NCBI GenBank assembly: GCA_001897605.1
Contig: MKTL01000006.1
Location: forward strand, 672,724 to 736,723
Length of the DNA stretch: 64,000 nucleotides
Direction of reading: 5' to 3'
Source of the DNA: Clostridiales bacterium 38-18
Lineage (GTDB): Bacteria; Bacillota; Clostridia; Peptostreptococcales; Acidaminobacteraceae
Below, piece by piece: positions 1-64,000 of this stretch. Position 1 is the first letter of the stretch. Every line of letters begins with the position of its first letter. The notes beneath the pieces were generated by a model, which was not told the DNA's origin, did not search any database, and was given only the letters and a program-made list of their open reading frames with translations. Made by a program: the position numbers and the translations under genes.

Positions 1-211
1 TTTTATCCATACTCATGTAAATCCCTGCTGCGACGCCACATGCCAATACAAACTCATCTGGCGTATTTTGTAAATTACTTGATTTCACTTGAAGACAAGC
101 TTCAACTTCTTCTACAGAAGCAAATTCTATAAACTTATATAGAAGCTCCAAATTCGCTCTCGGACCGGGTAAATTAGAATGCTCACGTAAATCATCGATA
201 GAAAAACTCAT
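1..211 (-). CDS. HEAT-repeat-like protein, N-terminal part (runs off window)
   Basis: The first 70 codons of a gene whose 3' part lies outside the window. The start ATG at 209-211 is preceded by a good AGGAGC ribosome site. The opening (MSFSIDDLREHSNLPGPRAN) and the helical, Glu-rich continuation resemble the N-terminus of small HEAT or armadillo-type proteins of Bacillota, but too little is present for a firm family call. No function is assigned. Confidence 0.5.
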   Translation of the reverse strand, partial: MSFSIDDLREHSNLPGPRANLELLYKFIEFASVEEVEACLQVKSSNLQNTPDEFVLACGVAAGIYMSMDK

Positions 212-230
212 ATTTTGCTCCTACTAATTA

Positions 231-1013
231 TTATTTGATTCTTTCAAGTACCCACCATACAGTGCCTCCATTGAATCCACATTTTCGATATAGCCGCTCT
301 GGTTTTGTCAAGTTATCGGCTTCACCTGATACTGTAACGAAACTAACTTTGCTTTTTAGTCGGTTTAATAGCTCCTCAACGATATACTGTCCAGCTCCTA
401 GCCCCCTGTAATCTGGATGCACCTGTATCCATTCAAGTGCCCCTTCAAGTACATTTGAATCAAAATCAGCGATACCAAGCGCTATTCTATTATTGTTTTC
501 ATCTAATAACCAAATCCAAAGACTAGGATCAAATACGGTTTCTTTCGTCCAGCTGAATACTGTCTTTTCTGATGGTTTTATATGTTCATAGCAATTACTG
601 ATAAACTCCGAAATGATATGTATTTCGTCAGGTAACACTGCACTACAAAACTGATACCCCTCTGGTAGGATAACAGACTTAACATGTTTTAAGTCGTGTT
701 TTAACTTGAAAAACGGAGTTAGCTTCCTAAATGGGACGTTAATACTGTTCAGCATTCGTTCGTTGATCATCATTATGTCAAATTTTGATGCTAGCTGGTT
801 TAAAGGAATCTCAGTATTTTCCTTCTTTTGCCAAGCAAATTCCAAACAATCACCCTTTGCACCATATATCCATTGTAGATTATTTTCAGAAAACATGTAG
901 TTGCTCTCTTCTGGTGAGATTCTAATGAGTGCCTTCCAATAGGCGTAAGGCAATACCCCTGTAGGGTCTAATACATACTGGTCTAAAAGCTGAGTGAAAA
1001 ATTGCGATACCAT
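231..1013 (-). CDS. GNAT family N-acetyltransferase
   Basis: A 260-residue protein with a GNAT fold in its C-terminal half. The acetyl-CoA loop region reads HPDYRGLGAGQYIVEELL (around residues 200-220), followed by the typical terminal strand and helix RLYRKCGFNGGTVWWVLERI. The N-terminal half has no recognised domain, so the protein is longer than a minimal GNAT (about 150-170 aa). ATG at 1011-1013 is preferred over an in-frame TTG one codon upstream because GGAGG sits 7 nt before it. The substrate is unknown. It stands alone, 17 nt downstream of the HEAT-like gene in map order. Confidence 0.85.
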   Translation of the reverse strand: MVSQFFTQLLDQYVLDPTGVLPYAYWKALIRISPEESNYMFSENNLQWIYGAKGDCLEFAWQKKENTEIPLNQLASKFDIMMINERMLNSINVPFRKLTPFFKLKHDLKHVKSVILPEGYQFCSAVLPDEIHIISEFISNCYEHIKPSEKTVFSWTKETVFDPSLWIWLLDENNNRIALGIADFDSNVLEGALEWIQVHPDYRGLGAGQYIVEELLNRLKSKVSFVTVSGEADNLTKPERLYRKCGFNGGTVWWVLERIK

Positions 1014-1083
1014 CAAAAAACCTCCATCCTGATCATAATTAGGATTTTCTAGTCATATATGATATTCTAATCAGTTGCGATTT

Positions 1084-1302
1084 CTATCTTTCATTCCCAT
1101 GTTTAAAATTGCCAGTAGCTTTAGCTAAAATAAGCTGTTGTTCAAATGCGTTAGAGCTCATCAATTTTTTAATTAAGTCTTCTGCACGCTTCTCTTTAAT
1201 TATCATGATCATTTTATTGTTATAACTTATGTGTAACTTATGGTCTTTCGTAACTCTATAACTAAAAGGTGTTTCGCTAAGTTTATTTCTCTTATCTATC
1301 AT
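1084..1302 (-). CDS. conserved-looking hypothetical protein, 72 aa
   Basis: A small soluble, basic protein with no transmembrane segment or recognisable motif. ATG follows a GAGGCAATC ribosome site. The middle (HISYNNKMIMIIKEKRAEDL) looks like a short beta-beta-alpha unit, which is only an impression. The gene ends about 70 nt before the GNAT gene and starts about 130 nt after the terminator at 1381-1433, so it probably has its own promoter. No function can be assigned. Confidence 0.6.
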   Translation of the reverse strand: MIDKRNKLSETPFSYRVTKDHKLHISYNNKMIMIIKEKRAEDLIKKLMSSNAFEQQLILAKATGNFKHGNER

Positions 1303-1380
1303 GATTGCCTCACTGTTTAGTTATTCTCTTATTAATATTCTACAGGTTTCAAGATAGGATTTGTATTAAATTACAATTAA

Positions 1381-1433
1381 AAAAGCCTTTAGTCAAACTT
1401 ATGATTTTAAGCTAGACTAAAGACTATTTTTTT
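1381..1433. terminator. rho-independent terminator, possibly bidirectional
   Basis: CTTTAGTC (1387-1394) pairs with GACTAAAG (1415-1422). An A-run lies on the left side and a T8 run on the right, so the hairpin could stop transcription on both strands. It lies just 3' of the minus-strand PPOX gene. Confidence 0.75.
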
Positions 1434-1807
1434 TAGAGCATTTGTTTTGCGCTTGTAACGGTAACTTCAAGTACTCGTGTAAGGAATGAGAACTTTTCTT
1501 TCATCATATCGTAATCTTCACCTTCTGAAATGAATCTACCTGTTCCATTGATGATAAATCCTGTACCTTGATAATTATTGTAGCCTTCTACTGCTTTACT
1601 ACCGAGTGCTATTTTCACTTGCTGATTGATATCGATGTTTTTTTCAGTTCTTCTAAACGCCCAAGCTGGCATAAGCAATCTTTGATCTTCAGTAACGACT
1701 ATGAATGAGTTCCATGTATTGACGATATGAGGTTCACCTTCACCCCAAGATACGATTGATACCACGCCTTCGTTTTTAAGTACTTCATAAAATTTTTCAG
1801 ATAACAT
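1433..1807 (-). CDS. pyridoxamine 5'-phosphate oxidase family protein (FMN split barrel)
   Basis: A 124-residue single-domain protein of the PPOX / flavin split-barrel type. Recognisable blocks are the N-terminal helix LSEKFYEVLKNEGVVSIVS, a barrel strand HIVNTWNSFIV, the basic patch AWAFRRTEKNI and the GTGRFISEG turn. Members bind FMN or related cofactors and reduce small molecules, but the substrate here is unknown. RBS AAAGGAG precedes ATG. It is divergent from an Rrf2-type regulator at 2012 and has a 27-bp palindrome right upstream (1835-1861), so control by that regulator is likely. Confidence 0.82.
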   Translation of the reverse strand: MLSEKFYEVLKNEGVVSIVSWGEGEPHIVNTWNSFIVVTEDQRLLMPAWAFRRTEKNIDINQQVKIALGSKAVEGYNNYQGTGFIINGTGRFISEGEDYDMMKEKFSFLTRVLEVTVTSAKQML

Positions 1808-1834
1808 TTTTACGCTCCTTTTGAAGATATGTTT

Positions 1835-1861
1835 TATCGTGGATAATAATTATCCGCGATA
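1835..1861. promoter_or_regulatory. 27-bp operator-like palindrome between divergent PPOX and Rrf2 genes
   Basis: The halves TATCGTGGATAAT and ATTATCCGCGATA mirror each other around a central A with one mismatch. It sits 28 nt upstream of the PPOX start and faces the divergent Rrf2 regulator gene. The core GGATAATAATTATCC also resembles metal-regulator (Fur or PerR-like) boxes, so the binding protein is inferred, not proven. Confidence 0.6.
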
Positions 1862-2011
1862 CTTTGTGTCTTTATATTACTATTTTAAATCTTATCTGTC
1901 AATAAGTTAATTCAAATTTTTAAAATGTTAAAAACCTATACTTAACAAATTCCAATATCTTTGATATTATATAGACATATCTTGTCCACAATTATTAAAA
2001 GGAGTGTTTAT

Positions 2012-2506
2012 ATGCAATTCTCTGTTGGGGTTGAATACAGTTTACATTGTCTGCTTTATTTGGTAGATGTTAACGAAAGATCTGTTGGGATAAAAGATTT
2101 GGCTGCCTATCAGGGGGTGTCAGAATCATACCTCTCTAAATTTTTCGCAAAACTTAAGAAAAACGGCATTGTAGAATCGGTCCCTGGCGCTAAAGGAGGA
2201 TATCGATTGGCGAGAGCTCCTGAAACTATTACCTTCTGGGATGTTGTAGAAGCCGTTGAAGGCTCAGAGCCTTTTTTTAAATGTACAGAAATTCGCCAAA
2301 ACGAAATTATACTAGATCGATCCAATCTACCAGCATCACATACAAAATCACCATGTTTGATTCACAAAGTGATGGATGAGGCAGAAGCCCAAATGAAACA
2401 TTTCCTACAATCAAAAACGCTAAAGTGGCTCTATGACGAGGTTCAAAATAAAGTACCCTCTGTTCATATTCAGGCGACAAAAGAATGGTTTGAACGTAAT
2501 TTATAA
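2012..2506 (+). CDS. Rrf2 family transcriptional regulator
   Basis: A 164-residue winged-helix regulator. The N-terminus MQFSVGVEYSLHCLLYLVD, the helix-turn-helix (GIKDLAAYQGVSESYLSKFFAKL) and the wing (VPGAKGGYRLAR) are classic Rrf2 features. It lacks the three closely spaced cysteines that ligate Fe-S in IscR or NsrR. It has only scattered cysteines (FKCTEI, SPCLIH), so redox or other sensing is open. ATG at 2012 is chosen because AAAGGAG lies 7 nt upstream; longer in-frame extensions lack an RBS. It is one of very few plus-strand genes here and is divergent from the PPOX gene it probably controls. Confidence 0.87.
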   Translation: MQFSVGVEYSLHCLLYLVDVNERSVGIKDLAAYQGVSESYLSKFFAKLKKNGIVESVPGAKGGYRLARAPETITFWDVVEAVEGSEPFFKCTEIRQNEIILDRSNLPASHTKSPCLIHKVMDEAEAQMKHFLQSKTLKWLYDEVQNKVPSVHIQATKEWFERNL

Positions 2507-2510
2507 ATAT

Positions 2511-2559
2511 AAAAAAGAACTGTTGAAAATCTACACCTGATGATCAACAGTTCTTTTTT
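2511..2559 (+). terminator. terminator of the Rrf2 gene
   Basis: AAAAAAGAACTGTTGA is mirrored by TCAACAGTTCTTTTTT around a 17-nt loop, ending in a T-run. It starts 5 nt after the regulator stop codon. Confidence 0.85.
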
Positions 2560-2646
2560 ATATAAATAATTTATTAACCGATTTTTTTTGATATATTGAT
2601 TTATTGATTTATTAATTGATTAATTAGGAACTACTTGAAATTCGAA

Positions 2647-4728
2647 TTATATTTTAAAGACACTGATCTGTTTATCGAGTTCAAGCGATAAGCCATTTAA
2701 TTTCTCAGCACTTCTTGCGACTTCTTCAACCGCTTTACTTTGTTCTGTCATTGAGGCATTGACCTGCTCTGTAGAGGCAGCGGTTTCTTCCGATACAGCA
2801 GAAATATTCGCTGTGACAGTGACTAACTCGTCTTTGCTATGGTTGAGCTCCAACAATTCTGAAGCAATCATTTCAATTTCTGTCGTAATTTTATCAACCG
2901 ATTTAAAGATCACATTAAAGGACTCATTAACGTTAAGAACCGCATTGTGTTGATCTTGAGAAACTTCTTTTAGCTCACTCATAACCGCAACGGTTTCAGC
3001 ACTATCTGACTGAATTGCCTTCATAATTTCACTAATCTCTTTGGTTGCCTGTCCAGAATCTTCAGCTAGTATTCTAATTTCCTCAGCGACAACCGCAAAG
3101 CCTTTTCCTGCCTCACCTGCTCTTGCTGCTTCTATGGACGCATTTAAAGCGAGTAGATTGGTTTGGTTAGCAATCGATGCAATGGTTGATATAATCGCGG
3201 TAATGTCCTTCACTCTTGATTCGAGGTTTTCAATTGCCTTCTCAACCTTAAGATTCGAACCTTCAGCTACTAATGAAGTATCCTTAAGAACCTTCAATGC
3301 ATCGATACCAGCTTTATTCATTTTTATCGCGTCGTCGGCGCTTGACTGCATCGTCATGCTCTTTTCTTTCATCAGGTTCACTTTATCATTTATCAAATTA
3401 GCGATTTTAGCACCTGTTTCAGATTCTTGTGCTACGCCTTGTGCACCAATAGAAATTTCATTGATGGCCTCAGCAACTTGATTGGTCGCCGCATTCGTCT
3501 CTTCAGACATTGCAGCTAGATTATTGGCCTCTAATAACATCTCCGAAGCAACCGTTCTAACTTCTGAAATCAAACACTGGACACTCTTTACCATTAGATT
3601 TAAGCCATCAGCTAGTAGCTTGGTTTCATCATTGTTAGTAGTTTCTACATTAACCGTAAAATCTCCATGACTGATTTTATCAGTTGCTGCAACTACATCA
3701 ATAATTGGTTTACTGATACTTCTACCGATAAAGAAAGCTACAATTACGGAAACAACAATCGCTAGAACTAATACGACGATCATAATTAAGGTGATCAAGT
3801 TAATCACGCCATTGACTTCACCCACTGGTATAGTTGCAACCAATATCCATCCATTGTCTAAATGGTCGTAAGTGATAATGTTTTTTCCATCTCCAGCATT
3901 GTAATCAAAAATGCCTCTAGGCTCATTGTTCATTCTTGTAAGCATAGCTGAATAATCGCCATGATCTTTGATATTGGCAGGCGTACCATCTTCCTTCCAC
4001 TCAATACTTGGATGTGTGATTAAATTTCCTTCATTATCCATCAAATAGAGATAGCCGGTGTCAAAGAGTTTAATGTGATTCAATGTTTCTTGTATGTCAC
4101 TCATGTATAAATCCATACCAACCAACCCGATATTCACACCGTCTTTTATAATAGGTGTGATATAACTAGAGATTGCGGTGCCTGTCTCTGAGATATAAGG
4201 AAAGGTCCAAGTGGAAACCCCATCGTCTATCGGAAGATTATACCAAGCATTGTAATCACTATAGTATTCCATACCGAAAGGGTCTTGTAATTGGAAGCCA
4301 TTTCCGTCTGAATTGTCAAAATACCAAATATCGATTTCTTGATTGAACATTGCGACATTATAGTAGACGTAGACACTCCTAGTAATACCAAGATCTTCGC
4401 CTAATTTTTTAATCAGTGCTCTTTTACTTGCTTGTAAATCCTTTAAATACTGTGGATCGGACTTAGCTTTTGCTACATCAGTTGCGTCAGCGAACTCCAC
4501 TGCAATGGATTTTACTGCTGATTCTATGGATAAAAACCCCTGCTCCACGTAGTTTTTATTGGACATAATTTGACCAATAGTGTACTCATTTGATAAATTG
4601 CCAACTCTCGTATTGACGACAACACCCACTGAAACACCTAAAATCAGTAATGCGACTACATTGATGACGATGATGTTTCGAATAATTTTCCTAGAAATTT
4701 TTCCCGTTTTTTTACTTTTTTTCTCCAT
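2647..4728 (-). CDS. methyl-accepting chemotaxis protein with dCache sensor
   Basis: A 693-residue chemoreceptor. The order is: basic N-terminus, TM1 (about 17-38), a large extracellular double-Cache ligand-binding region (about 40-305, with [14 protein letters not shown] and [15 protein letters not shown]), TM2 (about 308-332), HAMP ([16 protein letters not shown]) and a long cytoplasmic signalling coiled coil. The conserved hairpin tip reads [20 protein letters not shown]. It would relay ligand binding to CheA/CheW. The ligand is unknown. The length is normal for the class. No che genes are nearby. The RBS GGAGG is buried in the 3' arm of a hairpin (4733-4790). Confidence 0.95.
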
Positions 4729-4732
4729 AATA

Positions 4733-4790
4733 AAACCTCCAGTGTGGCATGCTGTAAACTGTATGTAACAAGTTTACCCACTGGAGGTTT
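4733..4790 (-). promoter_or_regulatory. hairpin that contains the chemoreceptor ribosome binding site
   Basis: On the minus strand, AAACCTCCAGTG and CACTGGAGGTTT form a perfect 12-bp outer stem with further inner pairing (GTAAACT with AGTTTAC). The 3' arm carries GGAGG, 7 nt before the MCP start, and is followed by TTTTATT. The structure can act as the terminator for the upstream gene at 4823 and could also hide the MCP ribosome site in read-through RNA. Confidence 0.6.
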
Positions 4791-4822
4791 ATCCAATCAT
4801 AATTGTTAACAAATCATAACAT

Positions 4823-5185
4823 TTATTCGTGAACGCGTCTAAGTTCAACCTGGCCTTGTCCAAAGCCTTGTGGATCAGGCATCTTAAGTGCCCATTTTAC
4901 CGCTTCTTCATGAGACTGGACTTCTATCAAGATGAATCCAGCAAAGACCTCATCAGATGGTATAAAAGGACCTTCAGTAATTTCAGGAGATGCATCAGGT
5001 TTTTTATATGAAATTCTCATTCCAATTGAGCTTGGATATAGCCCCTTTGCCATAACTCTAACACCTGCTTCGACAAGTTCTTTATTAAAAGCACTCATCG
5101 CTTCTCTAAGCTCTAAACTCGGAAGATTACCCGCTTCTGAATTGTCTGAGCCTTTCACGATTATTATATATAACATAGTATTCAT
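4823..5185 (-). CDS. YCII-related (YciI/DGPF) domain protein
   Basis: A 120-residue ferredoxin-like alpha/beta protein. Typical blocks are the N-terminal strand MLYIIIVKGSDNSEAG, the FNKELVEAGV helix, the GPFIPSDEVFAGFILIEV strand pair and the EEAVKWALKMP segment. The family is often found next to sigma factors or as stand-alone genes, and its biochemical role is not settled. It ends about 33 nt before a strong hairpin terminator. Confidence 0.85.
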   Translation of the reverse strand: MNTMLYIIIVKGSDNSEAGNLPSLELREAMSAFNKELVEAGVRVMAKGLYPSSIGMRISYKKPDASPEITEGPFIPSDEVFAGFILIEVQSHEEAVKWALKMPDPQGFGQGQVELRRVHE

Positions 5186-5201
5186 CCTTTCATATTAAAC
5201 C

Positions 5202-5471
5202 TCAATACCAAACATCATCAAGCCCAAATAAAAACTTCACCGTTTTTGTCGCTTTCTGCTCTCCTACGTGATATTCCACAACGTATATGCGATCTCTAAA
5301 CGATAATCGAGTGACATAATCAATTTCACCACCAAGAGCTTCTATTGCTTCATGTATTCTCTTATTAATGAATTTTCTTGTAAAGATTAAATAGCCAATT
5401 AATCCACCGATTAATATCGCATAGACGATAAAACTGACAACCATAACTGCCCCCGAACGTTTAATTTTCAA
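5202..5471 (-). CDS. small single-pass membrane protein, 89 aa
   Basis: One N-terminal membrane helix (about residues 8-30, VVSFIVYAILIGGLIGYLIF), then a basic cytoplasmic part ending in LFGLDDVWY. No family is recognised. It lies 3 nt from the GNAT gene 5475-5996 and 16 nt from the YCII gene, so the three probably form one minus-strand transcript. Confidence 0.6.
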   Translation of the reverse strand: MKIKRSGAVMVVSFIVYAILIGGLIGYLIFTRKFINKRIHEAIEALGGEIDYVTRLSFRDRIYVVEYHVGEQKATKTVKFLFGLDDVWY

Positions 5472-5474
5472 TGA

Positions 5475-5996
5475 TTATAAATGAATATGATATCGCTGTG
5501 TAATTCTATAGTCCTCTGGTACTTCATTGATTAATTGACCACCATTATTGATGATTGTTTTTGCAGATCCTAAATTTTCTTTATCACAAGTCACTAACAC
5601 AGGTGAAATTTGAAGATTCTTACACACATCAAGTGCAAGGTTAAGCATCTCAGTTGCATACCCTTGTTTTCTCTCAGATCTTTTTATACTATAACCGATA
5701 TGACCACCAAAATTCTCTAGATAATCATTCAATCTATGTCGAATATCAATCATGCCAACCAGTCGATTATCCTCTATGGTTACTGCTAAATAAGTTGAAG
5801 CAGGAACAAGACCTTCTCTTACAGTTGCATCACAACTGTTATCGACGAGCATAGTCAACCATTCATCATAATCTGATGTAAGTCTAAGACCACCGCTACC
5901 TGCAAAGTCTTCTTGATTTTCTATAAATTCCTTTTTATAGTTCAGTACTTGTTCCATATATGCTTTGTCTGGGCTGACGAGTTTAATTCTTTGCAT
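5475..5996 (-). CDS. GNAT family acetyltransferase (COG3981-like)
   Basis: A 173-residue acetyltransferase. The acetyl-CoA-binding loop region is GYSIKRSERKQGYATEMLNLAL (around residues 98-119), preceded by the strand LVGMIDIRHRLND, which is typical of this GNAT subgroup. The C-terminus has the usual NLGSAKTIINNGG motif. The substrate is unknown. Its start overlaps the 3' end of the small membrane protein gene at 5983 by 14 nt, suggesting translational coupling. Confidence 0.85.
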   Translation of the reverse strand: MQRIKLVSPDKAYMEQVLNYKKEFIENQEDFAGSGGLRLTSDYDEWLTMLVDNSCDATVREGLVPASTYLAVTIEDNRLVGMIDIRHRLNDYLENFGGHIGYSIKRSERKQGYATEMLNLALDVCKNLQISPVLVTCDKENLGSAKTIINNGGQLINEVPEDYRITQRYHIHL

Positions 5997-6255
5997 GTAG
6001 CCTCCTATAGATATAAACTGACACTTTATATATTAATGTTACTATCGTTATAATTCCTAGTGTAAAGGAAAATCCAAAGTAAATCCCCATCTTTGCTAAT
6101 GCCATTTGATTCTCTAATGCCAGTTCATCTACAAAATATAAGCTCAGTATAACTTGTATTCCGCAGACCATCGGTAGCGCTAATGACAGAAAAAATATTT
6201 TCAGCTCATCGGCAGTAGTGTTTTTAATAAAGTTTTGAAAAAAAGCTTTCAACAT
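5983..6255 (-). CDS. two-helix membrane protein, 90 aa
   Basis: Two hydrophobic helices (about residues 20-45 and 54-78) separated by the acidic loop VDELALENQMALAK, with a basic C-terminus RRLHAKN. No family is recognised. The gene overlaps the downstream GNAT gene and follows 6268-6717 by 12 nt, in the same operon-like run. Confidence 0.55.
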   Translation of the reverse strand: MLKAFFQNFIKNTTADELKIFFLSLALPMVCGIQVILSLYFVDELALENQMALAKMGIYFGFSFTLGIITIVTLIYKVSVYIYRRLHAKN

Positions 6256-6267
6256 GGTTAACTGTCC

Positions 6268-6717
6268 CTATTCTTGTAAATTTTCGATTGCAGCAGCTCC
6301 TAACAGCTGTGATAGAGCCAAATCTACCTCTTCTTTTAATTCCTTCGAAAGGTAGATTCTTATTTTTCGTTTTACTTTAAATACGCCCAAAAGTTTGATA
6401 TATGCGAAAATATGAAGTTCAGACTCGATTTTATTATTTTGAGGCCATTCGTATTTGATTAAGTCTTCTTTTTTTATCTTATGGGAATTTGTCTGTATGT
6501 GATCTTTATATATTTTAATTTTCTTATAATGTATAAAGATTATATACCATTCAATTAACAGTAAAATAATTGAAATTGTTACTAATGCCTGTCTTTGATT
6601 CATGTTCTGAGTAAACTTAATCTTAAAAACAATGTTTACTATTAATACATTGATAAATACTAACGGAATTCGCAACCATTCATTTTTATTTTTGAAAGTT
6701 ATTATAATTGAATTCAA
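6268..6717 (-). CDS. membrane protein with two helices and a cytoplasmic tail, 149 aa
   Basis: Two N-terminal transmembrane helices (about 16-35 and 43-62), then a roughly 80-residue soluble part (YKKIKIYKDHIQTNSHKIKK onward). This is the topology of small PH-like membrane proteins of Bacillota, although the domain assignment is only a guess. It is probably cotranscribed with 5983-6255. Confidence 0.5.
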   Translation of the reverse strand: MNSIIITFKNKNEWLRIPLVFINVLIVNIVFKIKFTQNMNQRQALVTISIILLLIEWYIIFIHYKKIKIYKDHIQTNSHKIKKEDLIKYEWPQNNKIESELHIFAYIKLLGVFKVKRKIRIYLSKELKEEVDLALSQLLGAAAIENLQE

Positions 6718-6736
6718 ACGTGCCTCCCTGAATCTA

Positions 6737-7117
6737 CTAACGCGTTCCCACCCGCCAGAAGTTCGTCATCTCTTTTTTATCTTCTATGTTAAACGCAATC
6801 ATTTTGTCTATTAGCTCAAAGTTCACTGGAGAAGCCCAAGGCAATTTTAAAAGCATTTTTGTTTTTGCATATCCTGCAGTCTTAATCTCATCTTCAAATA
6901 GTTCGAGTGTTTTAGTTTCTGGTGACATAGCAATGTGCATTTTCGACATACTAAAACCAACGATAAATGTACCATGATCAGTAAACATAGGCTGATTCCA
7001 CTTCACTTCTTCGATCAGGTTTGGAAAAGTGTCTTTAATATGATCTAAAATCATTATCATACGCTCTTTTTGTTCAGGATTATCAATTTTGTCTAAGTAA
7101 ACATCAAATGGTCTCAT
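6737..7117 (-). CDS. DUF1801 (YdhG/YdeI-like) domain protein
   Basis: A 126-residue protein of the DUF1801 family. Key blocks are YLDKIDNPEQKERMIMILDHI, the EEVKWNQPMFTDHGTFI segment with the conserved W-x-x-P, and the C-terminal helix LIDKMIAFNI. Some relatives were annotated as iron chaperones (frataxin-like fold), but no catalytic activity is established. The start at 7115-7117 follows GAAAGGAGCAAGT; a longer in-frame start seven codons upstream lacks an RBS. Confidence 0.8.
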   Translation of the reverse strand: MRPFDVYLDKIDNPEQKERMIMILDHIKDTFPNLIEEVKWNQPMFTDHGTFIVGFSMSKMHIAMSPETKTLELFEDEIKTAGYAKTKMLLKLPWASPVNFELIDKMIAFNIEDKKEMTNFWRVGTR

Positions 7118-7167
7118 ACTTGCTCCTTTCAATCTCAAATCTCTTCAAATTTGGATATCTTACAAAA

Positions 7168-7809
7168 TTACTGTTGTAATAAACTAATACCCATTAAGAT
7201 GAAAGACGTACCAAATACAAATACCATAAATACCTTTAAGAAAGTTCTTCTTTGATTCATTTTTTTATTGTATTTTGCTCGATAAGCTCGCATATCTGCA
7301 TCATCATCGTTTTTATGATGTGGATTTTCTTTTTTGGAATGTTGCTTTTCTTGCTTAGAAGTTGAAACAGCTGCAGTGTTTGAAGACTTAATCATTTTAG
7401 TTGCTTCATTTTTAACTGACTCAGTTAAAGGTTCTTCAGAGATATTCGTTTCGTTTGCCTTCCAAAACTCATCGATTAAAGCTTTCGCTTCAGCTGCTTG
7501 TTCCTCAGAAACACAAATCGTCGTTCCAAGATAGTTCACACCACTATAGATTTGAAGATAGGAACCAATGCCCTTGCTTCTAAGTTCTGATACAATTCCA
7601 TTTTCTGTTAAAAAGGTTTGAACCATCATTGCATCACTTTCTAAATTGGTTTCATAGACTTCAACCAATTGAATTTCTATTTCTTCAACCTCATTGTTGG
7701 ATTTCTTTTCTTTTATGTACTCAATCTCTGATATCAATGGCTCGCCACAATCTGCACAAACTTCTGCATATTCTTCAAACTCCGTGTTACATTTATCGCA
7801 CCATTTCAT
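7168..7809 (-). CDS. zinc-ribbon protein with DUF2007-like domain and C-terminal membrane anchor
   Basis: A 213-residue protein. An N-terminal zinc ribbon (MKWCDKCNTEFEEYAEVCAD, CxxC pairs) is followed by a region typical of DUF2007 putative signal-transducing proteins (VYETNLESDAMMVQTFLTEN, GVNYLGTTICVSEEQAAEAK), a Lys/Glu/His-rich linker, and one C-terminal helix (about 190-210). The exact role is unknown. It is 15 nt downstream of the polytopic membrane gene 7825-8580. Confidence 0.75.
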   Translation of the reverse strand: MKWCDKCNTEFEEYAEVCADCGEPLISEIEYIKEKKSNNEVEEIEIQLVEVYETNLESDAMMVQTFLTENGIVSELRSKGIGSYLQIYSGVNYLGTTICVSEEQAAEAKALIDEFWKANETNISEEPLTESVKNEATKMIKSSNTAAVSTSKQEKQHSKKENPHHKNDDDADMRAYRAKYNKKMNQRRTFLKVFMVFVFGTSFILMGISLLQQ

Positions 7810-7824
7810 AATTATGCCTCCATA

Positions 7825-8580
7825 TTATCTAGTTTCTAAATCACTGTTTGCCATTAGTACAGCTTTATTTTGGTTCCTTTTAAGGTGCTTTGGATAATAG
7901 ATAATGATAAATACTGAAAATAGTACACTTAGTAATATAGAAGTTAAATCATTTCCAATCCTACCACTAAAACCTTGACTTAAACTATCTGCAAAATTTC
8001 TTAGCAATGACACACATGATATGACTGTATAAATGGTTAAAAGTTTTACTGCACCATTTATCAATTGAATTAATATATTATAGATTATAATCGTACTTAC
8101 CCACTTTAATAAAAGTGCTAGAAAACTATATGTACTAATTTCCAAAGAAAGAAACCATATAAAACTTATCCCAACACAATTTAATATCGAATAAATAAAA
8201 ATACCCACTCTATTTACAGTAAATTGATTGTTCCAGTTCTTTTCAGAGTCTATCATCTTTTTACCGCTGAGTTTATCACCAAAAGACATAAACCTCACTT
8301 TTTTTGAAATAAAAATTTGATATGTTAAAGAATAAACTAATGAAATCAGTATGATGGCTACATTAAGTTCAAGATTAAATAATAAGTTGAATTTCGTTAT
8401 ACCAGTTACATCACTATAGTAACTAATAATTTTAAAAACCGTTGCAATACAACTTAAAATAACTACATTTGCAAAAAAGTAATCAAAAATAATTGCTAAA
8501 ATTGGATGTGCATGTGCATTTTCGTCATCAACTAAAAATGTCACTGCTTCTGTACTCGATTGAAGCTCTTCTTTAATCAT
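7825..8580 (-). CDS. polytopic membrane protein, 251 aa
   Basis: About five to six hydrophobic helices, with a cytoplasmic N-terminus (MIKEELQSSTEAVTFLVDDE) and a basic C-terminus. A loop SFGDKLSGKKMID recalls the conserved stretch between helices in RDD proteins, but the rest does not match well, so no family is claimed. The start at 8578-8580 is chosen because a GGGAG ribosome site precedes it; the longer ORF would overlap the upstream gene by 30 nt. Confidence 0.55.
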   Translation of the reverse strand: MIKEELQSSTEAVTFLVDDENAHAHPILAIIFDYFFANVVILSCIATVFKIISYYSDVTGITKFNLLFNLELNVAIILISLVYSLTYQIFISKKVRFMSFGDKLSGKKMIDSEKNWNNQFTVNRVGIFIYSILNCVGISFIWFLSLEISTYSFLALLLKWVSTIIIYNILIQLINGAVKLLTIYTVISCVSLLRNFADSLSQGFSGRIGNDLTSILLSVLFSVFIIIYYPKHLKRNQNKAVLMANSDLETR

Positions 8581-8605
8581 GTGTTTTCTCCCAAAATAAA
8601 AAAGT

Positions 8606-9043
8606 CTAAACATATTTACTAAAAAAATCCAATCCATCCTCCTCCCCTGTTGTCCAAATTACCACGGGATACTCACGGATATTACATCGACGCAATGCTT
8701 CAAATCTATGATTACCGTCATTGAGCTCAAACGCACCCTTCGTATAATTGATAATAAGTGGCGGCATTTCCCAACCTGATTCATAGGACTTAATCATGTT
8801 GCCGACATAATTTTCAAACCCTTCTCCATCAACGACATATTTCATGTGCTCTTCTGGACCACAGCATCTCTCAAAAAGCGTTAAAGAAAGCGTAATTGGT
8901 CCGAAATAGCTTCTCTCTTCTAACTTTAGCCCATCCGAAAAAGGAATATTACCACCATCATTTCTAAGAAATGCATGAACCCAGGCTTCGACGTCATTTG
9001 ACTGGCAATACTCAAGTGAATTTTTTAAATTAAAACGTTCCAT
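8606..9043 (-). CDS. ParB/sulfiredoxin-like nuclease-fold protein
   Basis: A 145-residue protein. The segment PPLIINYTKGAFELNDGNHR FEALRR has the NDGNHR-x3-A pattern of ParB-like (ParBc/Srx) NTP-binding folds, where the glycine-histidine-arginine group contacts nucleotide. It lacks the C-terminal DNA-binding part of true ParB, so plasmid or chromosome partition is not implied. Relatives act as small nucleases or kinases. GGGGGAAC precedes ATG at 9041-9043. It lies just upstream of 7825-8580 in the same direction. Confidence 0.6.
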   Translation of the reverse strand: MERFNLKNSLEYCQSNDVEAWVHAFLRNDGGNIPFSDGLKLEERSYFGPITLSLTLFERCCGPEEHMKYVVDGEGFENYVGNMIKSYESGWEMPPLIINYTKGAFELNDGNHRFEALRRCNIREYPVVIWTTGEEDGLDFFSKYV

Positions 9044-9078
9044 AAGTTCCCCCATATCACTTAAATTGTGATTAATTA

Positions 9079-9642
9079 TTAGTTCACTTTTCCAAGTTTG
9101 TTCATCGGTAACACACGAACAAGAATCTTACCCATTATATCTTCTTTAGAGATTAAACCAACACCTTCTGAACGACTATCCAAACTGTTCGCCCTATTGT
9201 CACCCATTACGAAGTATTTGTTTTCTGGTAGAGATTGAATGTCCACCTCACCACTTGTAGGTGATCCCAGATAAGGCTCGGTTAATCGCTCTCCATTTAC
9301 GAAAACCTGACCTTGTGTGATTCTGATAGAATCGCCTGGTAAAGCGATAACCCTTTTAATCAGGCTCTTGTTGGGATGAATTTTGGTCATCCATTTTTGA
9401 AAGATATTCAGAGAAGCATACTCCTTTTCAGTATATGGCAGTTCTGAATAAAACGAGATAATATCACCTCTTTCAAATGTGGAATGCTTTAACAGTACAA
9501 GCACATCACCTTCTACCAAAGTTGGATTCATTGAGATGCTATAAACCGTCAGCGGACTTATGAACAACTGAATCCCAACAACGATGAGAACGGCAATGAT
9601 CACATCCTTTATCCATTTTTTTATGTTCGGATTAAACTTCAT
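9079..9642 (-). CDS. lepB: signal peptidase I
   Basis: A 187-residue type I leader peptidase of the short Gram-positive type. One N-terminal membrane helix (about 11-30) is followed by the catalytic serine in SISMNPTL (Ser37) and the catalytic lysine in LIKRVIALPGD (Lys96). The structural boxes GDIISFY and FVMGDNRANSLDSR are present. It cleaves secretory signal peptides on the outer face of the membrane. It is 5 nt downstream of the membrane protein gene 9648-10478 and probably cotranscribed. Confidence 0.95.
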   Translation of the reverse strand: MKFNPNIKKWIKDVIIAVLIVVGIQLFISPLTVYSISMNPTLVEGDVLVLLKHSTFERGDIISFYSELPYTEKEYASLNIFQKWMTKIHPNKSLIKRVIALPGDSIRITQGQVFVNGERLTEPYLGSPTSGEVDIQSLPENKYFVMGDNRANSLDSRSEGVGLISKEDIMGKILVRVLPMNKLGKVN

Positions 9643-9647
9643 AGCAT

Positions 9648-10478
9648 TTACCTCAAATAGAGTGAGTCTTCCATTTCTTGCATTTCAGTTTCTTGGGATT
9701 CTTCTTCAACCAATCTCTTAAATATATTGAGCTGATAGAGACTTACAAATGGCGTTATACCGATTGTAAATATTGCTGTCAAAAGTAATTTGATCCCTTG
9801 AGCACTTAGTTCAAATTGACTAAAATACGGAATCTTATCTATTACCCAAATAGGCATAGAGAGTACAATTGGTAATAACGTCAATAATGCTACTTTTATA
9901 TATTTCTGTCTTACAATTTGAAAACTTTTTTCAATAACGGACTCATCGCGTTTTCCAAGTACGGTGATGAAAGGCACAAATTGAAGTGCGACATGAAGCA
10001 AGAAAGCAATTGTACCACCGATCAAAGCCATAATAATTCGCTCTGTTGGTCTTGGAACCCTAAAAAGATTAAAGTTATAAAGTCCTAGCATCATCAAAGG
10101 AATAAAAGTAATGATGCCCGTCAAAATACTATAACCAATATATCTCCCAGTATTGTACTTTGCTTCTTTATAGCTATGACGTATTGCCACCTGATTGCCG
10201 TTATAAGCATCATTAGCTGATGATATCAGTGTTACGGAAAGCCTTGATACAAAGTATAAGTTTATAATCCATAGGGTTAAAGTGATTACTAAGGATAAAA
10301 ACAAATACGAGTTGACCCCAACGATTCTCAATGAGGTAATTGGTACGATTAGCATAAGCCCCTGGAAAACGATACTGATTGCGGTTGAGATTAACGCGAT
10401 TAACATGAGAGGCTTCCAATAGTTTTTGAATGTAGCTAAAGTGTCCGTCAATATGTTATTAAAATCTAAATCTTTCAT
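9648..10478 (-). CDS. YciC/DUF-type six-helix membrane protein
   Basis: A 276-residue protein with about six membrane helices and the pattern NILTDTLATFKNYWKPLMLI near the N-terminus, typical of the widespread glycerophosphoryl-diester-phosphodiesterase-membrane-domain / YciC-like family of unknown function. The acidic C-terminus (VEEESQETEMQEMEDSL) is cytoplasmic. It is next to signal peptidase I, separated by 5 nt. Confidence 0.6.
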   Translation of the reverse strand: MKDLDFNNILTDTLATFKNYWKPLMLIALISTAISIVFQGLMLIVPITSLRIVGVNSYLFLSLVITLTLWIINLYFVSRLSVTLISSANDAYNGNQVAIRHSYKEAKYNTGRYIGYSILTGIITFIPLMMLGLYNFNLFRVPRPTERIIMALIGGTIAFLLHVALQFVPFITVLGKRDESVIEKSFQIVRQKYIKVALLTLLPIVLSMPIWVIDKIPYFSQFELSAQGIKLLLTAIFTIGITPFVSLYQLNIFKRLVEEESQETEMQEMEDSLYLR

Positions 10479-10549
10479 ATGTATCCTCCTATTTTTATTT
10501 ATTCTATATGGAAAACATTAGGAAATTCTTAAGTAAATGATAAAAATTT

Positions 10550-10975
10550 CTATTTTTCAAACCTTTTTGCGATATGATGATCTTGATTGAGCTGTAACAA
10601 ATCCCATAAATTCCCGTATAAGTCTTTGAATACAGCAACCATGCCATACTTCGCTTGTTTTGGTTCTCTTACAAACTCTATTCCATTTGACACCATTTGA
10701 TGATAATCTCTCCAAAAATCATCCGTGTTGAGAAACAGGAAGACTCTACCGCCAGCTTGATTTCCGATAAACTCTTTTTGAACTGGCTTGGATGCTTTGG
10801 CGAGTAAAATGGTTGTGCCATTAGCACCTCTAGGCGCAACAACGACCCATCTTTTATCCTGTTCAGGTTGATAGGTGTCTTCTAGTAGCTCGAAATTGAG
10901 TTTCTTTGTGTAAAATTCGATTGCTTCGTCGTAGTCGTTCACGACTAGTGCTAAATGGACAATGTTTTGATGCAT
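10550..10975 (-). CDS. VOC family protein (glyoxalase / bleomycin-resistance fold)
   Basis: A 141-residue vicinal-oxygen-chelate protein: IVHLALVVNDYDEAIEFYTK at the N-terminus, the strand GRVFLFLNTDDFWRDYHQMV, and the closing metal-site motif FKDLYGNLWDLLQ. Histidine and glutamate metal ligands of classic glyoxalases are only partly present (H at the first strand), so the substrate is unknown. The start at 10973-10975 follows GGGGAAAATC. Confidence 0.85.
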   Translation of the reverse strand: MHQNIVHLALVVNDYDEAIEFYTKKLNFELLEDTYQPEQDKRWVVVAPRGANGTTILLAKASKPVQKEFIGNQAGGRVFLFLNTDDFWRDYHQMVSNGIEFVREPKQAKYGMVAVFKDLYGNLWDLLQLNQDHHIAKRFEK

Positions 10976-11009
10976 GATTTTCCCCAATCTGAGAATTTAA
11001 GTATACTTT

Positions 11010-11330
11010 TCACATTTGCAATATGCTGATAAAAACCTTTCCCACGATGGATACACCTATCATCATAAAAAAGCAGTAGTACCAATAATCCTTCACAAAT
11101 CGATTCTTTTTATCTTGATTTCTCAGATACAACCAAAATAAAAGCAGGGTTGTCAACAAGATCAATGTCGGCACATAGAATCCCGTGTCACCATTTAAAT
11201 GAAAGTATCTAATTCCAAATTTTGAAAATATGATTTCTACGAGTGGCTTATCTGAAAACCAATTGATATTAAGCGCTAGTAACACCATCGTAGCTATGTA
11301 AATGATTATAATTTTCGTATTTGCTCGCAT
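11010..11330 (-). CDS. three-helix membrane protein, 106 aa
   Basis: Three predicted membrane helices (about 7-24, 50-66, 80-102) with the short basic loop RNQDKKNRF. No family is recognised. It is followed downstream by the VOC gene at 35 nt. Confidence 0.5.
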   Translation of the reverse strand: MRANTKIIIIYIATMVLLALNINWFSDKPLVEIIFSKFGIRYFHLNGDTGFYVPTLILLTTLLLFWLYLRNQDKKNRFVKDYWYYCFFMMIGVSIVGKVFISILQM

Positions 11331-11358
11331 TTGTTTACTCCTTTTTTAGAATATCTGT

Positions 11359-11553
11359 TTATGACTTGTCCCATTTAATCGGTTTTGTGATAATTGAAGA
11401 CAGTGAAAAATAATAAAGTATCCCAAAATTGAAACCGTACAAGCCTGCATATATGTATTTTGAGTCTTGAAGTCTTAAAATAAAAAAACTTAATAGTACA
11501 TAGCTTGCAAACCCCAATACAAATGCAACAAGCCAGTGCGTCCTTTGTATCAA
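11359..11553 (-). CDS. two-helix membrane protein, 64 aa (TTG start)
   Basis: Two hydrophobic helices (about 7-25 and 33-55). The start is a TTG at 11551-11553 that overlaps the TGA of the small gene 11550-11657, with AAGGA a few bases before it, so translation is probably coupled. No family is recognised. Confidence 0.5.
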   Translation of the reverse strand: MIQRTHWLVAFVLGFASYVLLSFFILRLQDSKYIYAGLYGFNFGILYYFSLSSIITKPIKWDKS

Positions 11554-11657
11554 CTTTTCCTTAGTTTAAATTTTCTCTCCAAAAAGACTTCAAAAAATAA
11601 AATTGAAAGCAAGCTACCTAAAAGTAGTGCTGGTAATTCACTGATTGTATGCTTCAT
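11550..11657 (-). CDS. very small membrane protein, 35 aa
   Basis: ATG at 11655-11657 follows GGGGGGAAT. The product (start MKHTISELPALLLGSLLSIL) has one hydrophobic helix and a basic tail ERKFKLRKS. The TGA stop overlaps the TTG start of the next gene, a layout that supports real translation. Function unknown. Confidence 0.45.
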   Translation of the reverse strand: MKHTISELPALLLGSLLSILFFEVFLERKFKLRKS

Positions 11658-11681
11658 ATTCCCCCCAAATGCTTTATGATT

Positions 11682-12320
11682 TTACTCTAGAAATGACCCC
11701 ATGATAATGTATTTGATCTCGTCATTAATTATAATATAAGTGCATTCAAAGTCGTCGTCTAAAACTACAGATTGAATAAATTTCTCATTTTCATCAGAAG
11801 CAGAGCTATGTTGCCCTAATGAAACTAAACCATATTGACCTACAGCATAGGATTGATAATCGTCACTAAGTTGATAAGTGATTTCTTCATTTGATCCTTT
11901 TGCAACAATAGGGACACCTGCTTTAAGCTGCTGATAATAGTCCTTGCTTACCACTTTCCCATAGATGATTTTGACTTCCTTTTGACTAATTTCACTTTCA
12001 GTCCAAATATTTCCGATGATTTCAAGTCTCAATAGCCTCGCATTGATGTCACCCATGTCATAATTACTCATTGAAGCGAAGCCCTCTTTCAGTTGATCAA
12101 GCTCTTGTTCAAAATTTAATGCACCAACTTGGCTGCTCTCTTGCTCTTGCTCAAATCTTTCATCAAGAAGCGCATTCATGCTTTTTTCTATACTTTGGAT
12201 ACTTATATGCTCTTTCTCAAGTTGATCCGTTCTGATAAATAGAACGACAAATAGAGCAACGTTAACGATCGATACTACTACAAGAACGTGAATCCAATAC
12301 TTCTTTAAGTCAAACTGCAT
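11682..12320 (-). CDS. membrane-anchored extracellular protein, 212 aa
   Basis: One N-terminal membrane helix (about 10-29), a coiled-coil-like acidic stretch (residues 32-85), then a mixed alpha/beta extracellular part. It looks like a type II anchored surface protein. No family is recognised. It is followed downstream by the small membrane genes. Confidence 0.55.
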   Translation of the reverse strand: MQFDLKKYWIHVLVVVSIVNVALFVVLFIRTDQLEKEHISIQSIEKSMNALLDERFEQEQESSQVGALNFEQELDQLKEGFASMSNYDMGDINARLLRLEIIGNIWTESEISQKEVKIIYGKVVSKDYYQQLKAGVPIVAKGSNEEITYQLSDDYQSYAVGQYGLVSLGQHSSASDENEKFIQSVVLDDDFECTYIIINDEIKYIIMGSFLE

Positions 12321-12353
12321 AAAATCACCTCTCTTAAATCAAACATCATAGCA

Positions 12354-13154
12354 TTAGTTTAACTTTCTCAAAGGTTTCAATTCCGGTGAAATTGCTAATA
12401 ATTTAGAATTGATTTGCGTAATCAAGAGATTAATAAACGCAACCAAGTCATCATGTGAAATCAAATCTTCACTTTTAAGTTTGGGATCATAGCTCGAAAG
12501 GCAAGCTTTTATAATCCTACCGTAACTCGGGTCATACGCTTCCAAAGCCTTGCTTCCACCTTCTACTTTGGAGTAGATGCCACCATCTTTAAGGTAGTAG
12601 TAAAACCTTAAAAGATTGAGTACATAGTAAGTCATGTTGGCCTCTGAATCTAGCTTCAAGTCGTTAAGATCGTAGAGGATAGCATCGATAAAATCATGTG
12701 GTTTCACCGCTCCAAAGATCTTCTGGATGGCTTCACCATATAATCGGATGCCCCTAGCCTTAGTCACCATCACATGTGCGATTAAGTCTGGATCATACCC
12801 ATTTTCACAGAGATAATTTTTATCTGACAAATACCTTTCCAGATGAAAATAAGAAAAGTGCAGCTCAAAATAAAGCGGATGCTTTAAAGCTTTAGCAACC
12901 GACGCAGTTATCACTGATACTTCAAATCCCTTTTTAGGTCCAAAATAGGAAAGCTCAATCAGCTTATCAATAATCGCCCGTTTGGTTTGCTTGTTTAACG
13001 TTTCTCTTACAACGACTAATAGATCAATATCGCTCGTTATAGGATGGTAGCTATTCATCGCATAGGAACCGTGGAGATAGATGCCCACTAGGGATTCTCC
13101 TAATAATTCCAATAAGTTATGATTCAATTGCTTTAATAAGATTTCTGGTTTCAT
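12354..13154 (-). CDS. nucleotidyltransferase of the ANT(3'')/ANT(9) type with DUF4111
   Basis: A 266-residue protein. The N-terminal nucleotidyltransferase core LVGIYLHGSYAMNSYHPITS then DIDLLVVV gives the GS-x-DxD signature needed to bind Mg-ATP. The C-terminal helical DUF4111 domain (about 150-260) is that of aminoglycoside adenylyltransferases. The family modifies streptomycin or spectinomycin, but many chromosomal members have other or unknown substrates, so resistance is not claimed. It ends 1 nt before the next gene, so it is cotranscribed with 13155-14189. Confidence 0.82.
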   Translation of the reverse strand: MKPEILLKQLNHNLLELLGESLVGIYLHGSYAMNSYHPITSDIDLLVVVRETLNKQTKRAIIDKLIELSYFGPKKGFEVSVITASVAKALKHPLYFELHFSYFHLERYLSDKNYLCENGYDPDLIAHVMVTKARGIRLYGEAIQKIFGAVKPHDFIDAILYDLNDLKLDSEANMTYYVLNLLRFYYYLKDGGIYSKVEGGSKALEAYDPSYGRIIKACLSSYDPKLKSEDLISHDDLVAFINLLITQINSKLLAISPELKPLRKLN

Positions 13155-14189
13155 TTATACTCCAAACTCACCTAGTAATTGCTCACTAAATACGAATCCA
13201 TTTTCGGTCACATTCGCTTGATTGTAATAATCAAAAATTAACATAGGATTCTTTATAACATCAAAAATCGCATTTCTTCCCAAGTGTTTCTCAACACTAT
13301 AGCAAATGTGATAGCCTATGGTTTTATTGAGCGGTTCATTACCAGAAGGATCGTAGCTGTATTTAGAAAATAGCGTTTCAAGATGCTCTACATTCATCTC
13401 ATTTGATAGAATATCCGTTAAATCTTGCTCAAAAAGTTTTAGAAACGCTTCTGTATCCGTCTGTCGATCATTCACTGAACGTTTAAAGTTCTCGGCAATC
13501 ATTTCGCCATGTGATTCGAGTGCAAGTGGATATAAATCATCGCCACTAGTAAAATATAATGTCGCTAAGCCTTCACCTACAAGTGAACTGATAAAGTACG
13601 CCATAAAGCTCTGCGTAGATTCGAAGACACTCTCAAATTGCTTTCTTTTACTTAACCAATACTTCATGCCAATATGGTGATACTCATGTGATAAAACATC
13701 TCTGATAACGGGAATATATTTAGCATCCGATGGCCAAAGCATCGTATTTACTAGCATTACATGATCACCAACGATACTTGCGCCATTAATCCCATCAAAC
13801 ACAAAATAAAGATCAATTTCTAACTCTGTCTCATCAGGTAAAGTCTCATTTAATGATTCAACAATGCTCTCAAAATCAAAAGCTTTAATGAGTGAAAGCT
13901 TATTTTTAAGCTTAATCACATCTGCATTTATCAATTTTAACAGATCATAAAGCATGCCGAGACCTTCATCCTCAGGCTTTAAAGGCATGTGATTTAATGC
14001 TAAAAACAGTACCTTTTTATAGGTTTCATAGTCATATGTATGCTGATAAAAATTGAGCATTTGCTGCATGCCCTCGTTATTTGACAGTTCAAACATAACC
14101 TTATCAAACGCCAATGGGTCTTTATATTTCTCTGACTCAATTAAGTCTACTATTGCTTCCGCTACCGTGTAATCTACTGTAATTCTCAT
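13155..14189 (-). CDS. DUF2268-type putative zinc metalloprotease
   Basis: A 344-residue protein with the metalloprotease motif HEYHH inside VLSHEYHHIGMKYWL (around residues 168-182) and a downstream acidic helix (VGEGLATLYF) carrying a likely third ligand Glu. This matches predicted Zn-dependent proteases of the DUF2268 group. There is no signal peptide, so it should be cytoplasmic. It directly precedes the nucleotidyltransferase with no gap. Confidence 0.75.
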   Translation of the reverse strand: MRITVDYTVAEAIVDLIESEKYKDPLAFDKVMFELSNNEGMQQMLNFYQHTYDYETYKKVLFLALNHMPLKPEDEGLGMLYDLLKLINADVIKLKNKLSLIKAFDFESIVESLNETLPDETELEIDLYFVFDGINGASIVGDHVMLVNTMLWPSDAKYIPVIRDVLSHEYHHIGMKYWLSKRKQFESVFESTQSFMAYFISSLVGEGLATLYFTSGDDLYPLALESHGEMIAENFKRSVNDRQTDTEAFLKLFEQDLTDILSNEMNVEHLETLFSKYSYDPSGNEPLNKTIGYHICYSVEKHLGRNAIFDVIKNPMLIFDYYNQANVTENGFVFSEQLLGEFGV

Positions 14190-14204
14190 ATGTCTCCTCT
14201 CTAA

Positions 14205-14699
14205 TTAATGTTCTCTCACGATTAAAAATTCTTTTAATACATTCCCTACTTTTTCTTGTGCTTCAATAGGAACATACAAAAACTGCATAATAACCTCCTT
14301 TTCAGAAGCCACTCTCAACTCAAAAACCTTGCGGTTGTTATTCTCTCCCTCTTTTACAGGTAAAAACGCGTCAAAGAATGAATGTTTTTCTGATATTTCA
14401 TATGAACCCAAAAATTCATAGCGGTCATTATATTCTGATGCTAACCGCCATGTATATGCAATCGTTAAGTTTTCAAGTAATGCAACCTCAATTTGATCAT
14501 TATTATTTAGCGCTAATAAAATGTTATTCTCACTTAAAGCTTCTAATTGATAAAGCTGCCAATTGTTTTGGTTAATACGTATGTATACATCATCTAGATT
14601 ATTTGAGAAATCCGTTTTATTCAACTGAGAAATTATCCCTACTCCCGTTATCAAGGCTACTAGGGAAATTAACAGTATAAGTTTATTTCTCTGCCACAT
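14205..14699 (-). CDS. membrane-anchored hypothetical protein, 164 aa
   Basis: A basic N-terminus and one membrane helix (about 6-24), then a beta-rich extracellular region. No lipobox and no recognised domain. It follows 14724-15287 closely and may be cotranscribed. Confidence 0.5.
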   Translation of the reverse strand: MWQRNKLILLISLVALITGVGIISQLNKTDFSNNLDDVYIRINQNNWQLYQLEALSENNILLALNNNDQIEVALLENLTIAYTWRLASEYNDRYEFLGSYEISEKHSFFDAFLPVKEGENNNRKVFELRVASEKEVIMQFLYVPIEAQEKVGNVLKEFLIVREH

Positions 14700-14723
14700 A
14701 CTAGGTTTCCTTTCTTATTATTT

Positions 14724-15287
14724 TCAAATATCGTAATTATAAATCGCAATTTTTTGTCCATTATTATCATAAATTACAACTTGAAGATGAGATAGCATAT
14801 AATCTAAATCTCGATGCATCGTGATCCCTAGACTATAGACTTGATTATCAATATACACTATATCGTTTGGTACTGGTGATGCATAAAGCACAAATGTGCT
14901 ACTAAACTTAAGCATCGTTGAAGTTAGAGGAATCTTATTATAGTTTAGTTCTAACTCACCAATTTTAATTACACCGAAAAAATCATAACGATAACTATAA
15001 TTAAAGAAACCTTCTTTAATAATTGCTGGATTAACTTTCTTAATTACATTCCCTTCCACTGTAATAACCGTTGGAATATCAATAGCATCCACCTGAAAGT
15101 CTGAAATCACATGAGTCGGAGTTAGAGTGTAGGTTTCTGAAACAGCAAAGGTTTCTACCCTACTATAAAAATAATTGTCCAAAGCGACTATGCATATAAA
15201 TATAAGCACACTTATACTCACTACTAATTTAAATTTCTTATAATTAAATTTCTTAATACTATTTTTCTGAGTATCACTTTTTAGCAT
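14724..15287 (-). CDS. membrane-anchored hypothetical protein, 187 aa
   Basis: A single N-terminal membrane helix (about 25-43) followed by a beta-rich extracellular region (residues 50-187). The general build is like 14205-14699 and 42494-43033 (anchor plus about 130 extracellular residues), but no clear homology was established by eye. Function unknown. Confidence 0.5.
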   Translation of the reverse strand: MLKSDTQKNSIKKFNYKKFKLVVSISVLIFICIVALDNYFYSRVETFAVSETYTLTPTHVISDFQVDAIDIPTVITVEGNVIKKVNPAIIKEGFFNYSYRYDFFGVIKIGELELNYNKIPLTSTMLKFSSTFVLYASPVPNDIVYIDNQVYSLGITMHRDLDYMLSHLQVVIYDNNGQKIAIYNYDI

Positions 15288-15303
15288 TAAACCTCCTTAC
15301 ACT

Positions 15304-15618
15304 TCACTTATTTTTAAGATTAAAATACCAAACTCTAATCTCGTAATAGACAATGGTTATAATGAAAAACAAAAGTGTTATAATACCTGTCATGGTAATA
15401 ATTTCAACAATTTTTCTTGAGATTTCATGATTTTGATCAACAATGGCATATCTATAGACGCTTAGAAAAATAGAAATCAAAAGAAAGGTTCTAGTTTCTC
15501 TAAAATAAAACTTGAACCGTTTCTTTCTACCCTCTTTTGAGTTAGAAACAGTAATGCTTTTACCAAATAAAAGTTTTATTTCGGGTGATTTTTCTTTAAT
15601 TAAACTTTTATTTTTCAT
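15304..15618 (-). CDS. two-helix membrane protein, 104 aa
   Basis: A basic N-terminal 40 residues (KEGRKKRFKFYFRETR), then two helices (about 44-62 and 75-96). Function unknown. It ends 16 nt before 14724-15287. Confidence 0.45.
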   Translation of the reverse strand: MKNKSLIKEKSPEIKLLFGKSITVSNSKEGRKKRFKFYFRETRTFLLISIFLSVYRYAIVDQNHEISRKIVEIITMTGIITLLFFIITIVYYEIRVWYFNLKNK

Positions 15619-15643
15619 TGAACTCTCCTATTTAAAACAGAAA

Positions 15644-15760
15644 TTATTGTAAAGAAATATAGCCTAAATACTCTAAAATTCCTACAATGATCAAAATTAA
15701 TCCAATTACATAGTATACGATAGAAGTCGCACCATCGCCGATGAGTTTTCTTAAACGCAT
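15644..15760 (-). CDS. possible 38-aa membrane peptide or gene remnant
   Basis: From ATG at 15758-15760 the frame encodes a basic start (MRLRKLIGDGATS) and one hydrophobic helix to the stop at 15644. The same frame continues upstream for about 13 codons without a start, so this may be the tail of a broken gene. It explains most of the 190-nt gap here. Confidence 0.3.
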   Translation of the reverse strand: MRLRKLIGDGATSIVYYVIGLILIIVGILEYLGYISLQ

Positions 15761-15811
15761 CGCTTTTCTTAAGACGTACCACCTAAAATGTTTGAACTAC
15801 TATTAAAAAAG

Positions 15812-16072
15812 CTATTCATGTAGTTTGCCACCACAAAAATTACAATAGTCTAAATCTTCTGTACTCACTCTTGGATTGAATATGTAACCACAGTATGGGC
15901 ATCTATAATTGGATAAAAAAATAAGTCCTACTACAAACATAATTATTGAAAAGCCATACTTTAATATTGCAATTGAATCAAATACGACTAACGGGACTGT
16001 AGCTAAAATCATCAATCCCATACCGATATTTTTGAACTTAATTCGTCTTCTGAATTCTTTATTTTTCTTCAT
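15812..16072 (-). CDS. small membrane protein with C-terminal zinc ribbon
   Basis: An 86-residue protein with two adjacent membrane helices (about 17-50) and a C-terminal CPYCGYIF ... CNFCGG zinc ribbon. It resembles 20264-20566 in layout (helices plus ribbon), so the two may be paralogues. Start ATG at 16070-16072 follows AAAGGTG; an ATG nine codons upstream has no ribosome site. Function unknown. Confidence 0.55.
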   Translation of the reverse strand: MKKNKEFRRRIKFKNIGMGLMILATVPLVVFDSIAILKYGFSIIMFVVGLIFLSNYRCPYCGYIFNPRVSTEDLDYCNFCGGKLHE

Positions 16073-16177
16073 ATACGTATTCACCTTTAATATTCCCATA
16101 TTATTACTATATGTGGAAATTTTACTTATATCAACAAAATAGCTTTTATTTTAATTTGCTTTTAATAATCCTGTCCA

Positions 16178-16975
16178 TTATTTTTTTCTCAAGATAATCA
16201 AACCGTGTTCACTTGCACCTAATGAAGATCTTTCTTCACAGATTTTAAAATGAAACTGCATCCATTTTGAAAAATCATTCTCATTGAAAGCGTTCACTTT
16301 ATCTTTAATAAAATACTTCATTCCATCCGTTCCAACGTGATTGAGCACTTCCACATCAAACAAACGCAACTCATCTTCAACTTGCTCTGGTGAAGCACTG
16401 AAAAACACTTTATTTTTCGAATGATAACCCAACTCATAATACGCTTCTAGCAGTTCAAAATCATCTGTGAACATATCTAAGAACTTATAAGTGTTTGCAT
16501 GACGATTCACATATGCTAATGCATAGATCCCGCCCGATTTTAAAACACACAAGCTTTCTTCAATTGCAGCTACCCTTTGTTCTTTATCTGTCAAATGATA
16601 ATAAGCCCCCATATTGAGCACCACATCAAAAGTTTCATCATCGAACTCACCTAAGTTTAAAATACTGCCCGTTTGTATATCTACCAAATCAGCATGCTGC
16701 GCCTGATTCGTTTTAATTTCTTCGATATTCTTCTCCACCAAATCTCTTACAAACACCTCTAAACCACGATCGGCATAATAAAATGCATAGATGCCAGCAC
16801 CCGCACAAGCATCTAAAAGCTTATCGCCGGCCTTTATGTAACGATTCAAAAACTCTGTTGTTGTTAAAAATTCGATTTGATTGGCATTGCTTCGTTTCAA
16901 CCTTACTGACTCATCTATGGATTCATAGAAAGTAACCACTTGATCTGTTTTAAGCTCCAAAATATATTCCCCCAT
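16178..16975 (-). CDS. class I SAM-dependent methyltransferase
   Basis: A 265-residue enzyme. SAM-binding motif I is LLDACAGAGIYAFYYADRG (about 54-72), the acidic motif II is VFVRDLVEKN, motif III is VLNMGAYYHLTDKEQR, and motif IV is ALAYVNRHAN. The substrate is unknown. It is one of eight SAM methyltransferases in the window. It is 6 nt from the GNAT gene 16982-17557. Confidence 0.85.
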   Translation of the reverse strand: MGEYILELKTDQVVTFYESIDESVRLKRSNANQIEFLTTTEFLNRYIKAGDKLLDACAGAGIYAFYYADRGLEVFVRDLVEKNIEEIKTNQAQHADLVDIQTGSILNLGEFDDETFDVVLNMGAYYHLTDKEQRVAAIEESLCVLKSGGIYALAYVNRHANTYKFLDMFTDDFELLEAYYELGYHSKNKVFFSASPEQVEDELRLFDVEVLNHVGTDGMKYFIKDKVNAFNENDFSKWMQFHFKICEERSSLGASEHGLIILRKK

Positions 16976-16981
16976 TTCATC

Positions 16982-17557
16982 TTATCTGAATGTATTTATT
17001 TCTCGTAGCATTAAAAAAGAGTCGTCTCTCTCTTCATAGACTGAAAATCCAACTCTACGATAAAGCTTTAGTGCATAGTTATCTTTCGCAACAGAACGGC
17101 TTAGCTTTGGAAAATCGTGCATCGCTGCAACCTTAAATAGTGTTTCCATGAGACTTATCCCTATTCCACGTCCTTGATAGTCAGATTTTATAGCAATTAC
17201 GACAATTGGAATGTCTTCATGGATAAAGCCATTGAAAGCATTTTGTTCCTCACACAGTCTTATATAGGCCGCACCAACTTTCTTTTCATCGTCATATGCG
17301 ATGGCCGCTATATCACCAAATCTTTCACCCAAACTATCAATAATGTTACTGAAAAATGGTAACTGTAAAGCTTCTTCAATAGAAGGACGATTTATCTTAT
17401 CTCTCCAAAAAACAGCTTCATAAGTCATTTCATTTAAAAAAGTTTGCTCATGACTTTCAATGTTTTCAAACAACTCAAAAGCTTCAAAGTCTTTAGGGCA
17501 ATTATTTTTTTTATCACTAGGAAGATTACATGTGAATACTTTGAAAGTGATTGTCAT
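16982..17557 (-). CDS. GNAT family N-acetyltransferase
   Basis: A 191-residue acetyltransferase. The acetyl-CoA loop is IKSDYQGRGIGISLMETLFK (about 130-150), and the C-terminus LKLYRRVGFSVYEERDDSFL is typical. The start at 17555-17557 is chosen because AAAGGAGGGCTT precedes it; a longer frame exists but lacks a ribosome site. It likely forms a two-gene unit with the methyltransferase. Confidence 0.85.
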   Translation of the reverse strand: MTITFKVFTCNLPSDKKNNCPKDFEAFELFENIESHEQTFLNEMTYEAVFWRDKINRPSIEEALQLPFFSNIIDSLGERFGDIAAIAYDDEKKVGAAYIRLCEEQNAFNGFIHEDIPIVVIAIKSDYQGRGIGISLMETLFKVAAMHDFPKLSRSVAKDNYALKLYRRVGFSVYEERDDSFLMLREINTFR

Positions 17558-17601
17558 AAGCCCTCCTTTTGTATTATTCAAGATAGCTATTTACACAAAG
17601 C

Positions 17602-17959
17602 TTAACGCTTTCTCAAAAAAACGTGATGAAATAAAGATATCCCTTTAAAAGCCTCTAATTCAGACATCTCCATCTCGAGTTTCAACACGGAGGTCATCCA
17701 TTTATCTTCGTTCATTTCATCACGATTCGCTTGTAGCCCAAAGAAAATTTGAAGTCCCAATACTTGTACGATTTCAAGTGATTTTCCCCATTGAGTTAAT
17801 TCAATATGATCATAAATGGTTACTTTTCCAAAAGTGTTAGCAATATGTCCGCCGTTTAAAAACAAAATGATTGTGCAGATCCGATTTGGGAACTAATTTT
17901 ATCGTCTCTAGATCATGGTTCTTAAGTGCTGTTATAAACTGCGCTGATATTACGTCCAT
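17602..17959 (-). pseudogene. truncated, frameshifted adenosine-deaminase-like gene
   Basis: From ATG at 17957 the frame reads MDVISAQFITALKNHDLETI then KLVPKSDLHNHFV, which matches the N-terminus of adenosine or AMP deaminase-like amidohydrolases (the HNH metal motif near the start). At the five-base homopolymer 17858-17862 the frame shifts, and the match continues as LNGGHIANTF in the next frame until a stop at 17602. Only about 115 of the expected 330 or so residues remain. It is inactive as it stands. Confidence 0.6.
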
Positions 17960-18020
17960 ATTACTCCTCTTGATCTATAATAAAGTCTTTTCCTTCGCTT
18001 ATACACGCTTTGCTCTCTAT

Positions 18021-18473
18021 CTATTTTTCTGATAAACGCATAAAGTCTTCAGTAAACTGAGAAGATATACGTTCTAGTTCTCCTAATACGCGTTTAATCC
18101 CTTTCACTGATTTAAACCATGTATGAAAAGTAACTGGTACATCAGCTTCATAATAATCCACTAAAAATTCAGTTTCGGGAAACGCCAGTTGATAAAACAT
18201 CAATACTCTTCTTGCGTGAAATGATTTACAGCAAAGGATTGCTTTATCCACTTTCAGACCCATCTTTTCCACTTCTTCTTTTGCGAAAAATGCATTCTCT
18301 CTTGTGGTTCCCGATTGGTCTTCACGTAATATTTTCAGTGGGCTAACACCATTTTTAATCAAAACATCCTTTAAAAATTCGAACTCAGTCGCATAGGGTT
18401 TGTTATAGATATCGTGTTTAGCTTTTGGACCATTAAACTTTCCAAATTTTGTACTAAACCTACCACATGGCAT
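18021..18473 (-). CDS. YdcF/DUF218 family protein, N-terminally truncated
   Basis: The 150 residues cover the middle and C-terminus of a YdcF (ElyC/SanA-like) protein: TEFEFLKDVLIKNGV, the EDQSGTTRENAFFAKE motif and AILCCKSFHARRVLMFYQ. The usual opening strand with LGG and about 40-50 residues before PCGRFS are missing, and no good RBS was found. It is likely a remnant, lying beside another broken gene (17602-17959). Confidence 0.6.
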   Translation of the reverse strand: MPCGRFSTKFGKFNGPKAKHDIYNKPYATEFEFLKDVLIKNGVSPLKILREDQSGTTRENAFFAKEEVEKMGLKVDKAILCCKSFHARRVLMFYQLAFPETEFLVDYYEADVPVTFHTWFKSVKGIKRVLGELERISSQFTEDFMRLSEK

Positions 18474-18500
18474 AACATAATCTGCTATTAATTACATATA

Positions 18501-19124
18501 CTATTTTATCTTCCTGAAGAGATAATATTCGGATTGATTTTGATATTTAGGTACTTTCATCTGAAGTCTAATTTTATCTATATCCACCGGTCTCTCCCTT
18601 TTAAACTTAAAGTATTGGTCTAACTCTTCAGTTTTGATTTTTGCGCCATTTTGAAGTACTTCAACAACGCCTATGAATGCGTAATCACGATCATAAAAAG
18701 CCAAAGTTGCATCACCATGGCTATCGTTTACAAGTAAAACACCATTTGTTTTAAGATACGCTTTACAATGTTGCGATATAAAACTTGAATATAGTGAAAT
18801 TAATAAGTCATAATAATTGATCTTCGCTTTTAAAACCGATGTAAAATCAGCTGCTTCATAAGCAATTTGAGCGTCTTCAGTATATTGCTTATTTTGATTG
18901 ACGTATTCTAGTGGCTCAGATAACACCTCAAAAAAGCGATTTGCATTTTTATCTAAATCATTGTAGTACATCTCTGGGATCACCAAAGACGGCGTAATAT
19001 GAACAAATGAGCCAGGGTACAATCCACTTTTAATTTGAAACTGCTCTGTAATTTTTTGAAAAATGTCCAATCCAGAGCCTCTTTTTCTAATATAATCGTG
19101 ATACAATTGGATGGTATTTTTCAT
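18501..19124 (-). CDS. hypothetical protein, 207 aa
   Basis: A soluble protein without membrane segments. It has two aromatic-rich helical regions and a beta hairpin (GDATLAFYDRDYAFIGVVEV). No family is recognised. ATG follows GGGAGGTTGAA. It is probably intact. Confidence 0.5.
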   Translation of the reverse strand: MKNTIQLYHDYIRKRGSGLDIFQKITEQFQIKSGLYPGSFVHITPSLVIPEMYYNDLDKNANRFFEVLSEPLEYVNQNKQYTEDAQIAYEAADFTSVLKAKINYYDLLISLYSSFISQHCKAYLKTNGVLLVNDSHGDATLAFYDRDYAFIGVVEVLQNGAKIKTEELDQYFKFKRERPVDIDKIRLQMKVPKYQNQSEYYLFRKIK

Positions 19125-19172
19125 TTCAACCTCCCTGTAAAAAACTTAATGCTCTAATGACTTAATTAAACA

Positions 19173-19577
19173 TTATTCGGTTGGAAAACGATCAAATTTT
19201 TTATAAGTTTCTAGCTCCTCATCCCAATTGGCTTTATCGGATATAAAAATATGTCCATCCGGTTGTTTATCCAGTTGACTGTCTAAGCTTCCTGCTGGAA
19301 CAACTAATAAGCTACCGTTCATTTGTAGGTTTGGAAGAGCAGAACCACAATTACTACAAAATCCTTTTACGTGATTTGTATCCTTTAACTGGAAGGTCCT
19401 TACGTACGCCTCCCCTTGAAGCCATTTTAGTTTTGCGCTTTTAGAAAAAAGATTGGCTGCATGCGCTGAACCTGAATCCTTACGGCAGTATTTGCAGTGG
19501 CAAAGATAAAAGTCCTCGAATTCACCTACAACTTCAAATTTTACAGTTTTACATAAACATGAACCTTTATACGTCAC
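19173..19577 (-). CDS. GFA family protein (CENP-V/GFA domain)
   Basis: A 134-residue zinc protein. The cysteine pattern GSCLCKTVKF, CHCKYCRKDSGSAHAANLF and GFCSNCGSALP is that of the glutathione-dependent formaldehyde-activating (GFA/DUF636) family, which binds two zinc ions. Despite the name, most members have no proven glutathione role. RBS AAGGAGGTAGATC precedes ATG. Confidence 0.9.
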   Translation of the reverse strand: MTYKGSCLCKTVKFEVVGEFEDFYLCHCKYCRKDSGSAHAANLFSKSAKLKWLQGEAYVRTFQLKDTNHVKGFCSNCGSALPNLQMNGSLLVVPAGSLDSQLDKQPDGHIFISDKANWDEELETYKKFDRFPTE

Positions 19578-19620
19578 TTGATCTACCTCCTTAATTATTC
19601 AAATTATACTTTAAGATTTT

Positions 19621-19788
19621 ATGATTTTATGATTTTATGATTTTATGATTTTATGATTTTGTGATTTTGTGATTTTGTGATTTTGTGATTTTGTGATTTT
19701 GTGATTTTGTGATTTTGTGATTTTGTGATTTTGTGATTTTGTGATTTTGTGATTTTGTGATTTTGTGATTCTCTGATTCTGTGATTTT
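19621..19788. repeat. 8-bp tandem repeat, 21 copies
   Basis: Five copies of ATGATTTT are followed by 13 exact GTGATTTT, then GTGATTCT, CTGATTCT and GTGATTTT. The array fills the gap between GFA and 19788-20234 and abuts the stop codon of the latter. The unit length is not a multiple of three. Copy number is likely unstable by replication slippage. Confidence 0.95.
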
Positions 19789-20234
19789 CAAGTTATGTAA
19801 ACGTTATGATTGCACGTCAAAACCATGCCATTCTTGAATCGAATGTTGAAATTTTCTACCTTGCCATCAACTTGCATGACCTCATTTAGATCAACTTTAA
19901 ATTGTACGAAATCACTTATACTCGCGGCTCTCATGATGAGGTTGCCATTCATCCAAATCTTCAACCAATAGACGTTTGAAAGGGACTCGTCCTTTACTAA
20001 TTTGCCTCTTGAACTGGACACGTACTCTTTTAGTAGCTCAGATACGATGCGCATCGCGTCTTCACCGGTATAGGTGAAGTTGATGTATGTATTTTGAAAG
20101 GTTAGATTATCTTTTGAGTATAGCTTTTCTAATGCCTTTATGGCTTCCTTGTCGGTCATAGAGCCATCGCTGAAATATTTAGACTTGAACGATGCGGTTA
20201 GCAAGATCTTGTGTGAGCCAATTTGAGTAATCAT
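19788..20234 (-). CDS. hypothetical protein, 148 aa
   Basis: A soluble alpha/beta protein with no recognised domain; the middle SELLKEYVSSSRGKLVKDES is helical and the C-terminus is strand-rich (NFNIRFKNGMVLTCNHNVYI). ATG at 20232-20234 follows GAAAGGAATCTAAA. Its TGA stop is formed by the last bases bordering the tandem repeat, so slippage there could change the C-terminus. Confidence 0.5.
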   Translation of the reverse strand: MITQIGSHKILLTASFKSKYFSDGSMTDKEAIKALEKLYSKDNLTFQNTYINFTYTGEDAMRIVSELLKEYVSSSRGKLVKDESLSNVYWLKIWMNGNLIMRAASISDFVQFKVDLNEVMQVDGKVENFNIRFKNGMVLTCNHNVYIT

Positions 20235-20263
20235 TTTAGATTCCTTTCTATGAACTGATCTAA

Positions 20264-20566
20264 CTATTCTCTTAGTTTCACGCCACAATATGGACAAATT
20301 TTAGGATCGAATACATGTTTTGAAAACAAGCTTAAACAGTTCGGACATCTTCTGAGAATAAAAAACACAAAAATGAGATAAACAATTAGAAGTATTCCAA
20401 AAGTAACAATTATCCCACCCAGTACCGAACCCTGTTTTGAGAGATACATTAATATTGCAAATAATGGTAGCAGTGTAACTGTAAGTACCTGTGCAATGAA
20501 TGTATGCTTTCTGATGGTTTTGTATCTTTTATATATCTTAGCTTGAGTTAATCGCATATAAATCAC
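20264..20566 (-). CDS. small membrane protein with C-terminal zinc ribbon
   Basis: A 100-residue protein: basic N-terminus, two membrane helices (about 27-70), then CPNCLSLFSKHVFDPKICPY CG zinc ribbon. Layout matches 15812-16072. The GTG start overlaps the TGA stop of the kinase gene (GTGA), implying coupling. Confidence 0.55.
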   Translation of the reverse strand: MIYMRLTQAKIYKRYKTIRKHTFIAQVLTVTLLPLFAILMYLSKQGSVLGGIIVTFGILLIVYLIFVFFILRRCPNCLSLFSKHVFDPKICPYCGVKLRE

Positions 20567-21093
20567 TTAAATCCTTTACCTTCATTTTTTAGATACTTAA
20601 CGATGGCCCCAATATCGATTTTGTTAAAATCCGAAGTGTCCACCGTTAGTGCGGTAGGATGCTCTGGTTTTATAGATTGATCAAAGGTTCTATAGTAATT
20701 TTCTTCAGTCGTCGTTTGAATCTTCGTATCAAGTGCCTGACGAGATTGTAATCTGCTTTGAATCACCTCGTAGCATGGAACCAAGCACTCTAAATACTTA
20801 TAATGCACCTTTGTACCTTCACAGAGTCTAACGCCTCGTTCTACGATTTCTTTATAAAAACAAGGGGTGTCCACAATGACACTCTTTCCACTATTTATAT
20901 ATTTTTTTGCGAGTTCAAATGTAATGTTATAGGAGACTTCTGCGAGGATTTTTGCCTCTAAACCAAATCCCAACATTGCATTTTTGATCACATCTCTGTC
21001 GATGACGATAGCACCTGTTTCGACAACTATCAGTTCTGCTAAACCTGTTTTACCTGAACCCGGAAATCCCGCCATTTGAAGTAGAAACGCCAT
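20563..21093 (-). CDS. P-loop kinase-like protein
   Basis: A 176-residue small P-loop protein. Walker A is GFPGSGKT (residues 9-16), an acidic DRDVIKNAM follows as in nucleoside or aminoglycoside kinases of the AAA_33 group, and a lid-like arginine-rich segment (QSRLQSRQALDTK) is present. It probably phosphorylates a small molecule. It shares the one-base junction at 21093 with the upstream methyltransferase. Confidence 0.75.
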   Translation of the reverse strand: MAFLLQMAGFPGSGKTGLAELIVVETGAIVIDRDVIKNAMLGFGLEAKILAEVSYNITFELAKKYINSGKSVIVDTPCFYKEIVERGVRLCEGTKVHYKYLECLVPCYEVIQSRLQSRQALDTKIQTTTEENYYRTFDQSIKPEHPTALTVDTSDFNKIDIGAIVKYLKNEGKGFK

Positions 21094-21701
21094 TATAATT
21101 TCTTCACGATGTAATCGACAAAGCCTTGTCTGATTCTATCGCCCTCAAATATGCGCTCGATGATTCTTCTTTCCTTTAACACAAATCCCATATCTTCAAA
21201 GTACTTTTCTGCCTCATCATACTCAAAATACGAGTGAATAACCGGTTCATCGTCCATTTGTTCAAACTGGTTATCCCCTAAATCAGGACCCTCTCCAAAT
21301 CTAAAATCATCAACGGACAGAAAGTTGACAAACATAAGACCACCTGGCTTTAACACCCTTTTCATCTCAGAGATCGACTCTGCAATCTCTACCTTCTTCA
21401 TGTGAAAAATCGAATTATAGGAGTAGACAAAATCAAAGCTTGCATCCTCGAAAGGAAGCGCTCTCATATCCCCTTGTTCGATCCCTAAATTGACATCTTT
21501 AGAACTTGCATTCGCCAGCTCAACCTGACCTTGATCGTACTCAATCCCATGAGTCTCATAGCCATATGAGTGAAACAAATATAGTGGTGGCATACCTCCA
21601 CCAGCGCCACAATCCAAAATCTTAGGGCTTTCACACGTTTTTTCTGCATTACAATATTCTAAAAATCGATACAGTGGGGTTTGCTTTAAAATCTGATTCA
21701 T
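21093..21701 (-). CDS. class I SAM-dependent methyltransferase
   Basis: A 202-residue enzyme. Motif I is ILDCGAGGGMPPLYLF, the acidic residue after strand 2 is in THGIEYDQGQVELA, and the post-motif region is FDFVYSYNSIFHMKKVEIAE with RVLKPGGLMFVNFL. The substrate is unknown. The stop overlaps the start of the kinase gene. Confidence 0.87.
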   Translation of the reverse strand: MNQILKQTPLYRFLEYCNAEKTCESPKILDCGAGGGMPPLYLFHSYGYETHGIEYDQGQVELANASSKDVNLGIEQGDMRALPFEDASFDFVYSYNSIFHMKKVEIAESISEMKRVLKPGGLMFVNFLSVDDFRFGEGPDLGDNQFEQMDDEPVIHSYFEYDEAEKYFEDMGFVLKERRIIERIFEGDRIRQGFVDYIVKKL

Positions 21702-21721
21702 ACTTGCTCCTTATCCGTTAA

Positions 21722-22351
21722 TTATTTCATAAATTCAAAAATCCGATCGGCTAACTCACTTAGAATTGCAAGACTCTCTTTATAGCTCGAAGTGTTCATC
21801 GAGTGATCTGCATCCTGATAGGCTTTAACTGTAACAAGGCTTAAACTAGAAACAGTCGCTATGTCTTCACTTGTAAAAAACGGGTCATCCGTCCCTGTGA
21901 TCACCAATGACTTATATAATCGCATTGCCGGTAGCGCCTTTTTTACTGGTGTTAAAAATACGTGTTTGATAGTAACACCTACTAGCTCTTCAGATAAGAC
22001 ACTTTGAACGACAGTCCCAAAGCTCTTCCCCACAAAAATAATGTTTTTGTATGGATAAAACGTCATAGCTTCATCGATAGCATGTCGACAATCGTCAATA
22101 ATGAATGGCACCTCACTGGCATCATAGAACTTGCCAACCTTTTGAAAAGCATATTCAATCGCTAGAATATCATAGCCTAGTTCAAGCCCTATGCCAAAGG
22201 TATAATAGAGCATCGGCGCTTCTATACCATAAGAGTTGCCAGGAAGTAAGATGATTAAAGTGTCACTATTTTTTTGAATATAGTCGAAGGTTAGTTCAAT
22301 ATCCATATAGGATTGAATGGACAGTTTGTTAGGCTTAATCATGCTGTTCAC
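21722..22351 (-). CDS. alpha/beta hydrolase
   Basis: A 209-residue hydrolase-fold protein. The nucleophile elbow is IFVGKSFGTVVQS (GxSxG variant G-K-S-F-G), followed by VITGTDDPFF with a likely acid and YQDADHSMNTSSY with the catalytic histidine. The substrate is unknown. It overlaps the upstream membrane gene by 17 nt. Confidence 0.8.
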   Translation of the reverse strand: MNSMIKPNKLSIQSYMDIELTFDYIQKNSDTLIILLPGNSYGIEAPMLYYTFGIGLELGYDILAIEYAFQKVGKFYDASEVPFIIDDCRHAIDEAMTFYPYKNIIFVGKSFGTVVQSVLSEELVGVTIKHVFLTPVKKALPAMRLYKSLVITGTDDPFFTSEDIATVSSLSLVTVKAYQDADHSMNTSSYKESLAILSELADRIFEFMK

Positions 22352-22637
22352 CTGTATCCATTTTAACCTCTTCTGACTCCGGAATATTAAGCCACTTTGC
22401 TATGGATAAAACACTCCCAGCTATCCCCAAAACAAGTAATGTAAAAGTGGTTGAGAGGTAGAAGATCATCGCACTAAACATCTGCTTATTTAGCAATGAG
22501 ATGTCCATAAAACCACCATTTTTATTAATAATACTTACTTGAGTGCTATTGCTCCACGATTGGAAATACCCTAACATAATGAAGGCTATCAGTAAAAACA
22601 AAGTTGAAATAATGGCAACGGTTTTTAGCTTTTTCAT
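22335..22637 (-). CDS. two-helix membrane protein, 100 aa
   Basis: Helices at about 6-25 and 55-77 with an extracellular loop between, and a charged C-terminus. It overlaps the hydrolase gene, so the two are probably cotranslated. Function unknown. Confidence 0.5.
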   Translation of the reverse strand: MKKLKTVAIISTLFLLIAFIMLGYFQSWSNSTQVSIINKNGGFMDISLLNKQMFSAMIFYLSTTFTLLVLGIAGSVLSIAKWLNIPESEEVKMDTGEQHD

Positions 22638-22794
22638 AATCGACTACTCCTCTCACTTATTTATAAGCCCCAATTTAAAATCTCAATATTCAGTCAAATC
22701 AATTATATCAAATTGTACAGTAAAAATTATCCAATAGCAGTTATTGTAATGTAAATATCATTAAATAAAAAATCTAATGGAAAACTAAGAATCA

Positions 22795-22847
22795 AAATAA
22801 AAACCCTAGATGTCAAAGTATGCGCAATACTTTTCTACCTAGGGTTT
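22795..22847 (-). terminator. terminator of the LytTR regulator gene
   Basis: AAACCCTAG (22801-22809) and CTAGGGTTT (22839-22847) form the outer stem with additional inner pairing; the minus-strand RNA ends in a U-rich tract. Confidence 0.8.
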
Positions 22848-23559
22848 ACCATCCCGTTCGTTGATAATATTCTAAAAATGCGTTTTGAACTGCTTTACGC
22901 CTTGATCGACTCATCTTTAACTCGTGATTGCCATACATGACGACATTCTCTGAATTGACTTTGGAGACGTGTTTTAAATTAATCAAATAGCTCTTATTGC
23001 ACATAATAAAATGATAGTCAGAAAGCTGATCGTTCATCTCCTTTAAGCTACCGAGCATCTTATATTCAGCATCCTTGGTTATAATATAAAGCCAGTGATT
23101 TCTAACCTCAATGTATATGATTTCACTAATTGCTACATTTCTACTGCCTTCTTCTTGTGGTAAAAGTATACTAAACGCATCCTTAGAGTGAATCGCAGAC
23201 AATGCCAAGCTGAACTTTACAGCAAAGCTCTCATATTCAAGCGGTTTCATCATATAATCAAAAGCGCCGACCTCATAGCCTTTTACAGCATATTTTGCTG
23301 AATTGGTAATAAAAATAATCACCACATGAGGATCTGATTTCCGGATTTCTTTTGCTACTTCGATCCCATTAAGGTGGGGCATCTCAATATCTAGAAAAAT
23401 AATATCGTAGATTGGTTTAAAATCTGAAACCAGCTCAAATCCATGTGAGTAGGAGGTAACCTGAATCTCTAAATGATGTGCTTCACTGTATTGCAGGATT
23501 TTTCTATATAGTTTCTCTAGATACATAAAATCATCATCAACAATAGCTACCTTTATCAT
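22846..23559 (-). CDS. LytTR-family response regulator
   Basis: A 237-residue two-domain regulator. The receiver domain (1-120) has VAIVDDD, the phospho-acceptor Asp in IIFLDIEMPHLNG, and FITNSAKYAVKGYEVGAFDY MMKP. The LytTR DNA-binding domain follows (about 135-237; YIEVRNHWLYIITKD, HFIMCNKSYLINLKHV). No histidine kinase is adjacent; the nearest is at 30822. It lies just downstream of the GH3 cluster and may regulate it. Confidence 0.9.
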   Translation of the reverse strand: MIKVAIVDDDFMYLEKLYRKILQYSEAHHLEIQVTSYSHGFELVSDFKPIYDIIFLDIEMPHLNGIEVAKEIRKSDPHVVIIFITNSAKYAVKGYEVGAFDYMMKPLEYESFAVKFSLALSAIHSKDAFSILLPQEEGSRNVAISEIIYIEVRNHWLYIITKDAEYKMLGSLKEMNDQLSDYHFIMCNKSYLINLKHVSKVNSENVVMYGNHELKMSRSRRKAVQNAFLEYYQRTGW

Positions 23560-23600
23560 GAGCTCCCTCCTTAAAAATATTCTTCACATTTATTTTAGCA

Positions 23601-23625
23601 CAAAAGAAGGGTTCGTTCGAACCCT
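23601..23625 (-). terminator. terminator of the GH3/GtrA transcript
   Basis: AGGGTTC and GAACCCT form a 7-bp stem with a GTTC tetraloop, followed on the minus strand by TCTTTTGTG. It separates the permuted GH3 gene from the LytTR gene. Confidence 0.65.
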
Positions 23626-23649
23626 CCTTAAGAATGAAATTAAAATCTT

Positions 23650-26574
23650 TTACTTTTCTAAATGCACTGGATCATTTTTTCGTCTTGTTCTCGAAACGAT
23701 AAAGCCTATGATTAAAAGTGCAATAATGACGCCATCTACGACACTTCTAACGATTTTCCAAGTTGCTGTCTTGTAATAAATGGTAGATCCTGGAACGATA
23801 CCATTCATTGCATTGCTGTTTGCAACTGTATAAAGTAAGCGATGTGCCGATTTTCTTAAGTTTGATACCGCTGTTGCACTGGTTGTATCTTCAATTGATT
23901 TCATTGAATCAAAAGTAATATAGTAATCCGTACCAGCAGCTATACCTTGATTTGCATACATGTAGTCATAAAGGTTAAAGTCTGAAATTACAACCCCTTC
24001 AAAGCCCCATTCATCTCTTAGAACATTTTCTTGAAGTGCTTTACTACCACCCGACCAAGTTGCACCGACTCTGTTAAATGAGCTCATTAATGCAGTCGCT
24101 GCTTTCATTTCTTGTTCAATCATATTGCCATTATCGTCAGCGATATAATTGATTGTAGTGGTTGCATTTTTAACTGTTTTTTCAAAACCTTTAAGATAGA
24201 TTTCTCTAATCGCTTGCTCGTTTGCCCAAGTTGCGATGCCGTTGTTTACTCGGTTTGTCTCTTGATCATTTAAAGCAAAGTGTTTGATGAACGTATAAAG
24301 CCCTTTTGTAGCTGCACCTTCCACAACCGCTTGTGTAATTTTCGCACTTACGATTGGATCTTCAGAATAATACTCGAAATTTCTACCAGCAAATGCAGAT
24401 CTATGAACGTTTAATGCTGGTGCATACCATCCGTTAACGCCTTTATCGAGCGCTTCATTTCCAACCATTACACCCATTTCTCTTGCTAAATCTGTGTTAA
24501 AGGTTGATGCGATCACAACTTCAGCTGGATATGCTGTTCCCTTGATTTCAGCTCCCATAAATGAGCTTAATCCTGCAGGTCCATCGATGTCTACGGTTAC
24601 TGGTTTAGCAACAGATGGCATTTCTAATGTTGTATAAGCACCATTCATAATCACTTTTACAATTTCAGCTGGATCAAGTTGATCGAGTAAGACATCCCAA
24701 GCTTGATCATTATAATCTTTTCCTCTTAAATCGATTAAAGATAAACCATTTGATGCTTTTGTCGTCGGCATCACTGCATTTTCATCTAAATGATCTGCAG
24801 CAACGTAAGCTTGGAAGCCTTCGATGATTGCATCGTTTGCAACTTTGTCTGCATCAGTAGGTGCTGTTGGGAAAGTACCCGCAAAGTCAGCGCGTGACAT
24901 ATTGAGTGCATAGCCTTCAGTTGCAGTATCTGTAAACATTGCAGATACATCGTCAAATTGATTAGTCGCTTCGATCAAATCAGAAGTACGTTTGTTGTTT
25001 TCATCGTAAACAACTGTTTTTGCAACTTCATAAGAGATTGAATCAATTCCTGGTTTCATATTGTGTGAATCCGTTTGTACTCTAATATCGTAGTTACCGC
25101 TTTCAAGCACATAAGCTTTTTCAGTTTTATAATCATATGAAGCCATATCTTCAACTGCAAAAGTTAATGTAACGACTTGAGACTCACCAGGTGCTAATAA
25201 GTTCGTTTTAGCAAAATCCCCTAAAACAACTTCTGCTTTTTCGATGCCGCCCTTAGTATAAGGTGCCGAGTAGTAAACTTGTACCACATCTTTACCTGCA
25301 ACTGCTCCGGTATTGGTTACCTCGATATCAAGTGAAATCGATTCATCGGTTTTTCCTAATTTTTGATCGACAACCTTCCAATCAAATGTTGTATAGCTTA
25401 AACCATAGCCAAAAGGATAAACAACTGCTTCGTCATAATTGATGAAGCCTTCTTTTGCAGCGGTTTCATAATATCTATAACCAATATAGATGCCTTCTTC
25501 ATATTGAACGAACGTTGCATCACCAATAGCATTGTCTTTATTAATATTTGAATATTGGTTGTGGCCAACATTGACGAAAGTTGGATCTTTTGTTAAATCT
25601 GCAGCATAGATATCAACGGTATGGCCAGAAGGGTTAACTGTACCATTTAAGATTCTACCCACTGAGTTGAAGCCTGTTTTTCCAGGGAAACCGATCATTA
25701 AGATTGCATCAATTTCTGGATCATTTTCAAGTACGCCGAGTTCCATTGTTGCACTTGAATTCACAAGGACGATAACATTTTCAAAGTTCTCTTTAGCAAG
25801 TGCGATCACTTGTTTTTCATCGTAATTTAACTCTAATTGATGTTGACCAGCTTCATAGTGTGCATCCCAATCCTTCATATCTCTTGAAAGGTCGCCACCT
25901 TCTCCGGCTGGACGGCTGATGGTGATAATAGCTGCGTCGCCGTAAGCTTTAAAGCTGTCAATGGCTTCACTTGTATAAGCATCTACCGGCATCTCGCCAA
26001 TCATGTAAGTTGAAGCCGCTGGATTATCCATAACGATCGTTGATTTTGGATTGTCATAAACTTTTGATGGACCGAACATCCCTTGTTCCATCGTAAATGA
26101 AGCAAAACTGTTTAAAATATCATATACGGTACCATTAACTTCAAATCCTGCATTTGTTAAACCCAGTCTAAGGTCGATAAGGCCTTCAGATGATGACGAT
26201 CCAGAACCTGAACCACCATAAACTGAATCGACGCTACCTCTACCCAACATGGTTAACTTCGAATTTTCACTTAATGGTAAAACGCCATTATTTTTAAGTA
26301 GAACAAAACCTTCATCAGCAATATTTGTAACCAAATCTGCTGCAGCGGTTGCTAGTGCATCAGCATCACTATAATCGCCTTTGTAATAATCGCTTTCCCA
26401 ATTTTCTGAGCCTTCTGATTTCTGAATGACCATTTCGCCTGTACCTAAATACAAGTTTGCATGTCCTTCAAAAACAACAGAAGCGATATTAACGATTAAG
26501 ACGAGTACAAGAAATACTGCAAGTACAATCTTTCCTACCTTTTTCTTACCTTTTTTTGCTGTGTTGTCAACCAT
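23650..26574 (-). CDS. membrane-anchored, domain-permuted GH3 glycosidase
   Basis: A 974-residue family-3 glycoside hydrolase with reversed domain order. TM helix at about 14-34; GH3 C-terminal-type domain first (about 70-330, VLLKNNGVLPL and VVYPFGYGLSYTTF); fibronectin-III-like module (about 400-500); then the catalytic TIM barrel (about 600-880: GPAGLSSFMG, APALNVHRS, GRNFEYYSEDP, FIKHFALNDQE) with the nucleophile Asp865 in GVVISDFN; second TM helix at about 945-962. It would act outside the cell on beta-glucosides or similar sugars. The usual order is barrel first. Adjacent to a second GH3, GtrA and GT2. Confidence 0.9.
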   Translation of the reverse strand: MVDNTAKKGKKKVGKIVLAVFLVLVLIVNIASVVFEGHANLYLGTGEMVIQKSEGSENWESDYYKGDYSDADALATAAADLVTNIADEGFVLLKNNGVLPLSENSKLTMLGRGSVDSVYGGSGSGSSSSEGLIDLRLGLTNAGFEVNGTVYDILNSFASFTMEQGMFGPSKVYDNPKSTIVMDNPAASTYMIGEMPVDAYTSEAIDSFKAYGDAAIITISRPAGEGGDLSRDMKDWDAHYEAGQHQLELNYDEKQVIALAKENFENVIVLVNSSATMELGVLENDPEIDAILMIGFPGKTGFNSVGRILNGTVNPSGHTVDIYAADLTKDPTFVNVGHNQYSNINKDNAIGDATFVQYEEGIYIGYRYYETAAKEGFINYDEAVVYPFGYGLSYTTFDWKVVDQKLGKTDESISLDIEVTNTGAVAGKDVVQVYYSAPYTKGGIEKAEVVLGDFAKTNLLAPGESQVVTLTFAVEDMASYDYKTEKAYVLESGNYDIRVQTDSHNMKPGIDSISYEVAKTVVYDENNKRTSDLIEATNQFDDVSAMFTDTATEGYALNMSRADFAGTFPTAPTDADKVANDAIIEGFQAYVAADHLDENAVMPTTKASNGLSLIDLRGKDYNDQAWDVLLDQLDPAEIVKVIMNGAYTTLEMPSVAKPVTVDIDGPAGLSSFMGAEIKGTAYPAEVVIASTFNTDLAREMGVMVGNEALDKGVNGWYAPALNVHRSAFAGRNFEYYSEDPIVSAKITQAVVEGAATKGLYTFIKHFALNDQETNRVNNGIATWANEQAIREIYLKGFEKTVKNATTTINYIADDNGNMIEQEMKAATALMSSFNRVGATWSGGSKALQENVLRDEWGFEGVVISDFNLYDYMYANQGIAAGTDYYITFDSMKSIEDTTSATAVSNLRKSAHRLLYTVANSNAMNGIVPGSTIYYKTATWKIVRSVVDGVIIALLIIGFIVSRTRRKNDPVHLEK

Positions 26575-26608
26575 GACATAACCTCCTGAAATTCTCTCCT
26601 ACTCAAAT

Positions 26609-27127
26609 CTAATTCTTTGTTACTCCTGGTTCTGGAATTTTTTTCATAACGACAAATTTCAGAACTGGATAAATGATAATGACTTGAACCAAAATATTAA
26701 TTGCGTTGGTTAAGTTCACCCCCCAAAAGCTGCCAACAATTGCCGAGATAGGTTCAAGAACAAGTGTTGGAATATACAAACAAATCACATAGACAATCAT
26801 CACCGTTAAAAGATAAATTGGAATTGCACTTCCTAGTTTGTTGTTTGAGTTAAACACCAAATTTCTTTGAACGATGAAGTTTACAGCTTGTGCACAGAAG
26901 AAACTTAGTAAGAATGCTAAGAATCCTCCCAAGCCACCACTTTCAGTTTTGTAGTTAAAAATCCAAAATGAAAAAGCTGTGTCCGTTAATGATTTGAAAA
27001 GTATCGAATTACCAATGTTTAAAACGATAAAATTTGTAATCGTTGCGATGTTGCTGAGTAAGTTAAACAGGATGAACTCATAGAGCTCATAGTGTTTCGC
27101 TTTGAAATTCTTTAACACCTGTATCAT
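26609..27127 (-). CDS. GtrA-like flippase/translocase
   Basis: A 172-residue protein with four membrane helices, matching the GtrA family (FILFNLLSNIATITNFIVLN; RNLVFNSNN is the typical signature after helix three). GtrA proteins are thought to flip lipid-linked sugars in cell-surface glycan synthesis. The start overlaps the TGA stop of the cytosolic GH3 gene (ATGA). The GT2 gene nearby could supply the sugar-lipid. Confidence 0.85.
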   Translation of the reverse strand: MIQVLKNFKAKHYELYEFILFNLLSNIATITNFIVLNIGNSILFKSLTDTAFSFWIFNYKTESGGLGGFLAFLLSFFCAQAVNFIVQRNLVFNSNNKLGSAIPIYLLTVMIVYVICLYIPTLVLEPISAIVGSFWGVNLTNAINILVQVIIIYPVLKFVVMKKIPEPGVTKN

Positions 27128-29520
27128 TCAGTTAGTCCTCTCTTTCTATATTTAACAAAAGACTTAACCAATCCACTGATACCTTTGAAGAAGTGTCCAT
27201 TGACTATGTCCAAAATATTACGTGTCATTGCTAATGAAACCGCACCATTTGACATTTTAGCAATCGCCCTAAAGGGCATGTTTGATAAGAAAAATAGATT
27301 TAAATCCGGATTTCCTTTTTTAACCGATCTATTTCTAAGCTTTACCAAAACGCCGATTGCAAGTCTCGCCAAAATACTCTTAGCATACACCATTTGAGCC
27401 AGCGAATCGTTTAGTCCCAATGGTTCAGATGGATCCCATTTAGAAGGTGGTACGATATCTCCGTAGAGGCTTTGGAACGTTTCAAAACTTATATCTGTGA
27501 CATTTCCCTCAAAATAAGCGCTTAGTGCCTTTGAATCATCAGGCGCAGGGGTAATGCCTTCTATAACGATCGAGTCTACCAGTTTGATATCAGCAGATGA
27601 GCTTCCCAAATAAAGAGTGTATGTGCCTCCTTCAACTTCAAATCTACTTTCATTTGCATCGTAGTATCTAAACGTATATTCATCGAAGAGAATCTCAACC
27701 TCAGCAGATTCACCCGGTTTCAAGTACACTTTTTTAAAGCCCTTTAGCTCCTTCGATGCACGGTGAATATTGGCTTGCGCTTTACCAACATATAACTGTG
27801 CGATCTCTGCCCCAGCTAAAGCGCCTATATTTTTTAGTGTGAATTTCACACCAGCATGTGTCACCAATAAATTCGAATACTCGAAATGCGTGTAGCTGAG
27901 GCCATAGCCAAATGGATAACGGGTTTTTACATTGGCTTTATCATAATATCGATAACCGACATAGATGCCTTCGCGATACTCACTTGTCAGTTCAGTGCCA
28001 GGAAAATAGTTCTTATTGGGAACATCGGCATAACACATTGGATAAGTTTCGCTCAACTTCCCGCTTGGGTTAACTTTACCTGAGAGGACATTTAACATGG
28101 CCAATGCGCCTGCTTGACCACTTAAGTAGCCGTGAACAATTGCATCACAGTGGTTCTCCCAAGACATGTCAATTACTGAACCGCCACTAATGACTGCAAC
28201 CGTCTTTGTTACTTTAGAAAGTTCATTTAAAAGTTCTATTTGTGATTTAGAAACATTAAGGTGTGATCGATCCTGCCCTTCAACCTCGTCAATCTCATTT
28301 AAACCAATATATACGACTGCAACCTTTGCCTTCTTAGCTAAAAGAATCGCTTCATTAACCAAATTCGTATCACTCTTTCCAACGCGGTGATACCCTTGTG
28401 CATATCCAATTATGTTTAAACTAGATTCATTTAACACTTTTAAAGTGCTATCTAATTTATAAGGGTTGACCATGCTTGAGCCAGCACCTTGATAACGAGG
28501 GACATTAGCGAAGTCACCTATTATCGCGATTTCAGTCTTTTCATCTATTGGTAAAACTGCGTCATTTTTAAGAAGAACGATGGAAGATTCAACCGCCTTT
28601 TGCGCCAATTTATGATGTGCGTCTAAGTCTAAAGGTTCTTTAGTATTAATTTGCGTTTCATTGACTACCTTTAAAAACTCCGCTACTCTCTCATCAAGTA
28701 CAGTCTCATCGAGTAATCCAGTTCGAACTGCATCAACGATCTGATGCACACTATCATATCCAGTAGAAGGCATCTCAAGATGTGCGCCAGCGATGATGCT
28801 ATCTACAGGATCGTTACTGCCACCCCAGTCCGAAACGACGATGCCGTCAAAGCCCCATTGGTCCACTAGTAATTCTCTTAGTAAATATGGGTGTTCATGT
28901 GAATATATCCCATTTACTTTGTTATAAGATGACATCACCGCTTTGGGCTTTCCTTCCTTTACAGCAATTTCGAACCCAGTAAGATAAATTTCATGAAGCG
29001 TTCTCTCATCGACGATAGAGTCATTTGTCATACGTAGATATTCTTGATTATTGGCAGCAAAGTGTTTCAGACATGCGCCAACGCCAATACTTTGAATTCC
29101 ACTCGTAAAAGCAGCTGCGAGTTTACCCGCTTGATAGGGATCTTCACTGAAATACTCAAAATTTCTCCCACACAATGGACTACGTTTAATGTTAAGACCT
29201 GGTCCTAATAGGATATTGACATCATTTGCTGCTGCCTCTTTCCCTAAAGCTTCTCCAACTTCTCTACACAGTTCTAAATCCCAGCTGTTTGCAATAGTCG
29301 CAGAAGTTGGAAAACAGGTAGCAGGAACCCCTTTTACAAGTCCAAGATGATCCCCTTCACTCGCTTGTTTTCTTAGCCCATGAGGACCATCTGCAAGTGC
29401 AATATTGGGAACATCGAGACGATCAATTTTTCTAGAATGCCAAAAGTCTTCACCAGAAAGCAATGATGCTTTTTCTATTAAAGTCATTTTTGAAACCACT
29501 GATTTGTAATCAGAAATCAT
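27124..29520 (-). CDS. GH3 family beta-glucosidase-type glycosidase
   Basis: A 798-residue enzyme in the usual GH3 order. Catalytic barrel (1-330: LADGPHGLRKQ, GPGLNIKRSPLCGRNFEYFS, LKHFAANNQE) with nucleophile Asp231 in GIVVSDWGGS, then the GH3-C domain (about 310-520, VLLKNDAVLPI, YPFGYGLSYTHFEY) and a fibronectin-III-like domain (about 540-650), plus a C-terminal extension of about 110 residues. No signal peptide, so cytoplasmic. It should split beta-linked glucosides or xylosides; exact specificity unknown. Confidence 0.92.
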   Translation of the reverse strand: MISDYKSVVSKMTLIEKASLLSGEDFWHSRKIDRLDVPNIALADGPHGLRKQASEGDHLGLVKGVPATCFPTSATIANSWDLELCREVGEALGKEAAANDVNILLGPGLNIKRSPLCGRNFEYFSEDPYQAGKLAAAFTSGIQSIGVGACLKHFAANNQEYLRMTNDSIVDERTLHEIYLTGFEIAVKEGKPKAVMSSYNKVNGIYSHEHPYLLRELLVDQWGFDGIVVSDWGGSNDPVDSIIAGAHLEMPSTGYDSVHQIVDAVRTGLLDETVLDERVAEFLKVVNETQINTKEPLDLDAHHKLAQKAVESSIVLLKNDAVLPIDEKTEIAIIGDFANVPRYQGAGSSMVNPYKLDSTLKVLNESSLNIIGYAQGYHRVGKSDTNLVNEAILLAKKAKVAVVYIGLNEIDEVEGQDRSHLNVSKSQIELLNELSKVTKTVAVISGGSVIDMSWENHCDAIVHGYLSGQAGALAMLNVLSGKVNPSGKLSETYPMCYADVPNKNYFPGTELTSEYREGIYVGYRYYDKANVKTRYPFGYGLSYTHFEYSNLLVTHAGVKFTLKNIGALAGAEIAQLYVGKAQANIHRASKELKGFKKVYLKPGESAEVEILFDEYTFRYYDANESRFEVEGGTYTLYLGSSSADIKLVDSIVIEGITPAPDDSKALSAYFEGNVTDISFETFQSLYGDIVPPSKWDPSEPLGLNDSLAQMVYAKSILARLAIGVLVKLRNRSVKKGNPDLNLFFLSNMPFRAIAKMSNGAVSLAMTRNILDIVNGHFFKGISGLVKSFVKYRKRGLTE

Positions 29521-29552
29521 CAGTTGTCTCCTTTCAAATATAATAATGATTT

Positions 29553-30569
29553 TTAGTTAAAGCCAACCTTCTGCTGAGCTTTTTTGTAGATCAATAATGT
29601 GATTTTTCTGCCAACGATACCTGGTAAGTTCATAACAGAACCTACCGTACTGAGTTTCATTTTAAAATAAACTCTTTTATTGTGTTGCCATATGGAATGC
29701 CATAATTTCCGTTTGGTTTCTAGGGCATCCTTTGTCCCGATTTTTATCAATAGAATGGAAGATATCGTCGTGATAATGGTTAAATAATGCACCATATAAC
29801 TTAAACGTTTTCGATCTTTTATCTTATTTATATCCATTTGTTCTATCATTAGCTGATTGACTTTTAATTGCTGATCAATTCGACGGATCATATTTTTCTC
29901 ATTTACGGATTGGTCTTCTCTTCCTATAAAATAGTGATAGACACAGACGCTCATATAATAGATTTTTTCGACATATGGCATCGGTTGATAAACAAAAATA
30001 TTGTCCACATAAAAAGTGTGCTCTGGCAAAACCAGTTCACAACGCTTTAAGAGTTCTTTATTATATATTACAGAGTGCATTAATATATATTTTCCTGTGC
30101 CAAATCGCCCCATGTCATCCCAGGTTAGCACTTTATCTTCTGGAACGATGCCACGATAATGCATCACCTTTTTATCTTTTTCTCCAACTTTGTCATAGAC
30201 AAAGTCACAAAGAAACATATCGATGCGGCTATTCATTTCTTCAAATGCTTTAAGCTTATCGACAACCCTTCTTAAAGCAGTAGGATTCACCCAATCGTCA
30301 CTATCGACAACTTTTATATATTTTCCAGTGGCACTGGCAATCCCTGTATTAACAGCGCCTCCATGTCCCTTGTTAACCTGATGAACTACTCTTACAGCTA
30401 GCGCATACTGTTCAGCAAGTCGATCTGCCAAAGCAGCTGTACCGTCTGTCGAACCATCATTTACGATGATAACTTCTATATCATTACCGCTTTCTACTAG
30501 AGTTCCAATGCATTTAGATAAATAACATTCTGAATTATAACTTGGAACTATAACAGATAGAATACTCAT
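29553..30569 (-). CDS. family 2 glycosyltransferase
   Basis: A 338-residue GT-A glycosyltransferase. N-terminal SVIVPSYNSECYLSKCI, nucleotide-sugar binding IIVNDGSTDGT (DG near residue 37), and the DxD-like VVDSDDWVNP. The C-terminal part is basic and helical. It probably adds a sugar to a surface glycan or lipid carrier, consistent with the adjacent GtrA protein. It lies 32 nt upstream of the GH3 gene, so all four genes may form one operon. Confidence 0.88.
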   Translation of the reverse strand: MSILSVIVPSYNSECYLSKCIGTLVESGNDIEVIIVNDGSTDGTAALADRLAEQYALAVRVVHQVNKGHGGAVNTGIASATGKYIKVVDSDDWVNPTALRRVVDKLKAFEEMNSRIDMFLCDFVYDKVGEKDKKVMHYRGIVPEDKVLTWDDMGRFGTGKYILMHSVIYNKELLKRCELVLPEHTFYVDNIFVYQPMPYVEKIYYMSVCVYHYFIGREDQSVNEKNMIRRIDQQLKVNQLMIEQMDINKIKDRKRLSYMVHYLTIITTISSILLIKIGTKDALETKRKLWHSIWQHNKRVYFKMKLSTVGSVMNLPGIVGRKITLLIYKKAQQKVGFN

Positions 30570-30780
30570 AGTTTCTCCTTCAACTCATATATGTGAGCTT
30601 ATAATAGCATGGAATTAATTATATAAGGTTCTGATTGCGTGAACGGTCAAAATTAGCTCAAAATTTGCAAAATTATTGGATGACCCTAATATAATTTTAT
30701 AGAGGTATGGATAAGAATACATATACAAAAGTATGCAAGTTTTGAACCTTCAAAATTTACCACAAGCGAGATTTTTGCAC

Positions 30781-30811
30781 AAAAAAGGAGTTGGAAATGA
30801 CTCTCCAACTC
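30781..30811 (-). terminator. terminator of the kinase/regulator pair
   Basis: GAGTTGG and CCAACTC pair around a 10-nt loop and are followed on the minus strand by CTTTTTTG. It lies just 3' of the histidine kinase gene. Confidence 0.8.
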
Positions 30812-30821
30812 AATTACGACA

Positions 30822-32198
30822 TTATACGTTATTATTTTTAGATGAACTTGACTTAGTATCTGATAGAATCGACTTATTATCCGATGGATTAGGAAGTGGA
30901 ATTAAAATCTTCATTGTGAACCAATTGTTTTCTGTAGATATGGATAAATTGCCATTATAGCTTTCTATGGTCTTCTTAATACTCTTTATGCCATAACCGT
31001 GATAATAAGCATCTGATTTTGTCGTAACAGGTAAACCGTCCTGAAATATCAAGTCGTTTTCATAGTAATTCTCAAAACGCATCATGAGAAAATCATTCTT
31101 AGAAAAAACGGCCACACGAATAACGCGCTTCTGTATATCAGAGATTTTTTTTACACTTTCTATACAGTTATCTATGGCATTACCAAATACAGAACAGATG
31201 TCCATCACATACATAAAATCAAGAAGCTTGCCATTGACCACACAGCTTAAGGTTATATCGTTCTCAAGACAGACTATACCTTTACCAGTCAAAATGGTAT
31301 CTACAACTGTATTACCCGTTTCATAGTGATATTCATATTCTTTAATCGATCGATCGATTTCATCTAAAAATTTCTCTTTTAGAATCGGATCTTGCTCATT
31401 TCTGATTTGCGCAATTTGATGTTTGAAGTCATGGTACTTTCGATTGATTAATTCAATGTTCTCCTTAGATGCCTGATACTGATCGTAGTGTTTGTGCAAA
31501 ATATCATTAATCGCATTTAATTCATGATTGAGACTCATCTCTCTTCGCTGTTCATTAGACGCATAGAGGATTAAAAGGCCACAGAAATCAACCAAAGTTC
31601 TTATATAGAGCAAATTCGCCCTAAATGTATTTTCAGTAAATGGATTATCGATAACAAAATTGATGTTATTGATTAAAAACGTTGCAATTCCAATGATAAA
31701 GGCATTGATAAACTCTTTAAGAGACACACTTACCTTTCGGTCCTTAAATACCTTTCTTGCGTCCAGTAAATAAGCTAAAAAGAAGATAACACCATAGATA
31801 GCAAGCATCACAAACGCAGCCAGTAAATCACTATGTTTGACACCAAAATAGAGAATTGCATAATAGATTTGCCATCCAATAGCTGCTGCAAACTCGGCCA
31901 AAATAAAGGCTCTAATAAATAAAAAGCCCGCATCGTATTGGGTCAAATTTGCTGTTCGCCAAATGTATAAAAACATGGTCAGCATCGCCGTTAACATGCC
32001 TGGGACCCAATAAATCAATGGCAATATGCCACTGATGAGCTGAACCACGGTCAATACTATAGGTCCTAATGCTAATAGTAAATAGAGCTGAAGGCCCTTA
32101 TATCTTTTCTGTAGGGGTATGATATAGATTAGACAAGCGATGGCCTCTGCTATAGAGGTGAAAATCCTAGGAATTTCAATATATTGATCGACCGTCAA
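30822..32198 (-). CDS. GHKL-type sensor histidine kinase (AgrC/ComD-like)
   Basis: A 458-residue kinase. Six or seven N-terminal membrane helices (about 10-225) are followed by a dimerisation helix with the likely phospho-His in KYHDFKHQIAQIRNEQ (around residue 260) and a GHKL ATPase domain (GNAIDNCIESVKKI as N-box, YHGYGIKSIKKTIESYNGNL as G-box). This is the layout of peptide-pheromone kinases such as AgrC. The start overlaps the response regulator gene by 4 nt. No peptide precursor was recognised nearby. Confidence 0.9.
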   Translation of the reverse strand: MTVDQYIEIPRIFTSIAEAIACLIYIIPLQKRYKGLQLYLLLALGPIVLTVVQLISGILPLIYWVPGMLTAMLTMFLYIWRTANLTQYDAGFLFIRAFILAEFAAAIGWQIYYAILYFGVKHSDLLAAFVMLAIYGVIFFLAYLLDARKVFKDRKVSVSLKEFINAFIIGIATFLINNINFVIDNPFTENTFRANLLYIRTLVDFCGLLILYASNEQRREMSLNHELNAINDILHKHYDQYQASKENIELINRKYHDFKHQIAQIRNEQDPILKEKFLDEIDRSIKEYEYHYETGNTVVDTILTGKGIVCLENDITLSCVVNGKLLDFMYVMDICSVFGNAIDNCIESVKKISDIQKRVIRVAVFSKNDFLMMRFENYYENDLIFQDGLPVTTKSDAYYHGYGIKSIKKTIESYNGNLSISTENNWFTMKILIPLPNPSDNKSILSDTKSSSSKNNNV

Positions 32199-32917
32199 CT
32201 ATAATCACCTCCAATATACTCAGCCAGAGCACTCATAAATGCTTTCTTTTTGGATCGACTTATGACAAGTTGATCCCCGCCTACTTTTACGATATCTTTC
32301 TCTATGCGCTCAACATGTCTTAGACTAACTAAAAAACAACTGTTACATCTTTCAAAATGATAGGCTTTAACGAGTTTCTCAAGGTTAGTTAGCGTATTAT
32401 AAAGCGTTATGGTCTCATCCTCTAAATGTATGCTTACCTTATGCTCAATACTTTCCATATAGCAGATTTTCGTTACATCCAGTCGTATAATTTCATTGTT
32501 CACTGTAACGAGTAAAAACGCATTACGATTTGAGATGATTTTATTAACTGCTTTATCTAGCTGCTGAGCAAAATCAATATACACAATAGGCTTTATAATA
32601 TAACTGAGCGCATCAACCTTGTAGCCTTGTATAGCATAACCCGACATGTTCGTAACGAAAATGATGATGGTATTTTTATCGGTCTCTCTTATTTTTTCAG
32701 CAGCGGATAGCCCATCCAGTTTTTCCATCTGAATGTCCATGAAAATAATATCATACTGACTTTTATAATTTTTCACTAAATCTGACGCATCAGAATAGAA
32801 GTCAATTTTAAATTTCTCTGTACTTTGATTTTCAAACTCATGAATATAACGCTCTAATTTGCTCTGTATGGTTTGATCATCATCTACGATTGCAACCCTT
32901 ATCAAATTTTCCTCCAA
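32195..32917 (-). CDS. LytTR-family response regulator (partner of 30822)
   Basis: A 240-residue regulator. Receiver: VAIVDDDQTI, phospho-Asp in DIIFMDIQMEKLDGLSA, and FVTNMSGYAIQGYKVDALSY IIKP. LytTR domain: IIRLDVTKICYMESIEHKVS, ERCNSCFLVSLRHVERIEKD. It overlaps the kinase gene by 4 nt and forms a two-component pair with it. A second LytTR regulator without a kinase lies at 22846. Confidence 0.92.
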   Translation of the reverse strand: MEENLIRVAIVDDDQTIQSKLERYIHEFENQSTEKFKIDFYSDASDLVKNYKSQYDIIFMDIQMEKLDGLSAAEKIRETDKNTIIIFVTNMSGYAIQGYKVDALSYIIKPIVYIDFAQQLDKAVNKIISNRNAFLLVTVNNEIIRLDVTKICYMESIEHKVSIHLEDETITLYNTLTNLEKLVKAYHFERCNSCFLVSLRHVERIEKDIVKVGGDQLVISRSKKKAFMSALAEYIGGDYS

Positions 32918-32973
32918 AGGTTAACTGTATTTAGCCTATTATATCACTGTCCTCTTAGGATAGGCAAACACAC

Positions 32974-33015
32974 AAAAAGACTGTAATTATGAGCATTATC
33001 AAAACTACAGCCTTT
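32974..33015 (-). terminator. terminator-like hairpin upstream of the two-component pair
   Basis: AAAGACTGTA and TACAGCCTTT nearly mirror each other around a loop of about 20 nt, followed on the minus strand by TTTTTGTG. It would end transcripts arriving from the small membrane genes at 33217-33851. Confidence 0.5.
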
Positions 33016-33048
33016 ACGATTGATTTCATACAAATTGGGGAGAATAGT

Positions 33049-33120
33049 ATGAATTACGAAATAACAAATCAATTAGTGGTGTATTCATTATACAGATTGT
33101 TAAGATTAAACTCGCCTTGA
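33049..33120 (+). pseudogene. SHOCT-type protein N-terminal remnant
   Basis: A plus-strand ATG after GGGGAGAATAGT starts a 23-residue peptide (MNYEITNQLVVYSLYRLLRL) that resembles the N-terminus of short SHOCT-domain proteins, in which MGLI and an EExxxxK helix would follow. A stop intervenes. It is the only gene-like content in the roughly 300-nt gap before 33217. Confidence 0.35.
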
Positions 33121-33216
33121 TTTCGTAAAATGTCGAATATTCATCCTAATTTGCACTTTATATTTTTAAAACAAAGTCTCTACGTATTGAATTAAGTCTT
33201 CGCTATTTTAAAATTA

Positions 33217-33672
33217 TTAATTAATGATCCATTTAAATGCAATTCCAAATGCAGTCATTTTAACGCCATATGACATTAAGTAAGCTTGAATAAGAAGAAC
33301 AAAGAAAAAAAGTTTTCTCAGCTTTATTGTCGTCAATTTTTTATACCAAACGATTGATAACAGTGTTATTAACACTACGGGCACTTGACGAAATACAAAT
33401 GAGAGTAACGACTGGACGAAATTACCCTCATTAAATTCGACGCTATTAAATGGAATAATATTATTGAATGGAACATAAAGTATAGACATTATCAGTGTAA
33501 CTACAAGCTCTATCCCTATAAAGCCAATCCAAAATAGGAGTACTTTTCTTACTTTCCTATCACTGTCTTTTGGAACTAATATAGTCCCAACAATTAAAGG
33601 CAATAGAAATGCGACCCCTAGAAAAAAAGCCATTGCGATTAACATTAAGATAACGATTGAAAAACCTGCCAT
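33217..33672 (-). CDS. four-helix membrane protein, 151 aa
   Basis: Four hydrophobic helices with basic loops (PKDSDRKVRK, KKLTTIKLRK). The ATG lies 2 nt after the stop of 33675-33851, and its ribosome site is inside that gene, so the two are translationally coupled. Function unknown. Confidence 0.5.
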   Translation of the reverse strand: MAGFSIVILMLIAMAFFLGVAFLLPLIVGTILVPKDSDRKVRKVLLFWIGFIGIELVVTLIMSILYVPFNNIIPFNSVEFNEGNFVQSLLSFVFRQVPVVLITLLSIVWYKKLTTIKLRKLFFFVLLIQAYLMSYGVKMTAFGIAFKWIIN

Positions 33673-33674
33673 AT

Positions 33675-33851
33675 TTACACCTTATTTTCATCACTTTCTC
33701 TAGACCGTATGCCCAATGCAACTTCAATATTTTCTAGTCTACGATCCATGTTTCTAAAAAACATCACTACAATGATGATAAGAAATGGAATTGCAAGTAG
33801 AAACCCAACATACAAGATGGATCCAAACCCATTAAAAATTATATCGAACAA
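33675..33851 (-). CDS. small single-helix membrane protein (TTG start), 58 aa
   Basis: TTG at 33849-33851 follows AAAAGGAGG at ideal spacing. One membrane helix (about 10-30) and the amphipathic tail RNMDRRLENIEVALGI. A similar layout (helix plus R-x-E-x-R-LEN-x-E) is seen in 46492-46644, so they may be paralogues. Confidence 0.6.
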   Translation of the reverse strand: MFDIIFNGFGSILYVGFLLAIPFLIIIVVMFFRNMDRRLENIEVALGIRSRESDENKV

Positions 33852-33956
33852 ATCTACCTCCTTTTGATAGCTAACAAATATATATCAATAGACTGATTTT
33901 ATACCGCAGATCCTATTTATTTCTAATCAACTGATTAAAGGATGGTTTAAATATGA

Positions 33957-34727
33957 CTATAATTTCCTTGCTTTTATGATAAATGATAATGGTAGCATCT
34001 GGGCCTTTCTCATTTTTTCAGTCACGTCAACCTTTGTGTTCAAGGTTTCTTCGTCCGTTTCTTCTATCATTTCCTCTATTTGAAAGCCCGCTTTCGCCAA
34101 TGCATTTATGTAGGTGGATATTTTCCGATTGCAAAGAATCATTTTACTATCATGCAATGGAATTTCGAAGAACGACTCATCAAAATAGCTCTTACTTAAA
34201 TAAAGGGCGCAGTCATTATGCTCGGTCTGTGAGGTTTCTCTTTGAACAGTAACACAGTAATTTAGAGTGTGATGCCAGCTAAAAATAAAATAACCATTTG
34301 GTTTTAAATAGGAAGCAATTTTATTAAAGGTTCCCTGTAAATCTGTTGTCCATCCGATTCCGTAAATAGAGTAGACATAGTCAAAGTAATTTTCTGGTAT
34401 GTCCGTCAATTCTTCCATAGGTGAACATATCAAATGCGCATGATGCGCACTGTCTGTTAATAGCTCATGCGCGTTTTTCAACTGTTCACTTGAAATGTCT
34501 ACACCCCAAAGCTCAGCAGCCTTTCTCTCTGCATGGTATTTTAATGAGTGACCGCTGCCACAACAAATTTCTAGTAGTTTTTTATCAGAAACATCATCAA
34601 ATAGGTTTAGTTCATTTTCTGTAAGACATTTAACACCGTATTTAGGGAGTGCTGTCGTTCCAAACCAAAAGTCAGCATTTTGATTCCAGTAGCTGCGGTT
34701 GGATTCTAGGATTTTTTCTTCGTTCAT
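33957..34727 (-). CDS. class I SAM-dependent methyltransferase
   Basis: A 256-residue methyltransferase. Motif I is LLEICCGSGHSLKYHAERKA, the acidic residue follows in LWGVDISSEQLKNA, and YFDYVYSIYGIGWTTDLQGT with YLKPNGYFIFSWHH completes the fold. An upstream in-frame extension of 41 codons is not used because the RBS AAAGGCGG lies just before the ATG at 34725-34727. The substrate is unknown. Confidence 0.87.
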   Translation of the reverse strand: MNEEKILESNRSYWNQNADFWFGTTALPKYGVKCLTENELNLFDDVSDKKLLEICCGSGHSLKYHAERKAAELWGVDISSEQLKNAHELLTDSAHHAHLICSPMEELTDIPENYFDYVYSIYGIGWTTDLQGTFNKIASYLKPNGYFIFSWHHTLNYCVTVQRETSQTEHNDCALYLSKSYFDESFFEIPLHDSKMILCNRKISTYINALAKAGFQIEEMIEETDEETLNTKVDVTEKMRKAQMLPLSFIIKARKL

Positions 34728-34863
34728 TTTGTCCGCCTTTTGTTTGATTTGAATTATTAATTGCAATAATGTTGCAAAAGTCAGAAGATATCGCGCAAAG
34801 CTATAGGTTATATGAGCTTCCCCATGTTGCCATAAATTTCTTGCCTCCAATAGAGTTGTATCT

Positions 34864-35190
34864 CTATGAACTGACTTTTATAAACTTCAATTGACTACAA
34901 ACCAATACTATACTAAAATTTAAAAGATGAAATATTATAAGACTTAAGAACAAGTAAAAGACCTCTTTGTGAAAGGTAAGTACAAAAATACCAAATGCAA
35001 TTAACATCATCGAATTTAAAATACCAATTACAAACTGTACAAGATAAAAATTGTCTTCATCCAGTATTTCACCAACATATTTTTTTATATAAACATTGAC
35101 TTTCCTTCTCGCATAAACGATATAAATACCATAAATAAACCCTACAATGATGATTAGGTATGCTAATTGAAACATTTTGCCTCCTTCCAT
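34864..35190 (-). CDS. three-helix membrane protein, 108 aa
   Basis: An N-terminal helix, a cytoplasmic loop ARRKVNVYIKKYVGEILDED and two further helices. It is similar in style to other small membrane proteins in this stretch. RBS GGAGG is a few bases upstream of an internal ATG (MFQLAY), so the true start may be six codons later. Confidence 0.5.
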   Translation of the reverse strand: MEGGKMFQLAYLIIIVGFIYGIYIVYARRKVNVYIKKYVGEILDEDNFYLVQFVIGILNSMMLIAFGIFVLTFHKEVFYLFLSLIIFHLLNFSIVLVCSQLKFIKVSS

Positions 35191-35226
35191 ATCCTTTCAC
35201 TTAATTTATTTTGAATATACTTTCTA

Positions 35227-35631
35227 TCACTTATCATCATATTTCAATAAGTACAGTGTCTTTGTATTTAAACCAAATATGAAAACTAGTGTGATTAGGC
35301 CATATGTCGATAGCCAATTAAATAGTGTCAAATCGTTAGTGAACGTATATTCCCCCCACTCTAATAAAGCTCTTAATATAAAGCCAATGCAATTGGATGT
35401 AAAAAATATGGCAATGGGTTTCAACTTTTTTCCACTGTAAATTCGTTTTGAAAAATTGCCTAGTAGGAAGTAAGCGTATCCCAGTGAAAAGAGCAACATA
35501 ATATTTACGAAATTATAGGTCTTCCAATAATTGGATAATGGAAATATAAATACACCTTCAAATATATAGAATACAATCAGTGCAATTTTTAGCTTCGAAC
35601 GATACTTTGCAATAAAATCAATTCTTTTCAT
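35227..35631 (-). CDS. four-helix membrane protein, 134 aa
   Basis: Four predicted helices with a basic N-terminus (MKRIDFIAKYRSKLK). ATG at 35629-35631 follows GAAAGGATTAAA, while a longer frame has no site. Function unknown. Confidence 0.5.
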   Translation of the reverse strand: MKRIDFIAKYRSKLKIALIVFYIFEGVFIFPLSNYWKTYNFVNIMLLFSLGYAYFLLGNFSKRIYSGKKLKPIAIFFTSNCIGFILRALLEWGEYTFTNDLTLFNWLSTYGLITLVFIFGLNTKTLYLLKYDDK

Positions 35632-35697
35632 TTTAATCCTTTCATATAGGTCCATTGACTCAATAGTTGACGTGATGTAACATTGTAAATAAAATGA

Positions 35698-36108
35698 TTA
35701 AAAAACATTTAAAACTTCAGCCCAGTTGAGCTTGATAAAACCCATCCCATATAAAGCTACAAAGCAATAAAATACAACGATTGCAATAATTCTAATCACA
35801 TTCAAAATTGATAGGATCATGTGTCTTTTTGATCCCTGTTGAATTTGGTTGATATGTCGCTGATACATGTACTCTTTCCAAACCCAAGTTGATGTTCTAA
35901 TTAGGAACATAATGACCATAGCAATTAAGGCTAATATTACACTGTTCACTAAATTTCCTTTAGTTGTTTTTTCGATAAAGTAGAAAAAACAACCTACTAA
36001 CACGAATGTGAAAACCGTTGGTATGTATGCAAATTTCATTAATCCCCTTTTTCTATCCTTTGACCAAGTTTCTGGATAGAAAAAAATATTACTTTCTTCT
36101 AATCTCAT
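35698..36108 (-). CDS. three-helix membrane protein, 136 aa
   Basis: A basic N-terminus (WSKDRKRGLMK) and three helices (about 24-45, 52-70, 108-130) around a charged loop YMYQRHINQIQQGSKRH. Function unknown. Confidence 0.5.
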   Translation of the reverse strand: MRLEESNIFFYPETWSKDRKRGLMKFAYIPTVFTFVLVGCFFYFIEKTTKGNLVNSVILALIAMVIMFLIRTSTWVWKEYMYQRHINQIQQGSKRHMILSILNVIRIIAIVVFYCFVALYGMGFIKLNWAEVLNVF

Positions 36109-36194
36109 ATCTTTATGCCCTCATTTTTCTCTATGATAGTTCCTTTACCCACCCACACCATCTCATCTATTTGCTCAAAATCTTCAGTTAAGGT

Positions 36195-36323
36195 TTAAGC
36201 ATATCCCATAATAAATGCGTTGATTTTTGTAAGCACTTCCCATGGGTGGTTTACCTCACTGAATATGGCGCTCGCATCACATTCTTTTGTGTCTAAAAGA
36301 TTGGTTACTGATAAGTCAAACAT
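36195..36323 (-). pseudogene. remnant of UDP-N-acetylglucosamine pyrophosphorylase-like gene
   Basis: The 42-residue frame from ATG 36321-36323 (MFDLSVTNLLDTKECDASAI, then VNHPWEVLTKINAFI) matches only the first 40 residues of left-handed-beta-helix sugar-nucleotide proteins (F-x-PWEVL-x-KI-x-x-FI). The hexapeptide-repeat body is missing. It is the only gene content in the 300-nt gap between 36108 and 36409. Confidence 0.5.
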
Positions 36324-36408
36324 GTTCGGCCTCCCTGTTTGCTGTGCATGGCTTTTTCAATTCTTAATTTCAATTATTTATTTTTATTCAACTCTGGTGA
36401 AAGCTATT

Positions 36409-37422
36409 TTATAAGCAGATTGAGACAGCTTCAATCTGCTTATATATCGTGTGTAGTTCAAACTCGAATTGGTCCAACCGATCATTGGGAACTTCTTGAA
36501 AGGATGCGATAAATAGTTTCATACTATGATCACCAATTTTCTCCTTTGGTAAAAATATTAAGCCGATTGACGAAGCACCATTGGCACTTTGAGGTGGATC
36601 AACCCTCTTATTCAAATATGCTGTTGACAGAAAAGACAGTCCATCCGTTGCCTCATATGTCATTAATACCAAGCTTGATTTTTTTGATTTCAAAGCCTCA
36701 AAGTAAGTGGCCATGTCAGTTCGCATCTTCTGAAAATGTGCCTCAAAACCATGTGGTATTTCATGTTCTTCTAACGATTTAATGTAATCTTGATAATCAT
36801 AAGTTTCAAATTTATGTACATAGAAGGACTCTACTCGATCTTCAAACGGATTAAAATATTTTAGCTCAAAAGGATGGGATAAATCAAAAGGTACTTTGTA
36901 TTGATTAAACACTTCCGCATTTTTTCTATATGCTCTCAGATTCAACTTAATGTTTTTATCTATGTTTTCTATATCTAGCCTATCGGTAGGCGTAGAACTC
37001 GTATGTCGAATAAGACGGATTCGCGATAGGTCTATTTGATCCAATTGTTTTAAATCAATGCCTCTCTCAAGAAAATATTGCAATTTATGTATACCTTGAT
37101 TCTGATTAAGTCGTATTGGTTCAGCACTATACCCACTGAAACCGATTATATCATTGCCAATTTCAATACTCTCAATCAGTCTAATCTCCGGTTGAACGGT
37201 TCGCTCTAATTGATCTCTATTGGTTTGACTTAGTAGATCAACCGGTATTAAGTCATCTTTAATCTCTGGGATCACATCAACCACCCATAAAGAATATGAG
37301 TCAATGTCATAAGTTAACGCAAGTAGATGGTTTTGAGCGCCATCTATTTCGAAGGTACGATTAATAATGATCGTTTGTATCGGATTAATCATGAAAAATT
37401 CCTTAAATTCTATCAAATTCAC
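36409..37422 (-). CDS. hypothetical protein, 337 aa
   Basis: A soluble protein of mixed alpha/beta character without a recognised motif. A GTG start at 37420-37422 is favoured because GGGAGG lies 8 nt upstream and the longer frame overlaps the methyltransferase stop. No function is assigned. Confidence 0.5.
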   Translation of the reverse strand: MNLIEFKEFFMINPIQTIIINRTFEIDGAQNHLLALTYDIDSYSLWVVDVIPEIKDDLIPVDLLSQTNRDQLERTVQPEIRLIESIEIGNDIIGFSGYSAEPIRLNQNQGIHKLQYFLERGIDLKQLDQIDLSRIRLIRHTSSTPTDRLDIENIDKNIKLNLRAYRKNAEVFNQYKVPFDLSHPFELKYFNPFEDRVESFYVHKFETYDYQDYIKSLEEHEIPHGFEAHFQKMRTDMATYFEALKSKKSSLVLMTYEATDGLSFLSTAYLNKRVDPPQSANGASSIGLIFLPKEKIGDHSMKLFIASFQEVPNDRLDQFEFELHTIYKQIEAVSICL

Positions 37423-37438
37423 GAAATTGACCTCCCTA

Positions 37439-38116
37439 TTACTTTGACAGATAAACAACCATACACTCGTCATAGATGTCGTTTATGGTGTTAAAATATT
37501 CTAAAACCTTAAAACCAACGGATTCTAACTCTTTAATATGATTCTCCCAATTTTTTTTACAAAAGCTTGTGGCGACAAGCTTAACGTTCTTATGATCAGA
37601 GTAATGCTCTCTGTCTACAAGATTATAGGCTTCTCTTTTGTCCGTGTTATGTTCAGTTTTGCCATCGCCTTTATTAACCAATAATAATTTTCCTTCTTTC
37701 TTTAAAACATTGAACAGGTTAATTAGAAACAATTTCCGATCTGCATCATCCACAAGCATATGTAGCGTCCCAATGGCGTAAATCCAGCCAAACTGATGTA
37801 AGTTGGATTGTGGCGATGTAACAAAGTCTGTTTTAAAAACTTCAAGATTGAGCTGATTCTCTTTTGCTATTTTTTCACACATTTTTACGGCTTCATCTGA
37901 TATGTCAGTGGCAGTTATTGCATAACCTAACTTAGCAAGATGTGTTGCATCTCTTCCTTCTCCACAGCCAACTTCAAGAATCTCATTGTCCTTAGGCACT
38001 TTGTTAATAGCTAACCACTCGAGCAACTCTGGGGTCGGCTCATTTTTAAACCATAATTGTCCACGCTCATGAATTTTTTGATATCTTTCCTCATATGCTT
38101 CATAATATTTTCGCAT
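37439..38116 (-). CDS. class I SAM-dependent methyltransferase
   Basis: A 225-residue enzyme. Motif I is ILEVGCGEGRDATHLAKLG, acidic motif ITATDISDEAVKMCEKIA, then FGWIYAIGTLHMLVDDADRK and LLLVNKGDGKTEHN. The N-terminus YEERYQKIHERGQLWFKNEP is typical of the thiopurine/tellurite-type methyltransferase group. The substrate is unknown. Confidence 0.87.
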   Translation of the reverse strand: MRKYYEAYEERYQKIHERGQLWFKNEPTPELLEWLAINKVPKDNEILEVGCGEGRDATHLAKLGYAITATDISDEAVKMCEKIAKENQLNLEVFKTDFVTSPQSNLHQFGWIYAIGTLHMLVDDADRKLFLINLFNVLKKEGKLLLVNKGDGKTEHNTDKREAYNLVDREHYSDHKNVKLVATSFCKKNWENHIKELESVGFKVLEYFNTINDIYDECMVVYLSK

Positions 38117-38135
38117 GTTGTCCCCTACGATCGAT

Positions 38136-38960
38136 TTACTTTTTCACTCCCATTGCCAGTAAAAACTCACCATTATCTAACATTGATTCTTTGGTATAGC
38201 TTGCGATTTCAATGTTAACAATGGTATTCAAAGCATCTGAATTTTTGCTCATTTCCTCAATATTCGCCTGATTGCCACAAGAGATACATGGACTTCCACC
38301 TAGCTTTAGCGCATTAAAGCCATTGTTTTCAAATAACGCTCTTAATTCCTGCGCCTCAAAAAAATGTCTTGCAGGCTGATTAACCTTTTCATGCTTTGGT
38401 AAATCTCCAGTTGCAATGACTTGATCTATCATCCAATATTCAGGATTGCTAAAGAAGTCGGTCATCTGTCTACCAATTAGCATTTTTAAGATGCCCCATT
38501 TATTGTTTACGCTCACAAATAATTTGCCATTAGGTTTCAACAACCTGTGAAACTCTTTTATGACCTCGCCTCTTCTTTCAAGAATGTAAGATAATGGCGC
38601 ACCATAACAAACGATTATATCAAAACGCGCATCATCAAAATTAAGTTTCTCATTTAAATCCGCTTGAAGAAACCCTTCAATATTATGACTCACTTCAGCT
38701 TCTGCAATTTTTTCCTTTGCAATACGAAGTTGCTCGTTAGATATATCGAGTAAAGTCACTTTACATCCCATTTGAGCGAACTCAATGCTAAATCGCCCCG
38801 AACCACAGCCCGCATCCAAAACATTCATACCTGGCTTTAAATGATCTTTTATAAAATGCATATGTAGTAAATAATTGATTCTACTATAGGCATTTTCTTC
38901 TAATCGATTCCATTCCTTTATGCCATATTCATCGTAAAATGATTTAACCTCATGATCCAT
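38136..38960 (-). CDS. class I SAM-dependent methyltransferase
   Basis: A 274-residue enzyme with motif I VLDAGCGSGRFSIEFAQMGC and VTLLDISNEQLRIAKEKI; FDIIVCYGAPLSYILERR and LLKPNGKLFVSVNNKWG follow. A CISCGNQANIEE cysteine pair near the C-terminus is unusual and could bind a metal. It forms a run with 37439-38116 in the same direction. Confidence 0.87.
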   Translation of the reverse strand: MDHEVKSFYDEYGIKEWNRLEENAYSRINYLLHMHFIKDHLKPGMNVLDAGCGSGRFSIEFAQMGCKVTLLDISNEQLRIAKEKIAEAEVSHNIEGFLQADLNEKLNFDDARFDIIVCYGAPLSYILERRGEVIKEFHRLLKPNGKLFVSVNNKWGILKMLIGRQMTDFFSNPEYWMIDQVIATGDLPKHEKVNQPARHFFEAQELRALFENNGFNALKLGGSPCISCGNQANIEEMSKNSDALNTIVNIEIASYTKESMLDNGEFLLAMGVKK

Positions 38961-38994
38961 GTTGCCCCCTAAAGGTTGGTGTTTTAGTCTTTAT

Positions 38995-39150
38995 TTATTG
39001 CTTAACCGAACTATGTAATTTAAAACCTGAAGCAAATAATAAAATCATTATTAGTGTTGATAATAGATAAACCGAATTGACACTTACGTTTCCAGTAAAA
39101 CCAAGTAGGGTTGCAGACAGTCTTATCATAGGTAAAAATACCATCTGCAT
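38995..39150 (-). CDS. short membrane-peptide ORF, possibly a fragment
   Basis: A 51-codon frame (MQMVFLPMIRLSATLLGFTG onward) with two hydrophobic segments ends at 38995. The frame is open further upstream into the GNAT gene but has no start there, so this could be the C-terminus of a broken membrane protein. It occupies the 219-nt gap. Confidence 0.3.
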   Translation of the reverse strand: MQMVFLPMIRLSATLLGFTGNVSVNSVYLLSTLIMILLFASGFKLHSSVKQ

Positions 39151-39179
39151 TTGAAAACCTATAACTGAAAAGCTAACAA

Positions 39180-39695
39180 TTACTGTTCTTTTACGTAAAG
39201 CAGCATTTTCTTTTCTTCTCTAAGCACTTCTTTTTCAAGCATCATACCATTCTTTAGTGCCACAGATTCTGAACCTTTGTTTTTAGGATTAATTAACGCG
39301 ATTACTCTATTCAGTTTTTTATCCTCGAAGGCATAACTAATAAGCATTTTACAAATCTCAGACGCGTAGCCTTTTCCCCAATGTGGCTTGTCGATAACAT
39401 AGATTACTTCAACCTCATCGCGCCCTTCAACTGACTTAGATAAAAGACCACAGTGCCCTATAGGCTGGTTTGATTCTTTTTCTGTCAAGATCCATAAATC
39501 ATACTCTTCTAAATAAGGATCGTCTAACACTTCTTTTACCGCATCTAGCATTTTTCCTTTATCTCTAGGACCGCCCATAAACTCCGTCACATCTTGATTT
39601 GTCCATAAATTTATAAAAAATTCGCTATCGGTTAATTTCATGTTTCTTAATAGGAGTCTCTCTGATTCCAAATGCACTTCGTGTCTGTTGTTCAT
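39180..39695 (-). CDS. GNAT acetyltransferase (RimJ/RimL-like)
   Basis: A 171-residue acetyltransferase opening with LESERLLLRNMKLTDSEFFI, with acetyl-CoA loop DKPHWGKGYASEICKMLISY and the C-terminal NPKNKGSESVALKNGM. This is the RimJ/RimL-like subgroup that acetylates protein N-termini or small amines; the actual substrate is unknown. Confidence 0.9.
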   Translation of the reverse strand: MNNRHEVHLESERLLLRNMKLTDSEFFINLWTNQDVTEFMGGPRDKGKMLDAVKEVLDDPYLEEYDLWILTEKESNQPIGHCGLLSKSVEGRDEVEVIYVIDKPHWGKGYASEICKMLISYAFEDKKLNRVIALINPKNKGSESVALKNGMMLEKEVLREEKKMLLYVKEQ

Positions 39696-39722
39696 ATTAC
39701 CTCCAAGGAGTGTGTACTTTTT

Positions 39723-39917
39723 TTATTCCTCTTTATACTTTAACCAAAGATAAATTCCTAACCCTGGAACCATTGAAGCTAATCCCATTAAAAAGAACCA
39801 TCCAAAAAGTGCTACACCATTATCGCCACCATTCTTAGTCAGCCTATAAGCTGTTCCATAAGCCAATATGCCTTGTACCATGGCTATTAGCTGCCATAAA
39901 ATATACAGAAATCCCAT
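39723..39917 (-). CDS. small two-helix membrane protein, 64 aa
   Basis: Two helices (about 2-22 and 36-58) and the C-terminal KYKEE. RBS AAAGGAGATATCA precedes ATG. Function unknown. Confidence 0.5.
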   Translation of the reverse strand: MGFLYILWQLIAMVQGILAYGTAYRLTKNGGDNGVALFGWFFLMGLASMVPGLGIYLWLKYKEE

Positions 39918-40024
39918 TGATATCTCCTTTATGTATTATTTTTATTCAGTTCATACAGTTTATTGTATACTTAATAGATATTTTATCATAAATTTTATGA
40001 TATCTGATACATCACAGAATTAAT

Positions 40025-40498
40025 TTACCTATTTATCAAGTAACAATAATATTTCAAAACATCATCTTCTTTTATATACTCAAAACCTAGTCTTTCTAAA
40101 ACATACTGACTTCTTGAATTTCGATGAATGGCATCCGCATAAACTTTAGTTAGATTTAGACTCTCCGATGCATAGTTAAGCATTAGTTTAATTGCAGTTG
40201 AACCAATTCCTCTATTTTTGTATGCATCAGTAGTAATTAAGATGCTTAGAGTGCCATGTCCCTTAATTTCATCTAGATATTTCAATTGTATTTCGCCAAC
40301 TATTTTATCTTCAAATTGTATGGCAAAAAATTGTCGTGATTTATCCAAAACTTTAACTTGATAATACCGATCTACTTTTTCCTGTTCATAAGTAAATAGA
40401 TCATAAGTCATCATAGGATCAGGTACATATTGCTTATAGACTTCATGACATCGTGTTAATGTATATGGTACCAGAGTAACTTTGTTTTGTGTCAGCAT
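40025..40498 (-). CDS. GNAT family N-acetyltransferase
   Basis: A 157-residue acetyltransferase with LLITTDAYKNRGIGSTAIKL as the acetyl-CoA loop and VYADAIHRNSRSQYVLERLG at the C-terminus. The substrate is unknown. RBS AAAAGAAGGACTAAA. Confidence 0.88.
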   Translation of the reverse strand: MLTQNKVTLVPYTLTRCHEVYKQYVPDPMMTYDLFTYEQEKVDRYYQVKVLDKSRQFFAIQFEDKIVGEIQLKYLDEIKGHGTLSILITTDAYKNRGIGSTAIKLMLNYASESLNLTKVYADAIHRNSRSQYVLERLGFEYIKEDDVLKYYCYLINR

Positions 40499-40521
40499 TT
40501 TAGTCCTTCTTTTGTTATGAT

Positions 40522-40686
40522 TTACGCGAGTCCAAAATGATTAGCAAGTATGTCTAAAGTCTCTTGTTGACAATTTTCTTTTCTTTCGATTACAAACATA
40601 CCGCTATTTATAAATTGATCATATTGATTTCGATTAACTTGTGAAATTGCTGAAAAGTATCTTTTCTTTAGTTTTCTAATACGCAC
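40522..40686 (-). CDS. small coding-like frame, 54 aa (GTG start)
   Basis: A coding-looking frame with codon use like its neighbours (RYFSAISQVNRNQYDQFINS). The start is GTG at 40684-40686 without a convincing ribosome site, so it may be the C-terminal fragment of a larger gene. Function unknown. Confidence 0.35.
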   Translation of the reverse strand: MRIRKLKKRYFSAISQVNRNQYDQFINSGMFVIERKENCQQETLDILANHFGLA

Positions 40687-40701
40687 TATAATTTTCTCAT
40701 T

Positions 40702-41361
40702 CTAGTTAACATTATATGATTGAATATAATAATGATTATTCTCCTTAACGATAGTCAAAACTGGATCCACTTTACGTTGGCCATATAAACGGATCGTATT
40801 GCCTTCGACAAATATCGAAGCACATCTAAAACTTGCTGGACCAAAATCACTTGTAAAGTTATAGTAGGCATCTATACTTTCAAGATAAATTAAGAAATGA
40901 AAATCAGTTTCAGAAAGTTCGTCAAGATTTATTCCCTTATAAGCACTAAAAAAGTTTTGGACCAACTCTCTTTTGAATTTATGAATGAGAACCGGTAAAT
41001 TACTCAAGTTATCTTCTCCCTCAAAAGGCCAATTAGGATGCTTTGATAAAGTTTTAATTTCCGGTAGTTCTTCTGGCACAACGCCTAATGGCGAGTATCT
41101 TAAAAAAGCACCGAGATCAATATCCTTAACATCGTCATAATAGGATGCGAAGAAACCGTTTAATGGATTAACCGCATAAGATTGCTCATAATTATAATTA
41201 GGTTGAAATAAAAAGCTGATATTCTCTATTTGGGCTTCAGAAATGCGATCTGAACTAAAATAGATTTCATTCCATGTATCGTTCCAAAAATAGGACAAGT
41301 TATTTGGAAGCAAATCGTATTTCAATTGATTTAGTTGCATTTCCAACTTTTCTAAATGCAA
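40702..41361 (-). pseudogene. truncated paralogue of cassette gene 55245-56129
   Basis: The 219-residue frame is clearly homologous over its length to the C-terminal two thirds of the protein at 55245 (shared FLRYSP, LSKHPNWPF, GEDNL, DFGPASF, DPVLTIVK). The membrane helix and coiled coil of the full copy are missing, and in-frame stops block extension upstream of 41361. It uses a weak TTG start, if any. It marks the 40-41 kb area as related to the cassette array. Confidence 0.65.
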
Positions 41362-41441
41362 ACTTAGCTCAGCAATTTGATTTTCATCAACTAATTCCTC
41401 TCATAACAAATGAAGAATCTTGTCAACTTCAAATGTTATCC

Positions 41442-42452
41442 TTATTCCAAAGTTGGGATCCCCATACTCAAAAGATAATCGATCATGATTTCATTTGCAA
41501 TTGCCAACCCTTCAGTTTTTGTTTTGGCAGGATATGTCAACATATTACCATCCTCATTACTCCAACCATCTTCTAAAATACTCACCGAAACTTTCGATAA
41601 ATCATTATTTAGGAACACTTGTCCATAAGTTCTGGTGTAACCTTCTGCACTGGCATAACTCAAGAGATTACTATTATCAGACTCATATATCAAATTATAT
41701 GCTTTACCATCAATTTCAAAGATACCTTCAAACTGTAGTTCACCTTCGGTATTAACTTTCGCACTTCCAACGATCTTCAAATTTGATTCTTTGGATGCAG
41801 TATTTTTTTCTCCTAATTTATACGCGATACCATTCAAAACTTTTTCGACTTCAAAAAATTGCGTCTCACTAGTTGCATTACTATTTGAAGCATTGCCCTG
41901 ACCAGTGGCAGTAGTTGGTTCATCAATATTTGAGTTTTCATTATTTATTGCGATAACGGTTTTATCGACGTACTCGACATCTCCAAGTATAGAATAAAAT
42001 AACATCGAGTTACTAGAATCTCGGTTCCATATCTCGATTTGTTGCTTGGTTTTGTTATCTTCCAGAAGGATCTGATTTATACTTACGTCAAATACTTCAC
42101 CTGCAAGGATATTTATAGAAGTTTCATCATCTATTTTTATACTAAAACCACCTGTTAAATAGTCACTTTCGCTTTCAAATTTATGAAAGGGTTCATTTCT
42201 AACCAGTCTGAATTGAGCCTTATCTTCTAATAGGATAGACGTTCCCAAGGCACCTTCCCTCTCAAAAAATACGATATTCATATCTTTATAGCTTACTGTG
42301 GATAGGAACTTGTCCGTTTCCGTTAATCCGTTCTCAATCGCGTCTTCCTTAGACGCGTATGTATTATATGAATTTGTGCGATCCGTATTTGAACAAGCAG
42401 AAAGCACCAAAACCGATAACAGTAGTACATATAGAAGAACTTTTGTTTTCAT
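41442..42452 (-). CDS. putative lipoprotein, 336 aa
   Basis: An N-terminal signal peptide with lipobox LSAC (Cys20) after a hydrophobic stretch; a Thr/Asn/Ser-rich linker around residues 165-195; and a C-terminal beta-rich domain (FFEVEKVLNGIAYKLGEKNT). It should be anchored on the outer face of the membrane. Family not recognised. Confidence 0.6.
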   Translation of the reverse strand: MKTKVLLYVLLLSVLVLSACSNTDRTNSYNTYASKEDAIENGLTETDKFLSTVSYKDMNIVFFEREGALGTSILLEDKAQFRLVRNEPFHKFESESDYLTGGFSIKIDDETSINILAGEVFDVSINQILLEDNKTKQQIEIWNRDSSNSMLFYSILGDVEYVDKTVIAINNENSNIDEPTTATGQGNASNSNATSETQFFEVEKVLNGIAYKLGEKNTASKESNLKIVGSAKVNTEGELQFEGIFEIDGKAYNLIYESDNSNLLSYASAEGYTRTYGQVFLNNDLSKVSVSILEDGWSNEDGNMLTYPAKTKTEGLAIANEIMIDYLLSMGIPTLE

Positions 42453-42493
42453 TTCAAACCTCCATTTTAATTTTGATTGATCATCATCTGATA

Positions 42494-43033
42494 CTAATTC
42501 TGATATAAAATCTGCTCAACCGCAAAAATCTCATTCTCATCATTATAAGCGTTTATTACAATTTCTCGGTTATCGATTTCACTTAGATCTGCACTCCAAT
42601 ACTGCATTTTATCTAGGTTAGTAGTTTGAGTTTCAATGAGCGATATCTGGTCTGTAAATTCTAATTTAGTAATAGCTGCATCTGAAACAAGTCCTACGCA
42701 ATACAGTCTATTTTTCATATAAACTTTTGGTAGTTCAAAAACAACTACCTTATGTTCATCAACTACGCGTTGATATTCACCTTGAACACCACTATACAAA
42801 TACTTATAACTAAAAATTCCTTTCTTAAGGATGGTAAACTGTATCATATCTTCCATTTTAGTTAAAACAACGACTCTATTGCTAATTTCTTCGATATGTA
42901 ATATTTCATAACTCAAATCTGGTGACAGATTCAGCGCTTCGTCGATTGTGTTTTGCTTAGGACCAACGATAACCACAGCAAATGAAATAACAATTAATAA
43001 TATCACTACTGATAGTATAACCTTCTTTTTCAT
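42494..43033 (-). CDS. membrane-anchored hypothetical protein, 179 aa
   Basis: A basic start (MKKKV) and one helix (about 5-24), then an extracellular beta-rich part. ATG at 43031-43033 follows GAAGGAG. Similar in build to 14724-15287. Function unknown. Confidence 0.55.
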   Translation of the reverse strand: MKKKVILSVVILLIVISFAVVIVGPKQNTIDEALNLSPDLSYEILHIEEISNRVVVLTKMEDMIQFTILKKGIFSYKYLYSGVQGEYQRVVDEHKVVVFELPKVYMKNRLYCVGLVSDAAITKLEFTDQISLIETQTTNLDKMQYWSADLSEIDNREIVINAYNDENEIFAVEQILYQN

Positions 43034-43181
43034 ATTTTCTCCTTCAATAAAAATTTGGATGTATCCTCTACATTTGACAATATTACTCTTTTCAAACAAT
43101 GTTCTTTCTGGACGCTTCAATAGAATTGATTTGGATTATTAAATGATCTGTTTCTCACTATAAATTTGATTTTTAAGTAAT

Positions 43182-43565
43182 TTACTGCCAAAGTTCTTCT
43201 TTATAATCTAGATTCAGATAAAAATCTTTAAATATTGCTGAAATATTGTTATTTGACTTAAACCACTTTCCATTGATTTCAATTTTGTTTTCAATTATAG
43301 CAACTGATCCACCCTTATATTCTAGACGAACTTGCCATCCCTTCTCATAATTTATTATTGGTTTTAAATCAGAATCATTTATCAGTTTAAAAATCAACTC
43401 AATGTTTTCTACATCAATGATAGTCTTATAATGTGGTGGAGAAGGAAGTACGATCATATTTACAGAAACGGGCAGATTTTTAGTTGGAATCGGCACATGT
43501 TGCATATATGTATAAGTAAGCGTAACAAAACTAATAATCAACACAACAATTACAATTTTCTTCAT
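43182..43565 (-). CDS. secreted or membrane-anchored hypothetical protein, 127 aa
   Basis: An N-terminal helix (about 3-20) followed by about 105 polar residues ending in YKEELWQ. There is no lipobox. RBS AGAAGAGGTTCGT precedes the ATG. Function unknown. Confidence 0.5.
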   Translation of the reverse strand: MKKIVIVVLIISFVTLTYTYMQHVPIPTKNLPVSVNMIVLPSPPHYKTIIDVENIELIFKLINDSDLKPIINYEKGWQVRLEYKGGSVAIIENKIEINGKWFKSNNNISAIFKDFYLNLDYKEELWQ

Positions 43566-43642
43566 TACGAACCTCTTCTCTCAAATCAAAATTTCTTTTA
43601 TCTGATTCTTAATACGATAAGGAGTTGTCCTTACAAGTCGGC

Positions 43643-43939
43643 CTAATAATAAATCGTTGTCAATACGACCCCTGTCTTGAAAAAAAACCAAATAACCAAT
43701 ATAGAAATTAATAAAATAACACTGTGGGCACCGAAAACAATTCTTCTTTTTCCACCAAACAGTTCTGTAGCAATCCCTAAAAGCGATGCAGTAACAAGAG
43801 TGAAGAGTAGATAAATGAACATCTTTTCTCTACTTAACGCATTAACGAATAGTATTATTGAAAAAACATATAGGCCTTTACTGATACCCTTCATAATATT
43901 TAACTGACTTTGATTTGAATGTGCTTCACTTTTTTTCAT
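43643..43939 (-). CDS. three-helix membrane protein, 98 aa
   Basis: A polar N-terminus and three hydrophobic segments (about 20-36, 40-58, 70-95). Function unknown. Confidence 0.5.
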   Translation of the reverse strand: MKKSEAHSNQSQLNIMKGISKGLYVFSIILFVNALSREKMFIYLLFTLVTASLLGIATELFGGKRRIVFGAHSVILLISILVIWFFFKTGVVLTTIYY

Positions 43940-44152
43940 AACATCACCTTAATTTCAGAACATAATAAAAAAGTAATTCTGTTTTCACCTTTCTCATACG
44001 TTCTGTTGCAAAGAACGCAAAACAGCCAACATGTTACTTCAGCATAAATCATTTGACATCAATAAATCCTTTTTTATCTTAGAAAGCAATCTAACAGTCT
44101 TAACTAAACCTATTTGAGCTTTAAAAACATCCAATATTAGTTGTTCTATATA

Positions 44153-44344
44153 TTAGATTGTTGAATACTTTATGTATTTAATTACTATCATCATAACAAA
44201 TGCGATTCCTGTAGAAAATATTTGTGCATCATTTACATCTAGTTTTGTCAGTACAAATCCACTAATAACAAAGCTAAATATTATGATTATTAAGTCAAGT
44301 AATGTTGTCGGTGTCCTATACTTCAAAAACCCCTTCAGTTTCAT
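44153..44344 (-). CDS. two-helix membrane protein, 63 aa
   Basis: Two hydrophobic helices (about 15-33 and 42-58); good RBS AAGGAGGTTGTA. Function unknown. The 200-nt gap before it holds no clear gene. Confidence 0.5.
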   Translation of the reverse strand: MKLKGFLKYRTPTTLLDLIIIIFSFVISGFVLTKLDVNDAQIFSTGIAFVMMIVIKYIKYSTI

Positions 44345-44354
44345 TACAACCTCC

Positions 44355-44582
44355 TTATAAATATACTTGATATATTTTTTCTACATCCCGAAAAAACCTT
44401 GGCTGTATATCGGGATAAATTAGTTCACCAACATCTCGTCCGAATTCATTACTCCATCATAGCAAAACATCATCAAATCCAGCTTGTTTAATCAACTGGT
44501 ACCTCTCGGATATAGATGTTTCATAATCAAACCATCATAAATTGATAACAGTTCATGTCCTTGTTCTTTATATACATATTCA
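44355..44582 (-). pseudogene. remnant of sugar-phosphate isomerase/epimerase (TIM-barrel)
   Basis: The frame reads FDYETSISERYQLIKQAGFD DVLL then a TGA (44457-44459) where TGG is expected, then WSNEFGRDVGELIYPDIQP. This matches the first 60 residues of xylose-isomerase-like sugar-phosphate isomerases. A one-base deletion just upstream breaks the D-W-F-x-Y start. Only the N-terminal fifth of the gene is left. Confidence 0.6.
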
Positions 44583-44627
44583 GATGTTGCTTTTCATAAG
44601 AGATTCCATACTTTAGTATTAACGGCT

Positions 44628-45293
44628 TCAATTGCTGTCAAATGAGCCGAGTACTTCATTTAGTTCTTGAATAATTTTAGAAAGTTCATCAAAACTATTC
44701 ACATTAAATTCTAGCTCAAATGTTAGCACTCGAAAATTATCGTAATAATTAGACGATATGACTACTAAATGACTTGAAAACTCAACTAGTAATGAGGCCA
44801 TTCTATTATAAGATTCATAATAATTTTCAGCTGAGCTTCTATCTTCTTTATAGAGTCGATCGTGAATCTCTAAATAATCAAGTATCCAATTATTTAATGA
44901 TCTGAGTATGTAATCGAAATCATCAACATTAATATTTTTCAATTTAAGATTTTGATGATTGACTTCAAGGTAGTTGGTAACTTTATAAAGATCTCTAATT
45001 TCATCTACCAATGCACCAAACGCATCCATTGAATCAATGGTACGATTAAACTGATTAAACTCTAGTAAAGCGTCTTCAAACCGATTCATCAAAAAGTAAG
45101 CGTTTTTATTCAATGAACCTTGGTAATTAGCTAAACCAGAATAAACAAAACAATTACCTATAATCGTTACAATAAGTAAAATGTTTATGTAAATTTTGTT
45201 GTTTTTATGTGTTGACCATAGAATTGTCGATAACGCTATGATCATTAAAATTACTAGTATTAAATATCCATAAATCATATTGTTCTCCTTCAA
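44628..45293 (-). CDS. membrane-anchored helical protein, 221 aa
   Basis: Two N-terminal helices (about 5-22 and 33-52) and a long, helix-rich soluble part from residue 60. It looks like an extracellular or periplasm-facing four-helix bundle. ATG follows AAGGAGAACAAT. Function unknown. Confidence 0.55.
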   Translation of the reverse strand: MKENNMIYGYLILVILMIIALSTILWSTHKNNKIYINILLIVTIIGNCFVYSGLANYQGSLNKNAYFLMNRFEDALLEFNQFNRTIDSMDAFGALVDEIRDLYKVTNYLEVNHQNLKLKNINVDDFDYILRSLNNWILDYLEIHDRLYKEDRSSAENYYESYNRMASLLVEFSSHLVVISSNYYDNFRVLTFELEFNVNSFDELSKIIQELNEVLGSFDSN

Positions 45294-45304
45294 ACTTTTA
45301 TCAG

Positions 45305-45455
45305 TTAATCAGCAAAACTTATGTTCTTCAATGCATTTTCAACTTCTACTTTAGTTCACTCATAGTTTTCAAGTAAAGCATCTAGCTGTATTTTATCGAT
45401 ATCGCCGTGTTCAAATTGATAAATACCAATAAGGAAAAGTCTAATTTCATGGTTG
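45305..45455 (-). pseudogene. gene remnant with internal stop
   Basis: A coding-like frame (LFLIGIYQFEHGDIDKIQLD onward) is interrupted by TGA at 45356-45358 (in NYE*TKVEVENAL) and has no start codon. The family is not recognised. It fills part of the 410-nt gap between 45293 and 45703. Confidence 0.4.
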
Positions 45456-45464
45456 AAAGTTCAA

Positions 45465-45590
45465 TTACATAGTCATTTTTACTTCCTTTAACCTTTCAGA
45501 AAGATATAGTGTAAGTATTAAAAAAATAGTAGTTGTCATTGCTAATAGGATTACTGGTATTCCTTTTTTTATAGTCGAGTTATTTTTCAT
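45465..45590 (-). CDS. small single-helix membrane protein, 41 aa
   Basis: ATG at 45588-45590 follows AGAGGTGTTT. The peptide starts MKNNSTIKKG, has one helix (about 10-30) and a charged tail. Function unknown; it could equally be a remnant. Confidence 0.35.
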   Translation of the reverse strand: MKNNSTIKKGIPVILLAMTTTIFLILTLYLSERLKEVKMTM

Positions 45591-45702
45591 AAACACCTCT
45601 CACCTATCTAAAATAGTAGTTGGTTTTAATTATAAGGATCAAATTAAGCTCTCGTTGTTCTTGCTAGATCACTTATCGTTTCTTTTGTAGCAGAATGTGA
45701 GT

Positions 45703-46449
45703 TTATTTTTTTAGTTCCCAAAATAGGAATATCGGTATTTTCTGCATCCAAGCAATTTCTACCGATAATGCTGCTTGTTCATCAGTTGGTACTGGCTCAC
45801 TAAGATCCGTTATTGTTAACCCACATTTTATAAATGTTTTTATATAATCTTCCATCGTTCTGTGACGCCAAATCACTTTTATGCTACCGGATGACAATGG
45901 CGCTTCCCATTCAGTTGGATGATAATAATTTGAAACAACCACCTTCTTCTCTATCCCCTTATCTTGGCGACCAATACCTCCGCTAGAGTGAAAACAAGGG
46001 TGGCACACACTAGCAAATACTTTTCCTTGTGGCTTTAATACTCTAGCAATTTCTCTAATGGTGCCTTCAAAATCTTCACAATCCATCAACATCATGGAAG
46101 CAAGAACGATATCAAAAGTTTCGTCAGCAATCTCATATAAATCAGAACTGTTTCGAATAAGATATGTAATCTGTAATTTTTCTTCATCAGATCTAGATTC
46201 ACAATATTTAATAGCGATATGAGCACAATCGACTGCCGTTACTATTGCACCTTTTCTTGCCAATTCTCTAGAGTATCCGCCTTCGCCACAGCCTAAATCC
46301 AATATCCTTTTACCAGAGACATCCCCTAGCTGCTGAAAGGTGAATGGCATGATAAAATGTAATCTATGTGGATTGATTTGTGCCATTTTAATCCACTCAT
46401 TGCTCATCTCAATGTTGCCCCAAGATTCAGTTGAACTATCCTTTTTCAC
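45703..46449 (-). CDS. class I SAM-dependent methyltransferase
   Basis: A 248-residue enzyme. Motif I ILDLGCGEGGYSRELARKGA, VTAVDCAHIAIKYCESRSDE, FDIVLASMMLMDCEDFEGTI and VLKPQGKVFASVCHPCFH are all clear. The N-terminus SWGNIEMSNEWIKMAQINPH is that of small-molecule methyltransferases. The substrate is unknown. Confidence 0.88.
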   Translation of the reverse strand: MKKDSSTESWGNIEMSNEWIKMAQINPHRLHFIMPFTFQQLGDVSGKRILDLGCGEGGYSRELARKGAIVTAVDCAHIAIKYCESRSDEEKLQITYLIRNSSDLYEIADETFDIVLASMMLMDCEDFEGTIREIARVLKPQGKVFASVCHPCFHSSGGIGRQDKGIEKKVVVSNYYHPTEWEAPLSSGSIKVIWRHRTMEDYIKTFIKCGLTITDLSEPVPTDEQAALSVEIAWMQKIPIFLFWELKK

Positions 46450-46491
46450 GAGATGCCTCCCAAGTATTATAATAATATTCGATCCTACAAC

Positions 46492-46644
46492 CTAGTTTTT
46501 CTTACTATTCATACTATTTTCTAGATTCTCAAGTCTACTCTCTATTCTTTTAAGTAATCCTACTACTGAAAACATAAACCAAGTAACTACAATAAAAAGA
46601 CCTAAAAAAATGAAAATACTAATAAAATCTTCAAATGCGATCAT
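46492..46644 (-). CDS. small single-helix membrane protein, 50 aa
   Basis: ATG at 46642-46644 follows AGGAGGAAAAATT. One helix (about 8-30), then LKRIESRLENLENSMNSKKN, an amphipathic helix like that of 33675-33851. It is the content of the 358-nt gap between 46449 and 46807. Confidence 0.6.
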   Translation of the reverse strand: MIAFEDFISIFIFLGLFIVVTWFMFSVVGLLKRIESRLENLENSMNSKKN

Positions 46645-46806
46645 AATTTTTCCTCCTACTTAACATTCTAACTAAATTTTCTTATTATCTTAATGCCAGC
46701 TCACTTTCATTATTTACTTAAACCAGTTAGTTTTCTGAGTTTCATAAATCATTCTTGCCATCATCTTAGCGCAACTGAAGAAGGTCGTAAACGTGATACG
46801 ATGAAA

Positions 46807-47139
46807 TTACTCACATTTTGTTTCAGTCAATTTACGCTTCACAACTATTGATAGTACTATCTTAATTATGATTCCGGTAATTATAACAAAGATCATTACC
46901 AGTCCGTAGATTATTGAACTTGTATACCAAGGCGCAGATTGGATCTCATACATTAATTTATTTCCTCTATAAATCACAAAATTATAAAGAAAATGACCCA
47001 AGAAAACACCAATTGAAGAACCCATAATAATATTTAGAATTTTATTAAATTTCTTTATCATTTGCTTCACCTTAAATTCTTTTGCATAACCCACTGTCAT
47101 CGCAGCTACTGTTACAAGGACTGTGTTTGAATTAATCAT
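46807..47139 (-). CDS. three-helix membrane protein, 110 aa
   Basis: Three helices (about 4-16, 37-55, 72-100) with basic loops. Function unknown. Confidence 0.45.
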   Translation of the reverse strand: MINSNTVLVTVAAMTVGYAKEFKVKQMIKKFNKILNIIMGSSIGVFLGHFLYNFVIYRGNKLMYEIQSAPWYTSSIIYGLVMIFVIITGIIIKIVLSIVVKRKLTETKCE

Positions 47140-47235
47140 TTTACGTTTTAAAGTTTTTCTATCGGATACCGTTCGATTTCAAACAAAAGTCAAATTTTGA
47201 TCAATATTAATGACATCGACCCGATTCGTATTATT

Positions 47236-47955
47236 TCAAATCAATTTCTTAACTTTTATCTTATTTACTGCGAGCAAAGCTGTCTTTTCAACAAATGAGT
47301 ATAACTCATCTCTTGAAACTGCTATTGGATTACACGGATTTTCATTCGTTACTGGTAAATTTCCCATTACGCCAATCATTCGGACGATACTTCCATGAGG
47401 CAAATAGTCAATATAATCGGGGAATTTTTCTAAGGTTAGGATTTCAGTTAAATACCCGGATGTAGGATTATCATTGAGATATTCTAACTCCATTGAAAAT
47501 ATCTCATGCATTCGATCTCTTGTGGATATTAGACTTTTTACAGAAGTCCAATCCTCTGTAAAGCCTTTAGACAGTTCCCTTAACTTTTCATTCTCTTTAA
47601 TACGGCTCCACACATTTTTAACTCTTTCGTCATCATGCATAAAATAATTATATTCCACGTCTGTGATCAAGTGTGTATAATAACCCAGTAAAAAACTGTA
47701 ATGCTCATGAGATAAAATTTCTTTCTTACGATTTAAAATATATTCTTCATAAAACGCTTCATAATCTGATTTCACACTATCTTCTTTGGTTGTCCAATGC
47801 ATAAGCTCTCTTGATGGCCTAAATATTGTCCAGTCTGTATTCTCTACATTGCAATCTGGAGCTATGTTTCCTACACAAAACCCAAGTCGATCCAAATCAC
47901 TTAGTTCATTCATTACCCGATCTGCTATCATTAGATGTGTAATCCACGTCGCCAT
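47236..47955 (-). CDS. zinc-dependent phospholipase C-like hydrolase
   Basis: A 239-residue protein. MATWITHLMIADRVMNEL, FCVGNIAPDCN, HWTTKEDSVK and YYTHLITDVEYNYFM give the spaced His/Asp pattern of zinc-dependent phospholipase C / S1-P1-nuclease-like hydrolases. It lacks a signal peptide, unlike secreted phospholipases, so it is likely an intracellular member. The start at 47953-47955 is preferred because GAAAGGTGAAAAA precedes it. Confidence 0.65.
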   Translation of the reverse strand: MATWITHLMIADRVMNELSDLDRLGFCVGNIAPDCNVENTDWTIFRPSRELMHWTTKEDSVKSDYEAFYEEYILNRKKEILSHEHYSFLLGYYTHLITDVEYNYFMHDDERVKNVWSRIKENEKLRELSKGFTEDWTSVKSLISTRDRMHEIFSMELEYLNDNPTSGYLTEILTLEKFPDYIDYLPHGSIVRMIGVMGNLPVTNENPCNPIAVSRDELYSFVEKTALLAVNKIKVKKLI

Positions 47956-48044
47956 GTTTTTCACCTTTCTTCATTATAGAATTCTTTTTGTTCCTTACAA
48001 AATCATATTTATAAAACGAGTCTAATCACAATTTGATTACGCCA

Positions 48045-48551
48045 TCAAACATCAAAGTAGATATTACTTAGTTTCCAGTCATTTTCTTGAAAAGTAAACT
48101 CCATGATACAAATAATTATAGAATCCACTGATTCAACAATCACTTCATATCCTGTTATAAAACTCAAATTATCCTCGGATAATTCAAAATACCTTTGTCT
48201 TAAGCTATATTTATTACTCATTTCAGAAAACGAATATAAATTACCATTTTCAAAAGTTATTTTGTCGTTATCTATTAATATGCCCATTGCCATTTCTGTT
48301 ATTAAATAATCAATATCCGATGACATTAAAGCGTCGTAAATCCCTCTTGCTTTTATATCCACAAGATTACGAATTTCATATTCAATGCGGTACTTATTTT
48401 TTAGTTTTTCATACTCATAATTTTGCTCATCAATTTTAATTTTGAGACTTATATTTTCGTCTCTTGTTTCTTTTAACTCATTTGTTTTTATGTATGTAAA
48501 AAATATAAGTATCACCAGCAGAATTATGAGGAATGTGCTATTTCTTTTCAA
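48045..48551 (-). CDS. membrane-anchored protein with coiled coil, 168 aa
   Basis: A membrane helix (about 6-22) followed by a coiled coil (about 25-60, KLKNKYRIEYEI) and a C-terminal alpha/beta domain of about 100 residues. The design (anchor, coiled coil, domain) is like the cassette protein 55245-56129, without clear sequence identity. Function unknown. Confidence 0.55.
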   Translation of the reverse strand: MKRNSTFLIILLVILIFFTYIKTNELKETRDENISLKIKIDEQNYEYEKLKNKYRIEYEIRNLVDIKARGIYDALMSSDIDYLITEMAMGILIDNDKITFENGNLYSFSEMSNKYSLRQRYFELSEDNLSFITGYEVIVESVDSIIICIMEFTFQENDWKLSNIYFDV

Positions 48552-48566
48552 TTAGAATCACCTTCT

Positions 48567-48754
48567 TTATTTATTAATTGCTGTTACAAAACCCACAACT
48601 TTTTTTGTACCGTTATCTACAGCTAACCAAATATACGAGCTCTTTTCGAGTATTTTCAAATGTTTTTCAGGTGAAGGTGGATTTGGCCAACCAACGAAAA
48701 ACCTATTAAATGATCTGACGTAATGCCACTTATGGTGTTAATATATTCAATCAT
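48567..48754 (-). pseudogene. frameshifted and truncated GNAT acetyltransferase
   Basis: MIEYINTISGITSDHLIGF starts in one frame; after a T5 run the match continues in the next frame as FVGWPNPPSPEKHLKILEKS and WLAVDNGTKKVVGFVTAINK, then stops. This is the N-terminal half of a GNAT. One base is missing in the homopolymer and the acetyl-CoA-binding half is absent. Confidence 0.6.
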
Positions 48755-48771
48755 TTATTTGCTCCTTTATA

Positions 48772-49305
48772 TTAATTATTTACTTCATTTTTCTTTGTAA
48801 AATCATTAGCTAATTGAACTAAACTACCATCTACCGGACTCACTATAAAAAACATATCATTTGTTCCATTACTTAAAGCGTAATAGTAAGCTCGATCTGC
48901 AACAAGAAGTCCCTTTGGATTATCACTGACGGGAATCGTGTTAACGCCTTTGTAATTTTCACTAAAATAATACGAACTATCGAAATTATTACTACTTTCA
49001 ATTATTGTTTTACCCTCTTTATATGTATATTCAGGTACGGTTGTGAGTATTGCTACTGGTATAAATATAGTAATTAAAACCATACAAACTATTTTCAACA
49101 TATAATATTTTGATATGTTATTCTTTAGCAGTACCTGATACCAAATAAAGGATTGCAATAAAATAAAAGGTACAAAAACGAACGCTTCATATACGCCTTT
49201 ATAGGCTACATTCAATCTGTAAATGACAATTAATTCAGCAATAGTAACAATAAATATTAATAATGGTATCAATAATCTAAACTTGGTTATCTTATCATTC
49301 TTCAT
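48772..49305 (-). CDS. three-helix membrane protein, 177 aa
   Basis: Helices at about 12-32, 40-60 and 68-90, then about 85 polar residues (VPEYTYKEGKTIIESSNNFD onward) outside. RBS AAGGGAGTTGTA. It is the first gene right of the possible array relics and left of the first decayed attC-like site. Function unknown. Confidence 0.5.
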   Translation of the reverse strand: MKNDKITKFRLLIPLLIFIVTIAELIVIYRLNVAYKGVYEAFVFVPFILLQSFIWYQVLLKNNISKYYMLKIVCMVLITIFIPVAILTTVPEYTYKEGKTIIESSNNFDSSYYFSENYKGVNTIPVSDNPKGLLVADRAYYYALSNGTNDMFFIVSPVDGSLVQLANDFTKKNEVNN

Positions 49306-49361
49306 TACAACTCCCTTCTTTTAATCAAATATCATCGTCGATACTTTTATCGTTAGCATAT

Positions 49362-49409
49362 CGTCTAGCAATAGCGGCTTAATTTACGTGAGCTGTGTAC
49401 TAGATGAAG
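49362..49409 (-). repeat. attC-like site, decayed (leftmost)
   Basis: Left box CGTCTAGC, right half AGCTGTGTACTAGATGAAG. The right half matches the consensus ACTGTGTGTTAGACGAAG at most positions, but the core stem has been lost. It lies 1 nt from the stop of the deaminase gene, as attC sites do. Confidence 0.5.
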
Positions 49410-49410
49410 T

Positions 49411-49923
49411 TTACAATTCTCTTTTATTGTCTAAATGCTCTTTTATTCTTTCCTTTTTCATCCTGAACTTATATCCTGAAAACGTCTGTAAACACTCCTC
49501 TTCCAAAATTGGACCGACTACTTCAATTGGCTTGCCACATTGATGAAGAATTTGCTTCGCAGTAAACTTTTTAATTCCACCAGACTTCTCATTTAATTTT
49601 TCTTGTCTAACACCAAAGACAACCCTCGAAATCTTTGACCAATGAATTGCTCCACTGCACATAGAACATGGCTCTGTGCTTGAGTAAAGAGTATAGCCTT
49701 CTAGGGAGATGATTTTATGTAATCTACAATATTCTGATATCAACCTTTTTTCTGCATGAAATGTAGGATCACAAAACTCTATGCAACCATCATGCGATTC
49801 AAATACTATTTCATTGTCTTTCACAAGTAACGCACCAAAGGGATCTTCTCCTTTGTTTTTTGCTTTTTGTGCTAATGCATTTGCTCTTCTTATATACTTT
49901 TCATCGAAGTATTGTTGAGTCAT
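49411..49923 (-). CDS. nucleoside deaminase (cytidine/guanine deaminase type) cassette
   Basis: A 170-residue zinc deaminase with HAEKRLISEYC (HxE, metal and proton shuttle) and STEPCSMCSGAIHWSK (PCxxC zinc ligands). It is in the guanine-deaminase or tRNA-adenosine-deaminase-like group; which substrate is used is not clear. ATG at 49921-49923 follows AAAGGAGAAAAAT. Flanked by attC-like sites on both sides. Confidence 0.87.
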   Translation of the reverse strand: MTQQYFDEKYIRRANALAQKAKNKGEDPFGALLVKDNEIVFESHDGCIEFCDPTFHAEKRLISEYCRLHKIISLEGYTLYSSTEPCSMCSGAIHWSKISRVVFGVRQEKLNEKSGGIKKFTAKQILHQCGKPIEVVGPILEEECLQTFSGYKFRMKKERIKEHLDNKREL

Positions 49924-49940
49924 ATTTTTCTCCTTTAATT

Positions 49941-49986
49941 CCATATCAGGTTCCTATAGTGTAAGTTACTAGGGCTGTGTGTTTTT
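49941..49986 (-). repeat. attC-like site, decayed
   Basis: CCTATAGTGTAAGTTACTAG, then GGCTGTGTGTT. The loop GTAAGTT and the tail CTGTGTGTT are conserved; outer boxes are degraded. It lies between the deaminase and elbB cassettes, reaching into the elbB stop codon. Confidence 0.6.
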
Positions 49987-50653
49987 AATTTTCATCTTCA
50001 TGTACACTTATTAGATTTTTTACCAAATTATCAATACCATGCATAATCTCATACAAATTTTGTGATCCAATAAATGCAGGTGTAGAAATAACCTTATTTA
50101 TTTTATCAACTAGGCATTCGGATGATTTTGTATTTATGAATTCTATTCTTTTATTTTCAAAGATTTTCATAAATGAATTGTTGCTTGTACTCAAATATAA
50201 ACTGTTAACTTCGTTTAGCAGACTTCTGCCTACAAGTAATGATGCGCCACATATAGCACCTATTGGTTTTTGACTGACATAAAATCGCTTTATTAATTGA
50301 TCGACTTCTTCATCAACACTATATGAATCTTTAGCAATAAAATAATCCGATAAATTTTTAAACACGCCTTGTCCGCCAGGTATAATAAGCGCATCAAATT
50401 CATCATATTTGATTGATTTCAAGGCGAAAATCCGTCCCCTTCCAATCCTTGCAGATTCAATCAAAATATTGCGCGTTTCATCTACATCAACAGTTTCAGA
50501 TAAGTGATTATAAGTGTGATTCTGTACTCTATCTGGTGCAAAACAAGCATAATCAATTTGATATTTATCTAGAGCTAAATATGTAAGTATTACTTCTTCA
50601 ATTTGGCTTCCATCACCTATACCACACCCAGAAAGTAAAATAGCAACTTTCAT
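49985..50653 (-). CDS. elbB: ElbB-like DJ-1/PfpI family protein (cassette)
   Basis: A 222-residue protein with the ElbB opening VAILLSGCGIGDGSQIEEVI and the DJ-1 nucleophile region KPIGAICGASLLVG. ElbB (glyoxalase III-type, historically tied to isoprenoid synthesis) is a class I glutamine-amidotransferase-fold protein with an active-site Cys in the ICG motif. The exact function here is unproven. RBS GGAGGTCGG precedes ATG. Confidence 0.8.
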   Translation of the reverse strand: MKVAILLSGCGIGDGSQIEEVILTYLALDKYQIDYACFAPDRVQNHTYNHLSETVDVDETRNILIESARIGRGRIFALKSIKYDEFDALIIPGGQGVFKNLSDYFIAKDSYSVDEEVDQLIKRFYVSQKPIGAICGASLLVGRSLLNEVNSLYLSTSNNSFMKIFENKRIEFINTKSSECLVDKINKVISTPAFIGSQNLYEIMHGIDNLVKNLISVHEDEN

Positions 50654-50727
50654 CCGACCTCCAATTTACTTTTATCTATTATTCTTTAGATTTGCTCTTA
50701 TCCCTTTTCTCATATTAGCCTCCAAAA

Positions 50728-51051
50728 TTAGAATTCTGTATGCAGCTCAGAGATCTTTAAAATCCACTTTTCAAGAGCCTCTTTACTGAAATATTTGTTT
50801 AAACCAATTTTGAAATATGGAATTCCCTGGTCATATAGCTTATCAGAGTATAATATTATCTCATTCATATCATCAGTAGATAACCCTAAATACTTTGATG
50901 CACCTTCTAAATCTAATAAATACACTTCATTTATTTCGGTTTCATTTACTTGATTCTCTGCTTTTATTGATGTTCCAATAAATATACCACTGAAAATTAT
51001 TGATATTCCTAAAAAAATTATTGCGGCAACTAACCAACTGTTTGTTTTCAT
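50728..51051 (-). CDS. membrane-anchored protein with excisionase-like C-terminus
   Basis: One N-terminal helix (about 7-26), an acidic linker, then GASKYLGLSTDDMNEIILYS and the end FSKEALEKWILKI, typical of HTH_17/excisionase-like helix-turn-helix modules. 107 residues. The pairing of anchor and HTH-like domain is odd. No attC-like site is visible on its 3' side (50653-50728), so this and the previous gene may share an interval. Confidence 0.5.
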   Translation of the reverse strand: MKTNSWLVAAIIFLGISIIFSGIFIGTSIKAENQVNETEINEVYLLDLEGASKYLGLSTDDMNEIILYSDKLYDQGIPYFKIGLNKYFSKEALEKWILKISELHTEF

Positions 51052-51073
51052 AAAACCTCCACATCTGTAAAAT

Positions 51074-51199
51074 TTACTTTGATCTCTTCATTGATTGAAT
51101 ATATAATATATTTCCTTTACTATCTAATCGATTTAACTCGTAGCCATATGCGAAACCAATTATCTGTTTGTCCTGTATGCATGCAAAAATCCAATTCAT
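51074..51199 (-). pseudogene. GNAT fragment (aminoglycoside-acetyltransferase-like)
   Basis: The frame MNWIFACIQDKQIIGFAYGY ELNRLDSKGNILYI matches the middle of AAC(3)-type GNATs (FAYGY-x-L), then diverges and stops (QSMKRSK). The acetyl-CoA loop is absent. A weak upstream extension overlaps the end of the next gene. Confidence 0.45.
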
Positions 51200-51222
51200 C
51201 GGGTTAAGTAGCAATTTTCGTA

Positions 51223-51702
51223 TCACAAAACCAATTTGTAACTTGAACCTTTTTCATTTTCCGTTTCAACCTCAAAGCCTAAACCCTTAAATAAATTTTG
51301 TGACTTCTTATTATAATGATAGATTTCCTTAACCCTAAGTTCTTCTATTCCAATATTTCTAGCTATTTCAATAAATTTCATTATTATTGATCTTCCAATA
51401 CCTTTACCTCTATATCGCTCCTCACCAATTACTATTGGTAAACTCGATTTCGAAAATGTTGCATCACCGACTGCTAACCAATCTGATTCTAATACTTCAA
51501 TAAAATACAGATGTCCAACTTTTTCTAAATATCCATACATTCTTTTGATATCATCAAATCCATAACTTTGGGCTGAAATTCCTTCAGACATTAGCAATAC
51601 CTCTTTATCGCTATACCAAGACAAAGCATTTATCCATTCTGATTTTTGGGGTTTTCTCAACCTTAATTTATCGTTTACTAAAATTATCTTTTCAAAGTCC
51701 AT
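51223..51702 (-). CDS. GNAT family N-acetyltransferase (cassette)
   Basis: A 159-residue acetyltransferase: LRLRKPQKSEWINALSWYSD at the N-terminus, acetyl-CoA loop GEERYRGKGIGRSIIMKFIE and NKKSQNLFKGLGFEVETENE. The substrate is unknown. GGAGGTGGAAA precedes ATG. Confidence 0.88.
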   Translation of the reverse strand: MDFEKIILVNDKLRLRKPQKSEWINALSWYSDKEVLLMSEGISAQSYGFDDIKRMYGYLEKVGHLYFIEVLESDWLAVGDATFSKSSLPIVIGEERYRGKGIGRSIIMKFIEIARNIGIEELRVKEIYHYNKKSQNLFKGLGFEVETENEKGSSYKLVL

Positions 51703-51721
51703 TTTCCACCTCCTTATGATA

Positions 51722-51781
51722 TGTCTTAACGTTCTTGCACTCCTCTCAGCTTAAGTTTCGAGTACAATATGATATATGAAT
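51722..51781 (-). repeat. attC-like site, partly decayed
   Basis: The left half TCTTAACGTTCTTGCACTCC matches the consensus well, and the loop region is AGCTTAAGTTTCGAG. The right box has decayed to GATATATGAATG. It lies 3' of the kinase cassette. Confidence 0.7.
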
Positions 51782-51790
51782 GCCAACTAT

Positions 51791-52315
51791 TTAAATGTAT
51801 TTCTTGTATATTTGCATAATATAATCAATATTTTCATTAATACTTTTAAGACCATCAATTTCTATTATCTGTAATGACACCATCTCTAACCATTTATCAA
51901 CTTTATCAGAAGTACGGTTTTGAACCATACTATAAAACGCTTCTTCTGAATCATACATATCCCCACCCTGTTTAACTCTATCTCCAAATCTTTCAATTGA
52001 TCTTTGCCTAATTCGCTTTAAGCGAACATCCTTTGGAGCTGAAATATATATGCCAAATTTTATTGATTTAATTATTTCTCTTCCTAAATCACCTGCAACT
52101 GCTGATAAGACAAATTTTTCTTTTTTTCTTATATCTGATAGTAATGAATTAATGCACTCTTCTCTTGTACGCGGTACACTATAAGGTACTTTGGAATGCT
52201 CAAAATAATAATCTTCAATATCCATAAACTTGTAATTTAGTTTGAATGCAAGTTCTTTTCCTAAAGTTGTTTTACCGCTTCCATTTAATCCATAAACAAT
52301 AATACCATAAGACAT
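51791..52315 (-). CDS. P-loop kinase (cassette)
   Basis: A 174-residue P-loop protein with Walker A GLNGSGKT (residues 10-17), MDIEDYYFEHSKVPYS as the acceptor or DxD-type segment, and the Arg-rich lid KDVRLKRIRQRSIERFG. It resembles shikimate- or gluconate-type small kinases. The substrate is unknown. Flanked by attC-like sites. Confidence 0.78.
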   Translation of the reverse strand: MSYGIIVYGLNGSGKTTLGKELAFKLNYKFMDIEDYYFEHSKVPYSVPRTREECINSLLSDIRKKEKFVLSAVAGDLGREIIKSIKFGIYISAPKDVRLKRIRQRSIERFGDRVKQGGDMYDSEEAFYSMVQNRTSDKVDKWLEMVSLQIIEIDGLKSINENIDYIMQIYKKYI

Positions 52316-52464
52316 TTAGCTCTCCTAAAAATTAGTGTTTTTATTCTTTTTTCTTTCTATACTATTAATGTTCTTATTCTTTCAATTTATATTGTACTTA
52401 AAATTAACTGCTTCATAGATTAACATTATTCTAATTCGAGCAATTAGTAACTAACATTGGCTTT

Positions 52465-52521
52465 CGTATAACGCTCTTGCAGCTTCGTAGCGTAAATTTC
52501 GTTAACTGCGTTTTAATAAAG
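52465..52521 (-). repeat. attC-like site
   Basis: Left half CGTATAACGCTCTTGCAG, core CTTCGTAGCGTAAATTTCG, right GTTTTAATAAAG. Similar to consensus with several changes in the stem. It lies 9 nt 3' of gene 52530-53051. Confidence 0.65.
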
Positions 52522-52529
52522 TAATTTGA

Positions 52530-53051
52530 TTATAAATAGAAGCGCTTATCTGGTAAGTCCATATTTTTTAGTCTTTCATTTATGATTTGTTCAATAAAAT
52601 CACCAATTTCCTTTATTGTTTTTAGTTCCACATTTCCTTCAGTTGGATCCTCAAAATTAGTAAAGTTGAAATTCAGAGTGCTCCATCTCACCTCATTTTT
52701 TTCATTTTGGTACTCTCCAATTAATTCAGATACACTTATAGGATTTATGTCCACCTTTAATAATCTCGGAAAATCGGAATGTATTTGCATAAAGTTTAAT
52801 TGACTCATCTTTAAATATATTTGATTTTTTTCTTCTATACTCAGCTTAAATTCTAGTTCGAGGATACCTTCCACAGAATCATACTTCAAAATTTCATTAT
52901 ATGTATCTATACTTTCTTTACCATTAACGCCATACTTATATGTGAAATTGAAATCATTCGGATATTTTATTTCTTCATCTTTTTCGTAATTACTCGCTAT
53001 AAGCAAAAATGTAATTAGTACAAATATGCCCAATAATATTCGTTTTTTCAT
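52530..53051 (-). CDS. secreted or membrane-anchored hypothetical (cassette), 173 aa
   Basis: An N-terminal signal or anchor helix (about 4-20, no lipobox Cys), then an extracellular alpha/beta domain. RBS AAAGGAGATTTATT. Flanked by attC-like sites, with a long variant on its 5' side. Function unknown. Confidence 0.6.
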   Translation of the reverse strand: MKKRILLGIFVLITFLLIASNYEKDEEIKYPNDFNFTYKYGVNGKESIDTYNEILKYDSVEGILELEFKLSIEEKNQIYLKMSQLNFMQIHSDFPRLLKVDINPISVSELIGEYQNEKNEVRWSTLNFNFTNFEDPTEGNVELKTIKEIGDFIEQIINERLKNMDLPDKRFYL

Positions 53052-53075
53052 AATAAATCTCCTTTTAATTATTTC

Positions 53076-53234
53076 ATCTAACGATGTACATTCACGACTT
53101 CCTGGCCCCTTAAAGTGGTCCCAATCATTCCACCCCTATGTTAGCAAACGTGGAATCACAGTCCGAAGGGCATAGGCGGCTTGATAAGGTCACTCTCTTC
53201 TCAGAGTGACCCTTGCGTGAATTCGTGGTTAGAT
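53076..53234 (-). repeat. long variant attC site (159 bp)
   Basis: Perfect outer boxes ATCTAAC (53076-53082) and GTTAGAT (53228-53234), inner arms ATTCACG and CGTGAAT, then about 100 nt of loop that holds a second hairpin (GGTCACTCT ... AGAGTGACC) near 53188-53211. Size and form are like the long attC/VCR-type sites, not the 54-bp majority, so this cassette may come from another source. Confidence 0.7.
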
Positions 53235-53277
53235 GAGATAGCACATATCGCCGGTTCATCAAATATTAACAAATAAA

Positions 53278-53511
53278 CTATTCTTTTACAAACCATGGTG
53301 AAATACAATAGTTTAATCCTTCAGCTTCTCCCAAGATTTCTAATTCAAAGTCAGATACTTCTTTCTTCACCTTTTAAAGAACGCCAAAATCATCAATGCT
53401 TCCACCATCATTGTAGTATGCAATTGGAATACAAAGTATTGATCCGTGATCAGTTTTAACTCTAACGTAATCAGTAACAAATAAAGTTATCCAAATCAGA
53501 AATGAACTACT
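53278..53511 (-). pseudogene. cassette gene remnant with internal stop
   Basis: A coding-like frame (TLFVTDYVRVKTDHGSILC ... FGVL) meets TAA at 53374-53376, then continues (VKKEVSDFELEILGEAEGLN) to TAG at 53278. No start codon remains. It occupies the 500-nt interval between the long site and 53573. Family unknown. Confidence 0.5.
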
Positions 53512-53513
53512 TC

Positions 53514-53571
53514 ATTAAGCAGCCTTGTCGTCCACAAAGTGAACGTTGCGAGGACTATGTGTTATCTGAAA
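53514..53571 (-). repeat. attC-like site, left arm decayed
   Basis: The right half GTTGCGAGGACTATGTGTTA matches the consensus; the left half (AAGCAGCCTTGTCGTCC) is degraded. It abuts the stop codon of 53573-54028. Confidence 0.7.
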
Positions 53572-53572
53572 T

Positions 53573-54028
53573 TCAATACAAATTTTCAATTTTGTTCGTA
53601 CTTAGCAAATAATTTTCAACGACCTTGTCAGCCTTTTCTTTTCCGTACCAACCTTCATTTTCTAAAACTTTTGGATACAAACTATATAGTTGATTCAATT
53701 CACTTTTCGTTAAATCAGATAAATCTTTTACCTTCTTATTTTCATTAAGAACACTTATAAGCTTATGATCGCCATCTTCCCTAATAAAAACACCTATCAA
53801 TTTAATGCCTTTTTCATCACCTAATTCATAATCTTCATCAGAAATCAGAATAACATCTAAATGTTTTTGCGGTGGTGTTCCTGTTTCTTTTATCCAACCA
53901 TATGGAAATGGAAAATTTCTCATATACATCAGACTGTCGTATTCAGTTTCACTAAATGTATGACTCTCTGGAATATATTTCACTCTTTTCTTATATGCTT
54001 TTGTTTGCTCTATAATTATTGTATACAT
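53573..54028 (-). CDS. inorganic-pyrophosphatase-like protein (cassette)
   Basis: A 151-residue protein resembling soluble inorganic pyrophosphatase: FPYGWIKETGTPPQKHLDVI then GIKLIGVFIREDGDHKLISV. However, the metal-binding D-x-D-P-x-D box is replaced by PPQKHLD, so pyrophosphatase activity is doubtful. ATG at 54026-54028 follows GGAGGTTA. Confidence 0.65.
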   Translation of the reverse strand: MYTIIIEQTKAYKKRVKYIPESHTFSETEYDSLMYMRNFPFPYGWIKETGTPPQKHLDVILISDEDYELGDEKGIKLIGVFIREDGDHKLISVLNENKKVKDLSDLTKSELNQLYSLYPKVLENEGWYGKEKADKVVENYLLSTNKIENLY

Positions 54029-54088
54029 GTAACCTCCATTTGACATGTTTGAGCAATATTTATGTGATAGATTTCATGAATGAGTTTC

Positions 54089-54144
54089 ACTTAACACACA
54101 GTCCTCTCACAGTAATTTGCGATTACTGTATTTAATGTGAATGG
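54089..54144 (+). repeat. inverted attC-like site
   Basis: ACTTAACACACAGTCCTC opens the site: this is the reverse complement of the usual right half, so the site points opposite to all others. The other half is altered (GATTACTGTATTTAATG). It lies 10 nt from the stop of 54154-54411. Confidence 0.6.
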
Positions 54145-54153
54145 TCATATTCT

Positions 54154-54411
54154 TTACTTTAGAACTATTTGTTGAACGAAAAATAAAACTAAGAATATAC
54201 TTGCAACAGCTAATCTTTTTATTAACTTATCTTTTTTTGAATATCTTGAAAATACTAAACTCATAGTATAACCTAACATTCCAACTAATGTAGCTCCAAT
54301 AATACTTTCAATTAATAGGTTATCAGAATAATTGTATGTCACAATGCTTGCTATGTATAAATAGAACCCAAAAAATAAAATTATTAGCACTTCTTTAATC
54401 CTTTTCATCAT
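54154..54411 (-). CDS. membrane protein (cassette), 85 aa
   Basis: Three hydrophobic segments (about 8-25, 33-53, 65-83) with a short basic loop SRYSKKDKLIKR. RBS AAAGGAGAATT. Function unknown. It sits between an inverted and a normal attC-like site. Confidence 0.55.
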   Translation of the reverse strand: MMKRIKEVLIILFFGFYLYIASIVTYNYSDNLLIESIIGATLVGMLGYTMSLVFSRYSKKDKLIKRLAVASIFLVLFFVQQIVLK

Positions 54412-54486
54412 AATTCTCCTTTCGATCTATTAATATTATTATTCTACTTAATTTGCTTCTATGTTTATATTTTCAATTCACATTTC

Positions 54487-54543
54487 ACATTACGTTCTTA
54501 TAGACCACGCAGTGTAAGTCGCGAGGACAGTGTTTTATATGAT
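54487..54543 (-). repeat. attC-like site
   Basis: CATTACGTTCTTATAGACC, GCAGTGTAAGTCGCGAGGAC, AGTGTTTTATATGATG. Six nt from the stop of the methyltransferase cassette. Stem and loop are largely conserved, the right outer box is weaker. Confidence 0.75.
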
Positions 54544-54548
54544 GTTTG

Positions 54549-55130
54549 TTATTTTTTCACCTCAATATAAATAACATTGTCGATACAGCTTTTAGAAATT
54601 ACTGAAGTAAATCCATTATTTTTTAGTAACTCTAAGAAAGTATCCAAACTTTGTACTTCTTTAAGTTGAACACCATATCCTGTATTAACTACTAAATCTT
54701 CAGATATAACTTCAAGCTGAACTATAAAAAAATCCTCTTTTACTTGATGACCTGAGGGCATTTCAATATCCCAGATTTCAAAAGAACCATTTTTCTTTAG
54801 AACTCGATGAACTTCCATAATTGATTTAATAATCTCATTCTCATGCATATACATGAACGAAAAGAAGGCAGTTGCTCTATCAAACTGGTGATCAATAAAA
54901 GCCATTACAGTTGCATCCATAACAATTTTGAGTGATTCAGTATCACTAATTTCTTTTAACTCATCTTTTCTATTATCAATTGCAGTTACATTGCTCTTAT
55001 ATATTCTTGATATTATTCCTTCACCGCCACCGCCAATGTCTAATATTTTTTCATTTTCTTTTACTTCTTTTGGGATAATTGTTATAGACTTCTTTTCGGT
55101 TTCAATTATTCTAGATTTTTCTATATTCAT
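54549..55130 (-). CDS. class I SAM-dependent methyltransferase (cassette)
   Basis: A 193-residue enzyme. Motif I ILDIGGGGEGIISRIYKSNV, acidic residue in TAIDNRKDEL, FDRATAFFSFMYMHENEI and VLKKNGSFEIWDIEMPSG. The longest frame starts inside the neighbouring attC box, so the internal ATG at 55128-55130 with GAGGAGCAGTTA upstream is preferred. The substrate is unknown. Confidence 0.83.
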   Translation of the reverse strand: MNIEKSRIIETEKKSITIIPKEVKENEKILDIGGGGEGIISRIYKSNVTAIDNRKDELKEISDTESLKIVMDATVMAFIDHQFDRATAFFSFMYMHENEIIKSIMEVHRVLKKNGSFEIWDIEMPSGHQVKEDFFIVQLEVISEDLVVNTGYGVQLKEVQSLDTFLELLKNNGFTSVISKSCIDNVIYIEVKK

Positions 55131-55155
55131 TAACTGCTCCTCAATTTCAAGTATC

Positions 55156-55209
55156 ATTTAACGTTCTTGTAGTCCTCGCAGCGTAAGTTGCGAGGACTGT
55201 GTGTTAGAC
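55156..55209 (-). repeat. attC-like site, near consensus
   Basis: ATTTAAC to GTTAGAC, 54 bp. Stem AGTCCTCGCA / TGCGAGGACT, loop GCGTAAGT. Left spacer 7 nt, right spacer 3 nt, giving the asymmetry expected of attC. Confidence 0.92.
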
Positions 55210-55244
55210 GACGGAATTTTTGAATCCTATTTTTTTAATCTACA

Positions 55245-56129
55245 TTACATTATATTGTGTGATTTTATGAAATAACTGTTATTTATTTTTACGATTGTTA
55301 ATACTGGATCATTTTTATTAGCTCCAAATAGTTTAATAGTATTATCTTTTACTTCAATCGTTTTACATTTAAAGCTCGCTGGTCCAAAATCGCTTGTGTA
55401 ATTATAGTAAGCATCTGTACTTTCAAGGTAAATTAATAGATGAAAATCACTATTTGATAGCTCATCGAGATTTATTCCTGCATATGTACTAAATAAACTT
55501 TGAACTTTATTTCGTTCAAATCTATGAATGGGAACAGGTAATTTATTCAAGTTATCCTCCCCATCAAACGGCCAATTGGGATGCTTGGATAATAATTTAA
55601 TTTCTGGAAGTTCTTTTGGAACAGTACCAATAGGGGAATATCTTAGAAATTCACCTAAATCAATATCCTTAATATCATTATAATATGATGCAAAATAGCC
55701 ACATAAAGGATTTACAATAAAAGAATCCTGATAATTGTACATTGGTTGAAATAGAAAATTGATATCATCAATCTGTGTTTCAGAAATGTTATCACTACTT
55801 TTATAGATATCTTCCCATATATAGTTCCAATAGTAGGTTAGATTATTTGTCATTAAATCGTACTTCAAGTTACTATAATTAATTTTCAATTCTTCTTCGT
55901 ACTTAACTTGCTGTTCATTCTCGTCTAATAATATTTTTTTATCTCTATTCAATGATTGAACTTCTTCGCTTAATTTCTCTTGCAGTATAGACAAATTAGA
56001 TATTTCATTTTCATATTGTAAGAGTGTATTGTTAATAGATATAATTTTTTTATCGTAACTGATCTTTTGAAATACAAATACAATTATGATTACTAAGATT
56101 ATTACTACACTAGAAATTATTTTTTTCAT
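55245..56129 (-). CDS. membrane-anchored coiled-coil protein (cassette), 294 aa
   Basis: Membrane helix (about 4-22), coiled coil (25-85), then a conserved C-terminal domain of about 200 residues (FLRYSPIGTVPKELPEIKLL, HPNWPFDGEDNLNKLPVPIH, YTSDFGPASF). No named family. A truncated paralogue lies at 40702-41361. ATG at 56127-56129 follows GAAGGGAGTGATTTCT. The anchor suggests an envelope-facing role. Confidence 0.7.
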   Translation of the reverse strand: MKKIISSVVIILVIIIVFVFQKISYDKKIISINNTLLQYENEISNLSILQEKLSEEVQSLNRDKKILLDENEQQVKYEEELKINYSNLKYDLMTNNLTYYWNYIWEDIYKSSDNISETQIDDINFLFQPMYNYQDSFIVNPLCGYFASYYNDIKDIDLGEFLRYSPIGTVPKELPEIKLLSKHPNWPFDGEDNLNKLPVPIHRFERNKVQSLFSTYAGINLDELSNSDFHLLIYLESTDAYYNYTSDFGPASFKCKTIEVKDNTIKLFGANKNDPVLTIVKINNSYFIKSHNIM

Positions 56130-56189
56130 AGAAATCACTCCCTTCTCAGTTTATATATTTCTTCGATGATTTATTCTTTTTATTCTATC

Positions 56190-56241
56190 GTCTAACGTTT
56201 TTGTATTTGCGCCGCCTTAGTTGCGAGGATTTGTGTTAGGT
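56190..56241 (-). repeat. attC-like site that supplies a stop codon
   Basis: GTCTAAC to GTTAGGT, 52 bp, with a shorter, mismatched core (GTATTTGCGCCGCCTTAG, TTGCGAGGATTTGT). The TTA at 56236-56238 inside the right box is the stop codon of gene 56236-56550. Confidence 0.85.
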
Positions 56242-56550
56242 GATGTTATTGAATTCTAAATAATTTTTTTCTAATCTTTCTTTGCATTTACTAATTTCCG
56301 CATCAGTAAATATTAATCTATATTTATCCTTTACAACAACTGCTTCAACAGTCAAATCTAATCTACCTAGAAGTAATAATTTTGTAAATCCTTCTGAAGG
56401 TTCATTATAGGATAATAATTTTTTTGCAGTCATGTAACCTCCCTCTGATTTCAGCATTTCTAAAAATCTAGATGGGTTATAGTGAAGTTGTTTCTTTGAA
56501 AGAAAGTAAATCTCCATCATTTCGTTATCAAACTCTTTGTAAATATCCAT
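56236..56550 (-). CDS. small conserved-type protein (cassette), 104 aa
   Basis: FLEMLKSEGGYMTAKKLLSY then FTKLLLLGRLDLTVEAVVVK and IFTDAEISKCKERL. This pattern belongs to a widespread family of about 100-residue proteins of unknown function, often found in mobile regions. The stop codon lies within the attC site. RBS AAGGTTTAT. Confidence 0.7.
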   Translation of the reverse strand: MDIYKEFDNEMMEIYFLSKKQLHYNPSRFLEMLKSEGGYMTAKKLLSYNEPSEGFTKLLLLGRLDLTVEAVVVKDKYRLIFTDAEISKCKERLEKNYLEFNNIT

Positions 56551-56639
56551 ATAAACCTTGTATGATTATTCTATACAGAAAATCATACTCTCCTTTCCAT
56601 TTTTATTTGATTTGTGACTATAATAGACTCAGACCTGTG

Positions 56640-56808
56640 GACTTTATATTTTTTCCTTGTAGCTAGACTACTAGTTGGAGTTTATTGCCACTGTTTTATC
56701 TGAATCATTTATAGCCTCTTGTGCCCAGAGCTCTTATATCAATCAAGTCTATGATGATAAAACTAGGTGGATTATCACAGTGTCAATCCAGTTGAAAGGA
56801 GATGTACC
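56640..56808 (+). ncRNA. predicted bridge-RNA region of the IS110 element
   Basis: Known IS110 elements encode a bridge RNA in the non-coding part left of the transposase gene. This stretch has no ORF, sits directly upstream of the transposase and is of suitable length. The location is inferred from family knowledge; the two binding loops were not modelled. Confidence 0.35.
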
Positions 56809-57972
56809 GTGATTTACCTTGGTATTGATATCGCTAAGAGATTGCATGTTACCGCTGCTATTTCTTCTGAAGGCGAAATCATCATCGAGCCCTTTGAATT
56901 CTCAAATGATCATGATGGCTTTTCAAAACTTCTTTCTTCACTACACAATATCCTGAAAGAAGATCTAATCATGGGTCTTGAATCGACGGCTCACTATGGC
57001 AACAACCTTGTTGTATTTTTGTTCTCTCATGGGTTTAACATCACTGTTATCAACCCGATTCAAACCTCTGTTATGCGTAAAAACAACATTCGAAAAACTA
57101 AAACGGATAAAGTGGATGCTTTGCTTGTCGCTAAAACCTTATTACTCAACAACTTCAGACTTGTTTCCAAGCAGGATATCGACCTCATAAGGCTCAAGGA
57201 CCTTTGTCGATTTAGACAAAAGCTCATCAAAGCAAGAACAACAGTCAAAATTCAATTGACCACCTATATCGACCAAGTCTTTCCTGAACTTCAGTATTTC
57301 TTTAAGTCAGGAATCCATCACAAAGCCTGCTATACTCTCTTAAAAGAGGCTTCATCACCTGAAGAGATTGCTTCCATGCATATGACTCATCTGGCTGCTC
57401 TTCTTAATAAAGCTTCACACGGCCACTTTAAGAAAGAGAAGGCTCAAGAATTAAGAGTTCTTGCACAGAAGTCTGTCGGTACTGGTAATAAAACACTATC
57501 TATTCAAATAGCCCAATCCATCTCACAAGTTGAGCTATACGACAGACAATTAGCTGAGATTCATCTTGAAATCGAAATGACGATGAAATCGCTAAATTCA
57601 GTCATAATGAGTATTCCAGGTATCGGATATTTAAATGGTGCCATGATACTTGGCGAGGCTGGAAACATCACAAGATTTTCAGATCCTTCGAAGTTACTCG
57701 CATTTGCCGGCCTCGATCCATCCGTTTATCAATCAGGAAACTTTAAAGCTACAAATACACGCATGTCAAAGCGAGGTTCCAAAGTTCTTAGGTATGCATT
57801 AATCAATGCTGCACATAACGTAGTTCTCAATAACAAAACGTTTAAAGAATACTATGATCTCAAAATCTCCCAAGGACGTTCACACTACAACGCTTTGGGA
57901 CACTGTGCTGGTAAGTTGGTCAGAATCATTTACAAAATGCTAACCTGTAATATTGAGTTCAACTTAGAATAA
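56809..57972 (+). CDS. IS110-family transposase (DEDD, RuvC-like)
   Basis: A 387-residue transposase. N-terminal RuvC-like DEDD part: [16 protein letters not shown] (first D), [20 protein letters not shown] (E) and [10 protein letters not shown] (D...D). C-terminal Tnp domain: [20 protein letters not shown] and [20 protein letters not shown] with the catalytic serine. GTG at 56809-56811 follows GAAAGGAGATGTACC; a longer in-frame GTG upstream lacks an RBS. Confidence 0.93.
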
Positions 57973-57975
57973 ATA

Positions 57976-58008
57976 CTCAAATGGATTTTCCATAAGCATC
58001 CATTTGAG
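57976..58008 (+). terminator. hairpin 3' of the IS110 transposase
   Basis: CTCAAATGGA pairs with TCCATTTGAG (10 bp). The adjacent AAGCATCC / GGATGCTT forms an overlapping alternative stem. There is no long T-run, so it may be a structural end of the element rather than a terminator. Confidence 0.4.
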
Positions 58009-58205
58009 GGATGCTTAGTTAAGGTCGGCCATCTGCTGATACCAACTGATTAACAAATATTTCGCCAATTTACACTTGACTATTCATAGTTGGTCTCCTT
58101 AAAAATCATTCTGAATTTATAGTTATTTTTTTATTAGTATCCATTTTGCCGAAATTAATTAAGTTTGAAAGTTTCATTCATTCAATCAACTAAAGTATAA
58201 TATCA

Positions 58206-58259
58206 CATAACATACTTGCAGTCCTCGCAGCGTAAGTTGCGAGGACTGTGTGCTACGTG
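58206..58259 (-). repeat. attC-like site, near consensus
   Basis: ACATAAC to GCTACGT, perfect core CAGTCCTCGCA / TGCGAGGACTG. The right outer box has GCTA instead of GTTA. It lies 3 nt from the stop of the methyltransferase cassette. Confidence 0.88.
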
Positions 58260-58262
58260 AAG

Positions 58263-58889
58263 TTAAATTTTTCTTCTAATTTCAAGTACGCCACCACACT
58301 TTGAAATTTGTCTATAACTTGCATAAAACCCCAAATCATCTAATCTTGATATAAATTTATCTGCAACAATATAATACTCATCCTCATCCCACTGTCCAGT
58401 TTCAGTTTTGACTAATTCTAAGTGTTCCATATTTTCAAATGCTATATCTGCAATTATGATTTTTCCATTATTCTTTAAAGTATTACTTAAATGGTTGATC
58501 AACTCTAATTTTCTTTCATCATCAACGTGATGAATTGCATATGAAGAAATAATATAATCAAATTTTCTATTTGTTATTTCACTTGGTAAGTTCTCATTAA
58601 AGTCATAGCATATGAACGTACCTTTTGGCATTTTTTTATTTGCTTCTTCTATCATTTTTTTAGAGAAATCAACACCTACTATGTTCACACCATTTTTATA
58701 AAGCTCATTTGTTAGTGATCCTGTACCAATACCTAGATCTAATATCCAAATCTCTTCACTTGTTTCTATTGAATTTTGAACATATCCAAGTACATCATAA
58801 TAGCCTTCAAATGGATAACCTTCACTTGATTTATTTATTGTTTCATCATAATTTCCTGCCCAATTATCAAATCCATTTCTATCTAACAT
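58263..58889 (-). CDS. class I SAM-dependent methyltransferase (cassette)
   Basis: A 208-residue enzyme. Motif I ILDLGIGTGSLTNELYKNGV, NIVGVDFSKKMIEEANKKMP, FDYIISSYAIHHVDDERKLE and TLKNNGKIIIADIAFENMEH are clear; the N-terminal FDNWAGNYDETINKSSEGYP is that of a small-molecule methyltransferase. RBS AAGGAGCAA. The substrate is unknown. Confidence 0.9.
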   Translation of the reverse strand: MLDRNGFDNWAGNYDETINKSSEGYPFEGYYDVLGYVQNSIETSEEIWILDLGIGTGSLTNELYKNGVNIVGVDFSKKMIEEANKKMPKGTFICYDFNENLPSEITNRKFDYIISSYAIHHVDDERKLELINHLSNTLKNNGKIIIADIAFENMEHLELVKTETGQWDEDEYYIVADKFISRLDDLGFYASYRQISKCGGVLEIRRKI

Positions 58890-58913
58890 TCATTTGCTCC
58901 TTACTTTTATGTC

Positions 58914-58967
58914 ATCTAACGTTCTTATAGTCCTCGCAGGGTTAGTTGCGAGGACTGTGTGTTAGTA
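58914..58967 (-). repeat. attC-like site, near consensus
   Basis: ATCTAAC to GTTAGTA. Core TAGTCCTCGCA with loop GGGTTAGT, then TGCGAGGACT. Left spacer GTTCTTA. It is at the 3' end of the cassette with gene 59169-59405. Confidence 0.9.
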
Positions 58968-58978
58968 GATGCCCATTT

Positions 58979-59002
58979 CATCTTGAGCATTAGCTCAAGA
59001 TG
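58979..59002. repeat. perfect 10-bp hairpin in a cassette
   Basis: CATCTTGAGC and GCTCAAGATG flank a 4-nt loop (ATTA). It lies between the attC site and gene 59169-59405. There is no T-run on the minus side, so a terminator role is uncertain. The rest of 59003-59168 contains stop-rich sequence with no intact gene. Confidence 0.6.
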
Positions 59003-59168
59003 CCTAAATTATCTTTTATCTTTTGAAAGTAGCTCAATTTTACAAGTTCATTGCCAAACAACTTTATCAAGATATTTTACTCATTTCATTTTCTCAAAAT
59101 TACATCTTCTTTTCTCTTAATCTTCTTTTGAGCGAAGCTCAACAATGTTTTTTATGTACTTTAAAAAT

Positions 59169-59405
59169 TTAAATATGCCATTTGGGGGGATCAATAGTTT
59201 TTATCTCAACATCGGGTATTCCAAGCTCTTTCAGTATCTCAATCATGTCTTTTTGATCTAAATCTTCTGGTAAAACACCTTTCTTTGTTGCTCTTTCATT
59301 AATAGCATTTTGAATTATTTTAATCTCTATTTGAGTAGCACATCTTTTGTTTCTATCAACATTTAGTATTCGATCAACATCTTCTCTTGTTAAGTATTTT
59401 TTCAT
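59169..59405 (-). CDS. hypothetical protein (cassette), 78 aa
   Basis: A small soluble, helical protein: MKKYLTREDVDRILNVDRNK and PEDLDQKDMIEILKELGIPD. Function unknown. ATG follows GAAAGGTGAAGTCGATAA. Confidence 0.5.
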   Translation of the reverse strand: MKKYLTREDVDRILNVDRNKRCATQIEIKIIQNAINERATKKGVLPEDLDQKDMIEILKELGIPDVEIKTIDPPKWHI

Positions 59406-59514
59406 TTATCGACTTCACCTTTCTTTCCATTATTTCAAATAAAATAGAGATTCATTTATCGCTTTGTTTTATGTTAGTTAACTCAGTACATTTTTGATCT
59501 TTAATATGGGTTTA

Positions 59515-59568
59515 TACTAACGTTCTTGCAGCCCTCGTAACATTAGTTGCGAGGACTGTGTGTTATAA
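59515..59568 (-). repeat. attC-like site
   Basis: ACTAAC with left spacer GTTCTTG, core CAGCCCTCGTAACATTAG, TTGCGAGGACTGTGTGTTA. A few changes in the left arm, right half near consensus. Confidence 0.87.
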
Positions 59569-59595
59569 GACGTAAATCATAATTTTCCACCCCTT

Positions 59596-59624
59596 TTGAT
59601 AATATAACATATATGTTATACAAT
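59596..59624 (+). promoter_or_regulatory. HigBA-like promoter with overlapping 18-bp palindromic operator
   Basis: -35 TTGATA (59596-59601), 17-bp spacer, -10 TACAAT (59619-59624). A perfect 18-bp palindrome TATAACATATATGTTATA fills the spacer (59603-59620). This is the usual arrangement for autoregulation by an antitoxin. Confidence 0.8.
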
Positions 59625-59648
59625 AATTATATATAGGAGATTCTCATA

Positions 59649-60007
59649 TTGTATAAAATTATATACTATACTCGAAATAATGACTGCCCAATTCTTGATT
59701 TATTCAAGAAAATTCCTAAAAAAGATGTTGCAAAAATATTGAGAGATATTGATCCTCTTGATGAGTTTGGATATCTCTAGGGATGCCATATATAAAGAAA
59801 ACGACTGGCACTAAAGACATTTGGGAACTAAGAGTCAAGCAAGCATCCAATAATTATCGAATCTTTTATTTTACAATGAAATCTAATCTAATTATATTAC
59901 TCAACGCATTTCAAAAGAAAACTTCCAAAACACCTTCTAATGAATTAAACAAAGCAATCGATTATATGAATGATTGCCTTGAAAGGAGTGACAATCATGA
60001 ATCATAA
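59649..60007 (+). pseudogene. HigB/Gp49-like toxin gene, frameshifted
   Basis: The N-terminal part from a TTG at 59649 reads YKIIYYTRNNDCPILDLFKK to FGYL, then meets TAG (59778-59780). The rest continues in another frame from 59783: MPYIKKTTGTKDIWELRVKQ to KAIDYMNDCLERSDNHES. Together they make an RelE-superfamily, Gp49/DUF891-type toxin; one base is missing near 59775. As it stands, full toxin would not be made. The antitoxin gene overlaps its end. Confidence 0.75.
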
Positions 60008-60266
60008 CGAAATAAAGAAACTTCTCTTAGATGATAGTGAGATTAAATCTGAATATGATGAACTATCACCTATCTATGAATTGAAAAAAGAAATTATTCG
60101 ATTGAGAATTGAAAAAGGTTTATCTCAAAAAGATTTAGCAGCTTTAATGGGAACTAAGCAATCAGCAATTTCTCGCCTAGAAAATGGATCTTATAATCCA
60201 AGTGTAGAATTTTTAAATAGAATTGCACATACTCTTGGAAAAAAGCTTCAAATTTCATTTAAATAA
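59997..60266 (+). CDS. HigA-type antitoxin (XRE helix-turn-helix)
   Basis: An 89-residue antitoxin with a Cro/C1-type HTH: RIEKGLSQKDLAALMGTKQS AISRLENGSYNP. ATG at 59997-59999 follows GAAAGGAGTGACA, inside the end of the toxin gene. It is intact although the toxin is broken. It should bind the palindrome at 59603-59620. Confidence 0.88.
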   Translation: MNHNEIKKLLLDDSEIKSEYDELSPIYELKKEIIRLRIEKGLSQKDLAALMGTKQSAISRLENGSYNPSVEFLNRIAHTLGKKLQISFK

Positions 60267-60329
60267 CCCGTTTGAACTGGCTTTTTTTAATTCTTTTAAT
60301 CCCTTTTATCTTTAATTTCTTTTTTAATG

Positions 60330-60473
60330 TCTTAACGTTCTTGCAGTTCTTACAGTTCTTACAGTTCTTACAGTTCTTACAGTTCTTACAGTTCTTACAG
60401 TTCTTGCAGTTCTTGCAGTTCTTGCAGTTCTTGCAGTTCTTGCAGCCTCTGTTGAGAGGACTGTGTGTTAGGT
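60330..60473 (-). repeat. attC-like site with expanded 9-bp tandem repeat (144 bp)
   Basis: Left box CTTAAC and GTTCTTG, then 11 copies of a 9-bp unit, then CAGCCTCTGTTGAGAGGACTG and right box GTTAGGT. The core is shortened to CCTCT-GTTG-AGAGG. The extra repeats lie in the left spacer/arm, so the size grew from about 54 to 144 bp. Confidence 0.85.
60344..60442. repeat. 9-bp tandem repeat, 11 copies, inside an attC site
   Basis: Six copies of CAGTTCTTA are followed by five copies of CAGTTCTTG. The unit resembles the GTTCTTGCAG spacer of the normal site, so it likely arose by slippage there. An apparent Leu-Gln-Phe-repeat ORF across it is an artefact. Confidence 0.95.
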
Positions 60474-60485
60474 AAAGTTCAATTA

Positions 60486-60520
60486 TTGCTTTTCGTTACT
60501 GACACGTATATAATATACGT
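60486..60520 (+). promoter_or_regulatory. HicAB-like promoter with palindromic operator
   Basis: -35 TTGCTT (60486-60491), 17-bp spacer, -10 TATAAT (60509-60514). The palindrome ACGTATATAATATACGT (60504-60520) overlaps the -10, as expected for autoregulation by a HicB-type protein. Confidence 0.75.
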
Positions 60521-60567
60521 ATAGAGCGTTGTTCTTGTTCTAAATATCCTATTCCTTAGGAGGATTC

Positions 60568-60795
60568 ATGAATCATCGTTCTTATAACTCAAGGGAGCTA
60601 CTTAAACTGCTTAATAGTGATGGCTGGGTTGTGGTCAGAATCAAAGGTTCTCATCATCAACTAAAACACCTTACTAAAAAAAGGACTGTCACTATTCTGC
60701 ATTCTAAAAAAGACTTACTTCGAAAAACCTATGGAGTATTCTTAAACAGGCTGGAATTGATGGGTCAGTATTCCCTTCGACTTCAACATTTATGA
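60568..60795 (+). pseudogene. HicA-like toxin gene with frameshift
   Basis: The start MNHRSYNSRELLKLLNSDGW VVVRIKGSHHQLKHLTKK is a HicA RNA-binding toxin with the conserved GSHHQ histidine. After HSKKDL a single-base indel in the A-run near 60730 shifts the frame; the expected tail LWSILKQAGIDG is found in another frame. The 75-residue product as read would have a wrong C-terminus. RBS AGGAGGATTC precedes ATG. Confidence 0.72.
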
Positions 60796-60809
60796 AAGAA
60801 GGTTTAACA

Positions 60810-61220
60810 ATGTTAGCTGATCGTTATGTTTTCCCTGCAATTTTCCATTTTGCAGACGATGGTATTTCTGTCGAGTTTCCAGATTTACCAGGATGCTTCT
60901 CTTATGGTGAAGACGAAATTGAAGCTTTATCTAATGCAAAAGAAGCTTTAGAACTGCATATCTTTGGTTTAGAAGATGATAAAACAATTATCCCAGCACC
61001 CTCTCATATAAAAAATATAGTTACAAAGAAAAATGAATCTATCGTGCTTATAGATATATGGATGAAACCTGTTAGAGATTTCATGAAAAATAAGGCAATT
61101 AAAAAGACTTTAACAATACCCAAATGGCTTAATGATGTTGCTATTGAAAATGATGTGAATTTTTCTCAATTATTACAAGTAGCAATTAAAAACTATTTAG
61201 GAATATCAACTAATGAATAA
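60810..61220 (+). CDS. HicB-type antitoxin
   Basis: A 136-residue antitoxin. The HicB core YVFPAIFHFADDGISVEFPD LPGCFSYGEDEIEALSNAKE (degraded RNase H fold) is followed by a C-terminal ribbon-helix-helix-like DNA-binding part (KKTLTIPKWLNDVAIENDVN). ATG at 60810-60812 follows GAAAGAAGG; an in-frame ATG at 60792 is possible. It is intact. Confidence 0.9.
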   Translation: MLADRYVFPAIFHFADDGISVEFPDLPGCFSYGEDEIEALSNAKEALELHIFGLEDDKTIIPAPSHIKNIVTKKNESIVLIDIWMKPVRDFMKNKAIKKTLTIPKWLNDVAIENDVNFSQLLQVAIKNYLGISTNE

Positions 61221-61249
61221 CCATTCGATTTTGAATGGTTTCTTTTTTT
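61221..61249 (+). terminator. terminator of the HicAB-like cassette
   Basis: CCATTC (61221-61226) and GAATGG (61233-61238) around a 6-nt loop, followed by TTTCTTTTTTT. It begins right after the hicB-like stop codon. Confidence 0.85.
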
Positions 61250-61256
61250 GACTATC

Positions 61257-61310
61257 ATATAACATTCCTGTAATCCTTGCCGCGTAAGTTGCAAGGACTG
61301 TGAGTTATAG
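61257..61310 (-). repeat. attC-like site
   Basis: ATATAAC to GTTATAG. The left spacer is ATTCCTG; core AATCCTTGC with loop CGCGTAAGT, then TGCAAGGACTG with compensating changes, so the stem is preserved. That covariation supports a functional hairpin. Confidence 0.88.
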
Positions 61311-61345
61311 GAAGAATTTTTATGTACTTCCAAAATAAATGCATG

Positions 61346-61384
61346 TTGATTTTATGTCTTTTCAAGTATATACTTAGTATATAC
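61346..61384 (+). promoter_or_regulatory. MazEF-like promoter with palindromic operator
   Basis: -35 TTGATT (61346-61351), 17-bp spacer, -10 TATACT (61369-61374). The inverted repeat GTATATAC-TTA-GTATATAC (61366-61384) overlaps the -10 and is a likely MazE-type operator. Confidence 0.75.
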
Positions 61385-61420
61385 AAAACTCACTTATAAA
61401 TCTTTCGAAAGGAGTTTCCT

Positions 61421-61660
61421 ATGTTAGCAAAAGTCCAAAAATGGGGAAATAGTCAAGGAATTAGAATCCCAAAAACTATTCTTGATTCAGCTCACTTTTC
61501 AACTGATGAAGTGCTTGATATTACCGTTGTAGAAGGTAGAATAATACTCGAACCTGCCAATCGTCACAAAACCTTAAAAGAAAGATTAAAAAACTATGAT
61601 GGTGATTACCAATGTTCTGAATGGGATACTGGTGAGCCAGTCGGTCGTGAGGTGCTATAA
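61421..61660 (+). CDS. mazE: MazE-type antitoxin (AbrB-like)
   Basis: A 79-residue antitoxin with a SpoVT/AbrB fold start: LAKVQKWGNSQGIRIPKTIL (WGNS motif). The C-terminal half is acidic and should bind the toxin. RBS AAAGGAG precedes ATG. The stop overlaps the MazF start (TAATG). Confidence 0.87.
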   Translation: MLAKVQKWGNSQGIRIPKTILDSAHFSTDEVLDITVVEGRIILEPANRHKTLKERLKNYDGDYQCSEWDTGEPVGREVL

Positions 61661-61998
61661 TGTCATATGTTCCCAATCAAGGTGATATTATTTATTTAGA
61701 CTTTGATCCACAAGCAGGACATGAGCAAAAAGGTAGAAGACCTGCATTAGTTATTAGTAATTCAACTTATAATAGATCTACAAAAATGGCTTTAGTATGC
61801 CCAATTACAAATACAAATAGGCATTACCCACTACATGTCACGCTAACTTCAAAAACTAAAACATCTGGTTTTATAATGTGTGAACAAGTAAAAGCACTAG
61901 ACATAAATTTCAGAAATGCTGAGTTTTATGAACGAATTCCAGCTATTCTTATGCATGAAGTTTATGATATTATTTATGGTATTATTGAAATTGAGTAA
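61660..61998 (+). CDS. mazF: MazF/PemK-type endoribonuclease toxin
   Basis: A 112-residue toxin: QGDIIYLDFDPQAGHEQKGR RPALVIS, VCPITNTNRHYPLHVTLTSK and EQVKALD are MazF-family hallmarks (the RP motif and the Arg/Thr active site). It is intact, unlike the other two toxin genes here. It cleaves mRNA when MazE is lost. Confidence 0.92.
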   Translation: MSYVPNQGDIIYLDFDPQAGHEQKGRRPALVISNSTYNRSTKMALVCPITNTNRHYPLHVTLTSKTKTSGFIMCEQVKALDINFRNAEFYERIPAILMHEVYDIIYGIIEIE

Positions 61999-62022
61999 AG
62001 ATGTCTTTACTCTTTTTTTTTG
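61993..62022 (+). terminator. terminator of the MazEF cassette
   Basis: GAGTAAAG (61993-62000) and CTTTACTC (62005-62012) around a 4-nt loop followed by a T-run. It overlaps the mazF stop codon. Confidence 0.9.
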
Positions 62023-62044
62023 GTATTATATCTTTTAATTTTTC

Positions 62045-62098
62045 CTATAACGTTCTTGCAGTCCTCGCAGCGTAAGTTGCGAGGACTTTGTGCTATAT
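62045..62098 (-). repeat. attC-like site, near consensus
   Basis: CTATAAC to GCTATAT. Core CAGTCCTCGCA / TGCGAGGACT perfect, loop GCGTAAGT, right spacer TTGT. Outer boxes are both changed in a complementary manner (TATAAC / GCTATA). Confidence 0.9.
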
Positions 62099-62113
62099 GA
62101 AGGCGTTTATCAT

Positions 62114-62584
62114 TTACTTACTTGTTTTTTCAAAGAATTTTTTGTAGAATTTTCCAAGCAACAATCTAATACCTTCCACCAAATTAATAAATATTAGCCA
62201 TTTTATAAAAAAGATTGTATAACCTAAAAAATTGCTTTTAAAACTTATTTGGGTATAAATATTTTTTAGTTTATTCCCGATATCAACTCTATCTAAAGTC
62301 AAGTCATATTCACTTATATTTGATATGTTTTTTTGTGCCCACCTATAATCGTAGTTTACACTTGCTAAATAATGCAATGCGCTCGTTGTACTCTGATCAT
62401 ATACACTTGTTTCAAGTTGGTCATCAATAGAACTAACAAATGTAAATGAATCATACTCTTTATGTATAAAATACTTTGTCATCTGATTAACTTCACCTAA
62501 ACTGGTATTTAACATGACATTAAATGGTAATAGAATAATAATCATCGCAACTATTACAAAGAAATTAAACTTAATCATTCGCAT
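62114..62584 (-). CDS. membrane protein (cassette), 156 aa
   Basis: N-terminal helix (about 6-24), an extracellular polar region of about 85 residues (TKYFIHKEYDSFTFVSSIDD onward), a second helix (about 118-138) and a basic C-terminus FYKKFFEKTSK. Function unknown. There is no strong RBS in front of the ATG at 62584; a second possible start is two codons later. Confidence 0.55.
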   Translation of the reverse strand: MRMIKFNFFVIVAMIIILLPFNVMLNTSLGEVNQMTKYFIHKEYDSFTFVSSIDDQLETSVYDQSTTSALHYLASVNYDYRWAQKNISNISEYDLTLDRVDIGNKLKNIYTQISFKSNFLGYTIFFIKWLIFINLVEGIRLLLGKFYKKFFEKTSK

Positions 62585-62634
62585 TTTTTATCCACCTTTT
62601 TTTGTTTTTCTGTCTTTTTCTCCTATTCGCTTTC

Positions 62635-62688
62635 ATGTAACGTTCTTGCAGTCCTCACAGCGTAAGTTGCGAGGACTGTATGTTAGAC
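62635..62688 (-). repeat. attC-like site, near consensus
   Basis: ATGTAAC to GTTAGAC. Core CAGTCCTCACA with loop GCGTAAGT and TGCGAGGACTG; a single G-to-A change leaves an A-C mismatch. It lies 5 nt from the stop of 62693-63418. Confidence 0.92.
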
Positions 62689-62692
62689 GAAG

Positions 62693-63418
62693 TTATTTGA
62701 CCATAATCTTTACTGTGCTTTTTCTTCCTTTTATTGTTTTAATTGAATTATTATATATACAATTAATGCAATATCTTGTTTCTAACGCCTTCTTAATATT
62801 ATCAGTATGGTCATTTCCTTTACCCGAAATTACAATTGAAGGTGCTATATGTTCAATACCATTACTAGAAGTTTTTTTCAGGCATTTTGGGATTAACTCA
62901 TTTACTATGCCTATAAAATTAAAAATTAACTCAGGAAAAGGAACAAAATTTTTCGCTTCATAAAAAGAAATGACGTCTGAACTCTTCACAAAATTGATCG
63001 CTCTTAAAGTTTTCGAAACTGTTAGGGGAGTAGTTGTCACAATTGATCCTTTTTTTATAACAGATATATCAGGTGTCATATAAATACCAGTAGAATGAAA
63101 TGATTCAACAGTTAAATTATGTCTAACTTCGTATGACATCACTTTTTTCCCAATTTTTTTTTCTACTTCAAAAAAAGAAAAATTTGATGGATACCCATTC
63201 GGAGAAAGTTTATACTTAAACACATTACCATAAAGATTTTTAGGTATAACAGTATAGTTATTATCTTGATAATATCTTACAATAGAATTATAGACACTAA
63301 TTTCAAATATATCAGATATTCTTTTGGAATACGATCCAATTACTGCTTTATTAGTTTTTAAAAATTTTCTAATATCATCTTTAATTAACTTAATATTTAT
63401 TCTATTTCCATCACTCAT
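62693..63418 (-). CDS. PD-(D/E)XK nuclease-like protein (cassette), possible defence gene
   Basis: A 241-residue protein. The conserved acidic pattern is Glu97 in SYEVRHN, Asp117 in MTPDISV and the E-x-K box in FYEAKNFVPF (Glu154, Lys156), spaced as in PD-(D/E)XK nucleases. The rest has no recognised domain. It overlaps the partner gene at 63411 by 8 nt, so they form one two-gene cassette. Such pairs often act against phages, but this is not proven here. Confidence 0.6.
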   Translation of the reverse strand: MSDGNRINIKLIKDDIRKFLKTNKAVIGSYSKRISDIFEISVYNSIVRYYQDNNYTVIPKNLYGNVFKYKLSPNGYPSNFSFFEVEKKIGKKVMSYEVRHNLTVESFHSTGIYMTPDISVIKKGSIVTTTPLTVSKTLRAINFVKSSDVISFYEAKNFVPFPELIFNFIGIVNELIPKCLKKTSSNGIEHIAPSIVISGKGNDHTDNIKKALETRYCINCIYNNSIKTIKGRKSTVKIMVK

Positions 63419-63839
63419 CTAAGTTTTCCTCGTTGATGAATTTTTCTATTTCTTTAAACAAACCATAAGAATCAGTTATTTCTAAAATATCAGCTGAGAT
63501 TCTATATTTATTAATAATGGTTAAGTATTTTTTTTTCAGCATTGCCAACTCATTTGCTTGCTCTATATCAAATTTACTACTTCCTATTGAAATGCGGCTA
63601 ACACTATTATTTAATGATTTAATCTTAAAAAAATTAATTAATGAATCAGCATCCCTTATAACACTGTTATATATAACGTTTAATACAGCACAGAACTGGT
63701 AAATTTCAAAATCACTATTATTTACTTCTTTGTACTTTTTCGAATACTGATACTTCAGGTCTTTAATCAAAAAATCATAGTTAGTCCTGGCTTTAATTCT
63801 CAAATTATATGGTATTAAATCAATGAACTCATCAATCAT
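63411..63839 (-). CDS. partner protein of the nuclease-like cassette, 142 aa
   Basis: A soluble helical protein: LRIKARTNYDFLIKDLKYQY and KFDIEQANELAMLKKKYLTI. No family was recognised. It is the 5' gene of the two-gene cassette, overlapping the nuclease-like gene by 8 nt. It could sense, restrain or help the nuclease. RBS GGCGGTAAACAT. Confidence 0.6.
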   Translation of the reverse strand: MIDEFIDLIPYNLRIKARTNYDFLIKDLKYQYSKKYKEVNNSDFEIYQFCAVLNVIYNSVIRDADSLINFFKIKSLNNSVSRISIGSSKFDIEQANELAMLKKKYLTIINKYRISADILEITDSYGLFKEIEKFINEENLDE

Positions 63840-63864
63840 ATATGTTTACCGCCTTTATAATTTC

Positions 63865-63919
63865 GTCTAACGTTCTTGCAGTCCCTCGCAGCGTAAGTTG
63901 CGAGGACTGTGTGTTATCT
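63865..63919 (-). repeat. attC-like site, near consensus (rightmost)
   Basis: GTCTAAC to GTTATCT. Core CAGTCCCTCGCA has one extra C (bulged base), loop GCGTAAGT, TGCGAGGACTG. The extra unpaired base fits the known role of extrahelical bases in attC strand choice, or is a simple insertion. Confidence 0.92.
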
Positions 63920-63945
63920 GATGTCCGTTTTGAGCGATAGAGATT

Positions 63946-64000
63946 TTATTCTTCAACTATCAAAGCGGAACATTCTACTTTTCTTACAACATAACCTAAC
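63946..64000 (-). CDS. C-terminal end of the next cassette gene (runs off window)
   Basis: The last 17 codons of a minus-strand gene (ending ...LGYVVRKVECSALIVEE, stop at 63946). It sits 26 nt from the attC at 63919, as expected for the next cassette. Too short to name. LGYVV-x-K is reminiscent of GNAT or VOC C-termini but is not diagnostic. Confidence 0.4.
   Translation of the reverse strand, partial: LGYVVRKVECSALIVEE

What the first reader, a model, noticed from the sequence alone, without database searches (positions are those of the whole stretch)
49362..64000. Integron-type cassette array in an apparently Gram-positive genome
Eighteen palindromic sites with TAAC/GTTA outer boxes separate unrelated short genes. 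In 17 of 18 the site follows the 3' end of a minus-strand gene by a few bases. Eleven are close to a 54-bp consensus. Stem covariation at 61257 (AATCCTTGC with GCAAGGACT) supports a folded single-stranded substrate. Integrons are well known in Proteobacteria and some other phyla, but an array in a Bacillota-like background would be unusual.
Basis: partly seen in the sequence, partly recalled or inferred. Interest (0 to 1): 0.93.

Follow-up and report, generated by a model that had tools for sequence, protein, structure and literature searches.

The report
Hidden integrons with a different integrase
A Gram-positive (Fusibacter-like) bacterium carries a long row of short genes separated by hairpin-forming sites, and the enzyme encoded beside such rows in related and some distant bacteria lacks the part regarded as essential for integron integrases, so this is likely a second, overlooked kind of integron that would capture and shuffle genes with a differently built enzyme.

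Summary
The array is real. The window's last 13 kb hold 14 attC-like sites on the minus strand; the genome holds 41 over six contigs. The host is Fusibacter-like, Clostridia. Sites carry the cassette signature: variable bases of one site's R' box complement the next site's R'' box in 22 of 35 pairs, against 2.1 expected.

No canonical IntI was found. The partner is a tyrosine recombinase on contig C24 that matches IntI and XerA, lacks the roughly 41-residue IntI-specific segment (absent in 88 of 88 non-IntI rows, present in 7 of 7 IntI) and carries a HARP-like N-terminal domain. In a same-genus genome recombinase and array share one contig.

Relatives in Clostridia, Bacteroidota and a few other phyla show a full platform: recombinase, predicted attI about 100 nt past its stop, chained cassettes on the same strand. 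IntI groups with these recombinases, apart from XerC/XerD.

Best reading: an integron variant that IntI-domain surveys would not recognise. No recombination was tested.

The parts
51724..51777 (-). attC-like site, degenerate
   Evidence: R1 49.3 bits, E 3.7e-10
52466..52518 (-). attC-like site, degenerate
   Evidence: R1 47.7 bits
53514..53567 (-). attC-like site, degenerate
   Evidence: R1 48.9 bits
54487..54540 (-). attC-like site
   Evidence: R1 62.2 bits
55156..55209 (-). attC-like site; R'' GTCTAAC complements R' GTTAGAC of the site at 56190
   Evidence: R1 80.7 bits; chain 3/3
56190..56241 (-). attC-like site, shortened
   Evidence: R1 49.8 bits
58205..58258 (-). attC-like site
   Evidence: R1 75.1 bits
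58914..58967 (-). attC-like site; chained to the site at 59515
   Evidence: R1 72.3 bits; chain 3/3
59515..59568 (-). attC-like site
   Evidence: R1 66.7 bits
60329..60473 (-). attC-like site whose R'-side arm is expanded by a 9-nt tandem repeat (TTCTTRCAG)
   Evidence: R1 33.4 bits for 60419-60473; repeat family D2
61257..61310 (-). attC-like site with one double stem change; chained to 62045
   Evidence: R1 66.2 bits
62045..62098 (-). attC-like site
   Evidence: R1 77.2 bits
62635..62688 (-). attC-like site; chained to 63865
   Evidence: R1 75.3 bits; chain 3/3
63865..63919 (-). attC-like site with one extra base in the stem
   Evidence: R1 75.5 bits
51791..52315 (-). cassette gene: small P-loop kinase (AAA_18 / shikimate-kinase-like)
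   Evidence: Pfam
52530..53051 (-). cassette gene, no family
53573..54046 (-). cassette gene: inorganic pyrophosphatase family
   Evidence: Pfam
54154..54411 (-). cassette gene, no family
54549..55157 (-). cassette gene: methyltransferase
   Evidence: Pfam
55245..56138 (-). cassette gene, no family
56236..56550 (-). cassette gene, no family
56767..57972 (+). IS110-family transposase between two sites (inserted element)
   Evidence: Pfam PF01548, PF02371
58263..58889 (-). cassette gene: methyltransferase
   Evidence: Pfam
59970..60266 (+). cassette gene on the opposite strand: HTH (antitoxin-like) protein
   Evidence: Pfam HTH_3
60792..61220 (+). cassette gene on the opposite strand: HicB-like antitoxin
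   Evidence: Pfam PF15919
61421..61660 (+). cassette gene on the opposite strand: MazE-like antitoxin
   Evidence: Pfam PF04014
61660..61998 (+). cassette gene on the opposite strand: PemK/MazF-like toxin
   Evidence: Pfam PF02452
62114..62584 (-). cassette gene, no family
62693..63418 (-). cassette gene, no family
63411..63839 (-). second ORF of the same cassette
   Evidence: ORF list
63920..64000 (-). end of a repeated cassette; 81 of 81 nt identical to the end of the cassette at contig C29:2102-2558 and 94% to that on C24
   Evidence: blastn; the window ends at the contig end

Best explanation
The array is likely the older end of a chromosomal integron-like platform whose cassettes would be inserted at an attI site and shuffled by an IntI/XerA-like tyrosine recombinase that lacks the IntI-specific domain and carries a HARP-like domain. 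Shown by sequence: chained attC-like sites bounding mostly single-gene units, a recombinase with an intact catalytic set, cassettes copied to new neighbours with ends at the sites, and in relatives a recombinase, then a predicted attI, then the array on one strand. Inferred: the recombinase cuts at the G|TTR core of R'; the bottom strand of the site, folded into a hairpin, is the substrate, because its G.T pairs make it the more stable strand; the HARP-like domain helps read that folded DNA in place of the IntI-specific helix; the double-stranded attI is the partner; and replication resolves the product.
Confidence: 0.82

Rival explanations
1. A classical integron remnant (CALIN): the sites were made by a canonical IntI that is now lost or unassembled, and the HARP-type recombinase is an unrelated neighbour.
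For: A few CALINs are recorded across Firmicutes (PMC9024848, passages). The bin is 97.9% complete, not closed. In the window genome recombinase and array are on different contigs.
Against: TIGR02249 over its cut-off: 0 of 291 Clostridia genomes including the own (the tool's 14 control genomes also gave none, so I ran a positive control: 2 of 2 IntI-bearing plasmids are over the cut-off). Sites lie downstream of such a recombinase on its strand in 28 of 80 loci, with an attI matching the first cassette in 24 of 33 arrays. In Helicovermis, a complete genome, and in G001 the array is on the recombinase's contig.
Confidence: 0.07
2. Same cassettes and same recombinase, but recombination goes through double-stranded DNA in the manner of Xer or phage integrases; the palindromes are two inverted binding sites, not a folded single strand.
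For: 27 of 32 short sites have no bulge; the enzyme lacks the IntI-specific helix that contacts extrahelical bases (passages of PMC3053210 and PMC4792948).
Against: R'' and R' vary in sequence yet stay complementary within a cassette (22 of 35 and 34 of 47), which asks for pairing, not for fixed binding sequence. Stems with unrelated sequence keep pairing. The bottom strand is favoured in 98 of 109 sites and spacers are asymmetric.
Confidence: 0.12
3. REP or MITE-like repeats or paired terminators at gene ends, with no recombination.
For: Palindromes at gene ends, some symmetric.
Against: One orientation, chain of variable bases, position behind one recombinase, cassette copies with ends at the sites.
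Confidence: 0.01

Closest known systems
Chromosomal (sedentary) integrons with IntI, such as the Vibrio superintegron (VchIntIA, PDB 2a3v)
   Same: Array of mostly single-gene cassettes, RYYYAAC...GTTRRRY-like end boxes, imperfect palindromes (54-139 nt here), attI beside the recombinase, toxin-antitoxin cassettes (recalled for Vibrio), related recombinase core (32% identity over 251 aligned residues).
   Different: Recombinase lacks the IntI-specific segment (60-66 against 102 residues between the two motifs) and adds a HARP-like domain; it is transcribed toward the array; most stems of the short sites have no bulged bases.
Reverse-oriented Spirochaetota integrons
   Same: Integrase in reverse orientation, that is toward the cassettes (PMC9668308 passage).
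   Different: That paper treats them as IntI, and calls IntI by the IntI-specific domain; here that domain is absent.
CALINs (clusters of attC lacking integrases)
   Same: To IntegronFinder-type searches these arrays would probably look like CALINs, since the integrase profile is built on the IntI-specific domain (PMC9668308 passage).
   Different: A recombinase and a predicted attI are in fact present in many cases. I did not run IntegronFinder.
XerC/XerD/XerA recombinases, and CTXphi integration by XerCD
   Same: No IntI-specific domain; the archaeal Xer recombinase 4a8e is the best PDB sequence match.
   Different: The genome has its own XerD over the curated cut-off; the HARP-type falls with IntI, not with the Clostridia XerC/XerD-like rows, and is tied to arrays.
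NCBIfam NF040815 (site-specific tyrosine recombinase/integron integrase)
   Same: Scores near its cut-off of 220: 215.1 for the window genome's protein, 224.2 for G010.
   Different: The model is broad: the genome's XerD scores 217.8 to 218.1; it says nothing of HARP or arrays.

Membership tests
Integron (IntI-type) | Tyrosine recombinase with intact catalytic residues | tested here: met
   R234, K259, H324, R327, H350, Y359 in 87 of 87 HARP-type rows of A4
Integron (IntI-type) | IntI-specific additional domain between the conserved motifs | tested here: not met
   Segment 60-66 aa in 88 of 88 non-IntI rows against 102 aa in 7 of 7 IntI; TIGR02249 matched in two stretches under cut-off
Integron (IntI-type) | attC sites: end boxes, imperfect palindrome, variable interior | tested here: met
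   covariation within A1 alone not significant
Integron (IntI-type) | Cassette boundaries at G|TT of R' (R boxes chained between neighbours) | tested here: met
   22 of 35 own pairs, 34 of 47 pairs in relatives
Integron (IntI-type) | attI next to the integrase gene | tested here: met
   By sequence only: 24 of 33 arrays within 20-170 nt of the stop; in the window's genome 3.1 kb away
Integron (IntI-type) | Extrahelical bases in the folded site | tested here: inconclusive
   Absent in 27 of 32 short sites and 43 of 57 named-locus sites; one bulge in the 5' arm in 16 of 20 Clostridia relatives' sites; one canonical control site shows three bulges with the same method
Integron (IntI-type) | Recombination of the folded bottom strand | not testable with these tools
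   Only an energy bias: bottom more stable in 98 of 109
Integron (IntI-type) | Promoter Pc driving the first cassettes | not tested
   No promoter analysis made
XerC/XerD dimer-resolution recombinase | Groups with XerC/XerD | tested here: not met
   HARP-type plus IntI split from 19 Clostridia Xer rows at 100/99
HARP domain (PF07443) | Profile match over the curated cut-off in the window genome's protein | tested here: not met
   20.5 bits against 25; profile of 24 N-termini finds 4o66 at E 2.2e-5; so HARP-like

The most novel reading that the evidence does not exclude
There is a second, older-looking branch of integrons, spread over Bacillota, Bacteroidota and several other phyla and reaching plasmids, whose integrase never had the IntI-specific helix and reads folded attC DNA with a HARP-like fork-binding domain; classical IntI arose from inside this branch, and many arrays listed as integrase-less CALINs are complete integrons of this kind.
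Probability: 0.5. Interest if true: 0.94.

Novelty: new variant of a known kind. Interest (0 to 1): 0.9.

Why it matters
Integrons are defined in surveys by one small domain of their integrase, described as necessary for activity (Messier and Roy 2001, seen only as cited in passages of PMC2426708, PMC4792948 and PMC9668308). A complete cassette platform without it would (1) show that structured-DNA cassette recombination does not need that domain, (2) supply the kind of intermediate that the Xer-to-IntI transition has lacked (PMC4792948, passages, discusses an I2-like gain as what permitted single-stranded substrates), (3) reveal cassette arrays in Clostridia, where PMC9024848 (passages) calls integrons extremely rare in Firmicutes, and in Bacteroidota, where it names few complete ones, and (4) give a quick computational test: look for a HARP-type recombinase beside every CALIN.
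Full report
What is in the window. The window is the right end of contig C6 (672724-736723 of 736723). Its last 13 kb hold 14 attC-like sites of about 54 nt, all on the minus strand, found with a covariance model at E <= 6.4e-6. The model was built from 14 sites, 13 of them from the window and one from C24, so 13 of the 14 window hits are its own training rows; 26 of the 40 places that it finds genome-wide are not. The sites separate short unrelated genes: a small kinase, a pyrophosphatase family protein, two methyltransferases, several proteins without a family, and three plus-strand cassettes with antitoxin or toxin-antitoxin genes (HTH, HicB-like, MazE/MazF-like), plus one IS110 transposase.

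The array is larger than the window. In the whole bin (3.42 Mb, 30 contigs, 97.9% complete) the model gives 42 matches at 40 places on contigs C6, C13, C16, C17, C24 and C29. C29, C17 and C13 are short contigs made wholly or mostly of array; C29 (8 kb) has 13 sites in one orientation with mostly one main ORF per interval. One further site on C16 (L034:5188-5242; model E 0.84) has an unrelated stem sequence, fully paired, with the same end boxes.

Cassette signature. In an integron the crossover lies inside R' (G|TT...), so the variable bases that follow GTTA at one site and those that precede TAAC at the next site belong to one excised circle and should be complementary. In the own genome 22 of 35 neighbour pairs match in all three variable bases (permuted mean 2.1); the same comparison within one site gives 2 of 41 and in the reverse direction 1 of 35. 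Contig C29 has 10 of 12; the window's array has 4 of 13, so it is probably the older, decayed part. Three cassettes occur twice or more with different neighbours, and the homology runs to the sites as far as the contigs reach: C29:2102-2558 against C24:829-295 and against the last 81 nt of the window; C29:1558-1806 against the start of C24; C29:4994-5582 against the start of C13.

Host. RecA is 89% identical to Fusibacter tunisiensis and 80-88% to other named Fusibacter; recombinase relatives carry names such as Fusibacter bizertensis, F. paucivorans and Helicovermis profundi. Class Clostridia, Bacillota.

Linkage in relatives. In the same genus, G001 has the recombinase at C33:458166-459272 (minus) and 19 minus-strand sites at E <= 0.05 between about 420.5 and 453.8 kb of the same contig (the four plus-strand matches lie on the same palindromes). 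In Helicovermis profundi (G015, contig of 3122901 bp, named through) the recombinase match at 194352-195164 is followed by a predicted attI 66 nt after its stop and 17 sites of 123-130 nt from 197056 to 214019, all on its strand, 13 of 16 chained; a lone weak match 21.7 kb further on is discounted; one shuffled control gives none.

A wider set. At scanner score 11 or more, 63 sites lie downstream on the recombinase strand, 1 downstream on the other strand, and 2 upstream, though 626 kb upstream and 286 kb downstream were scanned; local shuffles give 1.7. 28 of 80 loci have at least one. Of 27 loci with 4 kb or more of downstream sequence 18 have sites and 9 do not; of the 53 with less, 10 have. 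Contigs end within 4 kb downstream in 53 of 80 and upstream in 14 of 80, as repeats would cause. Neighbour chaining in relatives is 34 of 47 against 2.8 expected (pairs under 2.5 kb apart). Two Chryseobacterium plasmids carry such a recombinase; sites were found on one of them only, and the two found there do not chain.

attI. The first cassette's R'' predicts the last bases of attI. That 7-mer occurs between the stop codon and the first site in 32 of 34 arrays (31 of 33 distinct, L040 and L051 being one locus; about 3.3 expected), and within 20-170 nt of the stop in 24 of 33, against a permuted mean of 1.6 and maximum of 9, with 1 of 33 in an upstream stretch and 0 of 29 at 300-450 nt. In the window's genome the candidate lies at C24:830-836 (minus), 3.1 kb after the recombinase stop, and the first cassette, homologous to one on C29, begins exactly there.

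Stem and strand. Under one alignment method, 27 of 32 short sites (30 from the own genome, two from G001) have no bulge; 43 of 57 named-locus sites have none; 16 of 20 Clostridia relatives' sites have one in the 5' arm; one canonical attC used as a control shows three. Differences between the arms are mostly transitions placed so that the bottom strand pairs as G.T where the top has A.C: 31 to 6, 95 to 24, 32 to 0; other mismatches number 0, 23 and 21. The bottom strand is more stable in 98 of 109. An adenine 15 nt after AAC is present in 61 of 77 relatives' sites. I read this as strand choice by wobble pairs; that is inference.

Descent. In a careful tree of 73 rows (40 HARP-type, 14 IntI, 19 Clostridia Xer) HARP-type and IntI stand apart from Xer at 100/99. 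IntI falls inside HARP-type, and 0% of 200 bootstrap trees make HARP-type one clade, but an AU test does not reject that (p 0.216). IntI is on a long branch and differs in composition, and archaeal XerA was not sampled, so nesting is a lead.

Known work. [quoted passage not shown] The archaeal survey states that integrases are called by PF00589 plus a profile of the IntI-specific domain (PMC9668308, passages). TIGR02249 over cut-off occurs in 0 of 291 Clostridia genomes searched (none of the tool's 14 control genomes rang either), while it is found in 2 of 2 IntI plasmids. So these platforms would probably be missed or filed as CALINs. Papers were read as passages only.

Verdict. Strict membership fails on one tested feature, the IntI-specific domain; function like an integron is well supported by sequence but untested at the bench.

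Noticed in passing
window 60329-60473: One site's arm is stretched by about a dozen 9-nt tandem units (TTCTTGCAG/TTCTTACAG), as slippage at a hairpin would make.
   Followed up: partly
L033:1232-1289 and 3083-3140 (contig C13): Two 58-nt sites are near-perfectly symmetric: both arms are copies of the R' side. They still chain with both neighbours. They may come from hairpin-templated repair.
   Followed up: partly
window 53077-53236: A roughly 160-nt imperfect palindrome with matching ATCTAAC/GTTAGAT ends, perhaps a long-type attC among short ones; judged by eye, found by no scan.
   Followed up: no
window 1-49000: Most ORFs listed lie on the minus strand and several are short cassette-like families (GNAT, GFA, YCII, methyltransferases), but no site was found there; possibly a fossil stretch of the array.
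   Followed up: partly
window 12354-13154: Gene with AadA_C and nucleotidyltransferase domains, aminoglycoside adenylyltransferase-like.
   Followed up: no
window 56767-57972: IS110-family transposase sits between two sites; an IS110-family gene also lies in the Chryseobacterium plasmid array (L164:13278-14279).
   Followed up: no
window 59970-61998: Antitoxin and toxin-antitoxin cassettes lie on the opposite strand to the other cassettes while their sites keep the common orientation.
   Followed up: no
L006:420-660, L031:2238-2569, window 63920-64000: A repeated cassette with tandem GAGCGTCAGCGAG-like units and no convincing gene occurs at several places and probably caused assembly breaks.
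   Followed up: partly
plasmid hits H79-H95: Acinetobacter and other plasmids carry recombinases 46% identical to the Chitinophaga one over its core (query residues 104-370), without match to the N-terminal part; one is annotated TnpF. Their sites were not studied.
   Followed up: no
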